Notes under the pieces: generated by a model
The model's input: only the letters and a program-made list of their open reading frames with translations
What the model was told of the DNA's origin: nothing
The model's database searches: none
Source of the DNA: an uncultured Bacteroidales bacterium
GTDB lineage: Bacteria > Bacteroidota > Bacteroidia > Bacteroidales > FEN-979
Assembly: GCA_903845055.1 (NCBI GenBank)
Contig: CAIMWF010000034.1
Span: 1 to 64,000, forward strand
Direction of reading: 5' to 3'
Length of the DNA: 64,000 nt
Translations under genes and position numbers: made by a program
Part shown: positions 1 through 64,000 of the stretch, one piece after another
Layout of the letters: the number at the start of each line of letters is the position of its first letter
How positions within the stretch are numbered: position 1 is the first letter of the stretch

Positions 1-264
1 ATCGCGGCTGAACGGCCGCACACGCCGGTCTATGCCTATACGACCCATCTCAACGTGTTTCACGGGCTGAACCTGCTGTGGGGCGTAAGGCCGATCCTGG
101 TGGACGACCATCCCGACACCTTCGAGGAGATGGTGGCTGTTGCCGGAAAGCACCTCCTTGAAAAGAAACTTGCAACACCCGGCGACCAGGTGCTGATCAT
201 CGGGGGGATTCCCGCCCACCAGGCCGGGGGAACGAATTTCATCAACGTTCATCTCCTGAAATAG
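1..264 (+). CDS. pyk: Pyruvate kinase, C-terminal fragment
   Basis: The reading frame is open from the first base of the window to a TAG at 262-264, so only the last 87 residues are present and the gene begins outside. The segment 'LNLLWGVRPILVD' is the conserved C-terminal domain motif of pyruvate kinase, and the 'VLIIGGIPAHQAGGTNFINVH' stretch near the end matches the final strands that carry the G-x-x-x-x-x-x-G-x-T-N pattern. Pyruvate kinase converts phosphoenolpyruvate and ADP to pyruvate and ATP in the cytoplasm. The catalytic barrel lies upstream of the window and cannot be judged. The next gene is convergent, 21 bp away. Confidence 0.93.
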   Translation: MAAERPHTPVYAYTTHLNVFHGLNLLWGVRPILVDDHPDTFEEMVAVAGKHLLEKKLATPGDQVLIIGGIPAHQAGGTNFINVHLLK

Positions 265-285
265 GCCGGAAGGCTATTTCTGCGG

Positions 286-1032
286 TTAGAACATCATCCC
301 GATCCTGAACGAAATAAGGTGCGCATCACGGGTCGCGAGACTTCTAACACAGTTTGATTCAACCCACTCGCGGGTTTGCTGGAAACGATACCCCAGCGAA
401 AGCAGCATGGCGTGTCGCGACGCAACCCGGAATTTTGCGCCAAGCCCGATCCCGGCCGTGGCCCCCCCAAGGTTCATGCCGGGTTCACCTGTTCTCCAAC
501 CGACTGAATAGCCTGCATCGAGATAGGCAAAGGGCGTGTTGCCGCTTTTGATAAAATTGGCCCTGAAATCAACCCGGATTGGCAGGAAGGCTCTTTTGCT
601 CCAAACTTCAATCCCGGTATTCAGTCCCAGCTGGACATAGGGAGTGATGGTAAAACCGTTGAATAACGAGAGGGCTACCGAAAACTGGCTTTCGGCAGGA
701 TCCATATAACGGTCCATTCCTTCCAGCTTCCCCAGACCGAACCCCACATCCGCCATGAAGGTATATCCCTGCGATTTGACACCCTCGTCGTAATTCCTGT
801 CAGATTCAACAGGGACATCCTCCTTCCTGATCTCGTTGACATCGGCCATGGCGATCACAAGGGTATCACGGCGCGCAAGGACAATACGCAGCATTATGCC
901 TGGATCCAGTTTTACGATGGTTCCACGCAGGAAGGAGCCGTTGTTGAGGTAAATAACATCGTCCTGTTTGTTCTGCGACGAAACCTGTATTGTAGAGAAG
1001 AACAGCGGGATGAGAAATAACAGGCGACGCAA
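286..1032 (-). CDS. Predicted outer-membrane beta-barrel protein
   Basis: About 248 residues. The frame has no ATG near a sensible start; the only upstream ATG (1101) lies inside the permease gene. I therefore choose the TTG at 1032, which gives a typical signal peptide (RRLLFLIPLFFSTIQVSSQ); CTG at 1038 is an alternative. After the signal there is a short beta-rich domain with the 'DVIYLNNGSFLRGTI' pattern common in Bacteroidota surface proteins, then alternating strands with glycine and aromatic residues ending in Phe (IGMMF), as expected for an outer-membrane barrel. It starts 22 bp after the RND permease stop and is probably the last gene of that operon. No specific function can be assigned. 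Confidence 0.72.
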   Translation of the reverse strand: MRRLLFLIPLFFSTIQVSSQNKQDDVIYLNNGSFLRGTIVKLDPGIMLRIVLARRDTLVIAMADVNEIRKEDVPVESDRNYDEGVKSQGYTFMADVGFGLGKLEGMDRYMDPAESQFSVALSLFNGFTITPYVQLGLNTGIEVWSKRAFLPIRVDFRANFIKSGNTPFAYLDAGYSVGWRTGEPGMNLGGATAGIGLGAKFRVASRHAMLLSLGYRFQQTREWVESNCVRSLATRDAHLISFRIGMMF

Positions 1033-1054
1033 AGTCAGAAACGTACATGTATTA

Positions 1055-4000
1055 TCAACTCTTCCGGTAATAGACAAGCCGCAGGAGGGACGGGAAAACA
1101 AAAAGAAGCAGCGGCATGGCGGTGATGAACCCCCCGATCACGGCAATGGCAAGCGGCTGCTGCATCTGGGCCCCGATCCCGAAGCCCATCGCCAGGGGCA
1201 TCAGGGCAAGGATCGCACCCGTGGCGGTCATCAGCTTGGGCCGGATCCGGAGGGCGATGGCATAACGGACCGACTGGTCGACGTCTCCGGTGGCCTTCAG
1301 GTTGGTAACAAACTGGTTCACCGTGAAAATAGCGTTTTCGGCGATGATCCCCACGATCATGATGATGCCGGTGTAGCTGCCCACATTGAGCTGGATGCCG
1401 GTAAGGTAAAGGGCCCAGATGCACCCCCCGGTCCCAAGGATCGAAATGAGGATCACCAGGAATGACATGCGCAGGTCGCGGAACAGGAAGAGTAACACGG
1501 CAAACACCAGGAAAACAGCGGCAATCAGGATGAACATCAGCTCCCTGAAGGAGGATTGCTGCTCGGCATAGGTGCCGCCGTAGGTGATGTAACAACCGGC
1601 CGGGAGGGTAAGCTTATCGTGAATGGTGTTGCGGATTTCGGTGATGGCGCTGCCGAGGTCGCGCTGGTCGAGCCTGGCGGTGACAACGACATTCGATTTC
1701 AGGTTTTCGCGCGTGATGTCGGGTTCGCCGGGCGACAATTCGACCCGCGCAAAATATTCCAGCGGACGGAAGGCCCCGTCGGCTGAAAAGATGGGTTGCC
1801 TGCGGATCTGTTCCAGGCTGTTTTCCCTGAAATTCCTGAACCGCATCAGGATGTGCAGCATCTGTTCACCCTCCTGCACCTGCCCTGCCTCGGCTCCTTC
1901 GTTATAAGCCTGAACCTGCAACTGGAAGGCAGCCGGGGTGAGGCCGAACTGCGCCAGCTTTACCGGGTCGGGATAGAGGGTGATGGTCGGGCCGTCGATA
2001 ATGATCCCGCTCTGGACATCGGCAACACCACTGATCTTCTGTAGTAAAGCCTTTACATGGCCGGCCACCTGCCGGGTCTCATCGAGGTTGTCGCCAAAGA
2101 TCCTGATCTCGACCGGTTGCGGCCTCCCGATGAGGTCGCCCAGCAGGTCGGCGATCCGCTGGCCGAATTCTATGTTCAGGGCCGGAACGCGCGATGCAAC
2201 CGATTCCCTGATCTCCGAGATGACCTGCTCTGTGGTTTTTTTGGTGCCGGTTTTCAGCTGGATCAGGTAATCCCCTTCATTCGGCGGAATGACACCGCTC
2301 GCCATGCTGATGCTCGAGGACATGTTGGTCCCCGTGCGCCGCATGTAAGTGGCGACATCCGGGTGACGCATCACGATCGTATCCACATGGCTGAGGATCT
2401 CATCGGAGGCATCCAGGGATGTTCCCGGAGGCGACAGGTAGTCAAGCACGATGGACCCCTCGTCGAGCACAGGCAGGAAGCCTGTTTTTAACCGGCCAAC
2501 CAGGAAAATGGACGAAATCACCAGGAATAGAATGAAGACAAAGGCAAAGACCGGCTTGTTAAAGAACCACTGAAGCCATGCAAGCCCGTGTTTCTCTTCC
2601 GAAGCCCCGTGCCGGGCGAGAAATTTAAGTTTCGTATGGGGCTTGTAGCCGATCAGCAGGTGCAATGCCGGCAAGCCGATCCAGGTGGAGAAAAAGGAAC
2701 AGACAAGGGTGATCTCCATGGTCAGGGTCAGTTCCCTGAAAAAGCTCCCTGCCACCCCTCCCATGAAAATAAAGGGGAGAAAGATCACGATGGTGCTCAG
2801 CGACGAGCCGACCATGGCGGGGAAGAGCATTTTCACCGTTTCCTTCGCCACCTCGCGCTTGTCGCTGTCGGGTTGCTCCTCGTGGAGCCTGTGGATCTGT
2901 TCGATGATCACGATGGCATCGTCGATGATGAGCCCGATGGAGGCGGCGATGGCCCCCAGCGACATGATGTTGAGGGTTATCCCGGCAAGGTACAGCACGG
3001 TAAAGGTGAGCGCAAGGGTGATGGGGATGGTCAGGATCACATTCAGGCTGGCACGGAACGACCGCAGGAAAAGAATCACCACCATGAGGGCGAGGAAAAG
3101 CCCTTCGTAGATACATTCCAGCACGCTGTCGATGGAATTCGAAACGAAAACCGACTGGTCGTAATAGGGCTTCAGCACCATCCCGCGCGGCAGCTGGGCA
3201 CTGATGGAAGCAGCCATTACCTTCACGCTTGCGGCAAAATCAATGAGGTTGACCCCCTGCTGCTTCACCAGGTCGATGATCACGGCATCCCGCCCGTTGG
3301 CATTGATCCGGATGAATTCCTGCTGTTCGTCAAAACCAACTGACGCGATATCCGACAGCAGCAGCACCCGGTGCCCGTCGTTCCTGATGACGACATTTTT
3401 CAGCTCTTCGAGGGTGGTGATGCGCGTGTCAGTCAGCGACAGGTATAGCCGGCGGTAATCGGACAACAGCCCGCTCGATTCAACAAAATTGGTGCTGCCG
3501 ACGGCATCCAGGATCATCTGCGGGGTAATCCCCAGCCGGATCATCACGGCGGTTTGCGGCGTGATCACGAATTCCTTGGTTTTCCCGCCCCTGACCACCA
3601 CGTTGGATATCCCGGGGACCATTGAAAACTGCGGGCGAACCAGGTACAGCGCGTTGTTGCGCAGTTCCACCTGCCCGTACCTGCTGCTTTCGAGCGTATA
3701 GCCAACCACGGGATATATACTCTGCCCCATGGCCTCCACCACGATGTTGACATTGGCGGGAAGCTGGTTCTTGATCTCGTTGATGCGCGATTCAAGCTGG
3801 CTTTTGGCAAGCTGGATGTCGATCTTCCAGTCAAAAAAGGCCTCGATGGTGCAGCTTCCGCGGTTGGTGCTGCTGCGTACCGTGTTGATCCCGTTCACCC
3901 GCTTGATGGCAATTTCCAGCGGTTTGGTCACCGTGACCATCATCTTGTCGACCGGCTGCTCCCCGTTGTCGGCGATGATGGTGATCTTCGGGAATACCAC

Positions 4001-4132
4001 GTCGGGGAAAAGCGAGGTCTGCATGCGGTGGTAGGAATAGAGCCCGGCCACCAGCACCATGAGCAGGACGAAAAGGATCGGCTTGTGAAAAAAATGGTAG
4101 TGGTTACGCATCGGGGCTTCCTCTTTTTTCAT
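1055..4132 (-). CDS. RND efflux transporter, inner-membrane permease
   Basis: A 1025-residue protein of the AcrB/CusA/MexB family, the proton-driven pump of a tripartite export system. It has the full family length: first membrane helix at about 17-34, a large periplasmic porter domain, a helix bundle around 345-490, a second periplasmic loop, and a second helix bundle near the C-terminus. The paired aspartates of the proton relay are visible at about 404-405 in 'IGLIIDDAIVII'. The start overlaps the stop of the adaptor gene by 4 bp (ATGA), so the two are translationally coupled. Substrate cannot be read from sequence; the order adaptor-permease after TolC is that of multidrug or metal efflux operons. 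Confidence 0.95.
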   Translation of the reverse strand: MKKEEAPMRNHYHFFHKPILFVLLMVLVAGLYSYHRMQTSLFPDVVFPKITIIADNGEQPVDKMMVTVTKPLEIAIKRVNGINTVRSSTNRGSCTIEAFFDWKIDIQLAKSQLESRINEIKNQLPANVNIVVEAMGQSIYPVVGYTLESSRYGQVELRNNALYLVRPQFSMVPGISNVVVRGGKTKEFVITPQTAVMIRLGITPQMILDAVGSTNFVESSGLLSDYRRLYLSLTDTRITTLEELKNVVIRNDGHRVLLLSDIASVGFDEQQEFIRINANGRDAVIIDLVKQQGVNLIDFAASVKVMAASISAQLPRGMVLKPYYDQSVFVSNSIDSVLECIYEGLFLALMVVILFLRSFRASLNVILTIPITLALTFTVLYLAGITLNIMSLGAIAASIGLIIDDAIVIIEQIHRLHEEQPDSDKREVAKETVKMLFPAMVGSSLSTIVIFLPFIFMGGVAGSFFRELTLTMEITLVCSFFSTWIGLPALHLLIGYKPHTKLKFLARHGASEEKHGLAWLQWFFNKPVFAFVFILFLVISSIFLVGRLKTGFLPVLDEGSIVLDYLSPPGTSLDASDEILSHVDTIVMRHPDVATYMRRTGTNMSSSISMASGVIPPNEGDYLIQLKTGTKKTTEQVISEIRESVASRVPALNIEFGQRIADLLGDLIGRPQPVEIRIFGDNLDETRQVAGHVKALLQKISGVADVQSGIIIDGPTITLYPDPVKLAQFGLTPAAFQLQVQAYNEGAEAGQVQEGEQMLHILMRFRNFRENSLEQIRRQPIFSADGAFRPLEYFARVELSPGEPDITRENLKSNVVVTARLDQRDLGSAITEIRNTIHDKLTLPAGCYITYGGTYAEQQSSFRELMFILIAAVFLVFAVLLFLFRDLRMSFLVILISILGTGGCIWALYLTGIQLNVGSYTGIIMIVGIIAENAIFTVNQFVTNLKATGDVDQSVRYAIALRIRPKLMTATGAILALMPLAMGFGIGAQMQQPLAIAVIGGFITAMPLLLFVFPSLLRLVYYRKS

Positions 4133-5043
4133 TGCTTTCTGAATGTGCCCTGGATGACAACCCTTGCTGTATCGCCGAGCCCGTAGTTCCCCGTGGCAAG
4201 AAACCTGTCGGTAGCGCTGAAAACCGGTTCGGTGATCTCCACCGCTTCCTGGTCGTGCATCCCGGGTATCACCGTTACCCTGACTGCCAGGGTATCGCTG
4301 ACCAGTTTCATCACCCAGAAGTTCTGCTGCACTTCATCACTCAGGAGGCATCCCTTTGGCAAGGTGACCGCTTTCGGGTTCATCTTCCTTACAATGCGTA
4401 CCCGTGCGACCAGGTTCTCAGGAAGGTGGTGCGACCCGGTAAGCCCGATGATAAACCGCTGGGTCTGGGCGTTGTTGTTCATAGAGGGCAGCAGGGATTT
4501 CACCTGGCCATCAATCTTCTCGCCGCCAGGCAGGAGCACCTCGCAGGCGGAACCGGGGTGGATAAAGCCGCACGATTCGTACGGGACCTCCATGACGAAT
4601 ACAAGGCTTGCCGGGAGGGCAATGGCAGCAAGCTGGTCGCCTTCCTGGACATAATCACCCTTTGGATGATCGATGGAAATCACCACCCCGTCAAGAACCG
4701 CCCTCACAGGGATCATTCCTGAAAAAGCAAGCTTATTTGCTGAATCCGGGCGAACAGACGCAGACTCTTTGGTGCGGAGCCTGAAAATTTCTTTGTTCCT
4801 GGCAACGGTCTCGCCCACATTGACCAGCTGATCCTCGACAAATCCGCCAACAGTCGACCTGACGACCGTCTTCACCTGGAAGACAGAGGTGGCGGTGATG
4901 TCAAGGTAATCGGCCATCTCCCCTACCCCGATCGAAGCCACGGTTACGGGCACCTTTGCAATCACTGCCGTTTCAACGGGCTCGCCTCCCTGGCGGTTGC
5001 AGGCCGCGGCAATCAATAAAAACAGTGTCAGTCTTTTGTACAT
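4129..5043 (-). CDS. RND efflux adaptor (membrane fusion lipoprotein)
   Basis: 304 residues, HlyD/AcrA type. The N-terminus has a hydrophobic segment ending in 'IAAAC', a lipobox, so the protein is probably lipid-anchored with Cys15 as its first mature residue. The lipoyl/barrel-sandwich hybrid halves are seen as 'TVVRSTVGGFVEDQLVNVGETV' (about 58-79, quoted only in part elsewhere) and 'VLDGVVISIDHPKGDYV' (about 116-132). It bridges the permease and TolC in the periplasm. It lies 7 bp after the TolC stop and overlaps the permease start. The alpha-helical hairpin is very short compared with AcrA, as is common in the CusB-like and Bacteroidota adaptors. Confidence 0.92.
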   Translation of the reverse strand: MYKRLTLFLLIAAACNRQGGEPVETAVIAKVPVTVASIGVGEMADYLDITATSVFQVKTVVRSTVGGFVEDQLVNVGETVARNKEIFRLRTKESASVRPDSANKLAFSGMIPVRAVLDGVVISIDHPKGDYVQEGDQLAAIALPASLVFVMEVPYESCGFIHPGSACEVLLPGGEKIDGQVKSLLPSMNNNAQTQRFIIGLTGSHHLPENLVARVRIVRKMNPKAVTLPKGCLLSDEVQQNFWVMKLVSDTLAVRVTVIPGMHDQEAVEITEPVFSATDRFLATGNYGLGDTARVVIQGTFRKQ

Positions 5044-5050
5044 GTCGGGT

Positions 5051-6301
5051 TCAGTCTTTCCAGTAATTAATTTCGTTGAGGATCTGTAAAACCCTGATCC
5101 TGTATTGGTTCATATTGGCCTGGATGGCGATATAGTTTTTCATCGCGGTCACGTAGTCGGTAACCGAAATGGAGCCGTGTTCGAGCAGTTGCCGGTCCAT
5201 CCGCACAATGGAGCCTGCAATATCCAGCTGGCTCTGAAGACGTGGTATGAGTTCGCTGGTCAGCTTCAGCGACTGGTTCAATTGCCGCAACTGTTGCAGG
5301 TACTGCAGCCTGAAAAAATCGCGGTAGTTCTGCCGGGTCGTCTCCGTTGTCGTGAGCTTCTCAATATTCAGTTTCCGCTGGTTCCCGTCGTATACCGGCA
5401 GGGAAAAAGAGAGACCGAAACTCATCCCCAGGTTTTTGTAAATCACCGCCGGGTCGTTGTTCACCATCCCGGCATCGGTAAACCACCCCATCCTGGGTTT
5501 ATAACTCCGGTTGGCGAGTATGCGGTCAGTCTCGATGCGCAGGCTGTCGATGACAAAATGCTGGAAGAAAAGGGAGCCATCCGGCGGGGCTGTATTTGCG
5601 TGCGCAAGTTCGGGCAGCACCAGTTCGCAGGTCACCGTGTCGCTCAAGCCACACACCAGGTTCAGATCGGCCAGGGCACGCTGGTATTGCGCCTGCTGGT
5701 CGTTCAGCTGGAATTCGAGTGTTTCAAGTTCCAGGAGGAACGAAAGATAGTCGCTTTGCCTGTAAATACCGCTCCGGACCATTCCCGCCAGCAGTTTTTC
5801 CTCCTCCTTCGCCTGGCTGATCAGTATCCTGCTGATGGAAATGTCGCCCTGGACGGAATAGGCGGCCAGGTACTGCGCAGTGATCGTTTTTTTCAGGTCG
5901 CGTTTGGTGATTACCAGGGAGTTCCCTGCAAGCCGGTTCTGGAGGGTAATCTTCGATGACTGTGCCTCCACCGTCTTTTTGTTGAACAGGGGCTGCGAGA
6001 CGCTGATCACCGACAGGAAATTTCCCCCGTTGGTAATAGACTCGCTGTAGCCGAACCCGTTTATCACAGGTGCATACATCAGGGTTCCGTTGAAATTCAC
6101 CTGGGGCATCCGGGTGGCCCGGATGATCAGGCTGTCGAGGGTATTCGAATGTACCTGGTTTTCAAGGTCCTTCAGCAGGGGGCTGTTGGCTTCGCCCTGC
6201 CGGATATAGTAATCAAGCAAACGGACCTGGGAAAAGCCGCTGATGGCAACTGCAAGAAAAAAGATGGTTAAGAGCCGGATTCTGAGCATCATGAAGTTCA
6301 C
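5051..6301 (-). CDS. TolC-family outer-membrane efflux protein
   Basis: 416 residues with a signal peptide (LLTIFFLAVAISGFSQ) followed by two long amphipathic helical repeats rich in Gln, Leu, Asn and Ser, the layout of the TolC trimeric channel. The segment 'SVSQPLFNKKTVEAQ' and 'LSFSLPVYDGNQRKL' are the paired barrel-to-helix transitions of the two repeats. Start taken at ATG 6301; the ATG two or three codons later (MMLRIR) is also possible. It is the first of three adjacent efflux genes and would form the exit duct of the pump. It follows the small outer-membrane protein by 36 bp, so it may share the ppnP promoter. Confidence 0.92.
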   Translation of the reverse strand: MNFMMLRIRLLTIFFLAVAISGFSQVRLLDYYIRQGEANSPLLKDLENQVHSNTLDSLIIRATRMPQVNFNGTLMYAPVINGFGYSESITNGGNFLSVISVSQPLFNKKTVEAQSSKITLQNRLAGNSLVITKRDLKKTITAQYLAAYSVQGDISISRILISQAKEEEKLLAGMVRSGIYRQSDYLSFLLELETLEFQLNDQQAQYQRALADLNLVCGLSDTVTCELVLPELAHANTAPPDGSLFFQHFVIDSLRIETDRILANRSYKPRMGWFTDAGMVNNDPAVIYKNLGMSFGLSFSLPVYDGNQRKLNIEKLTTTETTRQNYRDFFRLQYLQQLRQLNQSLKLTSELIPRLQSQLDIAGSIVRMDRQLLEHGSISVTDYVTAMKNYIAIQANMNQYRIRVLQILNEINYWKD

Positions 6302-6337
6302 ACCTGGGTTATCGAGTCGTTCAATGTTCGGCGTGGG

Positions 6338-6967
6338 CTAGAGGTCGTCTCCGAATTTATAGCTGATCCCCGCGTTGATGATGGAATTGGTCCCCACCCC
6401 GAATTCGCCGAAAAAGCTGAGCGCACGCCCGTACCTGAAGCCCATGAGGGTGAGTTGCCCGGCAGGCAGGATCTGCTGGCCTCTTTTGGAGGTCCCGTCG
6501 GGAAATTTCTTGTTATAGGTGTCCATAATTACCCCCATGCCGAACCCCGAATACATGGAGAAGGATGGGCGGTTGAGGTAATGGAACCTGATGTTGACGA
6601 TCCCCTGCCAAAGGTTGTCATCCAGTTTGTTTTCGTGGGTGGTTGTTGAAGAATTGACATAGTTGTAATTGGTCACGGTTTCGGTGCGTTGTATATAGGT
6701 GTAACTCACCTGGAATCCAAGTTCGACGATCTTGTTGAGCGACCTCGAAAATCCAACCATAAATGTTCCCGGTGAATAATCGGCACCGGAACCCTGGTTG
6801 TCGAAAAAATAGTAGAGTGTGCCTAGTCCATAGGAGAGATAAAAGTTGTTGTACAGGTCCGATTGATCATGCTTTCCTTGTTTTGGCTTTACATTTTCCG
6901 TTTGTCCGAAGGAAATAAAAATTGCCGAAAAAAACAGAACGACCGTGGTTAGAATCAGTTTTTTCAT
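6338..6967 (-). CDS. Predicted outer-membrane protein, unknown function
   Basis: About 209 residues from the ATG at 6967. An upstream start at 7012 would overlap the end of ppnP and places 15 polar residues before a good signal peptide, so it is less likely. The signal peptide (KKLILTTVVLFFSAIFISFGQ) is followed by alternating beta-strands rich in Tyr, Phe and Gly, consistent with a small outer-membrane beta-barrel. I do not recognise a specific family. It lies 29 bp downstream of ppnP and 36 bp upstream of tolC on the same strand, so it may belong to the same transcript as the efflux genes. Confidence 0.75.
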   Translation of the reverse strand: MKKLILTTVVLFFSAIFISFGQTENVKPKQGKHDQSDLYNNFYLSYGLGTLYYFFDNQGSGADYSPGTFMVGFSRSLNKIVELGFQVSYTYIQRTETVTNYNYVNSSTTTHENKLDDNLWQGIVNIRFHYLNRPSFSMYSGFGMGVIMDTYNKKFPDGTSKRGQQILPAGQLTLMGFRYGRALSFFGEFGVGTNSIINAGISYKFGDDL

Positions 6968-6996
6968 TTTGTCATCTTTTAAAGGTTTGACCTGGC

Positions 6997-7278
6997 TTAA
7001 CGGTACAGGCATAAATAGGCCGCATCGGCGGCGATGCGCAACCTGAATTTCTTATCTTTTGGTACGATAAAAGTGTCAAAGGGCTTGTATTCTTTCCAGT
7101 CCGTCTCACCGGGCAGTTGCACCACCATGATTCCTGAAATAACCGTCATATATTCCACCGTTGCGGTGCCGAATTCATATTCGCCCGCCGCCATTACCCC
7201 CATCGTGGCAGGGCCGCCGGTTGTGTCGAAAGCGATGGATTTCACCTTCCCGTCAAAGTATTCATTTGTTTTGAACAT
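6997..7278 (-). CDS. ppnP: Pyrimidine/purine nucleoside phosphorylase PpnP
   Basis: A 93-residue single-domain cupin of the PpnP (YaiE, DUF1255) family, which splits nucleosides with phosphate to free base and ribose-1-phosphate. Length and motifs fit the family: 'YFDGKVKSIAFDT' at the N-terminus, 'GVMAAGEYEFGTA' in the middle, 'YKPFDTFIVPKDKKF' towards the end. The ATG at 7278 is preceded by GGGAG at ribosome-binding distance; the in-frame TTG at 7335 would overlap the promoter. A promoter with consensus spacing lies directly upstream. The genes behind it code for envelope proteins, an unexpected pairing. Confidence 0.93.
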   Translation of the reverse strand: MFKTNEYFDGKVKSIAFDTTGGPATMGVMAAGEYEFGTATVEYMTVISGIMVVQLPGETDWKEYKPFDTFIVPKDKKFRLRIAADAAYLCLYR

Positions 7279-7304
7279 ATTCTCCCATTTTGGAATCAAG
7301 AATG

Positions 7305-7335
7305 CAAATATAATCACTGCCGGCCACAGAAACAA
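7305..7335 (-). promoter_or_regulatory. Bacteroidota-type promoter for ppnP
   Basis: Read on the minus strand, TTG (7333-7335) is followed after 20 bp by TATATTTG (7305-7312). This matches the TTG-N19/20-TAnnTTTG consensus known for the primary sigma factor of Bacteroidota. The expected transcription start lies about 20 bp ahead of the ppnP ATG. Confidence 0.75.
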
Positions 7336-7463
7336 GATTATTTGTGAACACGCTCACAATTCATCGGGTTGATGCATTACTGGATTCATTATTTCCGGCA
7401 TCATTTTTTTGAATGATCCGCGGAATTTTCGTTATTTTGGCTCGTCGGTAGTTTTATTCCCGA

Positions 7464-9110
7464 ATGATCATGAAACACAGGATATCCGCTTCCATCATTG
7501 TCTTTTTCGTTTTCCTCGCGTTTGCCGGTCAAGCCCTGCCTGCCTCCGACACGATGCAAGACCAGGCAAAAAACGATTCGGCAGTTCCCAAAAAAAGCAG
7601 GAAAGGTGCCGTGGTAGCGCCATTTCGGATTCCAATCTTTAACATTTACACCAAAACGGGGCCCTTTACACCCGAGGAGCGCGCCAATTCGATCGAACGC
7701 AAACTCAGGGATATTGCCGACGACCCCTTTTACCACAGCGATTCCATCAGGCTGTTCCGGGGAGAGATCAGCTACGACATCATGTACGGCGAATCGGTGA
7801 TCACCTCGGTCGACGAGGCGGATGCAAAGGCGGAAGGGACCTCCCGCGAGCTGCTCGCCAGGGTGCGGATGACAAAAATCATTTACGCCGTTCAGAATTT
7901 CAGGACCATGACCAGCATGGGGTCCATCCTGAAAAACCTGGCCATATCGGCCGGGATCCTGGTGTTCCTGATCATCATCATTACCCTGATAAACAAAATG
8001 TTCCATTTCCTTGCAGGAAAAACCATGCAATGGCAGGAACGGATCTCCAGGACCATCCGCCTCAGGGAGTATGAATTTTTTAACCGCCAGCGACAGGTGT
8101 CCATCCTCCATTTCCTGCTGAAGGTTACAAGGTGGGGTTTGATCCTGCTGCTGCTGCTGGCGACCCTGCTCACCATCTTCTTCCTCCTGCCGTGGACCAA
8201 GGCGATCACCATCAGCATCCTCGGATATGTCATCAGGCCGCTGAAAAATATCATTGCCAGTTTCTGGAATTACATCCCCAACCTGATCACCATCATGGTA
8301 ATCCTGGTGATTGCCAGGCTGGTCATCCGGTTTTTTAAATTCCTGAAATCGGAGATCGAAAAGGAGACCCTGAAGATCCCGGGATTTTATTCCGACTGGG
8401 CCCTGCCCACCTTCAATATCCTCCGTGTACTGATCATCCTCTTCACCATCGTGGCCATCTGGCCCTTCCTGCCCGGATCGAATTCGCAGGTTTTCCAGGG
8501 TGTTTCGGTATTTTTCGGGCTGGTTTTCTCACTGACCTCGGCCAGCGCCCTTTCGAATTTCATGGCGGGCCTCACCCTCACCTATACCCGTGCCTTCAAA
8601 CTGGGCGACCGCGTCAAAATCGGGGAGGTTACCGGCGACATCATCGAAAAATCGATGCTGGTAACCAAGATCCGGACCATCAAGAACGAGGAGATTACCG
8701 TTCCCAACACGAAGATCATGGGGTCGGAGGTGGTCAATTACAGCACCTGCGCACCCGACATGGGGCTGATCATCCATACCACCGTTACCATCGGGTACGA
8801 TGCCCCCTGGCGCCAGGTCCACCAGTTGCTGATCGGCGCGGCGCTGAAAACCAGACTGCTGCTCAACCAGCCGGCCCCCTTCGTACTGCAGACCAGCCTG
8901 AACGATTTTTACATCAGCTACCAGCTGAATGCCTATACACGGTCGCCAAACCAGATGGCAATCATCTATTCCGACCTTCATCAGAACATCCAGGATACCT
9001 TCAACGAGGCGGGGGTTGAGATCATGTCGCCGCATTACAATGCGTTACGCGACGGCAACACCATCGCCATCCCGCCCGAGTATCGCGGGGAAGGATATGA
9101 GCCTGGCTAG
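7464..9110 (+). CDS. MscS-family mechanosensitive ion channel
   Basis: 548 residues (546 if the second ATG, 7470, is used). A signal-like N-terminus (SIIVFFVFLAFAGQALPA) precedes a polar periplasmic part of about 110 residues, then several membrane helices from about residue 155. The MscS core is seen as the glycine/alanine-rich pore helix region ('FFGLVFSLTSASALSNFMAG', about 350-369), the 'FKLGDRVKIGEVTGDIIE' beta domain, and 'EITVPNTKIMGSEVVNYS', the hallmark turn before the cytoplasmic cage. It would release solutes under osmotic downshock. Its last 4 bases overlap the end of the convergent DUF421 gene. Confidence 0.93.
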   Translation: MIMKHRISASIIVFFVFLAFAGQALPASDTMQDQAKNDSAVPKKSRKGAVVAPFRIPIFNIYTKTGPFTPEERANSIERKLRDIADDPFYHSDSIRLFRGEISYDIMYGESVITSVDEADAKAEGTSRELLARVRMTKIIYAVQNFRTMTSMGSILKNLAISAGILVFLIIIITLINKMFHFLAGKTMQWQERISRTIRLREYEFFNRQRQVSILHFLLKVTRWGLILLLLLATLLTIFFLLPWTKAITISILGYVIRPLKNIIASFWNYIPNLITIMVILVIARLVIRFFKFLKSEIEKETLKIPGFYSDWALPTFNILRVLIILFTIVAIWPFLPGSNSQVFQGVSVFFGLVFSLTSASALSNFMAGLTLTYTRAFKLGDRVKIGEVTGDIIEKSMLVTKIRTIKNEEITVPNTKIMGSEVVNYSTCAPDMGLIIHTTVTIGYDAPWRQVHQLLIGAALKTRLLLNQPAPFVLQTSLNDFYISYQLNAYTRSPNQMAIIYSDLHQNIQDTFNEAGVEIMSPHYNALRDGNTIAIPPEYRGEGYEPG

Positions 9111-9631
9111 TTTTGTTCGGAGAGAACTTTGTGCGCCTTGCGCCGGCGATGGGTGCGTTTCTTGAAATCATTCGACAGCACACTGATGTTGCCGTCGACT
9201 TCGAGTACCGCGAGATCCACCTCGCTGACCTTTGCAACGCCGTGTTCACGGATCGCCTGCAGCACCTCATCTTCCGAAATGCCGGCCATGCGAAGGTGCG
9301 AAGGGATCATATGCCCGTGATAGACCAGCATGATCGCGTCGCCCTGCACCAGTTTCCCGAATTTGGGAAATTTCAGCTGCAGTTTTTTCAGTATATAGTT
9401 AACAACAAACAGCGACAGTGCCGCGGCAATGCCGCCGAAAAGGGTGTTGTCGCCAAGGACCATGGCGTTCTGGACCGCATTGCTGATGAGCAGGATGAAC
9501 ACGAGGTCGAACACCGAGAGTTGCGACAGTTCCTTTTTCCCGAACAGCCGGATGGCCAGGATGATGAATACATAAACAGCGACTGAACTGAGGACAATGC
9601 GCAGGTATGGATTGTGAAGGATCTCCATCAT
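9107..9631 (-). CDS. DUF421 (YetF-type) membrane protein
   Basis: 174 residues. Three hydrophobic helices in the first 80 residues, with the family motif 'LFGKKELSQLSVFDLVFILL' at about 30-49, are followed by a soluble domain (about 85-160) with 'GDAIMLVYHGHM' and 'EVDLAVLEVDGNISVL'. Members of this family, such as YetF and YdfR of Bacillus subtilis, are membrane proteins with a conserved C-terminal domain; their molecular role is not established. The C-terminus is basic (KKRTHRRRK). It ends inside the last codon of the convergent MscS gene, so the two share no terminator space. Confidence 0.88.
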   Translation of the reverse strand: MMEILHNPYLRIVLSSVAVYVFIILAIRLFGKKELSQLSVFDLVFILLISNAVQNAMVLGDNTLFGGIAAALSLFVVNYILKKLQLKFPKFGKLVQGDAIMLVYHGHMIPSHLRMAGISEDEVLQAIREHGVAKVSEVDLAVLEVDGNISVLSNDFKKRTHRRRKAHKVLSEQN

Positions 9632-9653
9632 GAATCTTTTATGAAAACAACAA

Positions 9654-10403
9654 TTACATGTTCAGTGCCTGCTTCAGGATCTTATACCCGGAGGTGCTTG
9701 CCCGCAGTTTGGCGCCGGTCTTTGTGAGTACCGCATAATTTTCCTTGTCGTAATACTCGATGCGGTCGATGAACTTCGCGTTGACAATAAACGACCGGTG
9801 TATGCGGATGAACTGCGAAGGATCGAGATGGGTCTCAAAATATTTCATCGTTTTTTCCTTCAGGTGTTTCGCATCCTTTGTAAAGATCATCACATAATCC
9901 CCTTCGGCTTCCAGGTATACGATGTCGTCGACGGGGATCACACTGACCTTGTGGCGCGATTTAACCGCGATGCGTTGCAGGAATTCGGGGTTCTCCTCCA
10001 GTGTTTTCACCAGGTTCTGCACGGGTGCAGAAGGTTTTTCAATGCTTCCCGCCTGCACCAGTGCCTTCTGGACCGCCTGGGTGAACCGTTCCTTCGAATA
10101 GGGTTTCAGCAGGTAGTCGATGGCGTTCATCTCGAAGGCCTTGATGGCGTATTGGTCATAGGCCGTGCTGAAGATGATCAGCGGGGGCTGGTCGAGCAGT
10201 TCAAGGAGTTCAAGGCCGGTGAGTTTCGGCATCTGCACATCGAGGAAAACCAGGTCGGGTTTCAAATCCTGGATTGCACGCAGGCCGCTGAAACCATCGG
10301 CAAATTCACCCAGGATCTCAATTTCAGGAAAATCCTTCAGGTAATGTTTCACGACATCCCTGGCAGGCTGTTCGTCGTCAATCAGAATCGCACGAAGAGA
10401 CAT
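9654..10403 (-). CDS. LytTR-type response regulator
   Basis: 249 residues. The receiver domain occupies about 1-120, with the acidic pair Asp9-Asp10, the phospho-acceptor Asp55 ('LVFLDVQMP') and the 'LLKPYSKERF' lysine. The LytTR DNA-binding domain occupies about 145-245 ('VYLEAEGDYVMIFTKD', 'IHRSFIVNAKFID'). It would be phosphorylated by the kinase upstream in the same operon and then bind direct repeats in target promoters. The gap of 169 bp to the kinase gene is filled by tandem repeats. Targets are not visible here. Confidence 0.95.
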   Translation of the reverse strand: MSLRAILIDDEQPARDVVKHYLKDFPEIEILGEFADGFSGLRAIQDLKPDLVFLDVQMPKLTGLELLELLDQPPLIIFSTAYDQYAIKAFEMNAIDYLLKPYSKERFTQAVQKALVQAGSIEKPSAPVQNLVKTLEENPEFLQRIAVKSRHKVSVIPVDDIVYLEAEGDYVMIFTKDAKHLKEKTMKYFETHLDPSQFIRIHRSFIVNAKFIDRIEYYDKENYAVLTKTGAKLRASTSGYKILKQALNM

Positions 10404-10406
10404 AAG

Positions 10407-10432
10407 TAATTAATAATTAATAATTAATAATT
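10407..10432. repeat. 7-bp tandem repeat, unit TAATTAA
   Basis: TAATTAA repeated about 3.7 times, beginning 4 bp upstream of the response regulator ATG. The unit carries TAA on both strands. Confidence 0.9.
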
Positions 10433-10454
10433 TCCGGAACATCAAGCTTACCCC

Positions 10455-10562
10455 TTTTTTTAACCTCTTCACCTTTTCACCCTGTCACCTTGTTACCTGT
10501 CACTTTCCAACCTTTTCACCCTGTCACTTGCCAACCTTTTCACCCTGTCACCCTTTCACCCA
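10455..10562. repeat. Imperfect 8-bp tandem array between kinase and regulator
   Basis: Read on the minus strand the stretch is a degenerate run of GGTGACAG, GGTGAAAA, GGTTGGCAA and similar units, each starting with GGT and most containing TGA. A longer 24-bp period is also seen (copies starting at 10507 and 10531). It begins 11 bp after the kinase stop codon and together with the TAATTAA array fills the whole gap to the regulator gene. Confidence 0.75.
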
Positions 10563-10572
10563 TCCATCTACC

Positions 10573-11631
10573 TCATCCCCCCGCAGTATTCGGCAAACTC
10601 AAATATACGGTAAATCTTGTTCCTTCGGCAACGGTTCTCAGCAATTTATCGTTTTTATAGAGCAGGCGCAGCCGTTCACGGATATTGCTGAGCCCGATGC
10701 CCGTTCCCTTGCGGGCGTGGGCGGTTGGATCAAAGTCATTGACAATCCTGATCTCCAGGTATCCCTCCCTGTATTCACAATCCATTTCAATGCTCACCTG
10801 CTCGGTGCTTTCATACACCCCGTGCTTGATGGCATTCTCAAACAGGGGTTGCAGCAGCATCACGGGGATCTGGTGCGTGCTGCAGGGACCGTCGAGGTTG
10901 AAACCAAACTGGAGTTTGTCGCCAAACCGGACCTTTTCGATCTCCAGGTAACGGCGGATGTTGGCCATCTCCTTTTCGAGCGTGGTGAAGCTGGTGGAGT
11001 TGTGCGATACTGAATAGCGCAGGAAATCGGACAATTTGATCACCATGTCGCGGGCCTTGTCCGGATTTGTGATCGTAAGGGAACTGATAGAATTAAGGCT
11101 GTTGAAGAGGAAATGGGGGTTTATCTGCGATTTGAGCATGGTGAGTTCCGTCTCCTTCAGCACCTCGCGCAATCTTGATTCAACCTTGACCTTTTCCTGC
11201 AGGTTGATGTAATAGATGAACAGGTAATAAACCAGCCCGATGACCGTATAAAAAATAACCCCGCTGATGATCTCATAGGGGATGGAGATCACCAGCAGAT
11301 CGAGAAAAACCTTGTTGGCGCTGAAAAGTGTGCTGAGAACGGTGTAGGATATCCCGATCCATACCACCAGCGTGAGTGTTAAAAACGAAAGATGGTTCAG
11401 CACCACGTTCCATATGTTCTTCTGATCGGGAATGGTGTACCGTACGATGTACCACATGGAGATGCCCGCGCTGCAGAAGAGCGAATTGAACACCAGCGCC
11501 CCGGCAACCGCCACTTCAACCGGCTGGAAATAGACGAAATAAAAAAGTGAAAAGTGGACCCCCGCGATGAGGGCCCACAAACCAAAATAAACGGAAACGG
11601 ATCTTGTGTTCAGGAATACCGGGTGGTGCAT
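10573..11631 (-). CDS. LytS-type membrane sensor histidine kinase
   Basis: 352 residues. Four hydrophobic helices lie in the first 140 residues (about 13-38, 42-65, 80-105, 112-142), followed by a short coiled linker and the His_kinase domain with the phospho-acceptor His173 in 'SQINPHFLFNSLNS'. The C-terminal HATPase region shows the N-box ('LFENAIKHGV') and G-box ('GTGIGLSNIRERL'). No extracellular sensory domain of note, so sensing is probably within the membrane or through a partner. It starts 17 bp after the LiaF-like gene and precedes the LytTR regulator, giving a three-gene sensing unit. Confidence 0.94.
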   Translation of the reverse strand: MHHPVFLNTRSVSVYFGLWALIAGVHFSLFYFVYFQPVEVAVAGALVFNSLFCSAGISMWYIVRYTIPDQKNIWNVVLNHLSFLTLTLVVWIGISYTVLSTLFSANKVFLDLLVISIPYEIISGVIFYTVIGLVYYLFIYYINLQEKVKVESRLREVLKETELTMLKSQINPHFLFNSLNSISSLTITNPDKARDMVIKLSDFLRYSVSHNSTSFTTLEKEMANIRRYLEIEKVRFGDKLQFGFNLDGPCSTHQIPVMLLQPLFENAIKHGVYESTEQVSIEMDCEYREGYLEIRIVNDFDPTAHARKGTGIGLSNIRERLRLLYKNDKLLRTVAEGTRFTVYLSLPNTAGG

Positions 11632-11648
11632 ACCATGCTTTTATCGAT

Positions 11649-12383
11649 TCAGTAACTTTTGATCTCGCCCCCCCCGAAAATGGTGCTTCCCTTGATGATA
11701 AGCATCTTCGAAGAGTCGGGGCTCTCCTTGATGTAGGAGCGCTTGTCGGCAAAGCCTCCCATGATGGAGGTCATCTTCAGCTGTACCTTCCAGTCGGCAG
11801 GTACGATGAGGGTTACCCCTCCGAAAATTGTGTTGACTTCAAGTTCGCTTACACCGTCGGCTAGGGTGGCCTGGGTAAGGTCGAGTTCGGAGCCGCCGAA
11901 AATGCAGTTGATATGACCCCCGCGGAATACCTGGTGGATCACCCTTTGTTTGGCACCGCTGAAAATATTTTCTTCATGAACGTAGCCGTCGTCGAGCGAC
12001 TGGCTTGTCCTTGACTGGAAACTGTTGTGCCAGAGGTCGCGCGGGGAGCGGCGCGTCAGGATGAGGACGCCGATAGCAATCAGCATTACCGGCCAGAAGA
12101 GGTGGGTAACATTGAAGGTCAACTCGAAAATGCGGGGGATGATGAAGATCCCGCCGATGAGGATCAGGATGGTTCCCGGTGTACGGCTCTCGCTGCTGAA
12201 AAAGCTGACGATACCGATTCCGATGAGAAGCATCTGCCAGGAGAATATGATGTGTTGAATGGCATAAGGAAGGAAACCCATGTTGACAAGCAGCAACAGC
12301 AAACCGGCAACAATGATGACTGCGCCGAGAATTACCTTTTTTCTTTGCTGACCATCGTAGTTTTTAACTTCGTTCGGTTCCAT
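11649..12383 (-). CDS. LiaF-like membrane protein
   Basis: 244 residues. Four hydrophobic segments in the first 110 residues (about 17-35, 42-60, 69-85, 94-108) match the LiaF/DUF5668 transmembrane domain. The C-terminal soluble part has repeated 'IFGG' and 'IMGG' strands ('NCIFGGSELDL', 'NTIFGGVTLIVPADW', 'SIMGGFADKRS', 'STIFGGGEIKSY'), a right-handed beta-stack typical of the LiaF C-terminal domain. In Firmicutes LiaF inhibits the LiaS kinase until the cell envelope is stressed. The same order, LiaF then kinase then regulator, is present here, so an accessory role for the adjacent kinase is a reasonable inference. Confidence 0.88.
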   Translation of the reverse strand: MEPNEVKNYDGQQRKKVILGAVIIVAGLLLLLVNMGFLPYAIQHIIFSWQMLLIGIGIVSFFSSESRTPGTILILIGGIFIIPRIFELTFNVTHLFWPVMLIAIGVLILTRRSPRDLWHNSFQSRTSQSLDDGYVHEENIFSGAKQRVIHQVFRGGHINCIFGGSELDLTQATLADGVSELEVNTIFGGVTLIVPADWKVQLKMTSIMGGFADKRSYIKESPDSSKMLIIKGSTIFGGGEIKSY

Positions 12384-12418
12384 GGCTATAATGTTTTATA
12401 GTTAATTTTCTGATGAAG

Positions 12419-12426
12419 CAAAAGTA
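12419..12426 (-). promoter_or_regulatory. Probable -7 element for the LiaF-kinase-regulator operon
   Basis: TACTTTTG on the minus strand, 36 bp before the ATG of the LiaF-like gene, fits TAnnTTTG. A TTG at ideal spacing is not obvious, so only this half is supported. The rest of the 200-bp gap (12384-12583) shows no open frame or clear hairpin. Confidence 0.5.
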
Positions 12427-12583
12427 TTGCGATTTGTCAGGGTACGAAACACAAAATCGGCAGAACGCGGGAAAATCCCGATAAACGGCTGAATGCATTC
12501 AGTTGTTTGCGAATATCGCAAAATTATCATAGAAATCGCAGCGCGGGAGAAAAAAAGACGACGTTTCAGCCGCTGCATGCTGA

Positions 12584-13078
12584 TCAGTACATTTCAAGGT
12601 ATTCAAATCTGTTTCCAGTGTGTAAAAGAAAATTCTCAAATCCGATGAAGGAGACAACAATGGAGGCTGTATTCAGGCAGGGATGGAAGCTGATCTTTTC
12701 GGATTTTTTCAGGTTCTGATCGATGAAAAGGTGCACATGGCGGCCGGTATCGTTTATGAGACCGAACGGGGAAACCGAGCCCGGGGTGAGACCGAGGTAA
12801 CGTTTCATGCGATCTTCGGAGGCAAAGGATATTTTACCCTGCTTCAGCCGTTGTTCAAGGTCGCGGATCGCCAGATCGTGCGTGTGTTCGATGATCACCA
12901 GGTAGTGTTTATTTCCCTTGTGGTTCCTGAAAAACAGGTTCTTGCAGTGAGCAGCCTCGATATCCTTCCAGTATTTCCGTGCCTCATCGATGGTCGGCGC
13001 GGGAGGATGGGCATAATAATCGAAGGATATCCCGAGTTGCCGGAGGAGATCATAAAGGGCAGGATCGCCGTTCATCAT
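12584..13078 (-). CDS. ProX/YbaK-type aminoacyl-tRNA deacylase
   Basis: About 164 residues from the ATG at 13078 (13075 also possible; the longer TTG start at 13105 reads through a run of ten cytosines as Pro-Pro-Pro and is unlikely). The fold is that of the YbaK/ProXp editing domain: 'FDYYAHPPAPTIDEA', 'NLFFRNHKGNKHYLVII' with the conserved Lys, 'FASEDRMKRYLGLTPGSVSPFGL' and 'VHLFIDQNL'. Stand-alone members such as PrdX/ProXp-ala hydrolyse mischarged Ala-tRNA-Pro in trans. The exact tRNA specificity cannot be told from sequence. It follows the Omp85-like gene on the same strand. Confidence 0.88.
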   Translation of the reverse strand: MMNGDPALYDLLRQLGISFDYYAHPPAPTIDEARKYWKDIEAAHCKNLFFRNHKGNKHYLVIIEHTHDLAIRDLEQRLKQGKISFASEDRMKRYLGLTPGSVSPFGLINDTGRHVHLFIDQNLKKSEKISFHPCLNTASIVVSFIGFENFLLHTGNRFEYLEMY

Positions 13079-13085
13079 GACGAAT

Positions 13086-13095
13086 GGGGGGGGGG
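13086..13095. repeat. Homopolymer of ten G
   Basis: Ten consecutive G on the plus strand (C on the minus strand), lying between the Omp85-like stop and the deacylase start. It is the longest G/C run I noticed in the window. Confidence 0.9.
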
Positions 13096-13114
13096 TTGGG
13101 TTCAATGTTCATGA

Positions 13115-14419
13115 TCAAAAGATCTCCTGGGCCTGCAGGTAGAATCCCTGCGAAAACTGGCCAAGTCCGAAATCAATAAGGATGTTGGTACGGTCGTGTT
13201 TGCCGACCATGATCCGGAAGCCGAACCCGCACCCGGGTTTGATGTAGCCAAACAGCGGAATATGCTGGTCGCGGTTTGATGCCGTGCACATGTTGACAAA
13301 CAGCACCCCTCCTACGATCCCCGAGCAGGGCGAGATGGGGAACCTGTATTCAACCTCCCCGTAAACAAAATCTTCCCCGCGCCAGTGTCCCTGGGCATAT
13401 CCCCTCCCTGAGGAGCTCATCTGGTCGAACCCGTTCGACATGAGGTTGAGGTATGGCAGGTCGCCGCTCACCTGGAAAGAACCGTATGTCCAGAAGGCGA
13501 GCAAATGCCTCGGCACCCGTTTCGAAAGCCCGATATAGGTCCTGAATTCGGTCCACAACCGCGACCCGTTGCGGTTGCTGCCCAGGAAGGTGAAGTTTGA
13601 AAGATAGTTGACGTTGACATACATGCCTTCGTAGGCATTGATGATGTTGTCGCGCGTGTCGTAGGCGAAGTTGAAGCTGATCCCCGATGTGGTGTAGGTT
13701 GTCGGATTGAATTTGTGCAGCAGCGAATAAGCATAATGGGGGGTCATGCTATAGTGGGCCGAATCGAGATTCAGGAGTTCATCGTCAATATCATAAAAAT
13801 GATCAAGATGATAACCAACCCCGGCGTAGAAATGGGCCGTTATCTCCCGGAAAAGGATGTTGTGCAGCCTGACCCAGTTGAACTTCATCGGGTATCGGCC
13901 ATTGTTGTCGTAACTGCTTTGATCGGCCGGGTCAAGGGGTATGTTGGGATTGTACTCCTTCGGCCCCGTACCGAGACCGTATGTGGGAAGCCTGAAAATA
14001 AACCAGCGCCAGTCGGACTGGATGAACCATTTGTCGCGGTCGAGGAACATGTTGCTCCGTAACATGCAGAGAAGCTGTTTGTTTGTGGTCCAGAGCACCT
14101 GGGTGGCCCCGGCAGACAATTTGGTGGCAGGGTTGTGCCCGATGCGCCAGGAGAGGGAGGCGCCGGCGCCGATCTGGAACCGGGTGGCAGGGGAAAAACC
14201 GATGAGCGGCAGCACGATGGCCCTGACCTTCTTTGAAGGAATCTCGGGATCGATCACCTTTTTCCTGGACAATACATCGAAAATGTCTTTTTGCCGGCAG
14301 GTATCGCCTGATGCAACCGAATCGCAGGCCAATACGGCACCCGAGCCGGGAACTGGAAACAGAAAAGCTGTCACCGCAAAGATAAAAATGAAGGTATTGT
14401 GAAAAATAGCCCTATTCAT
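13115..14419 (-). CDS. Omp85-superfamily surface antigen-like outer-membrane protein
   Basis: 434 residues with a signal peptide (TFIFIFAVTAFLFPVPGSGA). The body is a beta-barrel with the layout of the bacterial surface antigen (BamA/TamA C-terminal) family: strands starting at about residue 75 ('GFSPATRFQIGAGASLSWR'), a mid-protein 'FNFAYDTRDNIINAYEGMYV', the 'GRGYAQGHWRGEDFVYGEVEYRF' region that corresponds to the conserved RGY/RGF loop 6 motif, and a final 'IDFGLGQFSQGFYLQ'. There are no POTRA repeats, so it is a barrel-only member and is not BamA itself. Its substrate or partner is unknown. Confidence 0.88.
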   Translation of the reverse strand: MNRAIFHNTFIFIFAVTAFLFPVPGSGAVLACDSVASGDTCRQKDIFDVLSRKKVIDPEIPSKKVRAIVLPLIGFSPATRFQIGAGASLSWRIGHNPATKLSAGATQVLWTTNKQLLCMLRSNMFLDRDKWFIQSDWRWFIFRLPTYGLGTGPKEYNPNIPLDPADQSSYDNNGRYPMKFNWVRLHNILFREITAHFYAGVGYHLDHFYDIDDELLNLDSAHYSMTPHYAYSLLHKFNPTTYTTSGISFNFAYDTRDNIINAYEGMYVNVNYLSNFTFLGSNRNGSRLWTEFRTYIGLSKRVPRHLLAFWTYGSFQVSGDLPYLNLMSNGFDQMSSSGRGYAQGHWRGEDFVYGEVEYRFPISPCSGIVGGVLFVNMCTASNRDQHIPLFGYIKPGCGFGFRIMVGKHDRTNILIDFGLGQFSQGFYLQAQEIF

Positions 14420-14426
14420 TGGGCGT

Positions 14427-14434
14427 CAAAAGTA
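14427..14434 (-). promoter_or_regulatory. Probable -7 element for the Omp85-like gene
   Basis: TACTTTTG on the minus strand, 7 bp before the ATG at 14419. The start of transcription would fall almost at the start codon, giving a very short leader. No TTG at consensus spacing. Confidence 0.5.
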
Positions 14435-14454
14435 ATAAATTAATTGCTTTTCGT

Positions 14455-14462
14455 TAGCTTTG
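14455..14462 (+). promoter_or_regulatory. Probable -7 element for dapF operon
   Basis: TAGCTTTG fits TAnnTTTG and lies 11 bp before the dapF ATG; it is divergent from the element of the Omp85-like gene 20 bp away. The upstream TTG half is not clear. Confidence 0.5.
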
Positions 14463-14473
14463 TAAGCGCAAGT

Positions 14474-15265
14474 ATGACAAAAATAAGATTCTTCAAATAC
14501 CAGGGAACCGGCAATGATTTCATCATTGTTGACAACCGGCAGTTGCACTGGCGACCCGCAGGCGATGCAGTTTCGCGGCTGTGCGACCGCCGTTTCGGCA
14601 TCGGGGCTGATGGTTTCATGTTGCTGGGAGAGCAACCCGGGTTTGATTTCACCATGACCTATTATAATTCCGACGGGAACGAAAGCACCATGTGCGGCAA
14701 CGGCGGGAGATGCATGACCGCCTTTGCCTCTTCCCTTGGGCTGGTCGGAAACAGAGCCTTTTTCAATGCGGTCGACGGGGAGCACCATGCTGAAATCAGG
14801 GACGATGGGGCTGGCAGGATTTACCGGGTCAAAATGAAGGATCCCCGGCCTGAAAAGAAGTTTGAGGACGGGTATTTCATCGATACGGGCTCCCCGCATT
14901 TCGTGACCTTTGTAAAGGACGCTGCCAAGACGGATGTTGCCGGACTTGGAAGGATGATTCGCAAGGATGACCGGTTTTCGCCCGGGGGGACCAACGTGGA
15001 TTTTGTTGAGTACCGCGAAAAGGGCCTTTTTGTCAGGACCTACGAACGGGGTGTTGAAAATGAGACGCTCTCCTGCGGAACCGGCGTTACGGCCTCGGCC
15101 CTGGTTGCCGCTTCCCTCCACCCCGGCAACCCGGGTTTTTACGAGATCGAAACGCCGGGCGGGTTTTTAAAGGTAAGTTTTGTTCGGAAGGATGACCTGT
15201 TTTCGGAGGTTTGGCTTGAGGGACCGGCCGAAAGGGTGTTTGAAGGAGAGATCGACCGGATGTAA
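14474..15265 (+). CDS. dapF: Diaminopimelate epimerase
   Basis: 263 residues from the ATG at 14474; the frame is open further upstream but the family N-terminus 'TKIRFFKYQGTGNDFIIVDN' begins exactly here. The enzyme interconverts LL- and meso-diaminopimelate, for lysine and for peptidoglycan stems. The two catalytic cysteines of this PLP-independent racemase are present: Cys74 in 'MCGNGGRC' and Cys201 in 'ETLSCGTGVTASA'. Length is normal. It heads a run of plus-strand genes that includes the murein enzyme MltG. Confidence 0.97.
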   Translation: MTKIRFFKYQGTGNDFIIVDNRQLHWRPAGDAVSRLCDRRFGIGADGFMLLGEQPGFDFTMTYYNSDGNESTMCGNGGRCMTAFASSLGLVGNRAFFNAVDGEHHAEIRDDGAGRIYRVKMKDPRPEKKFEDGYFIDTGSPHFVTFVKDAAKTDVAGLGRMIRKDDRFSPGGTNVDFVEYREKGLFVRTYERGVENETLSCGTGVTASALVAASLHPGNPGFYEIETPGGFLKVSFVRKDDLFSEVWLEGPAERVFEGEIDRM

Positions 15266-15282
15266 TCCCTTAAAAAGATAAA

Positions 15283-15822
15283 ATGACAATGGATTTGCTG
15301 ACCGGCCCGTTTGTGAGACTGCGGGCGCTTGAACCCGCGGATGTGGAACTGCTTTATGAGTGGGAGAATGACACCTCTGTGTGGACCGTCAGCAACACGC
15401 TGACCCCGTTTTCAAAGTTCCAGGTGGAGGAGTATATCTTCAGCGCGCAGAATGACATTTATGCGGCAAAACAGTTGCGCCTGATGATCGTCCTGCACCA
15501 GGAAGACAATCTTCCCGCAGGATCGATCGACCTGTTTGATTACGACCCGGTTCACCTGCGCGCCGGGGTGGGAATCCTTGTGAGAGAGCAATTCCGTAAC
15601 AAGGGATATGCCCGTGAAGCATTGCAGATACTGGTAAAGTACGCCTTCACTGTTCTGAGGATGCACCAGCTTTACTGCAACATCATGCCCGGCAACACAC
15701 CCAGCATCCGGCTTTTTGAGCAGGCCGGGTTCACCCGTTGCGGCACCAAGCGCGACTGGATCAATGAAGGCGGAACGTGGAAAGAGGAATGGATGTACCA
15801 ATTGATCAACCATGAAAATTAA
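15283..15822 (+). CDS. GNAT-family N-acetyltransferase, RimJ/RimL type
   Basis: 179 residues. The N-terminus 'LLTGPFVRLRALEPADVELLYEWEND' is the usual opening of the Acetyltransf_3 (RimJ/RimL/SpeG) group, and the acetyl-CoA motif A is seen as 'GVGILVREQFRNKGYAREALQIL' (part: R-N-K-G-Y-A at about 105-110). The 'GNTPSIRLFEQAGF' motif near residue 140 is also typical. Acceptor unknown: ribosomal protein N-termini, polyamines or small molecules are all possible. Its end overlaps the start of mltG by 11 bp. Confidence 0.9.
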   Translation: MTMDLLTGPFVRLRALEPADVELLYEWENDTSVWTVSNTLTPFSKFQVEEYIFSAQNDIYAAKQLRLMIVLHQEDNLPAGSIDLFDYDPVHLRAGVGILVREQFRNKGYAREALQILVKYAFTVLRMHQLYCNIMPGNTPSIRLFEQAGFTRCGTKRDWINEGGTWKEEWMYQLINHEN

Positions 15823-16894
15823 ATTCCCGGCCAACTATAAAAACAGCACCCGTCGGTCGCTTTTTCACGACCGGATGCCGTTCATCCTGGTCGGAGCCAC
15901 CCTGCTGATCGTGTTCGCAACGATTTTAAGGGTCTATTATGACACCACCCGTCCCATGATCACCCTGGAGGGCCGTCAGAAATGTTATTTTTATGTCCGT
16001 ACCGGCGCCGGTTTCACGGAGGTGCGCGACTCGCTCGTGAAAAAGGGATACCTGGCAAGTCCGAAGGTCTTTGAATGGCTGGCGCGGAAAAGACATTATC
16101 CCGAAAAGGTGAGACCCGGCAGGTATCTCCTTGAAAACGGTATGCGCAACAACGTGGTTGTGAACCTGCTGCGGTCGGGCAGGCAGGAGCCGCTGAGGAT
16201 CGCGATTCAGAACCTGCGGAATGCCGGCGAACTTGCCGGGTTGCTCGGAAGAAAACTGGAGGTGGATTCGGCGCATCTGATGCGGATGTTCAACGACCGG
16301 TCGCTCCTTGAAAAGTTTGGAGCCACACCTGCCACCGTGCTGACCCTGTTTATCCCCAACACCTACGAATTTTTCTGGAATACCTCCGGGGACCAGGTAT
16401 TCAAGAAAATGGACCAGGCATCGCGGAGGTTCTGGACGCCTGTGCGAAGACACCAGGCAGATTCGCTCGGAATGAACATTGCGGAGGTGGTAACCATGGC
16501 CTCTATTGTAGAAAAGGAGAGCAACGACAACCACGAAAAACCAGTCATTGCAGGCGTATACCTAAACCGGCTGAGGCGCGGAATGCCCCTCCAGGCCGAC
16601 CCGACGGTGATATACGCGTGGAATGACTACAGCATCAGGAGGGTCCTGAAGGTGCACACCCTGATCAAATCGCCATACAATACATATGAACACACGGGGC
16701 TGCCCCCGAGCCCCATCTGCCTGCCCTCCATCGCGTCGGTCGACGCAGTGCTGAATGCTGAAAATCATTCCTACCTCTATTTTTGCGCAAAAGAGGACTT
16801 TTCGGGATCTCATAATTTTGCCACCACGCTGGATGAACACAGCCGGAACGCCCGGAAGTACCAGAAGGCGCTTGACGCGATGAAAATAAGATGA
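15812..16894 (+). CDS. mltG: Endolytic murein transglycosylase MltG
   Basis: 360 residues. A short cytoplasmic tail is followed by one membrane helix (about 22-40), a LysM-like region and the YceG domain. The catalytic glutamate is Glu234 in 'MASIVEKES', followed by the family signature 'GVYLNRLRRGMPLQADPTVIYAW' (about 245-267). MltG cuts nascent glycan strands at the outer face of the inner membrane and is thought to end chain elongation. It overlaps both neighbours (11 bp with the acetyltransferase, 4 bp with the DUF2279 gene), so the genes are coupled. Confidence 0.95.
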   Translation: MKIKFPANYKNSTRRSLFHDRMPFILVGATLLIVFATILRVYYDTTRPMITLEGRQKCYFYVRTGAGFTEVRDSLVKKGYLASPKVFEWLARKRHYPEKVRPGRYLLENGMRNNVVVNLLRSGRQEPLRIAIQNLRNAGELAGLLGRKLEVDSAHLMRMFNDRSLLEKFGATPATVLTLFIPNTYEFFWNTSGDQVFKKMDQASRRFWTPVRRHQADSLGMNIAEVVTMASIVEKESNDNHEKPVIAGVYLNRLRRGMPLQADPTVIYAWNDYSIRRVLKVHTLIKSPYNTYEHTGLPPSPICLPSIASVDAVLNAENHSYLYFCAKEDFSGSHNFATTLDEHSRNARKYQKALDAMKIR

Positions 16895-17838
16895 AAATTT
16901 CAAACCCGGTGAGAAATGCAAGGCTGATCGCGGCCGCGATGCTGATATCATGCGCCTGCCAGGGAGCGTTGCAGGCGCAACCGTCAGATACGGCCGCCCA
17001 GGCCGCAGGCGGCATCAGCAAGGGCAGGCTGACCGGTGTCCTGGTGGCCCAGGGCACCTTGTATGTCGCCTCCCTTACCGGGTTGTATTTTGCATGGTAC
17101 CAGAGCTACCCGCAATCGACCTTCCACCTGTTCAACGATAACGGCGAATGGATGCAGGTGGACAAATGCGGTCACGCCACCACGGCCTTTTACATCAGCA
17201 GGATCGGCTACTCCAGCTACCGGTGGGCGGGTGTGGGCGAGAAAGCTTCGGCCTGGTACGGCGGGTTGCTCGGCTTTGCCTATATGCTCAACATCGAGAT
17301 ACTGGACGGGTTTTCATCGCAATGGGGATTTTCGCCGGGGGACTTCACGGCCAATACGATCGGGAGCATGCTGTTCGTTTCGCAACAGCTTCTCTGGCAT
17401 GAGCAGCGGTTCTCCCTGAAGTATTCGTTTCACCAGACACAATACGCCCAATACCGGCCCAACCTGCTGGGCGACAACCTCATCCAGAACATGATCAAGG
17501 ATTATAACGGCCACTCTTATTGGCTTTCGGGAAACATCTCATCCTTTTTGCCCGAAGGCACCAGGTTTCCCCGCTGGCTGAACGTAGCCGTTGGATATGG
17601 CGCGGAAGGCATGACCGGGGCCTTCAGCAACCCCGCGAATGAGAACGGGGAACCCATCCCCTTGTTTCCGAGGTACCGCAAGTTCTTTCTGTCGGTCGAT
17701 GTTGACCTTACCCGCATCCGCACCAGGTCAAAAGTCCTCAGGCAGATCTTCACCGTGTTAAGCTTTATCAAGATCCCTGCCCCGGCCCTGGAATACAATA
17801 CCCTCGGACAATTCAGGATGCGCCCTTTCTACTATTGA
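16891..17838 (+). CDS. DUF2279 family envelope protein
   Basis: 315 residues with a signal sequence (AAAMLISCACQGALQAQ; an Ala-Cys pair could be a lipobox). The central part, 'FHLFNDNGEWMQVDKCGHATTAFY' (about 71-94) and 'GFAYMLNIEILDGFSSQWGFSPGD', is the DUF2279 (YfiM-like) domain, a helical membrane-associated fold of unknown function. The conserved His, Asp and Lys residues in 'DKCGHA' and 'EILDG' are suggestive of a small-substrate site but this is inference. It starts within the mltG stop codon. Confidence 0.85.
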   Translation: MKISNPVRNARLIAAAMLISCACQGALQAQPSDTAAQAAGGISKGRLTGVLVAQGTLYVASLTGLYFAWYQSYPQSTFHLFNDNGEWMQVDKCGHATTAFYISRIGYSSYRWAGVGEKASAWYGGLLGFAYMLNIEILDGFSSQWGFSPGDFTANTIGSMLFVSQQLLWHEQRFSLKYSFHQTQYAQYRPNLLGDNLIQNMIKDYNGHSYWLSGNISSFLPEGTRFPRWLNVAVGYGAEGMTGAFSNPANENGEPIPLFPRYRKFFLSVDVDLTRIRTRSKVLRQIFTVLSFIKIPAPALEYNTLGQFRMRPFYY

Positions 17839-17871
17839 AAAAATTTGGTACATTTACTTTTTTAATCGAAA

Positions 17872-18243
17872 ATGGAACGACCATCCCATCCACCCGGGTT
17901 CCCCGAAACAGGTAATCCCGGAAGCATCGCACCACCTCAAAACCTGCCGAACGCCAACATGGTTCTCATTCTGGGCATCCTGTCGGTCTGCTGTTCGTGG
18001 TGGCATTTTGTCTCCCTGGCCGGGATCATCCTGGGCATCTGCGCCCTGGTCCTGGCAATAAAGGTGACCCGGTCTTACCGCAGAAACCCGGCGGTGTATA
18101 ACCTAAACTCGCTTAACAATGTAAAAACGGGCCGGCTTTGCGCCATGCTCGGGCTGGCCATTTCAACCATTGTTTTTGTCTCGGTCGTATTGTCGGCAAC
18201 AGGTGTTTTATCCAAATTGCCCTACTGGGGCATGATCCACTGA
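17872..18243 (+). CDS. Small membrane protein, CCC-motif/DUF4190-like
   Basis: 123 residues. A Pro/Gly-rich cytoplasmic head (about 1-28) precedes two hydrophobic helices (about 32-62 and 82-112). The 'LGILSVCCSWWHFVSLAGIILGI' segment is the pattern of the DUF4190/CCC-motif membrane proteins common in Bacteroidota. Function unknown. It lies 33 bp after the DUF2279 gene and ends 1 bp before the NAD(P)HX repair gene. Confidence 0.75.
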   Translation: MERPSHPPGFPETGNPGSIAPPQNLPNANMVLILGILSVCCSWWHFVSLAGIILGICALVLAIKVTRSYRRNPAVYNLNSLNNVKTGRLCAMLGLAISTIVFVSVVLSATGVLSKLPYWGMIH

Positions 18244-18244
18244 T

Positions 18245-19825
18245 ATGAAAATATTACCCGCGCCCCTCATCCGGCAGGCGGATGCTTATACCATTGAACA
18301 TGAACCCATCGCCGGCATCGACCTGATGGAACGTGCCGCCACGGCGTGCGCCGGTTGGCTCTGTACTTCCATCACACCGGGGCGGAAGGTCATGATCTTC
18401 TGCGGCACAGGAAACAACGGGGGCGATGGCCTGGCGATCGCCCGGCTGTTGTTCCTCAGGGGATACGAGGTGGAGGCCCATGTCATGAAGCCCGCGGGCA
18501 AACTGTCGGAGGATTTCAGGAACAACTTTGAAAGATTATTTGAATGCAGGAATAGTGGAATGCAGGAATGCAGGAATGCAGATAATACAGGGAATTCAAT
18601 GGTGAGGGGGTGGATCAGGGTGGGGGAAATTGCGGGGGTGGAGGATTTTCCGGTCATTTCTTTGCAGGATGTGGTGATTGATGCGTTGTTCGGGAGCGGG
18701 CTGACGAGGCCGCCGGAGGGTCTTGCCGCTGATATCATCGCCCATGTCAATGCGTCGGGAGCCATGGTCGTGGCGATTGACCTGCCTTCAGGTTTATTTT
18801 GTGATGAGCACACCCCGGATGTGAAGAAAAGTGCCGTGATCCGGGCGAATTACACCCTCACCTTCACCCCTCCGAAGATCGCCCTTTTCTTCCCTGAAAA
18901 CGGCAAATTTACCGGTGAATGGGTATTGCTCGATATCGGCCTTATGCAGGAATTTATCGACAATACCGCAGTCCGCAACTTCATGGTGGAGATGAACGAT
19001 GCAAGGGTCATGCTTAAAAAGCGGAACAAATTTTCGCACAAGGGTACTTTCGGGCATGCCTTGCTGATCTGCGGCTCAACCGGCAAAATGGGGGCTGCCG
19101 TGCTTGCAGCGAGGGGCTGCCTGCGCGCGGGCCCCGGGCTGGTCACCGTCAGCGTTCCGCGTTCGGGGGCAACGATCCTGCAGACTGCCGTTCCCGAAGC
19201 GATGCTTGTTACCGGAGAAGATCAGGACCTGTTCACAGCCGTTCCCGCACTTGGCAAATACAGTTCCATCGCCATTGGCCCCGGTATCGGAACGGCTCCC
19301 GAAACGGCTTCAGCCCTTAAAATCCTGATCCAGGAAACCGGCATCCCCCTAATCCTCGATGCGGATGCCATCAACCTGATCGCCGAAAACAAAACATGGC
19401 TCGGTTTTTTGCCGCCCGGTTCGGTCTTCACGCCGCATCCCCTTGAATTCGAGCGGCTGGCCGGGAAAAGCAGCGACGACTTCGAACGGAACCGCATGCA
19501 GCGGGAATTTTCATATAAATTCCAGTGCTATGTCGTGCTGAAAGGAGCGCACACCGCGATCACGACCCCTGACGGGCGTTGTTTTTTCAATACCACTGGA
19601 AACCCGGGGATGGCTACCGGCGGAAGCGGCGATGTGCTTACCGGGATCATCGCGGGGCTGAGGGCACAGGGCTATTCCTCCCTTGAAAGCTGTCTGCTCG
19701 GCGTTTACCTTCACGGGCTGGCCGGCGACTGCGCCTCCACAGAACTTGGTTTCGAGGCGATGATCGCCGACGATATTGTGGACAATCTTGGAAAATCATT
19801 TTTACAACTCTATGGAAAACTTTGA
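18245..19825 (+). CDS. nnr: Bifunctional NAD(P)HX epimerase/dehydratase
   Basis: 526 residues. The N-terminal NnrE domain (about 1-215) epimerises damaged, hydrated NAD(P)H; 'MIFCGTGNNGGDGLAIARLL' at about 45-64 and 'VVIDALFGSGLTRP' are its signatures. The C-terminal NnrD domain (about 225-510) dehydrates it with ATP or ADP, with 'GNPGMATGGSGDVLTGIIAGL' as the nucleotide-binding signature. Odd point: residues about 99-130 of NnrE carry an extra segment (including 'ECRNSGMQECRNA') encoded by a run of 8-bp repeats and a G-rich stretch, see the separate repeat entry. The downstream gene starts 14 bp inside the end of this one. Confidence 0.95.
   Translation: MKILPAPLIRQADAYTIEHEPIAGIDLMERAATACAGWLCTSITPGRKVMIFCGTGNNGGDGLAIARLLFLRGYEVEAHVMKPAGKLSEDFRNNFERLFECRNSGMQECRNADNTGNSMVRGWIRVGEIAGVEDFPVISLQDVVIDALFGSGLTRPPEGLAADIIAHVNASGAMVVAIDLPSGLFCDEHTPDVKKSAVIRANYTLTFTPPKIALFFPENGKFTGEWVLLDIGLMQEFIDNTAVRNFMVEMNDARVMLKKRNKFSHKGTFGHALLICGSTGKMGAAVLAARGCLRAGPGLVTVSVPRSGATILQTAVPEAMLVTGEDQDLFTAVPALGKYSSIAIGPGIGTAPETASALKILIQETGIPLILDADAINLIAENKTWLGFLPPGSVFTPHPLEFERLAGKSSDDFERNRMQREFSYKFQCYVVLKGAHTAITTPDGRCFFNTTGNPGMATGGSGDVLTGIIAGLRAQGYSSLESCLLGVYLHGLAGDCASTELGFEAMIADDIVDNLGKSFLQLYGKL
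18543..18591 (+). repeat. 8-bp tandem repeat inside nnr, unit AATGCAGG
   Basis: Units AATGCAGG, AATAGTGG, AATGCAGG, AATGCAGG, AATGCAGAT, AATACAGG in a row, inside the NnrE coding region. The reading frame stays open across them. The same unit family is found after the rhomboid gene at 42152-42199. Confidence 0.9.
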
Positions 19826-20390
19826 GAAGGATCTGATTGCCGGCATGGTCATCGCGCCCTACCTCCAGAAGGCCACCGCCCTGCGAGGCGTGAAACGGTA
19901 TGTCGGCGGGAACCAGTTCCGCCATGCCTTTGCCACCCTGGCCATCCTCATCGATTATCATTATGTTGATCATGTCCTCCTGAAGGCCTCGGTGATCCAT
20001 GACCTTATCGAGGATGTGAAAAATACCACATACGAAGAAATCAGCAGGATAGACCATGACGGGCCTAAAGTACTGGAACTGGTGCTGGAGGTATCCCGCC
20101 GCAAACCTGAAACGAAAGAGGAATTCCTGAAGCGGATCCTGCTGGAAGGATCGCTTATGGCGAAGGTGCTGAAATGCGCCGACCGGATCAGCAACCTGAC
20201 CGACCTGCATCCCGACATTTTTGAAAAGGAGTACATTAAAAATACCATCGCCGATACCCGGAAATGGATACTGCCAATGGCAGAACAGGTAAACAAGGAC
20301 ATGCTTTTCGAGCTACAGGACCTGATACGCCGCCGGGAAAAAAACCTCAGGTTTTCGGCCATGATCTGGCCGATGAAGCGGATCGACTGA
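19812..20390 (+). CDS. HD-domain hydrolase, SpoT/MESH-like
   Basis: 192 residues from the ATG at 19812, which lies within the end of nnr. Metal-binding HD residues are visible: His in 'NQFRHAFATL' (about 37), the His-Asp pair in 'SVIHDLIED' (about 61-62) and a later Asp in 'LKCADRISNL' (about 122). This is the arrangement of stand-alone (p)ppGpp hydrolase domains and related phosphohydrolases. No synthetase or ACT domain is present. Hydrolysis of guanosine tetraphosphate is the best guess; another nucleotide substrate is possible. It ends 2 bp before the convergent parE end. Confidence 0.82.
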   Translation: MENFEKDLIAGMVIAPYLQKATALRGVKRYVGGNQFRHAFATLAILIDYHYVDHVLLKASVIHDLIEDVKNTTYEEISRIDHDGPKVLELVLEVSRRKPETKEEFLKRILLEGSLMAKVLKCADRISNLTDLHPDIFEKEYIKNTIADTRKWILPMAEQVNKDMLFELQDLIRRREKNLRFSAMIWPMKRID

Positions 20391-20392
20391 TT

Positions 20393-22252
20393 TTACAGCA
20401 CCGGGGCCTCTTCGAGAATGTCGGCTTCGACGCGGAGGTTTTCGATGATAAAATTCTGCCGCTCCAGCGTATTTTTTCCCATATAGAAAGTGAGCACCTC
20501 GGGGACTGCCGATTCGCGGGTCAAAATCACCGGGTCGAGCCGTATATCCTTGGCAATAAAATACTTGAACTCATCCGGTGAAATTTCACCCAGCCCCTTG
20601 AACCGGGTGATCTCGGCATTCGCCCCCAGTTTGTCGAGCGCATCCTGTTTTTCCTGGGGCGAATAGCAGTAGAAGGTTTTCTGCTTGTTGCGTACCCTGA
20701 ATAAAGGAGTCTGCAGGATGTATAGGTGCCCGTTCCTGACCAGGTCGGGATAAAACTGCAGGAAGAAGGTTAGCAGGAGCAGCCTGATGTGCATGCCGTC
20801 GACATCGGCATCGGTAGCGACCACCACGTAATTATAGCGCAGGTATTCGAGTCCCTCCTCCAGGTTCAGGGCAGCCTGCAGCAGGTTGAACTCTTCGTTT
20901 TCATAAACGACCCGTTTGCTGAGGCCGAAGCAGTTCAGGGGTTTGCCCTTGAGGCTGAAAACCGCCTGTGTGTTCACATCCCTTGCCTTTGTGATCGACC
21001 CGCTGGCTGAATCGCCCTCGGTTATGAAGATGGTCGATTCATAGCGGCGGTCGTCGTTGTTATTGTTATAATGGATCCGGCAATCGCGCAGTTTCTTGTT
21101 GTGCAGGCTTACCTTCTTGACGCTCTCCTTCGCGATCTTTTTGATGTTTGCCCATTCACGGCGCTCCTTCTCGCTTTGCAGGATCTTGCGCAGCAGGGCT
21201 TCGGCGGTTTCGGGGTTCATGTGCAGGTAATCGTCGAGATGCTTCTTGACGATGTCCATGATATAGTTCCTGATGGTGATCCCGTCGGGTTCGAGGTGTA
21301 CCGAGCCAAGCTTGGTTTTGGTCTGCGATTCAAACACCGGGTCCTGCACCTTGATGCTCAGCGCCGCGATGAGCGATGCCTTGATATCGTTGGTATCGAA
21401 ATCCTTTTTGTAAAAATCGCGGATCGTCTTGACGAGCGCTTCGCGGAAGGCGGCCTGGTGTGTTCCGCCTTGCGTGGTGTGCTGGCCGTTGACGAAGGTA
21501 TAATATTCCTCCCCGTAAACCTCGCAATGCGTAAAGGCACATTCGAATTCACCGTCGCGAAGGTGGATAATCGGGTAAAGAACAGGGGTATCGATGTAAC
21601 TGTTGAGCAGGTCGAGCAGGCCGTTCTGGGCAACAAACCGCTCCCCGTTGAATATGATGGTCAGCCCGTTGTTGAGAAACACGTAGTTCCACAACATCTT
21701 CTGCACATATTCGGGAATGTAATGGTACTTGCCGAAGATATCCTCATCGGGCACGAAGGTGATGATGGTCCCGGAGCGAAGTTCGGCAGGCTTTTCCGGG
21801 TCATCCAGGACCACATCGCCGCGGTGAAACTCGACAATGCGGGTTCGCCCTTCGCGGATGGACTGAACTTTAAAGTAGGACGAAAGGGCATTGACCGCCT
21901 TTGAACCGACCCCGTTCAGCCCCACCGCCTTCTTGAAAACCTTTGAATCGTATTTGGCACCGGTATTGATCTTTGAAACGCATTCCACCACCTTTCCGAG
22001 TGGTATCCCGCGGCCATAGTCACGCACGCAGACCGTCTGCTCCTTGATGGTGACTTCGATGGTCTTGCCGTAACGCATGACGAATTCATCAATGGAGTTG
22101 TCAAGAATTTCCTTGATGAGCACATAGATGCCATCGTCTGGAGAGGATCCGTCGCCAAGCTTACCAATGTACATCCCCGGGCGCAGACGGATGTGTTCGC
22201 TCCACTCAAGCGACCGTATGCTGTCTTCGGTATAGGTTTCCTCGTTGCTCAT
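20393..22252 (-). CDS. parE: Type IIA topoisomerase subunit B (topoisomerase IV ParE)
   Basis: 619 residues. The GHKL ATPase domain shows '[10 protein letters not shown]' (about 47-56), 'DYGRGIPLG' and '[14 protein letters not shown]' (about 110-123); the transducer domain follows; the Toprim domain has '[12 protein letters not shown]' and '[15 protein letters not shown]'. The short length, without the insert typical of many GyrB proteins, and the '[15 protein letters not shown]' N-terminus fit ParE. It decatenates daughter chromosomes with ParC. The usual partner parC is not next to it: the downstream side is a convergent gene 2 bp away, so parC lies elsewhere. Confidence 0.93.
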
Positions 22253-22275
22253 TCCGTCAGAACTGTATCAGGCGG

Positions 22276-22283
22276 CAAAGATA
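22276..22283 (-). promoter_or_regulatory. Probable -7 element for parE
   Basis: TATCTTTG on the minus strand, 24 bp before the parE ATG, fits TAnnTTTG. A TTG lies 14 bp upstream of it, closer than the usual 19. Confidence 0.55.
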
Positions 22284-22398
22284 AAGGAAAGGCTTGTCAA
22301 CACTGAACAAATCTCACTAAATTTACAATTAAGTTATTCACAACCCGTGGAAAATTCCGTTCTTTGCATTTCAGAACAAAACAAACCCACAAAATCGT

Positions 22399-23178
22399 AT
22401 GGCCCTGGTATTAAAAGAATTGACAGACAAGATCGGGTGGATCACCCTGAATCATGATGCAAAGCGCAATGCCCTGAGCATTAACCTGCTGACCGAACTG
22501 CTTGCAGCGCTGAAATACATGAAGGATGAAAAGGCAAGGGTGGTCATCATCAGGGCCAACAAAGGAATGAAGGTATGGTCGTCGGGCTTTTTTATCGATG
22601 AGTTACCGCGCGACGGCAGCGATCCGCTGGCCTATGACAACCCTCTTCAAAAGGTTATCCGGGCCATCCAGGGGTTGCCCGTACCGGTCATCGCGATGGC
22701 CGAGGGAAGTATTTGGGGAGGAGCCTGCAACATCGCCTTCGTGTGCGACATGGTGATCGGCACGCGCGACACCTGCCTGGCCATCACCCCGGCCAAGATC
22801 GGGGTCCCCTACAACACCTCCGGGATCCTCCAGTTCCTTGACATCATCGGCTCGCACATCGTCAAGGAGATGTTCTTCACTGCCGAGCCGATCACCGCCG
22901 ACAAAGCCCTGGCACTCGGCATCATCAACCACCTGGTCGATCCGGGCGATCTTGAAAATTTCACGACACGGCTTGCCCACAAAATCATTGCCAACTCACC
23001 CCTGAGCATCCAGGTGATCAAGGAGCAGCTGAACATCCTCGGAAACGCGCTTCCGATGACGCCGCAGACCTTCGAGCACATCGACATGCTGCGCCGCATT
23101 GCCGGCACCAGCGATGATTACCTCGAGGGGATCAAGGCGTTTTATGAGAAGAGGAAGCCGGTGTTTATGGGGGAATGA
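22399..23178 (+). CDS. scpB: Methylmalonyl-CoA decarboxylase (crotonase family)
   Basis: 259 residues and collinear with Escherichia coli ScpB, which turns methylmalonyl-CoA into propionyl-CoA and CO2. Shared features are 'NALS' near residue 30, 'SSGFFIDELP' and 'DPLAYDNPLQKVIRAIQ' (about 55-95), the oxyanion-hole glycines in 'AEGSIWGGACN' (about 107-117), 'GVPYNTSGI' and the terminal 'EKRKPVFMGE'. A general enoyl-CoA hydratase is less likely because the catalytic acid pattern is that of ScpB. The enzyme could work in propionate formation from succinate. Its stop codon is the first unit of a TGACGAG array. Confidence 0.88.
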   Translation: MALVLKELTDKIGWITLNHDAKRNALSINLLTELLAALKYMKDEKARVVIIRANKGMKVWSSGFFIDELPRDGSDPLAYDNPLQKVIRAIQGLPVPVIAMAEGSIWGGACNIAFVCDMVIGTRDTCLAITPAKIGVPYNTSGILQFLDIIGSHIVKEMFFTAEPITADKALALGIINHLVDPGDLENFTTRLAHKIIANSPLSIQVIKEQLNILGNALPMTPQTFEHIDMLRRIAGTSDDYLEGIKAFYEKRKPVFMGE

Positions 23179-23210
23179 CGAGTGACGAGTGACGAGTGAC
23201 GAGTGACGAA
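23176..23210 (+). repeat. 7-bp tandem repeat, unit TGACGAG, at the scpB stop
   Basis: Four copies of TGACGAG and one of TGACGAA. The first TGA is the scpB stop codon. The array fills exactly the gap up to the stop codon of the convergent flippase gene (23211-23213). The same array occurs at the end of rmuC. Confidence 0.95.
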
Positions 23211-24503
23211 TTAGGGGTTGCGGGTGAGGATTTTGCGGATTTCGGAGGAGAACAGGGTTATTTCAGCACGGGTCAGCAGGAAATCGCGGGGGGTCAGTTT
23301 TGTCATCCGTAAAAAGATGATGAACTGGTAAAGCGTAAGGAACGAATAGGAGCAGGTTGCGGCAATGCCGGCGCCCATGATGCCATAGCGGGGAACCAGG
23401 ACAAGTCCGAGCCCGACCGTAAAGATGAGCCCGATTGCGGAACTGATGGTATTGTGAAAGGGTTTGTTGATGGCTGAAAAGAAGCCGCTGAAAATCATCG
23501 AAACGCTCAGGGCCACGATCCCGAGTGACAGTGAAGCGATCACCATCCTGACATCACCGAATTTCGCAGAGAATACCATCACAAAGACAAATTTCGGGAT
23601 AGCGAGCAGGATTGCCATGGCAGCCAGGGTGACCACCCAGGCAATTTTTGCGAAGGTGAGGGTAAGCCTTGCCGAGTAATTAAAATCCATGGCATTGGAG
23701 AGCCGCGAATACTGGACAGTTCCAAGACTCCTGCTGATCAGCCAAAGTCCTTCGGCCAGCTGCATCCCGATGGTGAGCACACCCACGGCCCCGCGGCCCC
23801 TGAAATAATCGACAAACCGGAGACTAAGCCGGTAATTCAGGGTCTGGAAAAAATTGGCCACCTGCACATAAGTCCCGAAACGAAGAATCTCCGTCACCAG
23901 CTCCTTCATTCCCGTGAGCGGCACCTTTTTGAACGAAGGGAACAGCATCACCAGGCTGATAACCAGCGCGACGGCGTAGGAGATGAAAATAGCCCAGTAA
24001 AAGGCCATCACTTCATGCAAACGAATCCCGAAGAGATAAACGAGCAGGATGATGAAAAGGAGGACCGACTGCACCAGGCTGACCATGTTGAATGAACTGA
24101 CCTTTTCAAGCCCGAGCAGCAGCATGTAATTGACAGAGGCAAATGACATGATGAATGCCAGGAAAAGCACCGGGATGAAGTAGCCCGCAGGAATGACCTC
24201 GAGGATCGGGAAGAGGGTACCCAGGAGGAGCATGGCAAAACTGCCCAGCAAGGTTATTACAAGCGTCCATGCATAAGCCGGGACAAAGAGTTTGTAGATG
24301 CCCACCCTCGGGGTCATGTAAATCAGCGCCCCGCCCGCCACAAAGTTGGTGAAAAGCTGAATGATGGCCACCGAAAAGATGATCAGGCTGATGGTTCCCA
24401 CCTTTTCGGGCCCCAGTACATTGGCATTCAGGGTCCAGGTGAGAAAGGCCAGGATGGCCACCAGCGCCTTGGTGCCGAGGGTTCCCATGACCTTTTTAAA
24501 CAT
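23211..24503 (-). CDS. Polysaccharide flippase, Wzx/MVF type
   Basis: 430 residues, almost entirely hydrophobic helices (about 12), opening with 'LGTKALVAILAFLTWTLNANVLGPEKVGTISLI', the N-terminal pattern of the polysaccharide biosynthesis protein (MOP/MVF) family (quoted here in part: 'NVLGPEKVGTISL'). Such proteins flip lipid-linked sugar units across the inner membrane. It overlaps the end of the upstream formyltransferase-fusion gene by 8 bp and ends directly at the TGACGAG array. The substrate is presumably made by the neighbouring transferases. Confidence 0.88.
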   Translation of the reverse strand: MFKKVMGTLGTKALVAILAFLTWTLNANVLGPEKVGTISLIIFSVAIIQLFTNFVAGGALIYMTPRVGIYKLFVPAYAWTLVITLLGSFAMLLLGTLFPILEVIPAGYFIPVLFLAFIMSFASVNYMLLLGLEKVSSFNMVSLVQSVLLFIILLVYLFGIRLHEVMAFYWAIFISYAVALVISLVMLFPSFKKVPLTGMKELVTEILRFGTYVQVANFFQTLNYRLSLRFVDYFRGRGAVGVLTIGMQLAEGLWLISRSLGTVQYSRLSNAMDFNYSARLTLTFAKIAWVVTLAAMAILLAIPKFVFVMVFSAKFGDVRMVIASLSLGIVALSVSMIFSGFFSAINKPFHNTISSAIGLIFTVGLGLVLVPRYGIMGAGIAATCSYSFLTLYQFIIFLRMTKLTPRDFLLTRAEITLFSSEIRKILTRNP

Positions 24504-26205
24504 GGCGACCTCCTCCGGTTATGATCGACATTATCTGATGCATCATGGAGCGGGGGTTGAACATGTACCGTTTCCCGTCGATGAGGGTAAATTCTCCAAC
24601 CGGCGAAAGCGTATGCAGCCCCCTGCCGTATCTGGATCCGGCAACCGGCGCAACGGCATTTACCCGCTCCTCCGCGAATTCATCCACGGTAAGCTTCAGC
24701 ACCCGGTTGACGACAACCTGCCCGCCGTAGGTTACGGAACAATCCTGTGAAGGGCGGTAAAGCTGCCCGTTGTGTACAAATGGCGAACCGGCCGGTCGCG
24801 CCGAACGCACATCGGTTTTCACCGGGTTGGCCGCGTGCGGCATATATTCCCCGGCAAGGGCGGATGAATGGTAAATGAACAGGTGGCTGTTTGAATATTT
24901 CCTGGAGGTGAAGAAAAGCCACCAAAGACCGTCGTGAAAGAACAGTGTCGGGTCGACCGCCTCCACGCCCGCAAGGAGAATCTTTTCGCGGGTGAACTGT
25001 CCGGAAGCCGGATCGCGCCGGTAAAGTGCAACGCAGCCCGACCGGTACGATTCGGGCACGCAGTAAACATTCCCGCCAGATTCAACAATGAAGGGATATG
25101 AAAGATGGTTTTCGTTTGAAAGCACACCGGAGGTTCCCTTCCACGCCGGTTCGATTAACGCCGGGGAGATGGCCGCGGGCAGAACGAAGTCGCTGATCAC
25201 CGCCTTTTGCGTCTGGTATGAAAATTCTTCCACCAGGACATGAAGGCCGCCATCCGCGATGAACCCCGAAGGATCGGCGTAATATTTGCCGTGCCCGGGC
25301 TGCGGAAGCCAGGCCACCTGCCGGTCCTCGATCAATCCAGGTCCCAGGGCCACCTCGTGAAGCGGCCGGCGGACCAGTCCCGAATTCCAGTCCTCGCAAA
25401 GGAAAAGTTTTGTAAAATGAAACCTCATCCTGTTGCGCAGAAGTTTCAGCAGAAATATACACATTTGCAGGTTTCCCGGAACCTTGTAAACGGTTGCTTT
25501 TGTAAGGCTTTCGGGATAAACGGCCTGCGGATTCCGCGCGAGCTCACCAGCTGCCTGTGCAGGCCATGAAGCGGAAACGGTAAGGAGCTGTTCGAGGTTT
25601 TCACGGTAGGAATGCATGGAGGTTTTCAGGTATCCCTTTTTCAGGATGATCCCGCCGTCGAGCCGGTTGGTAAGCCGCTGCATGATCGCCCCGCTTACCG
25701 GGTCGCCGCTGAATATTTCCCAGAAACCGGCCGGCCCCCCACGGTACCCGAGCTCGTCATCGTGGTGGAAGGACCATACCCCGTATCGTGCGGCATCCAG
25801 GATGTCGCCGCGGATGATGCCGAACCCGAACCGGAGGATAAAATCGGGCTTGTAACTTTCGATCGTCGTTACATCTTCACCGGAGAAGTATTCAGAAAAA
25901 CCCCTCCTGGTAACCTTGCAACTTAACTTAGCCACACCCGCCAGCTCCTTTTCAAGGCTGGTCATTTGACGGGCAGCGGGGTTAAAAAAACGGTTTTCAA
26001 GAAATGTGAACAGGAATACGGACCATTTTCGGCGCAAGAAACCCGAGATACGCGAGGTTTTAACATCGCTGCGCGCATCGGTGATCAGCAAAACCAGGCT
26101 GTGCCCGGTATCCCTGAGCTCTTTCAATGCATCTGCCTGCCATCGCTGCAAGGCGGCGCGGTTGCACATGACCCCAAAACGAAGAGCAGACGAATGTTCA
26201 ATCAT
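24496..26205 (-). CDS. Fusion: formyltransferase-like domain plus GH43-like propeller
   Basis: 569 residues. The N-terminal part (about 1-215) resembles formyltransferases of the Fmt/ArnA group, with 'YKPDFILRFGFGIIRGDIL' and 'FHHDDELGYRGGPAGFWEIF' (about 146-165) followed by 'NRLDGGIILKKG'. In place of the N-x-H-x-S core the sequence has Ser145-Phe-His147-His-Asp149. The C-terminal part (about 270-560) has 'YADPSGFIADGGLHVLVEEF', 'NHLSYPFIVESGGNVYCVPE' and 'DPTLFFHDGLWWLFFTSR', which are blades of a five-bladed propeller like the N-terminal domain of glucosamine inositolphosphorylceramide transferases and GH43. It lies in a sugar-polymer operon, so it probably formylates or modifies a sugar unit. 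Confidence 0.8.
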   Translation of the reverse strand: MIEHSSALRFGVMCNRAALQRWQADALKELRDTGHSLVLLITDARSDVKTSRISGFLRRKWSVFLFTFLENRFFNPAARQMTSLEKELAGVAKLSCKVTRRGFSEYFSGEDVTTIESYKPDFILRFGFGIIRGDILDAARYGVWSFHHDDELGYRGGPAGFWEIFSGDPVSGAIMQRLTNRLDGGIILKKGYLKTSMHSYRENLEQLLTVSASWPAQAAGELARNPQAVYPESLTKATVYKVPGNLQMCIFLLKLLRNRMRFHFTKLFLCEDWNSGLVRRPLHEVALGPGLIEDRQVAWLPQPGHGKYYADPSGFIADGGLHVLVEEFSYQTQKAVISDFVLPAAISPALIEPAWKGTSGVLSNENHLSYPFIVESGGNVYCVPESYRSGCVALYRRDPASGQFTREKILLAGVEAVDPTLFFHDGLWWLFFTSRKYSNSHLFIYHSSALAGEYMPHAANPVKTDVRSARPAGSPFVHNGQLYRPSQDCSVTYGGQVVVNRVLKLTVDEFAEERVNAVAPVAGSRYGRGLHTLSPVGEFTLIDGKRYMFNPRSMMHQIMSIITGGGRHV

Positions 26206-26232
26206 GGGTTTGGTCGTTGTTCAGCTTCTCGT

Positions 26233-27399
26233 TTACAGCACCTCCCGGTATATTGCCAGGATTTCATTCCCAACCGTTTCCCTGCTGTATTTTTCCAGGA
26301 CCCCGGATGAGATCACGCGATGATCATAACTCCTGCAGCGGCCGGCCATCCGGTCAAGTGCAGCGGTCATGGCCGCTTCATCTCCCGGCGGTACCAGCAT
26401 GCCGTTCATTTCGCCGATCAGGCCCGGGGCGACACCAACCGCGGTGGCTACGACGGGGATCCCGCAGGCAAGGCTTTCGATCACTACGGTACCAAAAGTT
26501 TCGTAACGGCTCGACAGTACGGAAAAATCGGCCGAGGCCAGGATGTCTCCAATTTCATATTCGGTTTTTATCCCCTCGAAAAAAACGAATGAATCGAGGA
26601 TTCCCAGCGTGCCGGCATAGGATCTCATTGCTTCAAAATCGGGACCCTCCCCCACCAACAGGCACCTGAAGTCCTGCCTGCTGGCAGACAATTCTTTTAT
26701 AGAACGCAGAAATCCTGAAATATTTTTCGACCGGTCCTCGAAACAGGAGATGTGGACCATGGTAACCACGGAATTCTCTTCAGGTGTCAGTTTCGGACGG
26801 AAGATATCGCCCGGCACCACGTTGGGCACCACCCGGAACCGGGGATTGCTGATCCCGCAACGGATCATTGCATCGCGCAGCGGTTCGGAAACGGCGATCA
26901 GCGCCGAAGTTCTTTTTACAACGCAACGGGTCAGCCATTTTCTCAGCCAGCCGGAATAGGTGTTGTTTTCGGGAAAATAACGCGACCAGTGTTCCGATAC
27001 CACCAGCGGGATGTGCTGACGGCGGCTCACCCGCAGCCCCATCCACGCTATGCGTGTTAGGATGTGGGCGTGCACGAGATCGGGTGAAAACTGGCGGATG
27101 CTGTGTATGGCCTTGCGTGTGGCCCGGTAATATTTCCAGAAGTTGACCAGTTTGCCGGCAAGTCCCGGTTTCCGGTCATCGGCCCTGTAATATACCCGTA
27201 AAACGCGCACCTCATTTTCTTCGCTGAATTCAGCTTCGTAGGCGTTGGGGCAATCCGCTTCGGCCCTCACATAAACAACGGCCACATCGCACCAGGGCGT
27301 GAGCGCCTCGGCCTGCCGCCGGATGAACAGGCCCGGCATCGGGTCATCCCGGTCGGGATACCACTTTGGTAAAAAAAGCACACGCATCTTTCTCTCCAC
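26233..27399 (-). CDS. Glycosyltransferase family 4
   Basis: 388 residues with a GT-B fold. The N-terminal domain begins 'MRVLFLPKWYPDRDDPMPGLFIRRQAEALTP' (first part: 'LFLPKWYPDRDDPMPG'); the donor-binding domain shows 'LLVGEGPDFEAM', 'FFEGIKTEYEIGDILASADFSVL' and the E-x7-E motif in 'ETFGTVVIESLACGIPVVA' (about 320-338). These are the family 4 hallmarks. It retains anomeric configuration and would add a sugar to the polymer later exported by the flippase. It is followed after 27 bp by the formyltransferase fusion. Confidence 0.92.
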   Translation of the reverse strand: MERKMRVLFLPKWYPDRDDPMPGLFIRRQAEALTPWCDVAVVYVRAEADCPNAYEAEFSEENEVRVLRVYYRADDRKPGLAGKLVNFWKYYRATRKAIHSIRQFSPDLVHAHILTRIAWMGLRVSRRQHIPLVVSEHWSRYFPENNTYSGWLRKWLTRCVVKRTSALIAVSEPLRDAMIRCGISNPRFRVVPNVVPGDIFRPKLTPEENSVVTMVHISCFEDRSKNISGFLRSIKELSASRQDFRCLLVGEGPDFEAMRSYAGTLGILDSFVFFEGIKTEYEIGDILASADFSVLSSRYETFGTVVIESLACGIPVVATAVGVAPGLIGEMNGMLVPPGDEAAMTAALDRMAGRCRSYDHRVISSGVLEKYSRETVGNEILAIYREVL

Positions 27400-27486
27400 G
27401 GTTGATCAGTTTTTTGCATCCCTCCCATGCTTATCATGACAAATCGTTCCTGACTGGACTGCCGGAAGGGGTTCGGGTTATATTTT

Positions 27487-27999
27487 TCAAAGATAATATG
27501 CAATCGCATTCCGGGCACAAAGCAACCGGTCGGGGCCGGAACCGCGAATGACGGCAAAGGGAAACTTCCTCGTTGTCAGCTCCTCCAGGTAGATGTCAAA
27601 TAAAAACTGGCGCTGGCCGGGGTGTTCACGCAGGGGGTCGTATTCCCAGGGCAGGTCGATGTCGCACAGGAGGTGAAGATCGTACCGGTGACTGTTTACC
27701 GCATGTTCGATCCAGGGGTCGCACCGGCTATATTTCACATCGCTCCATATTTTCGTCACCAGCATGTCGGTATCGCAGAACAGGTACCTATTTGCATAGC
27801 TTTTCATGATCCGTTCCTGGTTCAGCTGCCCCCGGGCGATGTCGGCAATGTCGTGCTCCTCGTATGGGCGGCCCAGTTTTTCAAGGAATTCACGTGCATA
27901 TTCGGGAACCCAGGCCGTTTTGAAAGATGCTGCCAGTTGTTCGGCCAGCACTGATTTTCCTGTTGATTCAGGACCGGTGATCGCAACTTTCAGGATCAT
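27487..27999 (-). CDS. NadR-like nicotinamide riboside kinase
   Basis: 170 residues from the ATG at 27999; the frame continues upstream through pnuC but the P-loop begins nine residues after this start. 'GPESTGKSVLAEQLA' (about 9-23) is the Walker A of the NadR C-terminal kinase group, with 'WVPEYAREFLEKLG' and 'LFCDTDMLVTKIWSD' following. Nicotinamide riboside would be phosphorylated to NMN. There is no adenylyltransferase domain, so the next step needs another enzyme. It starts 4 bp inside the end of pnuC, which supplies the substrate. Confidence 0.88.
   Translation of the reverse strand: MILKVAITGPESTGKSVLAEQLAASFKTAWVPEYAREFLEKLGRPYEEHDIADIARGQLNQERIMKSYANRYLFCDTDMLVTKIWSDVKYSRCDPWIEHAVNSHRYDLHLLCDIDLPWEYDPLREHPGQRQFLFDIYLEELTTRKFPFAVIRGSGPDRLLCARNAIAYYL
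27488..27495 (-). promoter_or_regulatory. Possible -7 element for the polysaccharide operon
   Basis: TATCTTTG on the minus strand overlaps the last codons of the nadR-like gene and lies 88 bp before the GT4 start. A TTG 22 bp upstream is within loose spacing. Confidence 0.4.
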
Positions 28000-28592
28000 G
28001 CGGCCAGTTTTGTCCTCCATTCCCTGAACCCGAGAACGGCGATGATGGTGAATACGAGGTACTGGAAACTGCTGAAATAAAGTCCTTCCCACGCGCACAG
28101 CCCGATCATCACCGTATCGGCTGAAATCCACAGGATCCAGTTCTCGATCTTTTTCCGCGAGAGAAGCCACTGAGCGACAATATAAACGGCAGTGGTCGCC
28201 GCATCCCACGACGGAATCGTGCTTGCAGTGTATTTAACCAGCACGATCCTGATGATGATGAAAAATACAACAACGGCAATACTATTGATTAAGAGCTCCG
28301 TCCGCGAACATTTTGAAATCCGGATCCTGTTGTCGTCCTGGTCTTTCCTTGTCCAGTTGTACCATCCGTAAACGCTCATCAGGAAGAAAAATCCGTTGAT
28401 GGCCGCATTGGCATAGAGCCGGGCCACAAAGAAAATATAAACGTAAATCAGGACATTGACGATCCCCACCGGAAAGGCGACCACACTCTCCTTTTTCATG
28501 CACCATACACAGAACAACCCGAAGGCGACGGCGACAAGTTCAAGAACGCTGGTCTGAAAGGGCCCGATCTGAAAACACGCAGTTAAATCCAT
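27996..28592 (-). CDS. pnuC: Nicotinamide riboside transporter PnuC
   Basis: 198 residues with about seven membrane helices. 'ELVAVAFGLFCVWCMKKESVVAFPVGIVN' and 'NGFFFLMSVYGWYNWTR' (about 65-81) are the conserved parts of PnuC, in which the W-x-x-W-T/R pattern lines the substrate path. It takes up nicotinamide riboside by facilitated diffusion and depends on the coupled kinase to trap the substrate. The kinase gene overlaps its end by 4 bp. A -7 promoter element lies 6 bp before the ATG; no riboswitch is evident in the short leader. Confidence 0.95.
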   Translation of the reverse strand: MDLTACFQIGPFQTSVLELVAVAFGLFCVWCMKKESVVAFPVGIVNVLIYVYIFFVARLYANAAINGFFFLMSVYGWYNWTRKDQDDNRIRISKCSRTELLINSIAVVVFFIIIRIVLVKYTASTIPSWDAATTAVYIVAQWLLSRKKIENWILWISADTVMIGLCAWEGLYFSSFQYLVFTIIAVLGFREWRTKLAA

Positions 28593-28597
28593 GGGTG

Positions 28598-28605
28598 CAA
28601 AGGTA
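28598..28605 (-). promoter_or_regulatory. Probable -7 element for pnuC
   Basis: TACCTTTG on the minus strand ends 5 bp before the pnuC ATG, so the transcript may be nearly leaderless. Confidence 0.5.
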
Positions 28606-28671
28606 GTATTTATAGGATAAAGCGTTCACATAATGATGGCAACCTTTGTGGATTGGTATCGTAAAACAGAT

Positions 28672-28679
28672 TACATTTG
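28672..28679 (+). promoter_or_regulatory. Probable -7 element for the CPA2 antiporter gene
   Basis: TACATTTG, 24 bp before the ATG at 28704; a TTG lies 16 bp upstream. Fits TAnnTTTG. Confidence 0.55.
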
Positions 28680-28703
28680 CAGCCGAATTCAGGAATTCAC
28701 CCC

Positions 28704-29957
28704 ATGTTCCACATTGTCCATTATCAGCTTCCATTTATCGTAACGCTGCTGATATTGCTGCTGACTGCCAAACTGCTGGGGGAACTGGCCGAACGGTTCC
28801 GTCAGCCCTCCATGATCGGCGAAGTGATCGCCGGGGTGATCCTGGGTCCCTCCCTCCTGAATATCATACCAGGCCCCGGCGAAGTAAAGGTGATCGCTGA
28901 ACTGGGGGTGTTCATGCTGATCGTCCTGGCCGGGATGGAGATCGAGGTGGAAGAGATCAGGAATTCCATCCGGGGAAAAAACATATGGATCGCACTGCTC
29001 GGGTTCCTTGTACCCATGGCGAGCGGGATCACCATCGGCCTGTTTTACCATTTCACCAACACCTTCACGATTTTCCTGGGGCTGTGCATCGCCATCACCG
29101 CCCTCCCGGTAAGCATCCGGATCCTGATGGACCTGGGGAAGCTGAATACCGATGTCGGGCAGCGGATCATATCGGCGGCCATCTTCAACGACATCGTCGC
29201 CCTCCTGATCCTGGGCGTCATCCTTGACTTCAACGACGAAACAAAAAACATCCGTGACCTTACGATCTCGGTCATCATCACCATCGTAAAACTGGGTGTG
29301 TTCACCGCGGTGCTGATATTCGCCTATCACTTTTTCAAACTTGCCAAACGCAAAGTGAATGTCTTCAACCCCCGTGTCAACAGATTTTTCCGTTATTTGC
29401 GCGGCAAGGAATCGCTTTTCGCCTTCGTGATCCTTTTTGTGCTGATCTTCTCCAGCATTGCCGAACTGCTGGGGCTCCATTTCGTGGTAGGGGCCTTTTT
29501 CGGCGCCATCCTGATTCCACGGAGCATGTTCGCCAACCGTGATTTTGAAAGGGTACAGCGAAGCATTTCGGGGATCACCATGGGCTTCCTGGCCCCGATT
29601 TTTTTCGCCACCATGGGGATCTCTTTCAATTTCCAGTCGATGACCGACTGGGGCCTGCTCTCCGTGGTCCTGGCAGCCTCCTTTTTCAGCAAGATTTTCG
29701 GCGGGTACCTGGGCGGACGGCTTGCCGGGTTCGACCGGAACAAATCGGTCACCCTGGGGCTCGGGCTGAACGCCCGCGGCATCATGGAGCTGGTTATCGC
29801 CAACATTGCCCTGGCCAAGGGGTTTATCGACGTATCTGTTTTTTCGATCCTGGTGCTGATGGCCCTGCTCACCACCATCATCACGCCGTTTCTGCTGAAT
29901 GAAGGCTTTATGCTGATCGACATGAACAAGGGGCCGGGTCGCAATACTTATACATAA
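28704..29957 (+). CDS. CPA2-family cation/proton antiporter
   Basis: 417 residues from the ATG at 28704; the earlier in-frame TTG overlaps the promoter. About 12 membrane helices. 'FRQPSMIGEVIAGVILGPSLL' near the N-terminus and 'GLGLNARGIMELVIANIALAKGFI' (about 350-373) are the Na_H_Exchanger signatures; the central 'AAIFNDIVALLIL' carries the Asp thought to bind the cation. It exchanges Na+ or K+ for protons in the inner membrane. No TrkA-type regulatory domain follows. It begins a run of plus-strand ion transporters. Confidence 0.93.
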   Translation: MFHIVHYQLPFIVTLLILLLTAKLLGELAERFRQPSMIGEVIAGVILGPSLLNIIPGPGEVKVIAELGVFMLIVLAGMEIEVEEIRNSIRGKNIWIALLGFLVPMASGITIGLFYHFTNTFTIFLGLCIAITALPVSIRILMDLGKLNTDVGQRIISAAIFNDIVALLILGVILDFNDETKNIRDLTISVIITIVKLGVFTAVLIFAYHFFKLAKRKVNVFNPRVNRFFRYLRGKESLFAFVILFVLIFSSIAELLGLHFVVGAFFGAILIPRSMFANRDFERVQRSISGITMGFLAPIFFATMGISFNFQSMTDWGLLSVVLAASFFSKIFGGYLGGRLAGFDRNKSVTLGLGLNARGIMELVIANIALAKGFIDVSVFSILVLMALLTTIITPFLLNEGFMLIDMNKGPGRNTYT

Positions 29958-30049
29958 TTTTTAACAATGACTTGCCGGTCGGGATTTTCTTGTTAATTTT
30001 CCGCACTGATCCATGCAACCCCCATTCGCTATAAACTAACGTTTGCATC

Positions 30050-31465
30050 ATGTTTGGTCTCGACACCTCCTATACCATATTGCTGCTGATCTGTTTGCTT
30101 GCCGCCGCGGCCTTTGAGTTCATCAACGGTTTCCATGATACGGCAAATGCAGTAGCCACGGTCATCTACACGCACTCATTGAAACCAACCACGGCGGTGA
30201 TCTGGTCGGGGTTCTGGAATTTCATCGGAGTGAATGTCGGGGGAATCGCCGTTGCCATGGGGATTGTAAACCTGCTCCCCACAGAGGTCCTGATCGACCA
30301 GAATCTTATGCATAATATTTCAATGATAGCTTCGCTCATCGCCACGGCCATCATCTGGAACCTGGCCACCTGGTACATCGGCATCCCCTGCAGCAGTTCT
30401 CATACATTGTATGGATCTATATTCGGTGTGGGGCTAGCCTTCATGCTTTTACCCGGCAGTCATTCGGTCGCCCTCAACTGGCAAAAGGTTTTTGATGTCG
30501 GGTTGTCGTTGCTCATATCCCCGGTATTCGGATTCGGGCTGGCATTGCTGCTCATGTTCATTCTTCGGAAAACAGTAAAGAACAAAATGATATTCAAGGA
30601 GCCGCCTGCCAAAAAAGCTCCCCCGATGTGGATCCGCAGCATCCTGATCCTCACGTGCACCAGCGTTTCCTATGCCCACGGGTCAAACGACGGGCAAAAG
30701 GGTGTCGGCTTGATCATGCTGATACTGATTGGCTTCGCACCTTCCTTTTTTGCGATTGACCGCAGTAAGAAAGCGGAAGACCTCCTTTCGGAGACGAAGA
30801 AAATAGAATGGACCATTAAAAAGATGGACACCAATTTCCTGAATGCTGAAAACCGGAAAAACCACCAGATTGTACTGCATGACCTGCAAATGATCAAAAC
30901 GGAGATAAACGGTGTTGCTTCATTTGACAAACTTGACAAGTCTGTCAATTTCAAAATCAGGAAAGCCATCCTGTCCGTGTCGAAAAAATCAGAAAGTATC
31001 GTAAAGAACCTTGCTGAAACACGAAAAACCAGCGTCAACCCTGCTGTTCTTGCCGTGTTGTCCTCGAACCTTAAAAAATTCAGGTCGAATACCGAATATT
31101 CCCCCAGGTGGGTGATTCTCCTGGTATCCGTTTCCCTTGGCTTTGGAACCATGATCGGGTGGAAGCGGATTGTAGTCACCATCGGCGAGAAGATCGGCAA
31201 AACCCACCTGACCTACGCCCAGGGAGCCGTTGCTGAGATTATCGCTGCAAGTACAATCGGGGTGTCCTCCCAGTTTGGCCTGCCAGTAAGTACCACGCAT
31301 GTTTTATCGTCAGGCATCGCTGGTACCATGGTTGCCGGCAGCGGAAAACAAAACCTGAGGATGGGCACGGTGAAAAACATCCTGATGGCCTGGCTGATCA
31401 CAATACCCGTTACCATCCTGCTGTCGGGCCTCCTCTTTTTCATCCTCCGTATGATCTTTAAATAG
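30050..31465 (+). CDS. PiT-family inorganic phosphate transporter
   Basis: 471 residues. The two PiT signatures are present: 'GFHDTANAVATVIYTHSL' near residue 25 and 'AHGSNDGQKGVGLIML' near 210, with 'STTHVLSSGIAGTM' close to the C-terminus. Between the membrane halves there is a polar stretch of about 120 residues (about 235-350) that is mostly charged helix, a cytoplasmic domain not found in the shortest PiT proteins. It imports phosphate with protons or sodium. The DedA gene follows after 6 bp. Confidence 0.95.
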   Translation: MFGLDTSYTILLLICLLAAAAFEFINGFHDTANAVATVIYTHSLKPTTAVIWSGFWNFIGVNVGGIAVAMGIVNLLPTEVLIDQNLMHNISMIASLIATAIIWNLATWYIGIPCSSSHTLYGSIFGVGLAFMLLPGSHSVALNWQKVFDVGLSLLISPVFGFGLALLLMFILRKTVKNKMIFKEPPAKKAPPMWIRSILILTCTSVSYAHGSNDGQKGVGLIMLILIGFAPSFFAIDRSKKAEDLLSETKKIEWTIKKMDTNFLNAENRKNHQIVLHDLQMIKTEINGVASFDKLDKSVNFKIRKAILSVSKKSESIVKNLAETRKTSVNPAVLAVLSSNLKKFRSNTEYSPRWVILLVSVSLGFGTMIGWKRIVVTIGEKIGKTHLTYAQGAVAEIIAASTIGVSSQFGLPVSTTHVLSSGIAGTMVAGSGKQNLRMGTVKNILMAWLITIPVTILLSGLLFFILRMIFK

Positions 31466-31471
31466 CAATTT

Positions 31472-32158
31472 ATGATTGAATTCCTGAAGAACTTCATCGA
31501 TATCATCCTGCACATCGATATTCACCTCTTTAACTGGGTCAGTGAGTATCATACCTGGACCTACCTGATCCTGTTCGCGATCATCTTCATGGAAACGGGA
31601 TTGGTGGTGACCCCTTTCCTGCCGGGCGATTCGCTCCTGTTTGCAGCCGGGATGGTGGCCGCCGGCAACATGCCCGCCGCCACAGCTGCCGCCACCACCG
31701 GGCACCCGCTGAGCATCGTGATCCTGATCCTGCTGCTCATCTGTGCAGCCTTCGGGGGTGACAATACCAACTATGCCGTCGGCAGGCTCCTGGGGAAAAC
31801 GGTCTATGAGAAAAACTACCGGCTCATCCGGCGCGATTACCTGGACAGAACCCATGCTTTCTATGAAAAACACGGCGGGAAAACCCTGATCATCGCCCGT
31901 TTCATGCCCATCATCCGCACCTTCGCGCCCTTTGTTGCCGGCGTCGGCACCATGCGCTACCTGAGGTTCATCTCCTTCAGCATCATCGGCAACGTGTTAT
32001 GGGTCGTCTCCTTCAGCCTGGCAGGCTATTTTTTCGGGAACATCCCTTTTGTGAAACACAATTTCACCCTTGTCATCCTCGGCATCATCTTCATTTCGCT
32101 GATGCCCATGATCATTGCCGTGATCAAAAACCTTCTTTCAAAAAAGAGTGCGGGCTGA
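31472..32158 (+). CDS. DedA-family membrane protein
   Basis: 228 residues with about five hydrophobic segments. The SNARE-assoc/VTT signature is visible: 'PFLPGDSLLFAAGMVAAGN' (about 44-62), 'GGDNTNYAVGRLLGK' and 'FMPIIRTFAPFVAGVGTMRY' (about 145-164), with the essential acidic and arginine residues. Many family members act as lipid (undecaprenyl phosphate or phosphatidylethanolamine) flippases. It is 6 bp from the PiT gene, so a joint transcript is likely; no functional link is known. Confidence 0.92.
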   Translation: MIEFLKNFIDIILHIDIHLFNWVSEYHTWTYLILFAIIFMETGLVVTPFLPGDSLLFAAGMVAAGNMPAATAAATTGHPLSIVILILLLICAAFGGDNTNYAVGRLLGKTVYEKNYRLIRRDYLDRTHAFYEKHGGKTLIIARFMPIIRTFAPFVAGVGTMRYLRFISFSIIGNVLWVVSFSLAGYFFGNIPFVKHNFTLVILGIIFISLMPMIIAVIKNLLSKKSAG

Positions 32159-32240
32159 CGCCCATCCCGGGCATCCGTCACCATGACCGCCTCACAAGAC
32201 CGGTGGAGGAAGATCCAACAGAATTATCTTAAAAAAGAAT

Positions 32241-32248
32241 TACCTTTG
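32241..32248 (+). promoter_or_regulatory. Probable -7 element for kup
   Basis: TACCTTTG, 36 bp before the kup ATG, matches TAnnTTTG. The 126-bp gap upstream (32159-32284) otherwise shows nothing distinct. Confidence 0.55.
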
Positions 32249-32284
32249 CACGCTGTAAATTAAACAGGTACATCCTATCAACAC

Positions 32285-34252
32285 ATGAGCAGTCCCCGTC
32301 AGAAATCACATGCACAGGCAATATCGGCTGCTGGTTTGCTGATCACCCTCGGTATCATTTATGGAGATATCGGGACGTCGCCGCTCTATGTCATGAAGGC
32401 CATTGTCGGGGGTGCCAGTTCCATAACCGCGCCCTTTATCATGGGAGGATTGTCCTGCATTTTCTGGACCCTGACCCTGCAAACGACCGTCAAATACATC
32501 ATCATCACCCTGCGTGCCGACAACAACGGGGAGGGAGGCATCTTCTCCCTGTTCGCCCTGATCAGGAAGCGGGCCAAGTGGGCGTACCTTTTTGCCATCA
32601 TCGGAGGCAGCACACTGCTGGCCGACGGTGTGATCACCCCGTCCATCACGATTGTTTCGGCGGTTGAGGGACTTTTAAACGTGAACCCGCGGATCCCGGT
32701 GATCCCCATCGTGATCCTGATCATCACCGGCCTGTTCTTCGTCCAGAAATTCGGAACCAAAGCAGTGGGCGAATCGTTCGGTCCCATCATGTTCATCTGG
32801 TTCGCCATGCTTGGCGTGCTCGGGTTTTCCCAGATCGTCAAAAGTCCCATGATCCTCAAAGCGATCGACCCTCATTATGCCTACGTTTTCCTTACGAAAT
32901 ACCCGCAGGGGTTCCTGCTCCTTGGGGCGGTCTTTCTTTGCACCACGGGGGCGGAGGCGCTTTACTCTGATCTGGGGCACTGCGGGCTGAAAAACATCCG
33001 CATCACCTGGGTTTATGTTAAAATTACACTGCTGCTCAACTATTTCGGACAGGGTTCATGGATCCTGCTGAATTCCGACAACGTCACCGAATGGACCAAC
33101 CCCTTTTTTGCCATCATGCCCCACTGGTTCCTCATCATCGGGATCATGATATCGACCGCTGCCGCCATCATTGCCAGCCAGGCCCTCATCAGCGGGTCCT
33201 TTACGCTGATCAGCGAGGCCATCCAGCTTAATTTCTGGCCAAAGATCAAGATCAACTATCCCACCAACATCAAGGGACAGATGTACATCTCAAGCATCAA
33301 CTGGATGCTCTATTTTTCCTGCCTGTTCGTGGTGCTCTGGTTCCAGCGCTCCTCCAACATGGAGGCCGCCTATGGCCTGTCGATCACGATCACCATGCTG
33401 ATGACCACCTGCCTGCTCGGCATCTACCTGTTTTACAGAAAGGTGCCCGTTTACGTCATCATTGTCTTCCTGTTTGTGTACCTGTCGATCGAGGGCTCCT
33501 TCCTGGTCGCCAACCTGAACAAATTCCTGCACGGAGGATGGTTCACGATCATGCTGGGCGGTTTCCTGCTGATGATCATGTACGTGTGGTTCAGCGGACG
33601 GAAGATCAAGAACAGCTTTATTGAATTTTTAAAGATTGAAAACTATGCGGATGTGATCAGTGAACTGAGCCATGATCAGACCGTTCCAAAATATGCCACC
33701 AACCTGGTTTTCCTGACCAAGGCCAACAAAGTGACCGATGTTGAATCAAAGATCATCTACTCTATTCTCAACAAGCACCCCAAGCGCGCCGACCTTTACT
33801 GGATGCTGCATGTGGATATCCTCGACGAGCCCCATGTGCTCGAATACAAGATCACCCACATCATCCCGGGGATCATGATCAAGGTTGATTTCAAGATCGG
33901 TTTCAAGGTACAGCCGCGGGTGAACCTCTTTTTCAGGCAGGTGCTCGAGGAGATGAGCCACAACCAGGAGATCGACCTGCTGAGCCGGTATTCCTCGCTG
34001 CGGAAATATCATGTATCGGCCGACTTCCGGTTCGTGGTCATCGACCGCATTCAAAACTATGATTTTGATTTCCCGCCGAAGGAACAGTTCATCATGGATC
34101 TCTATTCCATATTCAAGAGATTCGGTATCAGCGAGGTAAGAGCGTTGGGGCTGGATACGAGCAATGTTACGGTTGAGACCGTTCCTCTTTATGTCGACAA
34201 GGAGATTCCCATCCTGCTGTCGCGGAATGACCAGACAAAACGGATGGGCTGA
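32285..34252 (+). CDS. kup: Kup-type potassium/proton symporter
   Basis: 655 residues, normal for the family. The N-terminal signature 'LGIIYGDIGTSPLYVMKAIV' (about 19-38) is followed by 12 membrane helices and a soluble C-terminal domain of about 200 residues. 'RADNNGEGGIFSLFALI' and 'GSTLLADGVITPSI' are conserved Kup elements. It brings K+ in with protons in the inner membrane. The window also holds a K+ or Na+ antiporter nearby, so this stretch is an ion homeostasis block. Confidence 0.95.
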   Translation: MSSPRQKSHAQAISAAGLLITLGIIYGDIGTSPLYVMKAIVGGASSITAPFIMGGLSCIFWTLTLQTTVKYIIITLRADNNGEGGIFSLFALIRKRAKWAYLFAIIGGSTLLADGVITPSITIVSAVEGLLNVNPRIPVIPIVILIITGLFFVQKFGTKAVGESFGPIMFIWFAMLGVLGFSQIVKSPMILKAIDPHYAYVFLTKYPQGFLLLGAVFLCTTGAEALYSDLGHCGLKNIRITWVYVKITLLLNYFGQGSWILLNSDNVTEWTNPFFAIMPHWFLIIGIMISTAAAIIASQALISGSFTLISEAIQLNFWPKIKINYPTNIKGQMYISSINWMLYFSCLFVVLWFQRSSNMEAAYGLSITITMLMTTCLLGIYLFYRKVPVYVIIVFLFVYLSIEGSFLVANLNKFLHGGWFTIMLGGFLLMIMYVWFSGRKIKNSFIEFLKIENYADVISELSHDQTVPKYATNLVFLTKANKVTDVESKIIYSILNKHPKRADLYWMLHVDILDEPHVLEYKITHIIPGIMIKVDFKIGFKVQPRVNLFFRQVLEEMSHNQEIDLLSRYSSLRKYHVSADFRFVVIDRIQNYDFDFPPKEQFIMDLYSIFKRFGISEVRALGLDTSNVTVETVPLYVDKEIPILLSRNDQTKRMG

Positions 34253-34262
34253 CCCCCCATCG

Positions 34263-35216
34263 TTATTTTCTTGCGATTGCCTTGATTGCCGCCTCAACGA
34301 TGTCGGGAACATCGAGCCCGTATTTTTTCAGCAATTCCTCAGGTTTTCCGCTCTGGCCGAAGCGGTCGTCGACCGCCACCATTTCCATGGGTGCGGGATG
34401 CATGCGGCCAAGCAGCTGCGCGATGCTGTCGCCGAGTCCGCCGTTCCGCAGGTGTTCCTCCGCCGAAACAACACAACCGGTCTTCCTTACCGAGGAAAGG
34501 ATCGCTGCGTCATCAAGTGGTTTGATGGTGTGAATGTTGATCACCTCGGCGCTGATCCCTTGCTCTTCCAGGAGTTTGCAGGCCTGCAGGGCATTCCATA
34601 CCATATGGCCTGTGGCAAAGATGGAGACATCCGACCCCTCATTGAATAACAGCGCCTTCCCGATGACGAACGGCTGATCAGCCGGTGTGAAATTCGGCCA
34701 TTTGGGCCGGCCGAACCTCAGGTAAACAGGCCCCATGTGGCCGGCGATCGCGAGGGTTGCCGCCCTGGTCTGGTTAAAATCGCAGGGGTTGATCACGGTC
34801 ATGTTGGGCAGCATCTTCATCAGGCCGATGTCCTCCATGATCTGGTGCGTGGCGCCGTCTTCGCCAAGGGTAAGCCCGGCGTGCGAGGCGCATATCTTGA
34901 CATTCTTTTCAGAATACGCAATGGACTGGCGGATCTGGTCGTACACCCTCCCGGTCGAGAAATTTGCAAAGGTCCCGGTAAAAGGGATTTTTCCGCCGAT
35001 GGTCATCCCGGAGGCGACGCCCATCATGTTTGCCTCGGCAATTCCAACCTGGAAAAACCGTTCGGGGAATGCTGCCGCAAAGGCATCCATTTTGAGCGAC
35101 CCGGTAAGATCGGCGCACAACGCCACCACATTCGGGTTCTGACGGCCGAGTTCAAGCAGCGCTTCTCCAAACCCTGACCGGGTATCTTTGGAACCCTGAT
35201 TTGTATATTCTGTCAT
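34263..35216 (-). CDS. Transketolase, C-terminal subunit
   Basis: 317 residues that cover the pyrimidine-binding domain ('TRSGFGEALLELGRQNPNVVALCADL', partly quoted, and 'GIAEANMMGVASGMTIGGKIPF') and the transketolase C-terminal domain ('SAEVINIHTIKPLDDAAI', 'EEHLRNGGLGDSIAQLL'). The catalytic Glu of the cofactor's activation is in 'GIAEANM'. It needs the N-terminal half encoded at 36674-37519 to form an active enzyme of the pentose phosphate pathway. The ATG lies 1 bp after the vWA stop codon, which predicts translational coupling. Confidence 0.95.
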   Translation of the reverse strand: MTEYTNQGSKDTRSGFGEALLELGRQNPNVVALCADLTGSLKMDAFAAAFPERFFQVGIAEANMMGVASGMTIGGKIPFTGTFANFSTGRVYDQIRQSIAYSEKNVKICASHAGLTLGEDGATHQIMEDIGLMKMLPNMTVINPCDFNQTRAATLAIAGHMGPVYLRFGRPKWPNFTPADQPFVIGKALLFNEGSDVSIFATGHMVWNALQACKLLEEQGISAEVINIHTIKPLDDAAILSSVRKTGCVVSAEEHLRNGGLGDSIAQLLGRMHPAPMEMVAVDDRFGQSGKPEELLKKYGLDVPDIVEAAIKAIARK

Positions 35217-35217
35217 T

Positions 35218-36615
35218 TCAATTGGTATATAATTTCAAGTTGACGGTCTGCCCGGGTTCAACCCTGAACGATTTTTCGGTGGTATAGGATGACTGGTTCG
35301 AATATTTGGAACGGAAAACCACGCGGTAGTTACCCGGCTGCAGGTAGAGCGTCTCCTGCTGCTGCGGGTTGTCCCTGAGGTTGTAAAGCCATACCAGTTG
35401 GTTTTTATCCTCCTGGTAAAGGCTTCCGTACCCGTTCGTTGATTTCTGGATCACCGCGATGCCGGGCATTGGCATTTCGACGGTGGTGGTATGGCTTTGT
35501 TTTATGTCGACGCTGTTTACCAGGATCCTGGGAAGGCAAAGGATTTCAACATCATAGGAACCGGTGAGGTATTTCTCCGTCTGGTCAAACTGCTGCACCG
35601 TGAGGGTCTCATGCCCGTCGTGCCTGCGGATGATGCAGGGCAGGTATTTCAGGGTGCTGTTGCCTGTCGCCTTGAACGCAAGGTATCCCTGCGGGGCGTC
35701 GATCCCGACGATGTTGTGTTTGCCGGGTGTCAGTTTCACGGTATCCTTGAAAACCGGCGGAATGGTATGAACCACGATGTCGTAGGTGATGAGGGGGTCG
35801 ATTTCAAGGGTGTCGGGCAGCCCCTTGTTGTTAAAGGAATGGATAAAATTATATTTCGCGATCCCCGACAGGTGATCATAGAAGGTCATGTTGACATTTG
35901 TTTCGGTAGGCTTCCCGTAGGCGTCGAGCAGGTTTACCTGGATGCTGGTGGGGTTAAGCGACCGGGATATGATGATGTTCAGCGCATTGCGGAACTGGGT
36001 TTCATTGGATGCATCAAAATAGGTTCCGACGCACTCGAATCCTTCGCGGAAATTTTTCCCGATCCCGATGATGAAGGGTTTCAGCACGATCCCCATTTTC
36101 TGAAGGTCGAGGGATACGGCACAGGGATCGCCGCCGCATTCTTCAAGACCGTCGGTGATGAGTATGATGATGTTCCGGCAGTTGTCGCAAGGCGGGAAAT
36201 CCTTTGTGGCCTGCGACAGTGAAAAGGCGATCGGGGTGGTCCCTTTTGGCGTGATGATCTTCAGGACATGCTTGATCTTCGGCACATTGTCCTTCGCAAA
36301 GGGGACCTCCAGTTTGGTATCATTGCAGTCCTGCGGCGGGAACTGCTTCTGGTGGCCGTAAACCCGCAACGCAAGCTCCAGGTTGGGCTGGGTGCGCAGG
36401 CTGTCGAGGATCGAAGAAAACAGTTTTACCGCAATGTTGAATTTCGTGTCACTCTGCCACCGTCCGTACATGCTTTGGGAGGCATCGAACACAAAGAGAA
36501 TCCGGGTGGTGGGTTTGGGCTTTCCCTGGTCCCTGGGCCCCTGGGCAAAGAGGTAGGATGAAAACAGCAGCATCAGCATGACCAAGCAGGTCCGGCCCGG
36601 TCCCCCTGAAAGCAT
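35218..36615 (-). CDS. von Willebrand factor A domain protein, exported
   Basis: About 465 residues from the ATG at 36615. An upstream in-frame TTG (36687) lies within the transketolase gene and reads through the 7-bp repeats, so it is rejected. A signal peptide (TCLVMLMLLFSSYLFAQ) precedes a vWA domain with a full metal-binding site: 'FVFDASQS' (Asp-x-Ser-x-Ser), the Thr in 'PKGTTPIAFSL' and Asp in 'ILITDGLEECGGDPC'. The rest (about 230-465) looks like several beta-sandwich segments. Such proteins bind ligands outside the membrane. Oddly it sits between the two halves of transketolase in one transcription direction. Confidence 0.88.
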   Translation of the reverse strand: MLSGGPGRTCLVMLMLLFSSYLFAQGPRDQGKPKPTTRILFVFDASQSMYGRWQSDTKFNIAVKLFSSILDSLRTQPNLELALRVYGHQKQFPPQDCNDTKLEVPFAKDNVPKIKHVLKIITPKGTTPIAFSLSQATKDFPPCDNCRNIIILITDGLEECGGDPCAVSLDLQKMGIVLKPFIIGIGKNFREGFECVGTYFDASNETQFRNALNIIISRSLNPTSIQVNLLDAYGKPTETNVNMTFYDHLSGIAKYNFIHSFNNKGLPDTLEIDPLITYDIVVHTIPPVFKDTVKLTPGKHNIVGIDAPQGYLAFKATGNSTLKYLPCIIRRHDGHETLTVQQFDQTEKYLTGSYDVEILCLPRILVNSVDIKQSHTTTVEMPMPGIAVIQKSTNGYGSLYQEDKNQLVWLYNLRDNPQQQETLYLQPGNYRVVFRSKYSNQSSYTTEKSFRVEPGQTVNLKLYTN

Positions 36616-36638
36616 GCGCCTCAGACGTCCCGCTATCA

Positions 36639-36668
36639 ATCTGAAATCTGAAATCTGAAATCTGAAAT
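36639..36668. repeat. 7-bp tandem repeat, unit ATCTGAA
   Basis: ATCTGAA repeated 4.3 times on the plus strand, between the transketolase N-terminal subunit stop (36674) and the vWA start (36615). Confidence 0.92.
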
Positions 36669-36673
36669 ATTTG

Positions 36674-37519
36674 TTAATAGTCTCCAAGTGTTTCGTCTAA
36701 TTGTGCCAGTGCGTTTTTTGTCTGCTCATCGTTCGGGAATACCCCGTGCCATTCGTGGTTGTCGAGCATGAAATCGACCCCGAAGCCCATGTGGGTCGTC
36801 ATGATGATCACGACAGGCTGTCCCTGGCCGGTATACCACTGCGCTTTTTTGAGCGTTTCAACCACTTCTGCCATGTCGTTGCCGTACATGGTCAGCACCT
36901 TCCAGCCAAAGGCGGAAAATTTGTCCTCCAGGTTGCCCATGGGCATCACACGGTCGGTCGGACCGTCAATCTGAATCCCGTTGCAGTCGACCACAGCGAC
37001 CAGGTTGTCCACCTTCCGGCCTGCGGCAAACATCATGGCTTCCCAGTTCTGGCCCTCCTGCAGTTCCCCGTCGCCAAGGAAACAATAGACCAGGTGCTCG
37101 TCGTTGTTCAGTTTTTTTGCCAGGGCGGCGCCTGTAGCCACCGAAAGGCCCTGTCCGAGCGACCCGGAACTGGTCCTGATCCCCGGCAAACCCTCGGCTG
37201 TGGCCGGATGTCCCTGCAACCTGGTTCCCATTTTCCGGAAGGTGGAAAGTTCGCCGACTCCGAAATAGCCGTACCGTGCGAGCACACTGTACCAGAGGGC
37301 CGACAGGTGGCCGTTCGAGAGGAAGAAAAGATCCTCTCCCTCCCCGTTCATCGAAAAACGGGAGGGATCGGGCTTCATGATCTTGAAATAGAGGGCAACA
37401 AGGAAATCGGTGCTACCCAGCGCTCCGCCGGGATGCCCGGAGGATGCTCCATTGACCATGCGCACGATGTCGCGTCTTACCTGGCTCGCGATTTTTTCTA
37501 ATTCCGGGATTGTGAGCAT
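36674..37519 (-). CDS. Transketolase, N-terminal subunit
   Basis: 281 residues forming the thiamine diphosphate binding domain. 'SGHPGGALGSTDFLVALYF' (about 27-45) and the cofactor motif 'GDGELQEGQNWEA' (about 149-161) with Asn in 'DCNGIQIDG' are present. Split transketolases are common in Bacteroidota and archaea, but the two genes are normally next to each other; here 1.4 kb with a vWA gene separates them. Start at ATG 37519. The region upstream holds an ATTAAAA array. Confidence 0.95.
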   Translation of the reverse strand: MLTIPELEKIASQVRRDIVRMVNGASSGHPGGALGSTDFLVALYFKIMKPDPSRFSMNGEGEDLFFLSNGHLSALWYSVLARYGYFGVGELSTFRKMGTRLQGHPATAEGLPGIRTSSGSLGQGLSVATGAALAKKLNNDEHLVYCFLGDGELQEGQNWEAMMFAAGRKVDNLVAVVDCNGIQIDGPTDRVMPMGNLEDKFSAFGWKVLTMYGNDMAEVVETLKKAQWYTGQGQPVVIIMTTHMGFGVDFMLDNHEWHGVFPNDEQTKNALAQLDETLGDY

Positions 37520-37525
37520 CTGACA

Positions 37526-37550
37526 ATTAAAAATTAAAAATTAAAAATTA
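37526..37550. repeat. 7-bp tandem repeat, unit ATTAAAA
   Basis: ATTAAAA repeated 3.6 times, starting 6 bp upstream of the transketolase N-terminal subunit ATG. The same unit on the opposite strand is found at 42221-42248. The remainder of the gap to the next gene (up to 37700) shows no clear promoter consensus. Confidence 0.92.
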
Positions 37551-37700
37551 CGGATTGGGGCGTTATTGTTAAAACGCCCGTGAGGCAAAGATATTACAAT
37601 TAGCTGCCGTGGCATGAAGGATGTTAATAAATATGGATAATAACTGGCGGAGTTATCAATGTTTTTAGTTCTTTTGCGGAGGATCAAAACAACACGCCGC

Positions 37701-40619
37701 ATGTACAGATTTTCCTGGCTTATCCTGTTGAACCTGCTGATGACCCTCCCGCTGCGCAGTTACCCGGCCCCGGCTGATTCAACATGGGTCGATTCGGTTT
37801 ACCGGTCGCTTTCGCAGGAACAGCGGATCGCCCAGCTGCTGATCATCCGCGCCTATTCGGGCCGTGACTCGGTTTACAATGACAGTCTTGTGCAGATTGT
37901 AAGGAGGTACAACATCGGGGGCGTCTGTTTTTTTAAAGGCTCTCCCACCGGCCAGGCTATTCTGACAAACCGGCTGCAAAGGTCGGCCGAAACTCCGTTG
38001 CTCATCACGATCGATGGCGAGTGGGGGCTCGGCATGCGCCTCGACAGCGCCTTTTCGTTTCCCAGGCAGATGGCGCTGGGTGCCATGACCAGTGACTCCC
38101 TGATTTATGAAATGGGCCGCATGGTCGCAAAAAACTGCCTCCGAATGGGAATCCAGGTTAATTTTGCCCCGGTAGCCGATGTGAATAACAACCCTAGAAA
38201 CCCTGTGATAAGTTTCAGGTCGTTCGGGGAAAATCCCGAACTAGTAGCGGCAAAAAGCACCCTTTACATGCAGGGGTTGCAGGATGGAGGGGTGATGGCC
38301 GTTGCCAAACATTTCCCCGGGCACGGCGATACCGATCTCGACTCCCATCTCACCCTGCCCGTGATCAACCATAGCCGGCAACGACTTGACAGCGTCGAGC
38401 TTGTTCCTTTCAGAAGGCTCATCCGCGAGGGCGTCAGGGGGATCATGGTAGGTCATTTGTATGTACCTTGCTTTGACACCACCCGGAACATGCCCGCCAC
38501 CCTCTCGGGGAATGTGGTGACAGGTTTGCTGCGCGACCAGCTCGGATTCAAAGGAGCCATTTTCACCGACGCACTCGACATGCAGGGGGTTGTCAAATAT
38601 TTCAAACCCGGAGAAATAGAGGTGAAGGCACTGCTGGCCGGGAACGACATCCTCCTGCTGCCAAAACATGCCGAAGCGGCCATCTTCGGGATCAAAACAG
38701 CGGTCGACAGCGGGTGGATTTCCCCCGGGCTGCTGGAAGCAAAATGTCGCAGGGTGCTGGAACTTAAATATAAGTACGGCCTGTCGGCGTTGGAGGAAAT
38801 CCATGCTGAGAACCTCGTAAAAGATCTGAATCCTCCCGAAGCGGAAACCATGCGCCAGGAAATGGTCAATGCTTCGATGACCCTTTTGAAGAATGATTTG
38901 CGGACCGTACCGCTTTCAGGCCTCGAACACCGCAAAATTGCCGTTCTCTCCATCGGAGACAGCCTGCCCAACCGTTTCCAGAAAACGCTGTTACGCTATA
39001 TGCCCATGGCGCTTTACAACCTGCCGAAAAAGTTTACAAAAGCCATGGCCGACAGCATCATACGTGAGGTATCGGCCGTTGATATCGTCATCATCAGCCT
39101 TCACGGGATTACCAGTATTGTTGCCGACAGTTTCGGTCTGTCCCGCCCGGTGATCCGGCTTGCCGATACCCTGGTGAAGGCCAACCGCACCATCCTGACG
39201 CTTTTCGGAACGCCCTATTCCATGGAACACCTGCGAAACCTGAAAAAGTCCGAGGCGATCCTGGTCGCCTACCAGGACAATGACGCCACCGAACCGGCCG
39301 CAGCACAGGTTCTTTTCGGAGGTCTTTGCGCTCGCGGGAAACTGCCGGTAACGGCCGATCGTTTTCCCGTCGGATCGGGGGAGGAGACCGAACGTTCGAG
39401 GCTGGCTTTTGTCACCCCCGAAGAGATCGGCCTTCCCGGCGCCTCGCTCAGGATCGTCGACTCGCTGGCCCTCGGCGGGATTGATGCAAAGGCTTACCCG
39501 GGCTGCATGATCCTCCTTGCAAAAAACGGGAAGGTTTTTTATGAAAAGGCATTCGGCCATCCCCGCTATGAAGATTCCGCCCGGGTCACCCCTGCCAGCC
39601 TCTACGATCTTGCATCGGTCACCAAGGTGGCCGCCACCACCCTTGCCCTCATGAAATTGTATGATGATGGCAGGGTCAGCCTCGACGACAGCCTCGGCAA
39701 GTACCTTGCCATTTTGAAGGGAAGCAACAAAGCTGGGCTGCATATCCGCGACGTCATGGCGCACCAGGCCGGCCTGCAGGACTGGATTCCCTTCTACAAA
39801 GCAACCCTGGTGAACGGGCAGCCCGGCCAGGCGTTCTACCGTACGGAGCCATCCCCCGGATTCCCGGTGCATGTGGCCGCCAATCTCTACCTTCACAAAA
39901 ACTACCCCGACACCCTCTTCAGCCGCATTGCCCGGTCGCCGCTGAGAACAACCCACGAGTACAAATACAGCGACCTTGGGTTTTACCTGTTGCGGCTGAT
40001 CGTGGAAAAGATCAGTGGACAGCCTTTTGAACGGTATCTCGATTCGGCTTTTTACAAACCGCTGGGGGTGTCAACACTGGGGTTTACGCCTCTCAAACGG
40101 TTCAGCCCGGCGCAGATCATGCCGACGGAATATGACAGTGCATTCAGGAAGCAGCTCGTATGGGGCGATGTGCATGATCCCGGGGCGGCGATGCTCGGCG
40201 GAATTTCCGGGCACGCCGGGCTTTTCAGCGACGCCTGCGACCTGGCCGTGATCCTCCAGATGCTCCTCCGGGAGGGAACCTATGGCGGCAAAGAATACCT
40301 GAAGCCATCCACCATCCGGGAGTTTACCCGGGTGCAGTTCCCGGGGAAGGGCAACCGCCGCGGCGCGGGGTTTGACAAACCGCTGCTGAATTTCACCCCC
40401 GACGGCCCCGTGTGCAAAGGAGCGTCACCTTCAAGTTTCGGCCATTCCGGTTTTACCGGCACCTACATCTGGGCCGATCCAGCCGACGGCCTGGTATATA
40501 TTTTCCTTTCCAACCGGGTTTATCCCACTGCAACAAACCAGAAACTGGCGGAAATGAACATCCGCACAAACATTCACCAAGCTGTATATGACCTGCTTCA
40601 TAAATATCAGATCAAATAG
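37701..40619 (+). CDS. GH3 beta-N-acetylhexosaminidase fused to beta-lactamase-type serine hydrolase
   Basis: 972 residues from the ATG at 37701, which opens a signal peptide (MYRFSWLILLNLLMTLPL); the upstream start 37659 is less likely. Residues about 30-360 are a NagZ-type GH3 domain with the His/Asp loop 'KHFPGHGDT' (203-211) and nucleophile Asp290 in 'FTDALDMQG'. A GH3 C-terminal-like part follows. Residues about 585-970 form a class C beta-lactamase-like domain with Ser639-x-x-Lys642 ('LASVTK'), 'YKYSDLG' and 'SGHAGLFS'. Such fusions are widespread in Bacteroidota. It would act on murein in the periplasm, removing GlcNAc while the second domain may attack peptides or esters. Confidence 0.92.
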   Translation: MYRFSWLILLNLLMTLPLRSYPAPADSTWVDSVYRSLSQEQRIAQLLIIRAYSGRDSVYNDSLVQIVRRYNIGGVCFFKGSPTGQAILTNRLQRSAETPLLITIDGEWGLGMRLDSAFSFPRQMALGAMTSDSLIYEMGRMVAKNCLRMGIQVNFAPVADVNNNPRNPVISFRSFGENPELVAAKSTLYMQGLQDGGVMAVAKHFPGHGDTDLDSHLTLPVINHSRQRLDSVELVPFRRLIREGVRGIMVGHLYVPCFDTTRNMPATLSGNVVTGLLRDQLGFKGAIFTDALDMQGVVKYFKPGEIEVKALLAGNDILLLPKHAEAAIFGIKTAVDSGWISPGLLEAKCRRVLELKYKYGLSALEEIHAENLVKDLNPPEAETMRQEMVNASMTLLKNDLRTVPLSGLEHRKIAVLSIGDSLPNRFQKTLLRYMPMALYNLPKKFTKAMADSIIREVSAVDIVIISLHGITSIVADSFGLSRPVIRLADTLVKANRTILTLFGTPYSMEHLRNLKKSEAILVAYQDNDATEPAAAQVLFGGLCARGKLPVTADRFPVGSGEETERSRLAFVTPEEIGLPGASLRIVDSLALGGIDAKAYPGCMILLAKNGKVFYEKAFGHPRYEDSARVTPASLYDLASVTKVAATTLALMKLYDDGRVSLDDSLGKYLAILKGSNKAGLHIRDVMAHQAGLQDWIPFYKATLVNGQPGQAFYRTEPSPGFPVHVAANLYLHKNYPDTLFSRIARSPLRTTHEYKYSDLGFYLLRLIVEKISGQPFERYLDSAFYKPLGVSTLGFTPLKRFSPAQIMPTEYDSAFRKQLVWGDVHDPGAAMLGGISGHAGLFSDACDLAVILQMLLREGTYGGKEYLKPSTIREFTRVQFPGKGNRRGAGFDKPLLNFTPDGPVCKGASPSSFGHSGFTGTYIWADPADGLVYIFLSNRVYPTATNQKLAEMNIRTNIHQAVYDLLHKYQIK

Positions 40620-40620
40620 T

Positions 40621-40628
40621 TACCTTTG
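40621..40628 (+). promoter_or_regulatory. Probable -7 element upstream of 40672
   Basis: TACCTTTG directly after the GH3 stop codon, 43 bp before the next ATG. Fits TAnnTTTG; no clear TTG at consensus spacing. Confidence 0.5.
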
Positions 40629-40671
40629 CCGCATTATTAACCGACCTATCCATTTTAAAGACATTTCGAAC

Positions 40672-41496
40672 ATGAACATACAACTGAAATTGTTTATCAT
40701 CTGGTTCTTTGCCATTTTATTTACGCTTGTCAGCGCTGTTTACCAGAAAATGACCGGGCCCACCTACCCGGTGCGCGGCAAGGCTGAAATCGGGGGACAA
40801 AAGGTCAAATTCCAGCTTATCAGGTCCTACGATCTTTCGGATGATGCCAAAGTGACCGTCGTGGTTCCCGATACAAGCATCAAAGGTGAAATCAGGCTGC
40901 GTCGTTTCAAAAGCATGGACAACTGGCAGACCCAGCCTCTCCTGAGGCATGGCGACACCCTCATCGGGGCACTCCCCCACCTGCCGCCTGCCGGGAAGGT
41001 CATGTACGATATCACCCTCGTCAAGGGGAGCCAGCGGGTATTGCTCAACGACCACCCTGCCGTGCTCCGGTATACGGGGTACGTGCCGCGCTACATTTTA
41101 ATTCCCCATATCCTCCTGATGTTCCTGGCGATGTTGTTTTCAACGCTGACCGGGCTCATGGTTCTTTTTCACGGCAGGAACAGCTACCTGTACGCATGGA
41201 TCACCGTGGTGGCCGTGGCTGCCGGCGGACTGGTCCTGGGCCCCATCGTTCAGAAATTCGCCTTCGACGCCTACTGGACCGGATGGCCCTTCGGGCACGA
41301 TGTGACGGACAATAAATCGATCTTTGCTTTTATTTTCTGGGTCATCGCACTGGTGATGATGAAAAAACACCACGAAAACCGTTTCTGGCCGTTACTGGCG
41401 GCCATTGTCCTGCTTGCAGTATTCCTGATCCCCCACAGCGTCTGGGGTTCTGAGATCGACTTTACCAGGGGACCCAAAACCGAGGTGACAAAATAA
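40672..41496 (+). CDS. Membrane protein of unknown function
   Basis: 274 residues from the ATG at 40672. One N-terminal helix (about 6-24) is followed by a beta-rich extracytoplasmic domain (about 30-135) and then four helices (about 138-165, 173-195, 220-240, 245-262). The line 'WTGWPFGHDVTDNKS' between helices is notable for its conserved-looking polar residues, possibly a redox or metal site, but I do not recognise the family. It is 9 bp ahead of the rhomboid gene, so the two are probably co-transcribed; the membrane protein might be a substrate or partner. Confidence 0.7.
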   Translation: MNIQLKLFIIWFFAILFTLVSAVYQKMTGPTYPVRGKAEIGGQKVKFQLIRSYDLSDDAKVTVVVPDTSIKGEIRLRRFKSMDNWQTQPLLRHGDTLIGALPHLPPAGKVMYDITLVKGSQRVLLNDHPAVLRYTGYVPRYILIPHILLMFLAMLFSTLTGLMVLFHGRNSYLYAWITVVAVAAGGLVLGPIVQKFAFDAYWTGWPFGHDVTDNKSIFAFIFWVIALVMMKKHHENRFWPLLAAIVLLAVFLIPHSVWGSEIDFTRGPKTEVTK

Positions 41497-41505
41497 TAAC
41501 CGGAC

Positions 41506-42117
41506 ATGTACATCACCCTCGTCATCATCATTGTCACCGCCGTCGTTTCAGTGCTCTCGCTGAACAATGCAGACCTGTTTGCAAAGCTGAAATTCAATGC
41601 CTACGATGCAAAACACAGCAACCACTGGTACCGTTTTTTCACCTACGGGCTTGTGCATGCAGGTTATGTCCACCTTTTCATCAACATGCTGGTCCTCTAT
41701 TCATTCGGCGTCATTGTGGAATCCTATTTCCATCTCTATTTTCCCTCCAAGGCCGGCTTTTATTACATCCTGCTTTACCTGGGCGGGCTGATCCTGTCGA
41801 TCATCCCTGCCTTCGGGAAGCATAAGAACGATGTGTTCTACAATGCCGTCGGTGCGTCGGGAGCTGTGGCGGCGGTACTTTTTGCAAGCATCCTGCTCTA
41901 TCCCACGGGAAAGATCTTTTTCTTTTTAATCCCCGTCCCCATCCCGGCGCCACTTTTCGGCGTTTTTTACGTGGGGTACGAATATTACATGTCCAAAAGG
42001 GCCAACGACAACATCGGCCACGACGCACACCTGTGGGGAGCCATTTTCGGGGTAATTTTCACCCTGGCCCTTAAGCCGGGACTGCTTGCTATCTTCCTGC
42101 AGCAAATCGGAGGATAA
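41506..42117 (+). CDS. Rhomboid-family intramembrane serine protease
   Basis: 203 residues with six membrane helices. The catalytic Ser is in 'NAVGASGAVAAVLF' (Gly-x-Ser-Gly, Ser at about 117) and the catalytic His in 'GHDAHLWGAIFGVIF' (about 172). The 'VHAGYVHLFINMLVL' segment gives the oxyanion-site His and Asn. It would cut membrane proteins within the lipid bilayer. The stop codon TAA runs into a tandem array of 9-bp and then 8-bp units. Confidence 0.93.
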   Translation: MYITLVIIIVTAVVSVLSLNNADLFAKLKFNAYDAKHSNHWYRFFTYGLVHAGYVHLFINMLVLYSFGVIVESYFHLYFPSKAGFYYILLYLGGLILSIIPAFGKHKNDVFYNAVGASGAVAAVLFASILLYPTGKIFFFLIPVPIPAPLFGVFYVGYEYYMSKRANDNIGHDAHLWGAIFGVIFTLALKPGLLAIFLQQIGG

Positions 42118-42199
42118 TGCAGACAATGCAGTCAATGCAGTCAATGCGGACAATGCAATAATGCAGAAATACAGGAATGAAGGAATACAGGAATATTGG
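42116..42199 (+). repeat. 9-bp and 8-bp tandem array after the rhomboid gene
   Basis: Four units of the type AATGCAGTC (42116-42151), then six 8-bp units (AATGCAAT, AATGCAGA, AATACAGG, AATGAAGG, AATACAGG, AATATTGG; 42152-42199). The first unit overlaps the rhomboid stop codon. The 8-bp units are related to the array inside nnr. Confidence 0.88.
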
Positions 42200-42220
42200 G
42201 ACTGGCCGGGGTTGGATCTG

Positions 42221-42248
42221 TAATTTTTAATTTTTAATTTTTAATTTT
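42221..42248. repeat. 7-bp tandem repeat, unit TAATTTT, at the acd stop
   Basis: Four exact copies of TAATTTT. On the minus strand it encodes the last residues (LKIKN) and the TAA stop of the acyl-CoA synthetase. Reverse complement of the ATTAAAA array at 37526. Confidence 0.95.
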
Positions 42249-44302
42249 TTCTCCACCCTTATCCTCGCATCCACCACCACAACCTGGTCGGGTTTGCCAA
42301 GGAGCGGGTTGAAATCGAGTTCGGTGATCTCGGGGGCGACATGGAGCAGTGCCGAGAGACGCAACATGACATCGGCAAAGCGTTCTTCGTCAACCCCCTC
42401 CTTCCCGCGGATGCCTTTGATGATCTTATAGCTCTTCAGGGATCGGATCATGGACAGTGCCTCTGCTTTTCCGAGCGGGGCCAGGCCGGCTGCCACATCC
42501 TTAAAAACTTCGATGAAGATCCCCCCCATCCCGCAGAGGATCAGGTGGCCGAATTTAGGTTCATGTTTTGCGCCGATGAAGAGTTCGGTTCCCGAAAGCA
42601 TCGGCTGGATCAGGATCGCCGTGGTTTCGCTGATCCGGATCATCCGGTCGAATTCACGGGCAACGGTGGCTTCATCCTTCACATTCAGCACCACTCCGCC
42701 GACATCCGATTTATGTACCGGGCCGACCACCTTCATTACCACAGGGAAACCCAGCAGGGATGCCGATTTCACGGCCTCATCAGCCGATGTCACCACCGCC
42801 TCGTGCGCCCGCGGGATCCCGCATGCATCCATGAGTCCCCGGATGGCAGCCGGGGAAATATAACCGTCAGCCGCACCTTCGATGACGGACCTGATTTTTT
42901 TCTTATCCACTGCAATTGATCGGGGCTTTGCGGGGGAGGGTTTCGGTGTGTGGTAAACCCGTGCCAGCGCGTTTCCGAAAACCACCTCATCCGGGAAAAA
43001 GAGGTTTCCCTTCGATACAAATTCCTTCACCTCTTCCCGGGCGGTCAGGATGGAGGGCAGGATCGGGAAAACAGGCTTCGCGGAAGACCGCATTTTCCGG
43101 TCGAGCAGGTCGTATACATCGAAAACGGGGGTCAGCCCGGGCGTTCCGAAAATAACGGCCATCCCGTCGATGTTCCTGAATTTCTGATCGGCATAGTCGA
43201 TGATGGTGCCAAGTTGCGCGGCAGTACCTGTGGCGAGAAAATCAATGGGATTGGCCACCGATGATCCCGCGAACAGTTGTCCCAGCAGTTCTTTTGCAAC
43301 AGGTCCGCCCAGGTGGGGCACATCCAGCCCTGCGTTTGAAAGGGCATCGGTAAGCATCACCGCCGGACCGCCGGCATGCGTGATGACGGCCATGTTTTTC
43401 CCCTTTAATTCGGGAAAGGTAAATATGGAGGCCACGCTGACCAGGTCTTCGCGTCCGATGCAACGGACGATCCCGGCCTTTCGGAACAGCGCATCGACCG
43501 CCACGTCGGGACTTGCAAGCGCCCCGGTGTGCGAAGATGCGGCCCGGCTTCCCGCCTCGGAAGAACCTGCCTTGATGGCGGCAATTTTACATCCCTTCCG
43601 GATCAGGGAGGCCGCGTGCTTAAGGAGCATCTGCGGTTTTGAGATCGTTTCGATGTAGAGCAGCTTGATCCTAGAACTTGTCACAGGGTCAAAACTCTCG
43701 TCGAGGTGTTCCAGCACCTCTTCCACACCAAGCTGGGCGCTGTTCCCCACAGAGAAAACCTGCGAAAAGGTGAGACCCTTCTGGATACCTGCTTCCATGA
43801 TGAAGACCGCGGTGGCACCTGATCCTGAAATGAAATCGCAGCCTTTGGGGTCGAGGGTCGGGATGGGCTTGGTGAAGACGCCATGATAACCGGGAGTTAG
43901 CACGCCGATACAATTCGGCCCGATGAGCGAACCGCCGGCACTTTCGATGATATTCACCACCCTTTGCTCCAGCAGCTTTCCTTCGTGGCTCTCCTCGCTG
44001 AAACCGGCCGAGAGAATGATGAAGCCGCGGGTGTTTTTCTGACGTACAAGCAGTTCAACCGTGTCGGGGATGAACTTTGCAGCGATGGCCAGGATGGCCA
44101 GGTCGACCGCCGGTAGTTCCGCGGGGTCGCGAAAGCTTTTGATCCCCTGTACCTCACTCTCCTTTAGGTTTGTGACATACAATGCGCCTTTGAAACCGCC
44201 CTCGGTCAGGTTGCGGAGGACAGCCCCGCCCGGTTTCTGAACATCGTTGGAACCCCCGATAACAACGATACTTTTAGGGTTCAGCAGTGCCTGGTTGATC
44301 AT
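42227..44302 (-). CDS. ADP-forming acyl-CoA (acetyl-CoA) synthetase, fused subunits
   Basis: 691 residues joining the alpha and beta subunits. CoA-binding domain about 1-135, CoA-ligase domains to about 460 with the phospho-histidine His258 in 'ASSHTGALAS', and an ATP-grasp domain about 470-690 ('VVMKVVGPVHKSDVGGVVLNV' region and 'EVFKDVAAGLAPLG'). The enzyme turns acyl-CoA, ADP and phosphate into acid, CoA and ATP. It is typical of anaerobes that conserve energy at the acyl-CoA level, and could serve acetate, propionate or branched acids. Lys-rich C-terminal residues derive from the TAATTTT array. Confidence 0.92.
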   Translation of the reverse strand: MINQALLNPKSIVVIGGSNDVQKPGGAVLRNLTEGGFKGALYVTNLKESEVQGIKSFRDPAELPAVDLAILAIAAKFIPDTVELLVRQKNTRGFIILSAGFSEESHEGKLLEQRVVNIIESAGGSLIGPNCIGVLTPGYHGVFTKPIPTLDPKGCDFISGSGATAVFIMEAGIQKGLTFSQVFSVGNSAQLGVEEVLEHLDESFDPVTSSRIKLLYIETISKPQMLLKHAASLIRKGCKIAAIKAGSSEAGSRAASSHTGALASPDVAVDALFRKAGIVRCIGREDLVSVASIFTFPELKGKNMAVITHAGGPAVMLTDALSNAGLDVPHLGGPVAKELLGQLFAGSSVANPIDFLATGTAAQLGTIIDYADQKFRNIDGMAVIFGTPGLTPVFDVYDLLDRKMRSSAKPVFPILPSILTAREEVKEFVSKGNLFFPDEVVFGNALARVYHTPKPSPAKPRSIAVDKKKIRSVIEGAADGYISPAAIRGLMDACGIPRAHEAVVTSADEAVKSASLLGFPVVMKVVGPVHKSDVGGVVLNVKDEATVAREFDRMIRISETTAILIQPMLSGTELFIGAKHEPKFGHLILCGMGGIFIEVFKDVAAGLAPLGKAEALSMIRSLKSYKIIKGIRGKEGVDEERFADVMLRLSALLHVAPEITELDFNPLLGKPDQVVVVDARIRVEKKLKIKN

Positions 44303-44528
44303 ACTGGAAATTTTTGGCTAAAATATTAAATTTATCCGGGAGGAGGGGCACGTTTCTGCAATTGATTTCCTGCAAACCGAATCGGGCTGCTCCAAAATTT
44401 GCCAGCCACGAAACAAGTGATCCGGGGAACCGGCTTCGCAAATAAATTTCACCCGCTTGTAAGTTCCCGAACCGGGAAAATCCTCATCTTTGTTTCTGCA
44501 ACCCGGATGACCGGGAAAAAAACTCGGG

Positions 44529-45026
44529 ATGGAAATCAAATCACTTGCTGAACTGAAGCGCGAACTGTCGCTGATGCACCCTGCCGCCCTGGCCGGCATC
44601 TGCATTCAGCTGGCCCGCTACAAAAAAGAAAACAAGGAATTGCTGGGTTACCTGCTGTTTGATTCAAACTATGAGCCGGGTTACATCCTGAAGGTCAAGG
44701 CCGAAATCGACGGCCTTTTTACCGAGTTGAACAGGAACAATCTTTATTTTACCAAAAAGGGCATCCGGAAGATCCTGAAGGTCACGAACAAGTATATTAA
44801 ATATTCGCCTCACAAAAAAACCGAGGCGGAACTGAGGCTCCATTACATCACCAGGCTGAAGGAATCGGGCGTGAGAATGATCCCTGGCACGGCCCTCGGA
44901 AACCTCTTCGACGGACAGGTGGATAAGATCTCAAAGGCAATAGAAACGCTCCATGAAGATCTCCGGCGTGATTATACGGAAGAACTGAAACAGGTTACGA
45001 TGAAAGAAAAAACGGGAAAAGGATAA
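44529..45026 (+). CDS. Conserved hypothetical protein, helical
   Basis: 165 residues, rich in charged helices, with no signal or membrane segment, so probably cytoplasmic. 'LMHPAALAGICIQLARYKKENKELLGYLLFD' (start of the frame) suggests a helical repeat. I do not recognise the family. It is flanked by a 226-bp gap (44303-44528) in which I find no array, only a weak CATCTTTG (44483-44490) resembling a -7 element, and it is convergent with the DUF1295 gene 21 bp away. Confidence 0.72.
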   Translation: MEIKSLAELKRELSLMHPAALAGICIQLARYKKENKELLGYLLFDSNYEPGYILKVKAEIDGLFTELNRNNLYFTKKGIRKILKVTNKYIKYSPHKKTEAELRLHYITRLKESGVRMIPGTALGNLFDGQVDKISKAIETLHEDLRRDYTEELKQVTMKEKTGKG

Positions 45027-45047
45027 CAACCCGGGCGGGAGCAGGGA

Positions 45048-45824
45048 TTACAGGAATTTTATGAAAGGAACAAAGGCCGCGGTCCTCGATTTGTATTCTT
45101 CCCAGTCGGGCCTTCCCTCGTACTTCTTTTCAAGCATCGGCACGCCCGATACAAAGCGCAGCAGCAGTGTAATCACCACCGGGCTGACCAGGGCATACCA
45201 TCCGTGGTGGAAACTGAGGGCATAACAGCTGATCCCCCACCACACCAGGGCCTCGCCGAAATAGTTCGGGTGGCGGGTCACCGACCACAATCCCGTGGTA
45301 ATGATCTTCCCCTCGTTCGCACGGTCTTTTTTAAATTCGGACAACTGGTAATCTCCGATGGTCTCGATCATGAAGCCCGTCCCGAAAATGACCAGGCCAA
45401 GCGAATCCCACGGCCCGATCGGTCCGCCCGTGCTGAAATTGATAAACCATACCGGTGTTGAGATAACCAGCATGAACAGCCCCTGCAGCATGAATATCTG
45501 GAAAAAGCTGCGGAGAATGAAAAATTTCCACCGGTCACGCCAGGCCTTGTACCTGAAATCCTCGCCCCTGCCGCTGTTCCTGACCATGATGTGAAACGAA
45601 AGCCGCAGCGCCCAGAGCAAAACGAGCAGGCTGACGATCATTTTGCGCAGGTCGACTTCGCCCGACTGGACAATCGAATAGACGGCAATGACGATAAAGC
45701 CGCCCCCCCAGGCGACATCGACGATGGAATTGTTCTTCTTCAGCAGGGCCAGGATAAAAATAATGGTCATGAACAACAGGATGACCAGGGCAATTTTCGG
45801 GATGATCAGTTGGAGTGATATCAT
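45048..45824 (-). CDS. DUF1295 (steroid 5-alpha-reductase-like) membrane protein
   Basis: 258 residues with about six membrane helices. 'GLWSVTRHPNYFGEALVWWGI' (about 184-204) is the hallmark of the DUF1295/ICMT/steroid reductase superfamily. Known relatives reduce double bonds of steroids or lipids with NADPH or methylate isoprenoid ends; the bacterial substrate is not known. It begins 6 bp after the DAK2-DegV gene and is probably co-transcribed with it, which would fit a lipid function. This link is inference. Confidence 0.88.
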   Translation of the reverse strand: MISLQLIIPKIALVILLFMTIIFILALLKKNNSIVDVAWGGGFIVIAVYSIVQSGEVDLRKMIVSLLVLLWALRLSFHIMVRNSGRGEDFRYKAWRDRWKFFILRSFFQIFMLQGLFMLVISTPVWFINFSTGGPIGPWDSLGLVIFGTGFMIETIGDYQLSEFKKDRANEGKIITTGLWSVTRHPNYFGEALVWWGISCYALSFHHGWYALVSPVVITLLLRFVSGVPMLEKKYEGRPDWEEYKSRTAAFVPFIKFL

Positions 45825-45830
45825 GTCGGT

Positions 45831-47633
45831 TTATTCGAGCATCAGCGAAATGCATGCAACCCCGGGGCCCGTGTTGGCAACCAGCGCGGGTGAGGCATGA
45901 TCGATGAAAAGTGGTTTTTTCCCGGTCAGCTTTTCCATCTCCCCGGCATACCAGGTGGAGGTTGGAAGATTGTTGGCGTGGGTAATGGTATATTCCCAGA
46001 CCTTATGGCCCGAGATGATCGACGAGACCTGGCGCATCATCTTTTTCATGATGCCTTTTTCGGTGAACGACTTGGCGCTGAGGCCTGTTTTACCCTCGCG
46101 GGTTACAATGACGACCGGTTTAAGGTCCAGCGTCTTGGCAACAAAACTCCTGAACGGGCTCACCCTGCCGCTTCGCACGATGTACTTCAGGGTGGTGGTG
46201 GTAAGGCCGATATGCAGTTTTGATTTCCAGTCCTCCACCTGCGCCATCACTTCATCATGCGAAGCGCCGCCCTCTATTGCCCTTACAGCCCTCATGACAA
46301 CCAGTCCCAGCCCGCCGGTAATCCCTTTTGAATCCACCACGTCGATCCGTTTGCCGGTACGCATCCTGACATCCGCCGAACCCTTTTCGCTGCTTGAACA
46401 GGTGCCGCTCAGCCCTTTGCTGATGTGAATCCCGATGATCGAATTGTAATGGGTTGCAAGGTATTCGTATTTATTCTGGAATTCCTTGGAGGCCGGCTGC
46501 GCGGAGGAGGCGTTCACTTCCGATTTTTCAATCATGGAGTAGAACTGGGGCGGGTTGATCGTGAGCCTGTCGAGGAAATAGGTATCACCGAAGTGAACGG
46601 TCAGCGGTACCACGTGTATCTGGTGAAGGTCGATGAATTCCTTGGGCAGGTCGCAGGTTGAGTCGGTGACGATCGCGATCTCCGATTTGCGGTTGTGCTG
46701 TATCTCATTCTGCATTACCATGTCATCCACCTTCTGGTAGGTGATGCTGCCGAACTGCCTGAGCTGCGAGAATACTTCGGCAGGAAAATCCGAATGGATG
46801 TGAACCCGGATCTTCTGGGGCGAGCCGGCTACAACCAGCGAATCGCCGCAATGCTGTATGTAATTCCTGAGTTTATGTTTATCGATCTGCCGGCCACTGA
46901 TGAGCGCCTCGGTGCAAAACCTGAAGGTGATCTCTTCATGGGGCATGTCGATCATCTCTTCCGCCACGGAGGAGGCAAGTTCGGGTTTGATCATGGCCCT
47001 CTCCCCGCCAAGGGTAAAGAAATCCTTGATCCCTTCAAGCCAGAAAACAAAACCCTTTGCCCCGGCATCAACAACATGGGCGCGGGCCAGTACTTCAAGC
47101 TGGCGGGTGGTGGAGGCGAGCGATTCAAGCGCACGGTTATAGGCTTCAACCAGCAACTTGATGAAGTCGTCAAAACTGTCTTTTAAAAGGTAAATATAGT
47201 CGGCCCAGTCCTTGATGACGGTCAGGATGGTCCCTTCAACCGGGTTGGAGATGGCGTCATATGCATAGGCCACGGCCTTCTTGATACTTTCGGCAAATGA
47301 CTGGATGTCGATGGTTTCATCCGACTTGATCTCATTGCTGAAACCATAAAGGAACTGGGCGAAAATGATGCCCGAATTGCCCCGCGCCCCGATCAGGGCA
47401 GCATCCGCGAGGGCTACCGCCGTCCGCTTCAGGTTATCCGTCGGGATGATGGCGTCCATGATGGAACGCATGGTGGAGGCCAGGTTCGTCCCGGTGTCGG
47501 CGTCGGCGACAGGGAATACATTAATTTTATTGAGGAGCTTTTGTTGTTCGAAAATCCGTTGAGCACCGGCAAGAAATGAATAGTATAGTTGTTTTCCGTT
47601 TAGCTCCTTTATCTTTTGAACGTTATCAGTCAA
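45831..47633 (-). CDS. Fusion of DAK2 (FakA-like) kinase and DegV (FakB-like) fatty-acid binding domains
   Basis: 600 residues; TTG start at 47633. The N-terminal DhaL/DAK2 domain has the metal aspartates in 'NVFPVADADTGTNL' (Asp44, Asp46) and 'GARGNSGIIFAQ' (about 83-94). A FakA-type middle domain follows ('IRVHIHSDFP'). From about residue 318 the DegV domain starts 'AIVTDSTCDLP' and includes 'SQPASKEFQ' and 'SKGLSGTCSS'. In Firmicutes FakA and FakB are separate and phosphorylate fatty acids for phospholipid synthesis. Here carrier and kinase are one chain. Confidence 0.9.
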   Translation of the reverse strand: MTDNVQKIKELNGKQLYYSFLAGAQRIFEQQKLLNKINVFPVADADTGTNLASTMRSIMDAIIPTDNLKRTAVALADAALIGARGNSGIIFAQFLYGFSNEIKSDETIDIQSFAESIKKAVAYAYDAISNPVEGTILTVIKDWADYIYLLKDSFDDFIKLLVEAYNRALESLASTTRQLEVLARAHVVDAGAKGFVFWLEGIKDFFTLGGERAMIKPELASSVAEEMIDMPHEEITFRFCTEALISGRQIDKHKLRNYIQHCGDSLVVAGSPQKIRVHIHSDFPAEVFSQLRQFGSITYQKVDDMVMQNEIQHNRKSEIAIVTDSTCDLPKEFIDLHQIHVVPLTVHFGDTYFLDRLTINPPQFYSMIEKSEVNASSAQPASKEFQNKYEYLATHYNSIIGIHISKGLSGTCSSSEKGSADVRMRTGKRIDVVDSKGITGGLGLVVMRAVRAIEGGASHDEVMAQVEDWKSKLHIGLTTTTLKYIVRSGRVSPFRSFVAKTLDLKPVVIVTREGKTGLSAKSFTEKGIMKKMMRQVSSIISGHKVWEYTITHANNLPTSTWYAGEMEKLTGKKPLFIDHASPALVANTGPGVACISLMLE

Positions 47634-47655
47634 GATGATAGATTTTAAACACGTG

Positions 47656-47687
47656 CAAAGTTAACACTTTTTCGACAACTACTTCAA
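47656..47687 (-). promoter_or_regulatory. Promoter for the DAK2-DegV operon
   Basis: Minus strand TTG (47685-47687), 21-bp spacer, TAACTTTG (47656-47663). It lies within the end of the lipoprotein gene and 22 bp before the start codon. Confidence 0.6.
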
Positions 47688-48179
47688 CCGATGCTGGCGG
47701 GCCAGGCTTCCGGAGGTGATCATTTTGTTCAGGGAATCAACCGGATCCCTGAAAAGGCTTTTATTCCCGCAATCATACATCACGGTGAGGGGATCCTTGT
47801 CAGCGATCATCCCGTAAAGGTCGGCGGCAGGTGGGGTGGCCTTAAGCCTGGCGAACTCTTCATAGGTGAGCCGGATGAAGGCAACGTCGGGGCCGATGCC
47901 CCGGTTGTCGAGCAGGTAACCCTTTTTAAGTGGCGACGGGTAGGGGAAATTCCCGTTGTTGTTGATATCTTTGACATCCGGGTAGGAGACGATTTTCGAT
48001 TTGTCCGCCGACAGGATCACCGGCACAAGTTTCGAATAATCAGCACGTGTTTTATAAACGATGCAGTGTGGCCCCGGAATGGCAGCAGTGGTTTTTGGCT
48101 GGCTGATCCGGTGTGCACATGATGAGACAACCAGTCCAACAAGGATCCCGGTAAATGTAAGTCGGAAAATTGAATTCAT
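47679..48179 (-). CDS. Conserved lipoprotein of unknown function
   Basis: 166 residues with a lipoprotein signal: hydrophobic stretch then 'VVSSC' (Cys21). The mature part contains 'HCIVYKTRADYSKLVPVILSADKSKIVSYPD' and 'YLLDNRGIGPDVAFIRLTYEEF', a pattern I have seen in conserved Bacteroidota lipoproteins without assigned role. Expected location is the periplasmic face of a membrane. Its -7 element TAATTTTG is at 48208-48215. Confidence 0.8.
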   Translation of the reverse strand: MNSIFRLTFTGILVGLVVSSCAHRISQPKTTAAIPGPHCIVYKTRADYSKLVPVILSADKSKIVSYPDVKDINNNGNFPYPSPLKKGYLLDNRGIGPDVAFIRLTYEEFARLKATPPAADLYGMIADKDPLTVMYDCGNKSLFRDPVDSLNKMITSGSLARQHRLK

Positions 48180-48207
48180 GGCGTTGGTTTGATGTGCCGT
48201 AAAACTA

Positions 48208-48215
48208 CAAAATTA
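48208..48215 (-). promoter_or_regulatory. Possible -7 element for the lipoprotein gene
   Basis: TAATTTTG on the minus strand, 28 bp before the ATG. Fits TAnnTTTG; spacer half not convincing. Confidence 0.45.
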
Positions 48216-48290
48216 AAACAGAATTCATTTGAATATTTGCGCTCCGGGCTGTTAAAAAACATAATAGCGTGCTGTTCATCAATAAATTTG

Positions 48291-48298
48291 TAATTTTG
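48291..48298 (+). promoter_or_regulatory. Possible -7 element for the DUF1573 gene
   Basis: TAATTTTG, 42 bp before the ATG at 48341, in an AT-rich leader. Fits TAnnTTTG. Confidence 0.45.
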
Positions 48299-48340
48299 TA
48301 TAAATTTTCATAATAATCCTAACCTAATAATAAAGTAAAT

Positions 48341-48805
48341 ATGAAGAAGTTTGTTCTCTCATTTGTTCTGGTGGTCTTCGCCGCTTTTTTAGTTAAAGCC
48401 CAGGATGCTCCCCAGCCTAAACCTGCTAATCCGAATGCTCCTGAAATCTCGTTTGAAAAAACGGTTCATGATTACGGAACAATTGTACAGGGTGCCGATG
48501 GTACCTGTGAATTCAAATTCACCAATATCGGAAAAGAACCGTTGATCCTTTCTAGGCCCCAGTCATCATGCGGATGCACCGTCCCCACCTGGCCTCAGGA
48601 ACCGATTCTTCCCGGCAAAAGTGATGTGATCAAGGTTACCTACAACACAAACAATATCGGCGGCATCAATAAAACCGTTACCGTTACCTCGAATGCCAAG
48701 ACCGAAAAGATTGTGCTGCAGATCAAAGGAACCGTGACCCCGAAACCCGCCACCACCGCCCCGGAAAAACCGACGGAAACCGGTGCTGCTCCTGTCACAA
48801 AGTAA
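48341..48805 (+). CDS. DUF1573 exported protein
   Basis: 154 residues: a signal peptide (KKFVLSFVLVVFAAFLVKAQ), a Pro/Asn-rich linker, and one DUF1573 domain (about 38-128) with 'ISFEKTVHDYGTIVQGADGTCEF' (in part) and the 'SSCGCTVPTW' cysteine motif at about 78-87. The fold is immunoglobulin-like, related to ASPM-SPD-2-Hydin domains. Many copies are found per genome in Bacteroidota, and the role is unknown. The C-terminal tail is Pro/Thr-rich. A hairpin terminator follows. Confidence 0.9.
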   Translation: MKKFVLSFVLVVFAAFLVKAQDAPQPKPANPNAPEISFEKTVHDYGTIVQGADGTCEFKFTNIGKEPLILSRPQSSCGCTVPTWPQEPILPGKSDVIKVTYNTNNIGGINKTVTVTSNAKTEKIVLQIKGTVTPKPATTAPEKPTETGAAPVTK

Positions 48806-48830
48806 ATTTTAAAATTCATTTACATGCAAC

Positions 48831-48866
48831 AAGGCCGGCCATAAGCTGGCTTTATTGCTTTTCTTA
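48831..48866 (+). terminator. Intrinsic terminator after the DUF1573 gene
   Basis: Nine-bp stem (48831-48839 with 48845-48853, two G-T pairs), loop CATAA, then a T-rich tail. Located between the DUF1573 stop and the aminotransferase ATG. Confidence 0.6.
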
Positions 48867-48879
48867 AAAACCACTCGTT

Positions 48880-50094
48880 ATGCCAGCAATTTCTAACCGC
48901 GGACAGGCCTGCCCCCCCTCGCCCATCCGCAAACTCGTTCCCTTTTCCGATGTAGCCAAGAAAAAAGGGATGAAGGTGTATCACCTGAACATCGGCCAGC
49001 CCGATATTGAAACCCCGGCCAATGTGCTCGACAAGATCCGCAATACGGACCTGAAGGTGATCGAATACAGCCATTCGGCCGGGATCCTCTCTTACCGAAA
49101 GAAACTGGTTGAATATTATAAAAGGGTGGACATAGATGTCACGCCCGATGAAATGATCGTCACCACCGGGGGCTCTGAAGGGATTCTGTTCACCCTGATG
49201 GTCTGCCTCAATCCCGGCGACGAGGTCATCATCCCGGAACCGTTTTATGCCAATTACAACGGTTTTGCCATTGCGGCCGGCGTCGTTGTAAAGCCAATCG
49301 GTTCATACATTGACAACGGTTTCGGTCTCCCCCCAATGAGCGCCGTTGAAGAGGCCATCACCCCCCGCACCAAAGCCATTATGATTTGCAACCCCAACAA
49401 TCCTACCGGGTATCTCTATTCGAAAGAGGAGCTGGAACTACTGCGGGACATTGTAAAAAAACATGATCTGTATCTTTTTTCCGATGAAGTTTACCGTGAA
49501 TTCGTCTACGACGGGAAAAAACACTATTCAGTTATGAATCTCGAAGGTATTGACCAGAACGTAGTGTTGCTCGATTCCATTTCGAAAAGATACAGCGCCT
49601 GCGGCGTCCGCATCGGGGTGATGATCTCGAAGAACAAGGAGGTCATGAGCACCGCCATGAAATTCGCCCAGGCAAGGCTCAGCCCGCCCACCTTCGGCCA
49701 GATCGCCGGCGAAGAGGCGGTGAACACGCCCGACAGTTACCTTGTGAAGGTCCTCGAAGAGTATGTTAAACGTAGGGACATCGTGGTCCAGTCGATCAAC
49801 CGCATGGAAAACTGTTTCTGCCCCAACCCCGGCGGCGCCTTTTATGCTGTCGCAAGGCTGCCCATCGACGATTCCGATAAATTCTGCCAGTGGCTGCTCG
49901 AAGATTTCAATTTTGAAGGCCAGACGGTAATGCTTGCCCCTGCCACTGGATTCTATTCCACGCCCGGACGCGGCAAGGACGAGGTGCGAATCAGTTATGT
50001 ACTGAACCTCACGGACCTTGCAAACGCGATGAAATGCCTGGAGGAGGCATTGAAGGTTTACCCGGGGAAAAAAAATAGCGAAATAGCGAAATAG
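48880..50094 (+). CDS. PLP-dependent aminotransferase (aspartate aminotransferase type, class I/II)
   Basis: 404 residues. 'VYHLNIGQPDIETP' near the N-terminus, 'NPNNPTGYLYS' (about 173-183), the cofactor lysine in 'DSISKRYSACGVRIG' (Lys at about 235) and a final 'VRISYVLN' are typical of fold type I aspartate aminotransferases. It moves amino groups between glutamate and oxo acids; the amino acid substrate cannot be told. The C-terminal residues NSEIAK and the TAG stop come from three 8-bp repeats (AAATAGCG), so the core protein is about 398 residues. Confidence 0.93.
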   Translation: MPAISNRGQACPPSPIRKLVPFSDVAKKKGMKVYHLNIGQPDIETPANVLDKIRNTDLKVIEYSHSAGILSYRKKLVEYYKRVDIDVTPDEMIVTTGGSEGILFTLMVCLNPGDEVIIPEPFYANYNGFAIAAGVVVKPIGSYIDNGFGLPPMSAVEEAITPRTKAIMICNPNNPTGYLYSKEELELLRDIVKKHDLYLFSDEVYREFVYDGKKHYSVMNLEGIDQNVVLLDSISKRYSACGVRIGVMISKNKEVMSTAMKFAQARLSPPTFGQIAGEEAVNTPDSYLVKVLEEYVKRRDIVVQSINRMENCFCPNPGGAFYAVARLPIDDSDKFCQWLLEDFNFEGQTVMLAPATGFYSTPGRGKDEVRISYVLNLTDLANAMKCLEEALKVYPGKKNSEIAK

Positions 50095-50096
50095 CG
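50073..50096 (+). repeat. 8-bp tandem repeat, unit AAATAGCG, at the aminotransferase stop
   Basis: Three exact copies of AAATAGCG; each contains TAG, and the TAG of the third (50092-50094) is the stop codon in frame. Confidence 0.93.
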
Positions 50097-50124
50097 AAAA
50101 TTGGATTGCAAGCCGTTTCGCAGA

Positions 50125-51303
50125 TCAGTACAACAGGTATTTCTTTCTGATTTTTTTGAATTTACGAAGTCCGGGGTCCCAGCTATCCCGGATTTCTTTT
50201 TCTGATTTTCCCAAGCGGATCTGCAGCTGCAGGGTTGCATTGCCGGCCAGTTTGTTAAAGTACGGAGAAAAGAAATCCGGGTCGGTCCCCAATTCATGGA
50301 ATGCCTGCAGCAGCCACGACAATTCTATTTGTCCCTGTTTCCCGGGATTGTTCACAAGAAAGCCCCTCAGGTCGGTGCCATGGCATAGTTTCCCTTCCAG
50401 GGGAGGATGCAGGCTCGCCCCCGGGATTGGCCCGGGAGTGAATGAAAAGGTTCCGGACTTCATCCCCGGGTGACCAAAAACTTCAAACGGGAAGGGGGTT
50501 CCTCGTCCCACGCTGACGATGGTTCCTTCGAAGAAACAGAGCGACGGGTAAAGGTAAACCGCGTTGATCCCGGGCAGGTTGGGAGAAGGTTTTTCGGGCA
50601 GTTCACACCGGGTGTCATGGGTATAGTTCTTCAGCCTGATCACTTCCAGACCACAGGTTGCCCGGTTCCTGAGCCAACCTTCGCCGTTGACCATCCGGGC
50701 ATACTCCCCGATGGTCATCCCGTAAACCACGGGAACCGGGTGCATCCCCACGAAGGAGGCATATTCCTTTTCGAGGACTGGCCCGTCTATGTAAAAGCCA
50801 TTTGGATTGGGCCGGTCAAGGAGGATCAGCGGGAGGTGATTTTCGGCGCAAGCCTCCATGACATAAGAAAGGGTGGAGATATAGGTATAAAACCTGACAC
50901 CGACATCCTGTAAATCAAACACCATGTAATCAAGCGATCTGAGATCGGCGGGCACCGGCTTTTTCCGTGAACCATAAAGGGATACGACCGGGATGCCTGT
51001 TGCAGGATCGGTTTCCCCTGCCATTGCCTGTCCCGCGTCGCCCGTTAAACGGAAACCATGTTCGGGTGAAAAGATACGGATCACCTTCAATCTATGCCCG
51101 AGCATAAGGTCAACGATATTGACGGAGCCGGCCACCGAAGCGTTGTTTGCGACAACACCCACGTTTTTCCCCCGGAGCAGCGGGAAATAGGAACCAGTAT
51201 CCATCGCCCCGGGCATCACCTGCGCCGAAACCATTACCGGCAATAACCATAAGACCGCCATGCACCCTGCCATGCGCGCACGACCCAATATATTCCTGTC
51301 CAT
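50125..51303 (-). CDS. namZ: Exo-beta-N-acetylmuramidase NamZ (DUF1343)
   Basis: 392 residues from the ATG at 51303; the longer open frame overlaps the divergent permease gene. A signal peptide (AVLWLLPVMVSAQ) is followed by the DUF1343 (YbbC, GH171) domain: 'GKNVGVVANNASV', 'FSPEHGFRL', 'FDLQDVGVRFYTYISTLSYVMEA' (in part), 'LDRPNPNG' and 'EGTIVSVGRGTPFPFEVFG'. The Bacillus homologue removes MurNAc from non-reducing ends of murein fragments. Together with the GH3 protein this gives stepwise degradation of glycan fragments. Confidence 0.92.
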   Translation of the reverse strand: MDRNILGRARMAGCMAVLWLLPVMVSAQVMPGAMDTGSYFPLLRGKNVGVVANNASVAGSVNIVDLMLGHRLKVIRIFSPEHGFRLTGDAGQAMAGETDPATGIPVVSLYGSRKKPVPADLRSLDYMVFDLQDVGVRFYTYISTLSYVMEACAENHLPLILLDRPNPNGFYIDGPVLEKEYASFVGMHPVPVVYGMTIGEYARMVNGEGWLRNRATCGLEVIRLKNYTHDTRCELPEKPSPNLPGINAVYLYPSLCFFEGTIVSVGRGTPFPFEVFGHPGMKSGTFSFTPGPIPGASLHPPLEGKLCHGTDLRGFLVNNPGKQGQIELSWLLQAFHELGTDPDFFSPYFNKLAGNATLQLQIRLGKSEKEIRDSWDPGLRKFKKIRKKYLLY

Positions 51304-51324
51304 GTCACTGATCAAAAAAAGACA

Positions 51325-51332
51325 TACTTTTG
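51325..51332 (+). promoter_or_regulatory. Probable -7 element for the LolC/E-like gene
   Basis: TACTTTTG, 20 bp before the TTG start codon at 51353. Fits TAnnTTTG. Confidence 0.55.
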
Positions 51333-51352
51333 CAAAGTAAACACTTCTTTTT

Positions 51353-52573
51353 TTGAATACTGAACTTTTTCTGGCCAAACGTCTTGTGTCGCGAAGCAAA
51401 GGAAATTTTTCCTGGACCTTCGTGGTGATCGCTATTACCTCCATTGCGCTCGGGCTGGCGATCATGTTCGTGGCGGTCGCCATCCTGACGGGATTTAAAA
51501 AAGAGATCAGTGAAAAGGTTGTTGGCTTTTGCGGGCATGTCCAGATCACGAAGTTCACCGAAAATTCGACCTATGAACCCCAGCCGGTTGAAAAGGCACA
51601 GCCCTTCCTGGTCCGGCTGAACCAGGCGAAAGAGGTCAGCCATATCCAGGTATTTGCCAGCAAGGCCGGCATCATCAAGACCAGCGACCAGATCCAGGGG
51701 GTGATCCTGAAAGGGGTAGGATCCGATTATGACTGGAGTTTTTTCAGGAACCGCATGGCGGAGGGACATGTTTTCAAACTGAACGACACCATGCGAAGCG
51801 ACGAGGTGATCATCTCCAGGAAAATTGCCAGGCTGCTCAACCTCCACCTCAATGACGACCTGCGGATGTATTTCATTGTCGGCACCACGACGCTGGGCCG
51901 TAAATTCAAAATATCGGGCATCTATGACACCGGTCTCGAGGAATTTGACAAACTCTACGTGATCGGCGATATCCATCATATCCAGAAACTCAACAACTGG
52001 ACCGGCAGCCAGGTGGGAGGCTTCGAGGTTTATCTTAAAAATTTCAGGGATATCGACCGCATGGGGGTCTACATCTACCACCTCATCGGCTTCAGCCTCG
52101 ACGCACAGACGATCAAAATGCAGTATCCCCAGATTTTCGACTGGCTCGATCTCCAGGACATCAACGTGCTGATCATCCTGATCCTGATCATCCTTGTATC
52201 TTCAACCACCATTATTTCGACCCTGCTGATCCTGATCCTCGAAAGAACCACCATGATCGGCATCCTGAAGGCGCTCGGCATGCGAAACGTGAATATCCGC
52301 AAGCTTTTCCTCTACAACGCATTATATATCGTGGGCTGGGGGATTTTCTGGGGCAACCTGCTGGCCTTCACACTTTGTTTTCTCCAGAAAAAATTCGAAC
52401 TTGTCACCCTTTCGCAGGAGTCGTATTATGTTTCGGTGATCCCCGTCAACATCAACCCCTGGAACATCCTGCTGATCAACCTGGGAACGATCGCGGTTTG
52501 TTACCTGATCTTCATCATCCCGTCGCTGATCATCTCGCGGGTGACCCCCTTGAAGGCGATCCGGTTCAGCTGA
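51353..52573 (+). CDS. LolC/LolE-like ABC transporter permease
   Basis: 406 residues; TTG start at 51353 (no ATG upstream in the short leader). One helix at about 20-45 ('VVIAITSIALGLAIMFVAVA'), a periplasmic MacB-PCD domain (about 50-270), then three helices in the FtsX domain with 'LILERTTMIGILKALGMRN' (about 297-315). This four-helix plan is that of LolC/E and MacB, type VII ABC permeases that work on lipoproteins or other envelope cargo. No ATPase gene is adjacent; one may be encoded elsewhere. Confidence 0.9.
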   Translation: MNTELFLAKRLVSRSKGNFSWTFVVIAITSIALGLAIMFVAVAILTGFKKEISEKVVGFCGHVQITKFTENSTYEPQPVEKAQPFLVRLNQAKEVSHIQVFASKAGIIKTSDQIQGVILKGVGSDYDWSFFRNRMAEGHVFKLNDTMRSDEVIISRKIARLLNLHLNDDLRMYFIVGTTTLGRKFKISGIYDTGLEEFDKLYVIGDIHHIQKLNNWTGSQVGGFEVYLKNFRDIDRMGVYIYHLIGFSLDAQTIKMQYPQIFDWLDLQDINVLIILILIILVSSTTIISTLLILILERTTMIGILKALGMRNVNIRKLFLYNALYIVGWGIFWGNLLAFTLCFLQKKFELVTLSQESYYVSVIPVNINPWNILLINLGTIAVCYLIFIIPSLIISRVTPLKAIRFS

Positions 52574-52585
52574 TCAGAACCTGTG

Positions 52586-53380
52586 TCAGCCATTGTCGTC
52601 ACGAGGGTAAATCAGGTCGAGCCCGCACACCAGATTCTCAAGGTATTCCATGGCTTTATGTACAAATTTTTTCGGAATGACCGACCCGTGTTGCGGCAGG
52701 ATTGCATTGATGTCGTAGGGAACAAGGCTTTTTACAAACCCGCGCGTGGCAATGTTGCTGGCCATGTAATCAAGATGAAACAGGTTCATCTTCGCAATAT
52801 GGTTGCAGAAATCCTCTACCACCAGCCGCCATTCGGTATCAATGGCGGCCCACACATCGCCCGAAAAAAGGAATTTCGACGTCTCATCCCACGTGGCGAA
52901 GGCCCCGGGAAAATGAAGGAAGGGTGCCTCCAAAAACTTCAGCCGCTTTCCTGATTCAAACGTATAAACCGGGTTTTCGTTGATGCTGATGTAGGAATAG
53001 TCCCGGCTGCCATAGTGCCGCAGCAGGATGTTGGTCCTGATGGAGGTGATGATCCTGATCTCCGGGTAAAGGGTCAGCCAGTCAACCATCGAAGCCGCAA
53101 CGTCGGGATCCTGGTGGCAAACGATCAGCCCGGAAACCTTGTGCGGGGGGATGATCTGGCCGACCCGCATCCTGACAAATTCGAAGGAACCACGGCCGCC
53201 CGGGTCAACCAACAGCGCCTCCTGTCCGTCCACGATCAGGTAAGTATTGCACCGGAAGGCTGAAGGCTCGGGAACTCCGAGCCAGTATACGGCATGCTGG
53301 TCATCCTGGAACAACGGTGTAGGCTTTTCCCAGGTGTTGTTGAACATCCGTCCAAGTTCGACCAGGTCGATCGTGTTCAT
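52586..53380 (-). CDS. Di-iron metallo-beta-lactamase-fold protein (ODP type)
   Basis: 264 residues from the ATG at 53380; the upstream open frame runs into cysH. The metal site is 'CHQDPDVAAS' (about 103-112), a His-x-Asp-x-Asp variant of the flavodiiron His-x-Glu-x-Asp motif, with 'FLHFPGAFATWDE' and 'FLFSGDVWAA' supplying further ligands and the terminal 'LPQHGSVI'. It is the oxygen-binding di-iron (ODP) domain without the flavodoxin part. It follows cysH by 10 bp, so the two are probably co-transcribed; a role in oxygen or NO detoxification or sensing is inference. Confidence 0.85.
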   Translation of the reverse strand: MNTIDLVELGRMFNNTWEKPTPLFQDDQHAVYWLGVPEPSAFRCNTYLIVDGQEALLVDPGGRGSFEFVRMRVGQIIPPHKVSGLIVCHQDPDVAASMVDWLTLYPEIRIITSIRTNILLRHYGSRDYSYISINENPVYTFESGKRLKFLEAPFLHFPGAFATWDETSKFLFSGDVWAAIDTEWRLVVEDFCNHIAKMNLFHLDYMASNIATRGFVKSLVPYDINAILPQHGSVIPKKFVHKAMEYLENLVCGLDLIYPRDDNG

Positions 53381-53390
53381 AATCTTGTTT

Positions 53391-54095
53391 TTAGTCTTTC
53401 GTATGTAATCCGCATTCTTTGTTCCGGGGCATTTCCCACCACCACCGGCCTGAGCGTATCTCCTCGCCAGGGGCGACCTGGCGGGTACAGGGAAGGCAGC
53501 CGATGCTGGGATATCCTTTCGAGTGGAGGTCACTGACCGGGACATGGTTCGTCCGGATGAACTCCCACACCATGTCGTCGCTCCAGTCGATGAGCGGGTT
53601 AACTTTAAGAATCGGCAGGGCCGGGTCCCATTCAATCATTTTTGCTTCGGAACGGGTAACCGATTGTTCGCGGCGCATCCCGGTGATCCAGATTTCCATG
53701 CCTGCAAGGGCCCTTATCAGGGGTTCCTTCTTGCGTATATGACAACACATGCGTCGCAGTTCAATGCTACGGTAGAACAGGTTAATCCCGTTGGCGTTCA
53801 CCATATCCTCCACAGCGGAGGATTCGGGAAAGAAAATGCGTATGTCCATCCCGTATTTAACGCGTGTGATCTCCAGGAGATCGTAGGTTTCCTGGAAAAG
53901 CCGGCCGGTGTCGAGGGTGAAGACCTTCACCGGATCGGCAATTTTTGACAGTAAATGAGTAATCACCTGGTCTTCAGCGCCAAGGCTGGATGAAAATGCG
54001 ATATTCCCAGGGTACTGACCGGCAAACCATGCCAGAATATCGCCGGGTGCAGCAGTCTGAAAGCGTGCATTCAGGGATGCAATATTTTCTACCAT
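53391..54095 (-). CDS. cysH: Assimilatory APS reductase (iron-sulfur type CysH)
   Basis: 234 residues from the ATG at 54095 (a TTG 18 bp earlier is also possible). The PP-loop 'SSSLGAEDQV' (about 35-44) and the C-terminal catalytic 'ECGLH' (227-231) are present. Two cysteine pairs, Cys117-Cys118 in 'RRMCCHIRK' and Cys200/Cys203 in 'GCLPCTR', form the 4Fe-4S cluster that marks adenylyl-sulfate rather than PAPS reductases. It makes sulfite with thioredoxin for cysteine synthesis. No cysDN or cysI genes are in the window. The di-iron protein gene follows. Confidence 0.95.
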   Translation of the reverse strand: MVENIASLNARFQTAAPGDILAWFAGQYPGNIAFSSSLGAEDQVITHLLSKIADPVKVFTLDTGRLFQETYDLLEITRVKYGMDIRIFFPESSAVEDMVNANGINLFYRSIELRRMCCHIRKKEPLIRALAGMEIWITGMRREQSVTRSEAKMIEWDPALPILKVNPLIDWSDDMVWEFIRTNHVPVSDLHSKGYPSIGCLPCTRQVAPGEEIRSGRWWWEMPRNKECGLHTKD

Positions 54096-54174
54096 ATTCA
54101 ATGTGCGGATCAAATTTTGGGTGAATTTACAAAAATTGGTTCAGGATTCGCAAGATTTTCCTCCCGGAATGGCG

Positions 54175-54182
54175 TATTTTTG
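54175..54182 (+). promoter_or_regulatory. Possible -7 element for mpl
   Basis: TATTTTTG, 16 bp before the mpl ATG at 54199. Fits TAnnTTTG. Confidence 0.45.
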
Positions 54183-54198
54183 GACAAATTATTACCTC

Positions 54199-55563
54199 AT
54201 GCGTCTACATTTTATTGCCATCGGGGGCAGCGCCATGCACAACCTCGCCATTGCCCTACACAAAAAAGGAAATGCCGTCAGTGGTTCTGATGATGAAATT
54301 TTCGAACCCTCCAAAAGCCGGCTTGCTTCATACAACCTGCTTCCCATAAGCCAGGGCTGGGATCCGGGCCGGATCACGAACGGGCTCGATGCCGTTATCC
54401 TCGGGATGCATGCCAAACCTGACAACCCGGAATTGCTGAGGGCCAGGGAGCTTGGGATCAGTATTTTTTCTTACCCCGAATACCTATACGAACAGTCGAA
54501 AAACAAGAAACGCGTCGTGATCGGCGGGAGCCACGGCAAAACCACCATCACGGCCATGATCCTCCATGTGCTGCAGCAAGCCGGGATGGACTGCGACTAC
54601 ATGGTCGGCGCCCAGCTTGAAGGTTTCGATGTGATGGTCAGGCTCACGGACGAAGCGCCCGTGATGATCATCGAGGGCGATGAATACCTCACCTCTCCTA
54701 TCGACCTGCGCCCGAAGTTCCACCTGTACAAGCCCGACATCGCCCTGCTCAGCGGGGTCGCCTGGGACCATGTCAATGTTTTCACAACCTTTGAGCAATA
54801 TGTCGAGCAATTCGTGATCTTCATCCGGTCTGTTATAAAAGGCGGATGCCTGATCTGGTGTGATGAGGATGAGGAGCTGCGGAAGATCTGCTCCGGGTCA
54901 AGGGGTGACCTTACCATCCTTTCTTACGGTTCCCCGCCTGCGGATATCCGTGACGGGATTACCCACCTGGTCACACCCGGTCAGGATTACGAACTGCAGA
55001 TCTTCGGCAAACACAACCTCCTGAACCTGAATGGTGCCCGCCTGGTCTGCAACCAGCTTGGGATCAGCGACAAGATGTTTTATGAATCGATCCAATCTTT
55101 CCGGGGGGCGTCGAAGCGGCTGGAGATGATCGCGCAGCAGGATACCAGGACCGTTTACAAGGATTTCGCCCACGCGCCATCGAAGGTGGAGGCCACACTT
55201 CAGGCGGTTAAGGAACAGTTTTCAGGCCGCAGGATCATCGCCTGTCTGGAATTGCACACATACAGCAGCCTGAACGGTGCATTCCTGAGCCACTACCGTG
55301 GGACCCTCGATCCGGCCGATGTTGCCATCGTTTATTTCAACCCCCATGCTTTGAAACTGAAACGCCTTCCCGAAATCACCACCGAACAGGTGAAGGAGGG
55401 ATTTATGAACGACGGGCTGGAAGTTTTCACCGATGCCGGCATGATGGTTGACCGCCTGCTCCTCGAGAAAAACCAGGGTTGTGTACTGCTCATGATGAGT
55501 TCCGGCAATTACGACGGGGTCGACCTGAAAATTTTTGCAGAAAAGTGGGCAGGCCTAAAATAA
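54199..55563 (+). CDS. mpl: UDP-N-acetylmuramate:tripeptide ligase Mpl
   Basis: 454 residues from the ATG at 54199, where the Mur ligase N-terminus 'RLHFIAIGGSAMHNLA' starts. 'VIGGSHGKTTITAM' (about 107-120) is the P-loop; 'IEGDEYLTSPIDLRPKF' (in part) and 'YKDFAHAPSKVEAT' (about 318-331) are the Mpl versions of the Mur central motifs. The enzyme joins the recovered peptide L-Ala-gamma-D-Glu-meso-DAP to UDP-MurNAc, so that murein is recycled. Its presence supports a functional recycling route with the other murein enzymes. Confidence 0.95.
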   Translation: MRLHFIAIGGSAMHNLAIALHKKGNAVSGSDDEIFEPSKSRLASYNLLPISQGWDPGRITNGLDAVILGMHAKPDNPELLRARELGISIFSYPEYLYEQSKNKKRVVIGGSHGKTTITAMILHVLQQAGMDCDYMVGAQLEGFDVMVRLTDEAPVMIIEGDEYLTSPIDLRPKFHLYKPDIALLSGVAWDHVNVFTTFEQYVEQFVIFIRSVIKGGCLIWCDEDEELRKICSGSRGDLTILSYGSPPADIRDGITHLVTPGQDYELQIFGKHNLLNLNGARLVCNQLGISDKMFYESIQSFRGASKRLEMIAQQDTRTVYKDFAHAPSKVEATLQAVKEQFSGRRIIACLELHTYSSLNGAFLSHYRGTLDPADVAIVYFNPHALKLKRLPEITTEQVKEGFMNDGLEVFTDAGMMVDRLLLEKNQGCVLLMMSSGNYDGVDLKIFAEKWAGLK

Positions 55564-55567
55564 ACAT

Positions 55568-55607
55568 CCCCCGGTTCTTTCCGTGCATGCAGGGAAAGAA
55601 CCGGGGG
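55568..55607. terminator. Bidirectional hairpin terminator between mpl and rho
   Basis: A perfect 15-bp inverted repeat (55568-55582 with 55593-55607) with a 10-base loop. It starts 5 bp after the mpl stop and lies 24 bp after the end of rho on the other strand. On the minus strand a T-rich tail follows, so it is a good intrinsic terminator for rho; for mpl the tail is weaker. Confidence 0.85.
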
Positions 55608-55630
55608 ACGTGGACTGGCTTCAGCGGAGG

Positions 55631-57550
55631 TTACCCGTTCATCGAAATGAGGAATTCTTCGTTGGAGTTGGTGAATTTCATCCGTTCCTTAAGGAATTCC
55701 ATAGCCTCCAGCGGATTCATGTCGGCGAGGTGGTTCCGCAGGATCCAGATCCGCTGCAGGGCATCCTTGTCGAGCAGGAGGTCTTCACGGCGTGTGCTTG
55801 AAGAAACGATGTCGATGGCAGGATAGATGCGTTTGTTCGAAAGTTTGCGGTCGAGCTGCAATTCCATGTTGCCCGTTCCCTTGAACTCCTCAAAGATCAC
55901 CTCATCCATTTTCGAACCGGTTTCAATAAGGGCTGTTGCGATGATTGTCAGCGATCCGCCGTTTTCGATCTGGCGTGCAGCGCCGAAGAACCGCTTGGGT
56001 TTCTGGAGGGCATTTGCCTCGACACCTCCCGAAAGAACTTTTCCGGAGGCCGGCGCAACGGTATTGTAGGCGCGTGCAAGACGGGTAATGGAATCGAGCA
56101 GGATCACCACATCATGACCGCATTCAACAAGTCGTTTGGCCTTCTCGAGAATGATATTCGAGATCCGCGTGTGGCGGTCGGCCGGTTCGTCAAAGGTGGA
56201 GGAAATAACCTCGGCCTTAACACTGCGCTGCATGTCGGTGACCTCTTCAGGCCGTTCGTCGATGAGCAGGATGATCATGTAGACATCGGGGTGGTTGGCG
56301 GCGATGGCGTTGGCGATCTCCTTGAGCAGGACTGTTTTACCGGTTTTCGGCTGGGCTACGATCAACCCGCGCTGACCGAAACCGATCGGTGCGAACATGT
56401 CGATGACCCGGGTCGACATGCTTTCATTCTTATGCCCGGTGAGTTTGAATTTCTTCATCGGGAAAAGGGGCGTCAGGTAATCGAAGGGGATTCTGTCGCG
56501 AACCTCCTCAGGTTTGCGCCCGTTGATCAGGTCAACCTTGATGAGGGGGAAATATTTTTCTCCCTCTTTCGGCGGACGGATGGTTCCGCGAACCGTATCG
56601 CCTGTTTTCAGTCCGAACAATTTGATCTGCGACTGCGACACATAGATATCGTCAGGGGAATTCAGGTAATTATAATCGGATGAACGCAGAAAGCCATAAC
56701 CATCGGTCATGATTTCAAGCACACCTTCGCTGACGATGATGCCTTCGAACTCGAAGGTATATTCTTCACGGTGACGTTCGGGGTATTTACGCGGGAAATC
56801 GCGCTGCTTGCGGTCGTCAGACACCGGTTGAGCCGATGCGTCGGACAACGACTCGTTCAATTCGGTTTCTGAAACCTCCATAGGCCCGTCCGGCTTCTGG
56901 ATAATATCGATGGGATCAATGGCGATGAAAGGTTTGTCGCCCGTTTCCTCAAACTCAAACCGTTCTTCGACCGGGTCGCTGATTTCGGGCAGGGTCATCT
57001 TGACAAATGGTTCAACCGCCGATTTTTCCTGGTATGGCCTGAAAGGCTTGTTTTCCCTGGGCGGACGTTGCTGGCGGGGAGGGCGTGCATCTTTGGGTGC
57101 AAGCGGGTCCCTCGGCGGGCGCTGGTCTTTAGGTGCCATCGGGTCGCGCGGCGGGCGCTGGTCTTTGGGCGTATGCGGTAAACGCGGCGGACGCTGGTCC
57201 CGGGGCTGACGCTGTTCGCGTTGGGGTTGCTGCACTGCGTCGGACGGCTCCCTTTTTTCAACAGCACCGTCGGTGGTGCCGGGTTCCTTTGCAACTCCGG
57301 GAAGAGCCGTATCACGGGGCCCCCTGGAGGTTTCGTTCTGATCTTTGCGCGGCCTGCCGCGGAATGGTTTGGCCTGCTCCTGCTTTTCCATGTTCAGGAT
57401 CTCCGGTGTCGGATTCAGCGCCTGGTAATCGAGAATTTTGTAAATGAGGTCCTGCTTTTCAAGTTTTTCAACTTTTGGGATGTTGAACTGCTTGGCAATC
57501 ACTCTGATCTCCGACAGCTCTTTGCTGTCGAGGGAAATAATGTCATACAT
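55631..57550 (-). CDS. rho: Transcription termination factor Rho
   Basis: 639 residues. Rho N-terminal domain about 5-45; a disordered insert of about 180 residues (50-230), rich in Arg, Pro, Gln and Asp, with a decapeptide repeated three times ([10 protein letters not shown]-like, residues 118-166); RNA-binding cold-shock domain about 250-330 ('[10 protein letters not shown]'); ATPase with Walker A '[14 protein letters not shown]' (about 406-419) and '[10 protein letters not shown]' (Walker B region). It ends transcripts by translocating on RNA. The insert is the Bacteroidota form; in Bacteroides thetaiotaomicron a corresponding disordered region drives phase separation. Confidence 0.96.
57053..57199 (-). 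repeat. Decapeptide-coding repeat in rho
   Basis: About 147 bp encoding residues 118-166 of Rho, with three near copies of a unit reading [10 protein letters not shown], followed by a looser fourth. Confidence 0.8.
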
Positions 57551-57666
57551 GATGTAAATGTTTAATTGAATGTATAGTCAGTGTGAGATGAACTATGGGT
57601 TAGAAAATAAAGTTTGAAAGGATTGAAAACGCGAAAAAGAAATGCTCGTGGGGATTAAAATCATTG

Positions 57667-57696
57667 CAAAGATAGACATTATTCCTTTATTGTCAA
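57667..57696 (-). promoter_or_regulatory. Promoter of rho
   Basis: Minus strand TTG (57694-57696), exactly 19 bp, then TATCTTTG (57667-57674). This is the full consensus. It leaves a leader of about 110 bases before the rho ATG, long for this window; rho leaders often carry autoregulation, but I see no clear structure. The 218-bp gap to DUF4293 holds nothing else. Confidence 0.82.
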
Positions 57697-57768
57697 GTTT
57701 TTTTCCCTAACCTCCTTCATCTCAACGGAAATCTTTTCTAATTTCGCAATGAATTTAACCATCCTGAC

Positions 57769-58245
57769 ATGTTACAGCGAATTCAATCCGTCTACCTGGC
57801 TGTCGTAGCCCTGGCCTGCCCCCTGCTGTTTTTTTTTCCGCTGGCAAAATATTATAATGACCTGCACGGCAATTATAAGTTTTTCATCTATGGGATCAGG
57901 TGCATGGATCCTGAGCCGAAAATCCATTTCAGCACCTTTTTCACCTCGCCCCTGATTTTCCTTGCCATCGCCTCATTTATCTTTGCCGTGGTCACCATCT
58001 TCAGTTTCCGGAACCGGATGCGCCAGATCCGCCTGTGCGCCTTCAACCTCATCACCAACATCGTGCTGATCATGGTGGTCTTTTTCTTCTATGCCACCCG
58101 GATACAATCCATGACCGGGATCGAGCCCGATTACAATTTCATCGGCATGGGGCTGCCCCTGTTGTCGATTGTGATGCTGATCCTCAGCAACAGGGCCATC
58201 CGCAAGGATGAATCGCTGGTAAAATCGGCCGACCGGCTGAGATGA
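57769..58245 (+). CDS. DUF4293 membrane protein
   Basis: 158 residues with four membrane helices (about 5-25, 58-80, 88-110, 125-143). The opening 'MLQRIQSVYLAVVALAC' and the terminal '.LILSNRAIRKDESLVKSADRLR' region are typical of DUF4293, found only in Bacteroidota and often next to rho. Function unknown. It is divergent from rho. Confidence 0.9.
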   Translation: MLQRIQSVYLAVVALACPLLFFFPLAKYYNDLHGNYKFFIYGIRCMDPEPKIHFSTFFTSPLIFLAIASFIFAVVTIFSFRNRMRQIRLCAFNLITNIVLIMVVFFFYATRIQSMTGIEPDYNFIGMGLPLLSIVMLILSNRAIRKDESLVKSADRLR

Positions 58246-58264
58246 ACACGCGGCGGAAAACGCC

Positions 58265-58756
58265 TTACCTAGGAATATCAACCACCTCCAGGTCGCGCAT
58301 GTTGTTCCCATCAATCACAAGGCGCACGGCTGTAACCGATTTGTGAATGCCATACTTCCCAGCCGCCCCCGGGTTGATATGCAGCAGGTTGTTTTGCTTA
58401 TCATACATGACCTTCAGGATGTGCGAATGGCCTGCAACAAATAACAATGGCTTCTCCTGCGCGATGAGCCTCCGGGCCCTGGGATCGTACCTGCCGGGAT
58501 AGCCCCCGATATGGGTCATCAGCACCCTCACCTGTTCAACCTGGAAAACCTGGTTTTCGGGAAATTCAATGCGCAATTCCTGGCCGTCGATGTTGCCGTA
58601 AACCGCCCGGAGGGGCCTGAGGCCGGCCAGCTGGCGGGCAACTCCAATGCTCCCGATGTCGCCTGCGTGCCAGATCTCATCAACCTCCGCGAAAAATGCG
58701 ACGACGCGGGGATGCACAAAACCATGGGTATCTGATAAAATTCCTATCCGTGTCAT
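58265..58756 (-). CDS. YfcE/MJ0936-type metallophosphodiesterase
   Basis: 163 residues from the ATG at 58756. Metal-binding motifs are complete: 'GILSDTHGFV' (Asp-x-His), 'IWHAGDIGS' (Gly-Asp), 'VYGNIDGQE' (Gly-Asn-x-Asp), 'LMTHIGGYP' and 'FVAGHSHI' (Gly-His-x-His). This group hydrolyses phosphodiesters such as 2',3'-cyclic nucleotides or model substrates; the in vivo substrate is uncertain. Length is normal. It is convergent with the DUF4293 gene 19 bp away. Confidence 0.92.
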   Translation of the reverse strand: MTRIGILSDTHGFVHPRVVAFFAEVDEIWHAGDIGSIGVARQLAGLRPLRAVYGNIDGQELRIEFPENQVFQVEQVRVLMTHIGGYPGRYDPRARRLIAQEKPLLFVAGHSHILKVMYDKQNNLLHINPGAAGKYGIHKSVTAVRLVIDGNNMRDLEVVDIPR

Positions 58757-58870
58757 CTTATTCCCTGGATTTTCTTCCGCAAAATTACGAAAAGCCGTCA
58801 CCGGTCTTCAAACTTTCGGTTTTTACCCCCTGATTTTCGGTTCCGTGAATCAGGATTGGGTTAATTAACC

Positions 58871-58878
58871 TATTTTTG
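58871..58878 (+). promoter_or_regulatory. Possible -7 element for rmuC
   Basis: TATTTTTG, 21 bp before the rmuC ATG at 58900. Fits TAnnTTTG. Confidence 0.45.
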
Positions 58879-58899
58879 TCCTTTATTAGCGGATTTTCA

Positions 58900-60261
58900 A
58901 TGGAAACTATTTTCATCCTCGTCAACGGGATCGGTTTTATCGCCCTGATCCTCCTGCTCTATTTCAGGACGGGCCGGGCGGGCAACAACACCCTGGCTGC
59001 CGATCTTGAGCAGCTCAGGCTTCGTATGGAAGCTTTGGGCAATGAAAAAACCACGGTCGAAGAAAGGGCCCGCATGCTGCAGTCACAGCTTGATGCGGCT
59101 TTAATGCAATCGTCGCTGAAAGATGAGGCGATCCTCACCCTGAACAGGGATCTATCGACCTGTACCTCCGAATATGCCAGCCTTCAAAAGAAGCTGGCGG
59201 AGCAGCAGGCGGACATTGAAAAGCTACAGGATAAATTCAGGCTGGAGTTTAAGAATCTTGCGAACGAGATCCTGGAGGAAAAGACCCAGAAGTTTACCGA
59301 TCAGAACAAGCTTCGCCTCGACGAGATCCTCAAACCTCTCGGGGAGAAGATCAGGGATTTTGAAAAAAAGGTCGAAGAAACCTACGACAAGGAATCGAAA
59401 CAGCGGTTTTCGCTCGAACGCGAAATCAGGAACCTTGCCGATCTGAACCAGCAGATCAGCAAGGAGGCGAGCAACCTTACCAACGCCCTGAAAGGACAAT
59501 CCAAAACCCAGGGTAACTGGGGGGAGGTGATCCTGGAGACCATCCTGGAAAAGTCGGGACTGACACGCGACCGCGAATTTTTCGTGCAGCCATCTTACAC
59601 CAACGACCAGGGGAAACGGCTCCAGCCCGACGTCATCGTGGCCTACCCGGGAGAACGGAACGTGGTGATCGACTCCAAGGTTTCGCTGGTTGCCTATGAA
59701 CGGTATGCATCGGCCGAAACAAAAGAGGATCAGGACCTTGCCGCGAGGGACCACCTGCTCTCGGTACGGAACCATATTTCGGACCTCAGCAGCAAAAACT
59801 ACCAGGATATCTACACCCTGAAAAGCCTTGATTTCGTCATGCTTTTCATGCCGATCGAACCTGCTTACATGCTGGCCGTTCAATATGACCAGAACCTGTG
59901 GAACTATGCCTATGAAAAGCGCATCCTGCTCATCAGCCCGACCAACCTGATCGCGGCGCTTCGCATGATCGCCAACCTGTGGCGTGTTGAATACCAGAAC
60001 AAAAACGCCATGGAGATAGCGCGCCAGAGCGGCGAGTTGTACGACAAGTTCACCGGGTTCATCGACGACCTGCTGGATATCGGGAGCCGGCTCGAGGGCA
60101 CCCGCAAAGCCTATGAAGCATCCATGAACAAACTGTCGACCGGCAAAGGAAATCTCATCCGGAGGGTGGAAACCATCAGGACGCTGGGGGCCAAGGCGGG
60201 CAAGGTGATTCCGAAGTCGCTACTGGACAGGTCGGAGGAAGAAATGACGAGTGACGAGTGA
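58900..60261 (+). CDS. rmuC: RmuC-family recombination-limiting protein
   Basis: 453 residues from the ATG at 58900 (an in-frame TTG at 58876 lies in the promoter). An N-terminal membrane helix (about 4-22) precedes a long coiled coil (about 30-200) and the nuclease-like RmuC domain ('TQGNWGEVILETILEKSGL', 'QPDVIVAYPGERNVVIDSKVSL', in part). RmuC restrains recombination at inverted repeats in Escherichia coli by a mechanism not worked out. The last five residues MTSDE and the TGA stop are encoded by the TGACGAG array, suggesting the true end is near 'LLDRSEEE'. Confidence 0.93.
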   Translation: METIFILVNGIGFIALILLLYFRTGRAGNNTLAADLEQLRLRMEALGNEKTTVEERARMLQSQLDAALMQSSLKDEAILTLNRDLSTCTSEYASLQKKLAEQQADIEKLQDKFRLEFKNLANEILEEKTQKFTDQNKLRLDEILKPLGEKIRDFEKKVEETYDKESKQRFSLEREIRNLADLNQQISKEASNLTNALKGQSKTQGNWGEVILETILEKSGLTRDREFFVQPSYTNDQGKRLQPDVIVAYPGERNVVIDSKVSLVAYERYASAETKEDQDLAARDHLLSVRNHISDLSSKNYQDIYTLKSLDFVMLFMPIEPAYMLAVQYDQNLWNYAYEKRILLISPTNLIAALRMIANLWRVEYQNKNAMEIARQSGELYDKFTGFIDDLLDIGSRLEGTRKAYEASMNKLSTGKGNLIRRVETIRTLGAKAGKVIPKSLLDRSEEEMTSDE

Positions 60262-60286
60262 CGAGTGACGAGTGACGAATGACAAG
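60245..60286 (+). repeat. 7-bp tandem repeat, unit TGACGAG, at the rmuC stop
   Basis: Four TGACGAG, one TGACGAA and one TGACAAG. The TGA of the third unit is the rmuC stop. The first five units are identical to the scpB array 37 kb away. Confidence 0.95.
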
Positions 60287-60310
60287 TTTTAGACAGGTAA
60301 AAAAGGGATT

Positions 60311-61051
60311 ATGAAGAAAGAGACGTATATTTATGGGATCAGGCCGACCATCGAAGCCATCAAGGCGGGGAAAGAGCTTGAAAAGATATTCCTCCAGAAC
60401 GGGCTGAAGGGTGACGGTTTCCGCGACCTGTTCGGGCTAATCAAGGAGCTGGAAATACCTTTCCAGTTTGTTCCCATCGAGAAACTCAACCGCCTGTCGC
60501 GCCAGAACCACCAGGGGGTGATCTCCTACGTGTCGGAAATCACCTACCAGCGGCTGGAGGACATCGTTCCGTATGTTTTTGAACAGGGGCGCATGCCGCT
60601 TTTCCTGATCCTTGACCGGGTGACTGATGTGCGCAACGTGGGTTCCATCGCGCGTACGGCTGAATGTTCGGGCGTCGACGGGCTGATCTTCCCCGCCAGG
60701 GGTTCCGCCCAGATCAATTCGGACGCCATCAAGACCTCGGCCGGCGCTCTTTACAAACTGCCGGTGGTGCGTTCGCAGAACCTTAAAGAATCCATCCAGT
60801 TTCTGCGCGACAGCGGGCTGATCATCGCGGCCGCAACGGAAAAAACGGAAAAGGAATACACGCAGGTCGATTTTAACCGGCCCATGGCCCTGATCATGGG
60901 GTCGGAAGGAGAGGGAATTTCGGAGGAATACCTGAAACTTACCGACGAGGTGGTGCGCATCCCCCTGCACGGCGAGATCGAATCGCTCAATGTATCGGTG
61001 GCAGCCGGCGTTATCCTGTTTGAAGCACTTCGCCAAAGAAATATAAAATAA
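60311..61051 (+). CDS. rlmB: 23S rRNA 2'-O-ribose methyltransferase RlmB (SpoU/TrmH)
   Basis: 246 residues. The substrate-binding N-terminus (about 1-75, 'IYGIRPTIEAIKAGKELEKIFL' in part) precedes the SPOUT domain with motif 1 'LDRVTDVRNVGSIARTAE' (about 99-116), motif 2 'ALIMGSEGEGIS' (about 194-205) and motif 3 'IPLHGEIESLNVSVAAGVIL' (about 218-237). RlmB methylates G2251 of 23S rRNA; another position is possible for Bacteroidota paralogues. It starts 25 bp after the TGACGAG array. Confidence 0.9.
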   Translation: MKKETYIYGIRPTIEAIKAGKELEKIFLQNGLKGDGFRDLFGLIKELEIPFQFVPIEKLNRLSRQNHQGVISYVSEITYQRLEDIVPYVFEQGRMPLFLILDRVTDVRNVGSIARTAECSGVDGLIFPARGSAQINSDAIKTSAGALYKLPVVRSQNLKESIQFLRDSGLIIAAATEKTEKEYTQVDFNRPMALIMGSEGEGISEEYLKLTDEVVRIPLHGEIESLNVSVAAGVILFEALRQRNIK

Positions 61052-61059
61052 TTCACCGG

Positions 61060-62904
61060 ATGAAATACCTGTACAAATTCACCCCTGAAATAATCCTGGT
61101 TTTATACGTCATGATTTTCCTGGTGTTCAAATCCCCGGAAAAATCGTGGGACCGGGTAATCAACAGCGATGGAAAAGGTTATTATGCTTACCTGCCGGCC
61201 ATTTTTATATACCACGACCTGCAATTCAAATTCGTGGAGCAGTATGAAACGCAATATTATCCTTCCAACCGTGCTGTATTCAAGGAGTTCAGGAATGATG
61301 CCGGAACCCGGAAGGTGGATAAATATTTCCCGGGGATGGCGGTGCTGTGGCTGCCTTTCTTCCTCTTCGGACATGTCATGGCGTGGCTGGAGATTTATCC
61401 CATGGACGGATATTCGCTCCCATACCAGTACTCGATTGCCCTTTCGGCGTTGCTTTTTCTATGGCTTGGCGCCCGGTGGCTGAAAAAATTGCTGAAACTT
61501 TTCGGTTCGGATGAAAGTACAGCCGCAGGCATCACCTTCGCGACCATCCTGGGCACAAACCTTATTTTTTTTACGATTGTCGAGCCCTCCATGACCCATG
61601 TTTACTCCTTCGCACTCATCACGGGGTTCATGTACGCCGTCTATCATTTATTCCACCATTTCCATGCCAAATGGTTTGTACGATCGCTGCTGGCCTTCAC
61701 CCTGGTTTTCCTGATCAGGCCCACCAACGGCCTTGTCGTGATCCTTATACCATTCATTGCAGGTAGCCGCGTTGTGCTGAAAGAGACCTTCAGCAAGATC
61801 ACCTCCGATAAGAAAACCCTTCTGCGGGGATTCGCGCAGGCATTGATTCTGCTTGCCGTTCCACTGGTATTGTGGTACCTGCAAACCGGGAAATGGATCG
61901 TGTACAGCTACGGCGATGAAAAACTGGGGTTCCTGCATCCTCATTTCCTCAGCATCCTGTTCAGTTACAATCGTGGATGGTTCGTGTATACGCCGATCGC
62001 TTTTGTTTCGATGTTCGGGCTGGCTGGCCTCTACAGGCAAAACCGCTTCAGGTTTTTCTGGTTGCTTGGATTCCTGCTCCTGTTCATCTACGTGATGTCA
62101 TGCTGGTGGGTATGGTATTATGCCTCAAAATGCGGTCAGCGCGTATTCATCGATCTCTATGCAATTGTCGGGATATTGTTGCTGTTCCTGTTTAAATCGG
62201 TGAAGGATGTTGTTTGGAAACAGTTGCTGACGGTGCTGGTGGTTCTGCTGGTGTCGTTGAACCTCCTGCAATTCTACCAGCATACCCAGTGGATCTTCCC
62301 GCCATACAACATTACCGGTGCCAATTACCGGGACTCCTTTTTCAGTCTCCATCGCAAAGCGAAGGTGTTTATTCCCGATGAGAGCGTTGCGGCCGTAAAA
62401 TCCTTCACCCATGATATGGAAAGTGACAAGGGCCTCGCCTGGATGAACGAAAGAACACGCAACAACCTGGTTTATCACCAGGGGCACTGGTCATCGCTTG
62501 TGGAAAAAAAGATTCCTTACAGTGTTGGACTGGAAACGCGCATCGATTCACTCTTCACGACTGCAAACCGCGTGATCAGGGTCAGCGCGTGGGTCCTGGC
62601 ACCGAAAGATGCAAGCGATCCCACGCTGGTGGTCGATTACCAGACGAAAGGAAAAAGTGTGAGCTACAACCAGTTCATTCTCGACAAGTTTGTAGCCGTC
62701 GGGAAATGGACAAAGATCGAGGCGGCTTATTATGTCCCGGGGAACCTTGCGCCGAACAGCGTTGCAAAGATCTACTTTTTCAACCCGTCCCTCTATTACT
62801 GGCTGTATGTGGACGACCTTCAGATTGATTTCTGTTCGCTCAGGGATGAACCTGATTTCAGGAAGATTGAAGGGGTCCTGTTGCCTGAAAAGGTCAACCT
62901 GTAA
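61060..62904 (+). CDS. Polytopic membrane protein, GT-C-like, with C-terminal beta domain
   Basis: 614 residues. About ten membrane helices between residues 8 and 410. The first loop has 'INSDGKGYYAYLPAIF' with an acidic residue in the place expected for GT-C glycosyltransferases, and later loops show 'EPSMTHVYSFAL' and 'WWVWYYASKCGQR'. Residues about 495-605 form a jelly-roll-like beta domain ('VSAWVLAPKDASDPTLVVDY', 'YYWLYVDDLQIDF'). I infer a lipid-linked sugar transferase of the inner membrane, unproven. It is 8 bp after rlmB. Confidence 0.72.
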   Translation: MKYLYKFTPEIILVLYVMIFLVFKSPEKSWDRVINSDGKGYYAYLPAIFIYHDLQFKFVEQYETQYYPSNRAVFKEFRNDAGTRKVDKYFPGMAVLWLPFFLFGHVMAWLEIYPMDGYSLPYQYSIALSALLFLWLGARWLKKLLKLFGSDESTAAGITFATILGTNLIFFTIVEPSMTHVYSFALITGFMYAVYHLFHHFHAKWFVRSLLAFTLVFLIRPTNGLVVILIPFIAGSRVVLKETFSKITSDKKTLLRGFAQALILLAVPLVLWYLQTGKWIVYSYGDEKLGFLHPHFLSILFSYNRGWFVYTPIAFVSMFGLAGLYRQNRFRFFWLLGFLLLFIYVMSCWWVWYYASKCGQRVFIDLYAIVGILLLFLFKSVKDVVWKQLLTVLVVLLVSLNLLQFYQHTQWIFPPYNITGANYRDSFFSLHRKAKVFIPDESVAAVKSFTHDMESDKGLAWMNERTRNNLVYHQGHWSSLVEKKIPYSVGLETRIDSLFTTANRVIRVSAWVLAPKDASDPTLVVDYQTKGKSVSYNQFILDKFVAVGKWTKIEAAYYVPGNLAPNSVAKIYFFNPSLYYWLYVDDLQIDFCSLRDEPDFRKIEGVLLPEKVNL

Positions 62905-62971
62905 GGATGTTTTTCATGTTTTTTATCAACATCGGATACTTGCGGTTTAACATGACAACTCCCTTTTCCCA

Positions 62972-63175
62972 ATGTATATCCTGAAAATCAGGGGTACTGA
63001 TAAGATTCCGGATTATATCCAGATCCGCGATGATTCCTTTACCCTCATAGCCTATTTCAAGATTTCCCGTCCTGGGTCGGCGCTCGCCCGGTGCAACCTG
63101 CTGCACAGGCTGGAGGAGATCCTTGCCACCGCCGATAAAATGGAATATGGCATCATGGAGAAAATTGAACTTTAA
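62972..63175 (+). CDS. Small conserved protein next to ftsE
   Basis: 67 residues, soluble, with beta-strand-like 'MYILKIRGTDKIPDYIQIRD' and a helical second half ('LARCNLLHRLEEIL'). I do not recognise a domain. It has a reasonable start codon 67 bp after the previous gene and lies 51 bp before ftsE, in the same direction. Codon usage resembles its neighbours, so it is probably a real gene. Confidence 0.65.
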   Translation: MYILKIRGTDKIPDYIQIRDDSFTLIAYFKISRPGSALARCNLLHRLEEILATADKMEYGIMEKIEL

Positions 63176-63198
63176 CCCGACAATTCGGAGCAATTCGC

Positions 63199-63206
63199 TA
63201 TTTTTG
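63199..63206 (+). promoter_or_regulatory. Probable -7 element for ftsE
   Basis: TATTTTTG, 20 bp before the ftsE ATG at 63227. Fits TAnnTTTG. Confidence 0.5.
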
Positions 63207-63226
63207 TCAAAACCGAACAGACCTGC

Positions 63227-63898
63227 ATGACCGGCGCCAACATCATCGAACTCGACAAAGTTTCCGTTTTCCAGAATGAAAATCTCATCCTGGCCAATGT
63301 ATCCCTGACCATTCAAACCGGGGAATTCCTTTACCTGATCGGGAAAACGGGAAGCGGCAAAAGCAGTCTTCTGAAAACCATTTACGCAGAATTGCCGGTC
63401 AGGAGCGGCGCCGCAATGGTAGCCGGGTTCAACCTGCAGACACTCCGGACCAGGGAGGTCCCGTTTTTACGGCGTAAACTGGGGATCGTGTTCCAGGATT
63501 TCCAGCTGCTGATGGACCGTTCGGTCAATGAAAACCTATTTTTCGTCATGCGCTCAACCGGCTGGAAGGATAAGCGGCAGATGCAGAAACGGTTGCTGGA
63601 GGTGCTTGCCAAGGTGAACCTTGGAAACAAGGGTTCGAAGATGCCTCACCAGCTTTCGGGTGGTGAACAGCAGCGCGTGGCCATTGCACGCGCCCTGGTG
63701 AACGACCCCGAGGTGATCCTGGCCGATGAGCCCACCGGGAACCTCGATCCCGAAAGTTCCGAAGGGATCATCAGCCTGCTGATGGATATTTCCAAAACAG
63801 GCCGGGCCGTGGTAATGGCGACGCATAATTATACGTTTTTCAACAAATACCCGGCCCGTACGCTGATATGTGAAAACGGGAAAGTGATCCCCTTTTAG
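63227..63898 (+). CDS. ftsE: Cell-division ABC ATPase FtsE
   Basis: 223 residues, a single ABC ATPase: Walker A '[12 protein letters not shown]' (about 39-50), Q-loop 'VFQDFQLL' (about 88-95), signature '[15 protein letters not shown]' (about 143-157), Walker B '[13 protein letters not shown]' (about 163-175) and H-switch 'MATHNYTFF'. The tail '[14 protein letters not shown]' is typical of FtsE from Bacteroidota. FtsE works with FtsX to activate murein hydrolases at the division site. No ftsX follows; the next gene is convergent and overlaps by 3 bp. Confidence 0.88.
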
Positions 63899-64000
63899 GC
63901 GCCCAGTGTGGCAACCATGACGGCTTTTATGGTGTGAAGGCGGTTCTCGGCCTCATCAAAAGCAATGGAAGCAGGCGACTCGAAAACATCCTCGGTGACC
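63895..64000 (-). CDS. Ornithine-type carbamoyltransferase, C-terminal fragment
   Basis: The last 34 codons of a minus-strand gene, ending TAA at 63895-63897; the rest is beyond the window. The peptide '[20 protein letters not shown]' followed by 'AVMVATLG' is the conserved end of ornithine or N-acetylornithine carbamoyltransferase, where 'EAENR' and the following helix close the active site. In Bacteroidota the acetyl- or succinylornithine form is usual, but this fragment cannot decide. It would act in arginine synthesis. Confidence 0.8.

What the first reader, a model, noticed from the sequence alone, without database searches (positions are those of the whole stretch)
23176..60286. Stop codons carried by 7- or 8-bp tandem arrays at gene ends
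In three genes the array encodes the final residues and the stop: rmuC (TGACGAG, 60245-60286), the ADP-forming acyl-CoA synthetase (TAATTTT, 42221-42248), and the aminotransferase (AAATAGCG, 50073-50096). In scpB the stop is the first unit of TGACGAG (23176-23210). Unit lengths of 7 and 8 are not multiples of 3, so three consecutive units place TGA, TAA or TAG in every frame. The arrays could act as frame-independent translation stops, or simply mark a hot spot for slippage. Related heptamer repeats are known in cyanobacteria (STRR); I know of no description for gene ends of this kind.
Basis: partly seen in the sequence, partly recalled or inferred. Interest (0 to 1): 0.72.

Follow-up and report, generated by a model that had tools for sequence, protein, structure and literature searches.

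The report
Seven-base repeat arrays at gene ends
In an uncultured Bacteroidales bacterium the DNA between genes is dotted with short 7- and 8-letter repeats, two kinds of which sit right at the ends of genes and supply their stop signals; a third kind that also carries a stop signal is placed the other way round, so the repeats look like fast-changing spacer DNA with a hidden placement rule rather than a general stop device.

Summary
The four arrays are real and overlap stop codons. They belong to a genome-wide set: 87 exact arrays of unit 7/8 in an 828-kb sample, 2 of unit 9, none of 4-6 or 10-12. General closeness to stops is mostly an effect of short gaps: 19 overlap or abut a stop, 19.4 expected within the same gaps. 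Single words, however, follow placement rules. TGACGAR (20 of 26) and RRTAGCGA (11 of 14) lie at or within 6 bp of the stop of the gene they are sense to. TAAATCG, which also carries a stop codon, does the reverse: 12 of 13 within 20 bp of an antisense stop, or just upstream of starts. The TGACNNR and TAAATCG rules recur in relatives and in convergent gaps. Orthologous gaps often carry arrays again, seldom of the same unit (4 of 45). So 'frame-independent stop' fits two words, probably as tolerance, not as a general function. Stop-overlapping heptamer arrays were already described (MacGregor 2015). New here: a species-specific repeat lexicon with word-intrinsic, boundary-anchored polarity; how it spreads and is placed is unknown.

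The parts
23176..23210 (+). TGACGAG x4.9; first TGA is the stop of the scpB-type gene; the array fills the 32-bp convergent gap
22399..23178 (+). methylmalonyl-CoA decarboxylase (enoyl-CoA hydratase family), gene ending in the array
42221..42249 (-). AAAATTA x4.1 on the gene's sense strand (TAATTTT on +); encodes the last residues and stop of the gene ending at 42227; both strands of this word carry stops
42227..44302 (-). ADP-forming acyl-CoA synthetase-like protein (CoA_binding_2, Succ_CoA_lig, ATP-grasp_5)
42116..42195 (+). degenerate AATGCAGAC / AATACAGG words of 8-9 bp after the stop at 42117, in the same gap
50073..50099 (+). AAATAGCG x3.4 (AA form of the RRTAGCGA word) encoding the last residues and stop
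48880..50094 (+). PLP-dependent aminotransferase, gene ending in the array
60245..60287 (+). TGACGAG array (perfect to 60278); TGA of the third unit is the rmuC stop, tail MTSDE
58900..60261 (+). rmuC
60311..61051 (+). rlmB, downstream neighbour; the rmuC-rlmB junction carries other heptamer arrays in related species
36638..36668 (-). heptamer array (AATCTGA on +, TCAGATT on the gene strand) 5 bp after the stop at 36674; the strand without a stop codon is sense
10407..10432 (-). TAATTAA x3.7, 3 bp upstream of the called start of the gene 9654-10403
37525..37550 (-). AATTAAA x3.7, 5 bp upstream of the called start of the gene 36674-37519

Best explanation
The arrays belong to a lineage-specific lexicon of 7- and 8-bp tandem words (TGACGAR, TAAATCG, RRTAGCGA, TTAAAAA and others) that live in permissive intergenic junctions, change by whole units, turn over quickly, and recur at many separate junctions of one genome. 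Each main word has its own polarity relative to the neighbouring gene boundary. TGACNNR starts at, or a few bases after, the stop of the gene it is sense to (shown, own genome and relatives); RRTAGCGA does the same (shown in the own genome only). TAAATCG ends a few bases before a gene body, either upstream of a start or beside the stop of an antisense gene (shown in both). Where a sense TGACNNR or RRTAGCGA array meets a gene end it takes over the stop codon, because a unit of 7 or 8 bases puts a stop in every frame within three units; the gene then ends after at most a few array-coded residues (the sequence shows this; that it makes arrays tolerable, rather than being selected for termination, is inferred). 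Growth and loss by replication slippage, and copying of arrays between loci, are inferred; what sets the polarity is unknown.
For: Period: 63 arrays of 7, 24 of 8, 2 of 9, none of 4-6 or 10-12 in 828 kb; 9 of 89 inside called genes, which cover 90%. Own-gap null: TGACGAR sense-stop <=6 bp 20/26 vs 9.1 (0 of 5000 simulations), antisense-stop 3/17 vs 5.6; RRTAGCGA sense-stop 11/14 vs 4.6 (p 0.0004), antisense 0/7 vs 2.5; TAAATCG antisense-stop <=20 bp 12/13 vs 4.2 (0 of 5000), sense-start <=10 bp 5/16 vs 1.7 (p 0.014), sense-stop <=10 bp 1/17 vs 5.3. Relatives: TGACNNR sense-stop <=20 bp 20/25 vs 12.0 and <=6 bp 14/25 vs 7.6 (p 0.0046); TAAATCG antisense-stop <=10 bp 7/8 vs 2.2, sense-start <=20 bp 8/9 vs 1.6. 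Convergent gaps, which hold no start: TGACNNR nearer the sense stop 19:4 (p 0.0026), TAAATCG nearer the antisense stop 11:0 (p 0.001), RRTAGCGA nearer the sense stop 5:0 (p 0.06) (re-listed, no site counted twice). Turnover: array-bearing relatives at own-positive junctions share a unit in 4 of 45. Species variants at one stop: scpB and rmuC end in TGACGAG repeats here and TGACAAG repeats in G018. Whole-unit change: contig ends C1 and C167, 94% identical over 745 columns with 14 gap columns, carry four and six units, stop kept. Spread: 42 distinct TGACGAR sites; one mosaic of TAAATCG units with the same variant unit at three loci and part of it at a fourth.
Against: Tolerance alone does not explain why non-overlapping TGACGAR arrays begin within 3 bp of the stop (7/14 vs 2.5), nor the TAAATCG rule, so something more acts. 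Copying between loci is not shown directly: 73 masked gaps share mostly repeat words (19 hits, one of them a 46-bp stretch not made of words). Slippage rests on one pair, which could be two strains or a duplication. Units were compared between species at a divergence where neutral intergenic DNA is saturated anyway. At the aminotransferase end G015 has nearly the same tail (KKNSEIVK against KKNSEIAK) though no exact array, so that word or array is shared there and the 4 of 45 may undercount sharing. RRTAGCGA placement rests on 16 sites in DNA fetched as sample or around other words; the genome has 77 overlapping matches.
Confidence: 0.57

Rival explanations
1. Selected frame-independent translation stops: arrays are kept at gene ends because a stop in every frame catches frameshifted or read-through ribosomes.
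For: TGACGAR and RRTAGCGA are anchored at stops in the stop-bearing sense, TGACGAR also without overlap; all 3 TTAAAAA arrays downstream of a sense gene overlap its stop, though both strands of that word carry stops.
Against: TAAATCG carries TAA but sits at stops with the stop-free strand as sense (12/13; 11:0 in convergent gaps). Over all words, non-overlapping arrays nearest to a stop are 17 sense-only against 13 antisense-only. Orthologous gene ends often lack an array (10 of 20 rmuC ends).
Confidence: 0.13
2. mRNA 3'- and 5'-end elements: the arrays are binding or processing sites (after stops) or leader elements (a few nt before starts).
For: Fixed strand and tight distance to stops (TGACNNR, RRTAGCGA) and to starts (TAAATCG 4-18 bp upstream in 8 of 9 cases in relatives); start-side arrays are AT-richer than stop-side ones (GC 0.31 vs 0.44, p 0.0014). 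MacGregor 2015 suggests translational regulation for TAACTGA before starts. In two convergent gaps (C84, C103) TGACGAR arrays stand at both ends facing inward, which would allow a hairpin (not folded).
Against: Words mostly differ between species at the same junction (4 of 45 shared); 4 of 19 species of the genus have no match to the TGACNNR pattern; orthologous junctions with and without arrays coexist. No Rfam match in the window at gathering score.
Confidence: 0.2
3. Neutral spacer arrays only: slippage in permissive gaps, with all placement explained by where arrays do no harm.
For: Overall stop overlap equals the own-gap expectation (19 vs 19.4); two gaps of conserved length carry no arrays (upstream of priA 50-53 bp in 14 of 14 genomes; a divergent gap by lpxD 107-110 bp in 13 of 14 and 191 bp in one).
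Against: Word-specific polarity in convergent gaps, where no start constrains; the same few words recur at many loci (16 TGACGAG, 13 TAAATCG, 9 TAAAAAT, 9 TAGCGAGG of 89 arrays), which local birth alone would not give.
Confidence: 0.25
4. Assembly artefact.
For: The genome is a 175-contig draft and two pairs of contig ends meet at arrays.
Against: Separately named MAGs show arrays at the same junctions; the arrays of the sample have 2.7-6.1 copies and most lie kilobases from contig ends (positions).
Confidence: 0.02

Closest known systems
TAACTGA direct repeats of Beggiatoaceae, Cyanobacteria and some Bacteroidetes (MacGregor 2015, PMC4679880; abstract, sections 10, 15, 24 and passages read)
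   Same: Intergenic heptamer direct repeats of a few copies, strand preference relative to genes, stops in all three frames, overlap of stop codons in 13 sets, differences between related strains mostly in steps of 7 nt, patchy distribution.
   Different: There one word, mostly just upstream of starts. Here several 7- and 8-bp words per genome, two anchored at stops in sense, one with the opposite polarity, and mostly other words at the same orthologous gap in related species.
G-rich GGGAATC / GGGGA(C/T)T heptamers of Xanthomonas and Nostoc (Rehm 2015, PMC4692102; passages seen)
   Same: Abundant heptamer repeats between genes, many within 50 bp of a stop on the sense strand, some overlapping the stop.
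   Different: Those are G-rich and quadruplex-forming; the four main words here have no run of three G.
Long simple sequence repeats with 5-11 nt units (Mrazek et al. 2007; seen only as summarised in PMC4679880)
   Same: Heptamers the commonest long unit in most genomes; in genes mainly units that are multiples of three.
   Different: As summarised there, a survey of abundance; I saw nothing there on boundary polarity of single words and did not read the paper.
Cyanobacterial STRR heptamers (recalled; the term was in a listing, papers not read)
   Same: Tandem heptamers between genes.
   Different: Other units and taxa; no stop rule known to me (recall only).

Membership tests
Prokaryotic intergenic heptamer/octamer simple sequence repeats (LSSR class) | tandem exact units of 5-11 nt beyond chance | tested here: met
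   7/8-bp arrays, 2 of 9; none in Markov-1 copies
Prokaryotic intergenic heptamer/octamer simple sequence repeats (LSSR class) | mostly outside coding sequence when the unit is not a multiple of 3 | tested here: met
   9 of 89 inside called genes at 90% coding
Prokaryotic intergenic heptamer/octamer simple sequence repeats (LSSR class) | copy number varies between strains | tested here: inconclusive
   one pair, two-unit difference; strain or duplicate not separated
TAACTGA repeats | unit TAACTGA | tested here: not met
   not among the array units listed for the 828-kb sample; not searched genome-wide
TAACTGA repeats | most sets within a few nt upstream of a start, forward strand | tested here: inconclusive
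   true for part of TAAATCG, not for TGACNNR or RRTAGCGA
Frame-independent stop device | stop-bearing strand is sense at gene ends, for all stop-bearing words | tested here: not met
   TGACNNR and RRTAGCGA yes, TAAATCG reversed
Frame-independent stop device | reduces frameshift or read-through products | not testable with these tools
   needs a reporter assay
Mobile element (MITE, REP-like) | shared flanks or terminal repeats around the arrays | tested here: not met
   among 73 masked gaps mostly repeat-word matches; one 46-bp non-word stretch in one pair
Structured RNA family | Rfam match | tested here: not met
   none at gathering score in the window; other loci not searched

The most novel reading that the evidence does not exclude
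An active, sequence-specific process writes or copies a small, species-specific set of 7-8-bp words into intergenic junctions with a fixed polarity relative to gene boundaries, and overwrites older words, so that orthologous gaps keep being array sites while their words are replaced by each species' own lexicon (concerted evolution of spacer words), with the stop codons of many genes handed over to the arrays.
Probability: 0.13. Interest if true: 0.86.

Novelty: new variant of a known kind. Interest (0 to 1): 0.56.

Why it matters
An excess of heptamer repeats in bacterial genomes has been noted before without an agreed explanation. Here single words have strand- and boundary-specific placement that recurs in related species and that neither stop content nor avoidance of start regions explains, so an old curiosity becomes testable: either mRNA ends recognise the words, or the process that spreads them senses gene boundaries. 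It also shows genes whose stop codon and last residues are set by a fast-changing repeat, which matters for gene-end annotation.

Tried and rejected
Uniform intergenic null for stop closeness: looked strong; the own-gap null removed most of it for arrays taken together. Purine loading of the transcript as the reason for orientation: stop-side arrays 37 of 51 purine-rich in sense (p 0.0018) but 21 against 13 without overlap (p 0.23), so not relied on. Common flanks or a mobile element around arrays: mostly repeat-word matches, one 46-bp other stretch. Rfam: nothing in the window. Terminator-like sites 32 against 23.6 in shuffles (sd 4.7) over 42050-61000; not tied to the arrays. Seeding of TGACNNR arrays by TGA stops only: rejected by reading the flanks, where non-overlapping arrays also follow TAA and TAG stops. 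Reversed-pattern control for the TTAAAAA word (23 matches against 26): of no use, because the reversed word is a rotation of itself.

Rows left out and biases. One search printed only 'rev' for 12 loci, which were not read there; 9 of them were read. One search dropped junctions whose two genes were not both found in matching order, or with gaps over 1500 or under -60 bp; its start-side edges are estimates, and several rmuC upstream gaps of about 1.1 kb there probably hold an uncalled gene. The probe genes were chosen because this genome has arrays beside them, and rmuC and the aminotransferase were already known to have arrays in relatives; the contrast 44/76 against 6/42 (junction-level p 0.012 from fractions typed into) carries that choice. 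One search lists one locus twice (contig ends C23 and C123); one search counts it once but counts C1 and C167, possibly one locus, as two. In the convergent-gap counts two gaps give two TGACNNR arrays each and one gap gives two TAAATCG arrays; counted per gap they are 17:4 and 10:0. In the relatives some loci are orthologues of window loci (rmuC, scpB, aminotransferase), and genes of 11 of the 17 genomes were called with a model trained on two others. The backwards control of the TGACNNR pattern is not zero in 4 of 19 genomes (G014 21, G016 10, G008 1, G009 1).
Full report
What is there. The window is part of contig C34 of a 3.95-Mb, 175-contig genome; the best rmuC relatives bear record titles of uncultured Bacteroidales and Bacteroidetes MAGs. 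The genes are rmuC, a methylmalonyl-CoA decarboxylase of the enoyl-CoA hydratase family, an ADP-forming acyl-CoA synthetase-like protein and a PLP aminotransferase. Orthologues show that the last residues of three of them are array-made: rmuC ends SEEE-MTSDE here and for instance AEEEN, SEEETD or SETDG in relatives; the aminotransferase ends KKNSEIAK here and at RK, RKKS, RKSV, RQS and the like in most relatives, but KKNSEIVK in G015; the CoA synthetase ends VEKKLKIKN here and otherwise in the three relatives read.

How common. The whole genome could not be taken as a file, so I sampled stretches: 828,102 bases including the window, 649 genes called by my own script, 90% coding. Exact arrays of at least 2.7 copies and 19 bp number 89: 63 of unit 7, 24 of unit 8, 2 of unit 9, none of 4-6 or 10-12; 9 lie inside called genes. 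Two Markov-1 copies of the first 455,103 bases had none. A few words dominate: TGACGAG 16, TAAATCG 13, TAAAAAT 9, TAGCGAGG 9. Genome-wide counts of overlapping matches, with the pattern read backwards as control: TGACGARx3 62 and 0, TAAATCGx3 36 and 0, RRTAGCGAx3 77 and 0. Within the order TGACGARx3 is rare: 5 of 198 genomes, this one and four with one match each.

Are they at stops? With arrays placed at random over non-coding positions, 38 of 79 lie within 20 bp of a stop against 23% expected, while starts are avoided (1 of 79 overlaps or touches one against 15%). Placed at random inside their own gap, the stop effect mostly goes: 19 of 64 overlap or abut against 19.4; within 20 bp 38 against 32.1 (12 of 500 simulations as high); within 30 bp 44 against 36.5 (6 of 500). 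Short gaps explain most of the general pattern.

Word by word the picture is sharper. I took all 42 distinct TGACGAR sites, 32 TAAATCG sites (the 30 loci cut, of 36 matches, plus the DNA at hand) and the 16 RRTAGCGA sites in DNA at hand. Against the own-gap null, using sites with both neighbours called (37, 29 and 16): TGACGAR within 6 bp of the stop of the gene it is sense to 20 of 26, expected 9.1, none of 5000 simulations as high; antisense stops 3 of 17, expected 5.6. RRTAGCGA 11 of 14 against 4.6, p 0.0004; antisense 0 of 7 against 2.5. TAAATCG the other way: within 20 bp of an antisense stop 12 of 13 against 4.2, none of 5000; within 10 bp upstream of a sense start 5 of 16 against 1.7, p 0.014; within 10 bp of a sense stop 1 of 17 against 5.3. 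Overlapping TGACGAR and RRTAGCGA arrays are bound to be in the stop-bearing sense. Without overlaps the strand contrast is clear for RRTAGCGA (6/9 against 0/7, p 0.011) and, reversed, for TAAATCG (0/16 against 7/12, p 0.0007), but not significant for TGACGAR (9/15 against 5/17, p 0.15) at a 10-bp cut. Against the own-gap null, 7 of 14 non-overlapping TGACGAR arrays begin within 3 bp after the stop, 2.5 expected, p 0.0003. In tandem gaps the sense orientation itself is not significantly preferred (TGACGAR 17:8, TAAATCG 10:6, RRTAGCGA 9:2).

The rule recurs in relatives (17 genomes, about 0.99 Mb; 10 genomes gave TGACNNR and 5 gave TAAATCG sites): TGACNNR sense stops within 20 bp 20 of 25 against 12.0 (p printed as 0.0000), within 6 bp 14 against 7.6 (p 0.0046), antisense within 20 bp 7 of 14 against 6.7; TAAATCG antisense stops within 10 bp 7 of 8 against 2.2 (p 0.0004), sense starts within 20 bp 8 of 9 against 1.6, sense stops within 10 bp 0 of 11. 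Some of these loci are orthologues of window loci. Convergent gaps hold no start: there TGACNNR is nearer the sense stop 19:4 (own 12:1, relatives 7:3; p 0.0026), TAAATCG nearer the antisense stop 11:0 (own 7, relatives 4; p 0.001), RRTAGCGA nearer the sense stop 5:0 (p 0.06). Since TAAATCG carries TAA on one strand only and presents the other strand to the gene, stop content is not the general rule.

Comparison of orthologous junctions. At the rmuC-rlmB gap, relatives carry TGACAAG, TGACCAA followed by TGCCTAT x16, GAATATT/GAATAAC, ACTGCCA or nothing. Around six probe genes in up to 21 relatives, non-divergent gaps of at least 25 bp that carry an array here carry a 7/8-bp array in 44 of 76 relatives, against 6 of 42 for gaps without one here (junction-level p 0.012). 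The probes were chosen for their arrays. Of 45 array-bearing relatives at such junctions 4 share a unit with this genome, 3 of them TAAATCG. Two gaps of conserved length carry no arrays: 50-53 bp upstream of priA in 14 of 14 genomes, and a divergent gap by lpxD of 107-110 bp in 13 of 14 (191 bp in one). So positions recur, most simply because the same gaps are permissive, and words are mostly replaced. The TGACNNR pattern runs from 0 matches in four species of the genus to 817 in one (19 genomes); in the listed part, G018 has mainly TGACAAR and G004 mostly TGACGAA, with TGACAGG and TGACGCG at other loci. At one stop codon, scpB ends TGA|CGAG repeats here and TGA|CAAG repeats in G018; rmuC likewise, with the stop in the third unit here and the first in G018.

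Change in time. Contig ends C1 and C167 are 94% identical over 745 alignment columns with 14 gap columns; their arrays have four and six TGACRAR units, and the stop is the TGA of the first unit in both. They may be two strains or a duplication. After masking exact arrays, self-match in tandem gaps stays raised at lags 7 and 8 (0.292 and 0.302 against 0.266-0.281 at lags 9-13), a sign of decayed arrays; in convergent gaps lags 6, 7 and 8 are all raised (0.290, 0.295, 0.285), in divergent gaps only slightly. Masked gaps share little else (19 hits among 73 gaps), apart from a mosaic of TAAATCG units with one variant unit, near-identical at C134 50866, C62 28967 and C134 5648 and in part at C134 25348, and one 46-bp stretch not made of words.

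Mechanism. Shown: arrays, periods, word-specific polarity, its recurrence in relatives, mostly different units at orthologous gaps, and takeover of stops. Inferred: growth by slippage, spread by copying between loci, and tolerance as the reason that stop-bearing sense words can sit on gene ends. A 7- or 8-base unit gives a stop in each frame within three units, so such an array can land on the last codons and cost only a few residues; own TGACGAR overlaps of -3, -10 and -17 bp (6, 1 and 6 cases) are the three frames. Tolerance does not explain the tight start just after native stops or the TAAATCG rule. I therefore commit to fast-turnover spacer words with word-intrinsic boundary polarity, and leave open whether mRNA-end function or the spreading process sets it.

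Known work. MacGregor 2015 (PMC4679880; abstract, sections 10, 15, 24 and passages read) describes TAACTGA direct repeats, mostly upstream of starts, 13 sets overlapping stop codons, stops in all three frames, and possible mobility. Rehm 2015 (PMC4692102; passages seen) describes G-rich heptamers within 50 bp of stops on the sense strand, some overlapping. The listings (titles and starts of abstracts) showed nothing nearer; most subscription papers are not held. So this is a new variant of a known kind; opposite polarity of different words, kept across species while the words at a site change, I did not find described in those searches.

Noticed in passing
window 18542-18591: An 8-bp array (GAATGCAG/GAATACAG) lies inside the YjeF_N domain of a gene with YjeF_N and Carb_kinase domains (18245-19825), read in frame: a coding insertion of a word that elsewhere is intergenic.
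   Followed up: partly
window 57090-57199: 36-bp tandem repeat (3.1 copies) inside the rho gene (55631-57550, minus strand), between its N-terminal and RNA-binding domains.
   Followed up: no
window 10407-10560: Degenerate GGTGAAAA/GGTGACAG words fill the gap downstream of the minus-strand gene that ends at 10573, with TAATTAA x3.7 just before the next start: two words in one gap.
   Followed up: partly
G000 contigs C1 start and C167 end (L002, L397); C23 start and C123 end (L010, L390): Contig ends of the assembly meet at TGACGAR arrays; the C1/C167 pair is 94% identical with a two-unit length difference.
   Followed up: yes
C84 (L386) and C103 (L070), convergent gaps: TGACGAR arrays stand at both ends of one convergent gap, each sense to its own gene and facing inward; the short C84 gap could fold into a long hairpin. 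Not folded here.
   Followed up: no
L073/L103 (G008), after the rmuC stop: A TGACCAA array runs directly into 16 copies of TGCCTAT: one word succeeds another at the same gene end.
   Followed up: partly
own genome, RRTAGCGA matches: Counted by hand over the 77 listed overlapping windows, a GG unit is followed by an AA unit in 18 and an AA unit by a GG unit in 5 (last two units of each window): a polarity inside the array.
   Followed up: no
six own TGACGAR sites with the stop in the third unit: Different genes share the array-made C-terminal tail (M/V)TSDE by reading the printed flanks; the rmuC of G013 ends MTNDE.
   Followed up: partly
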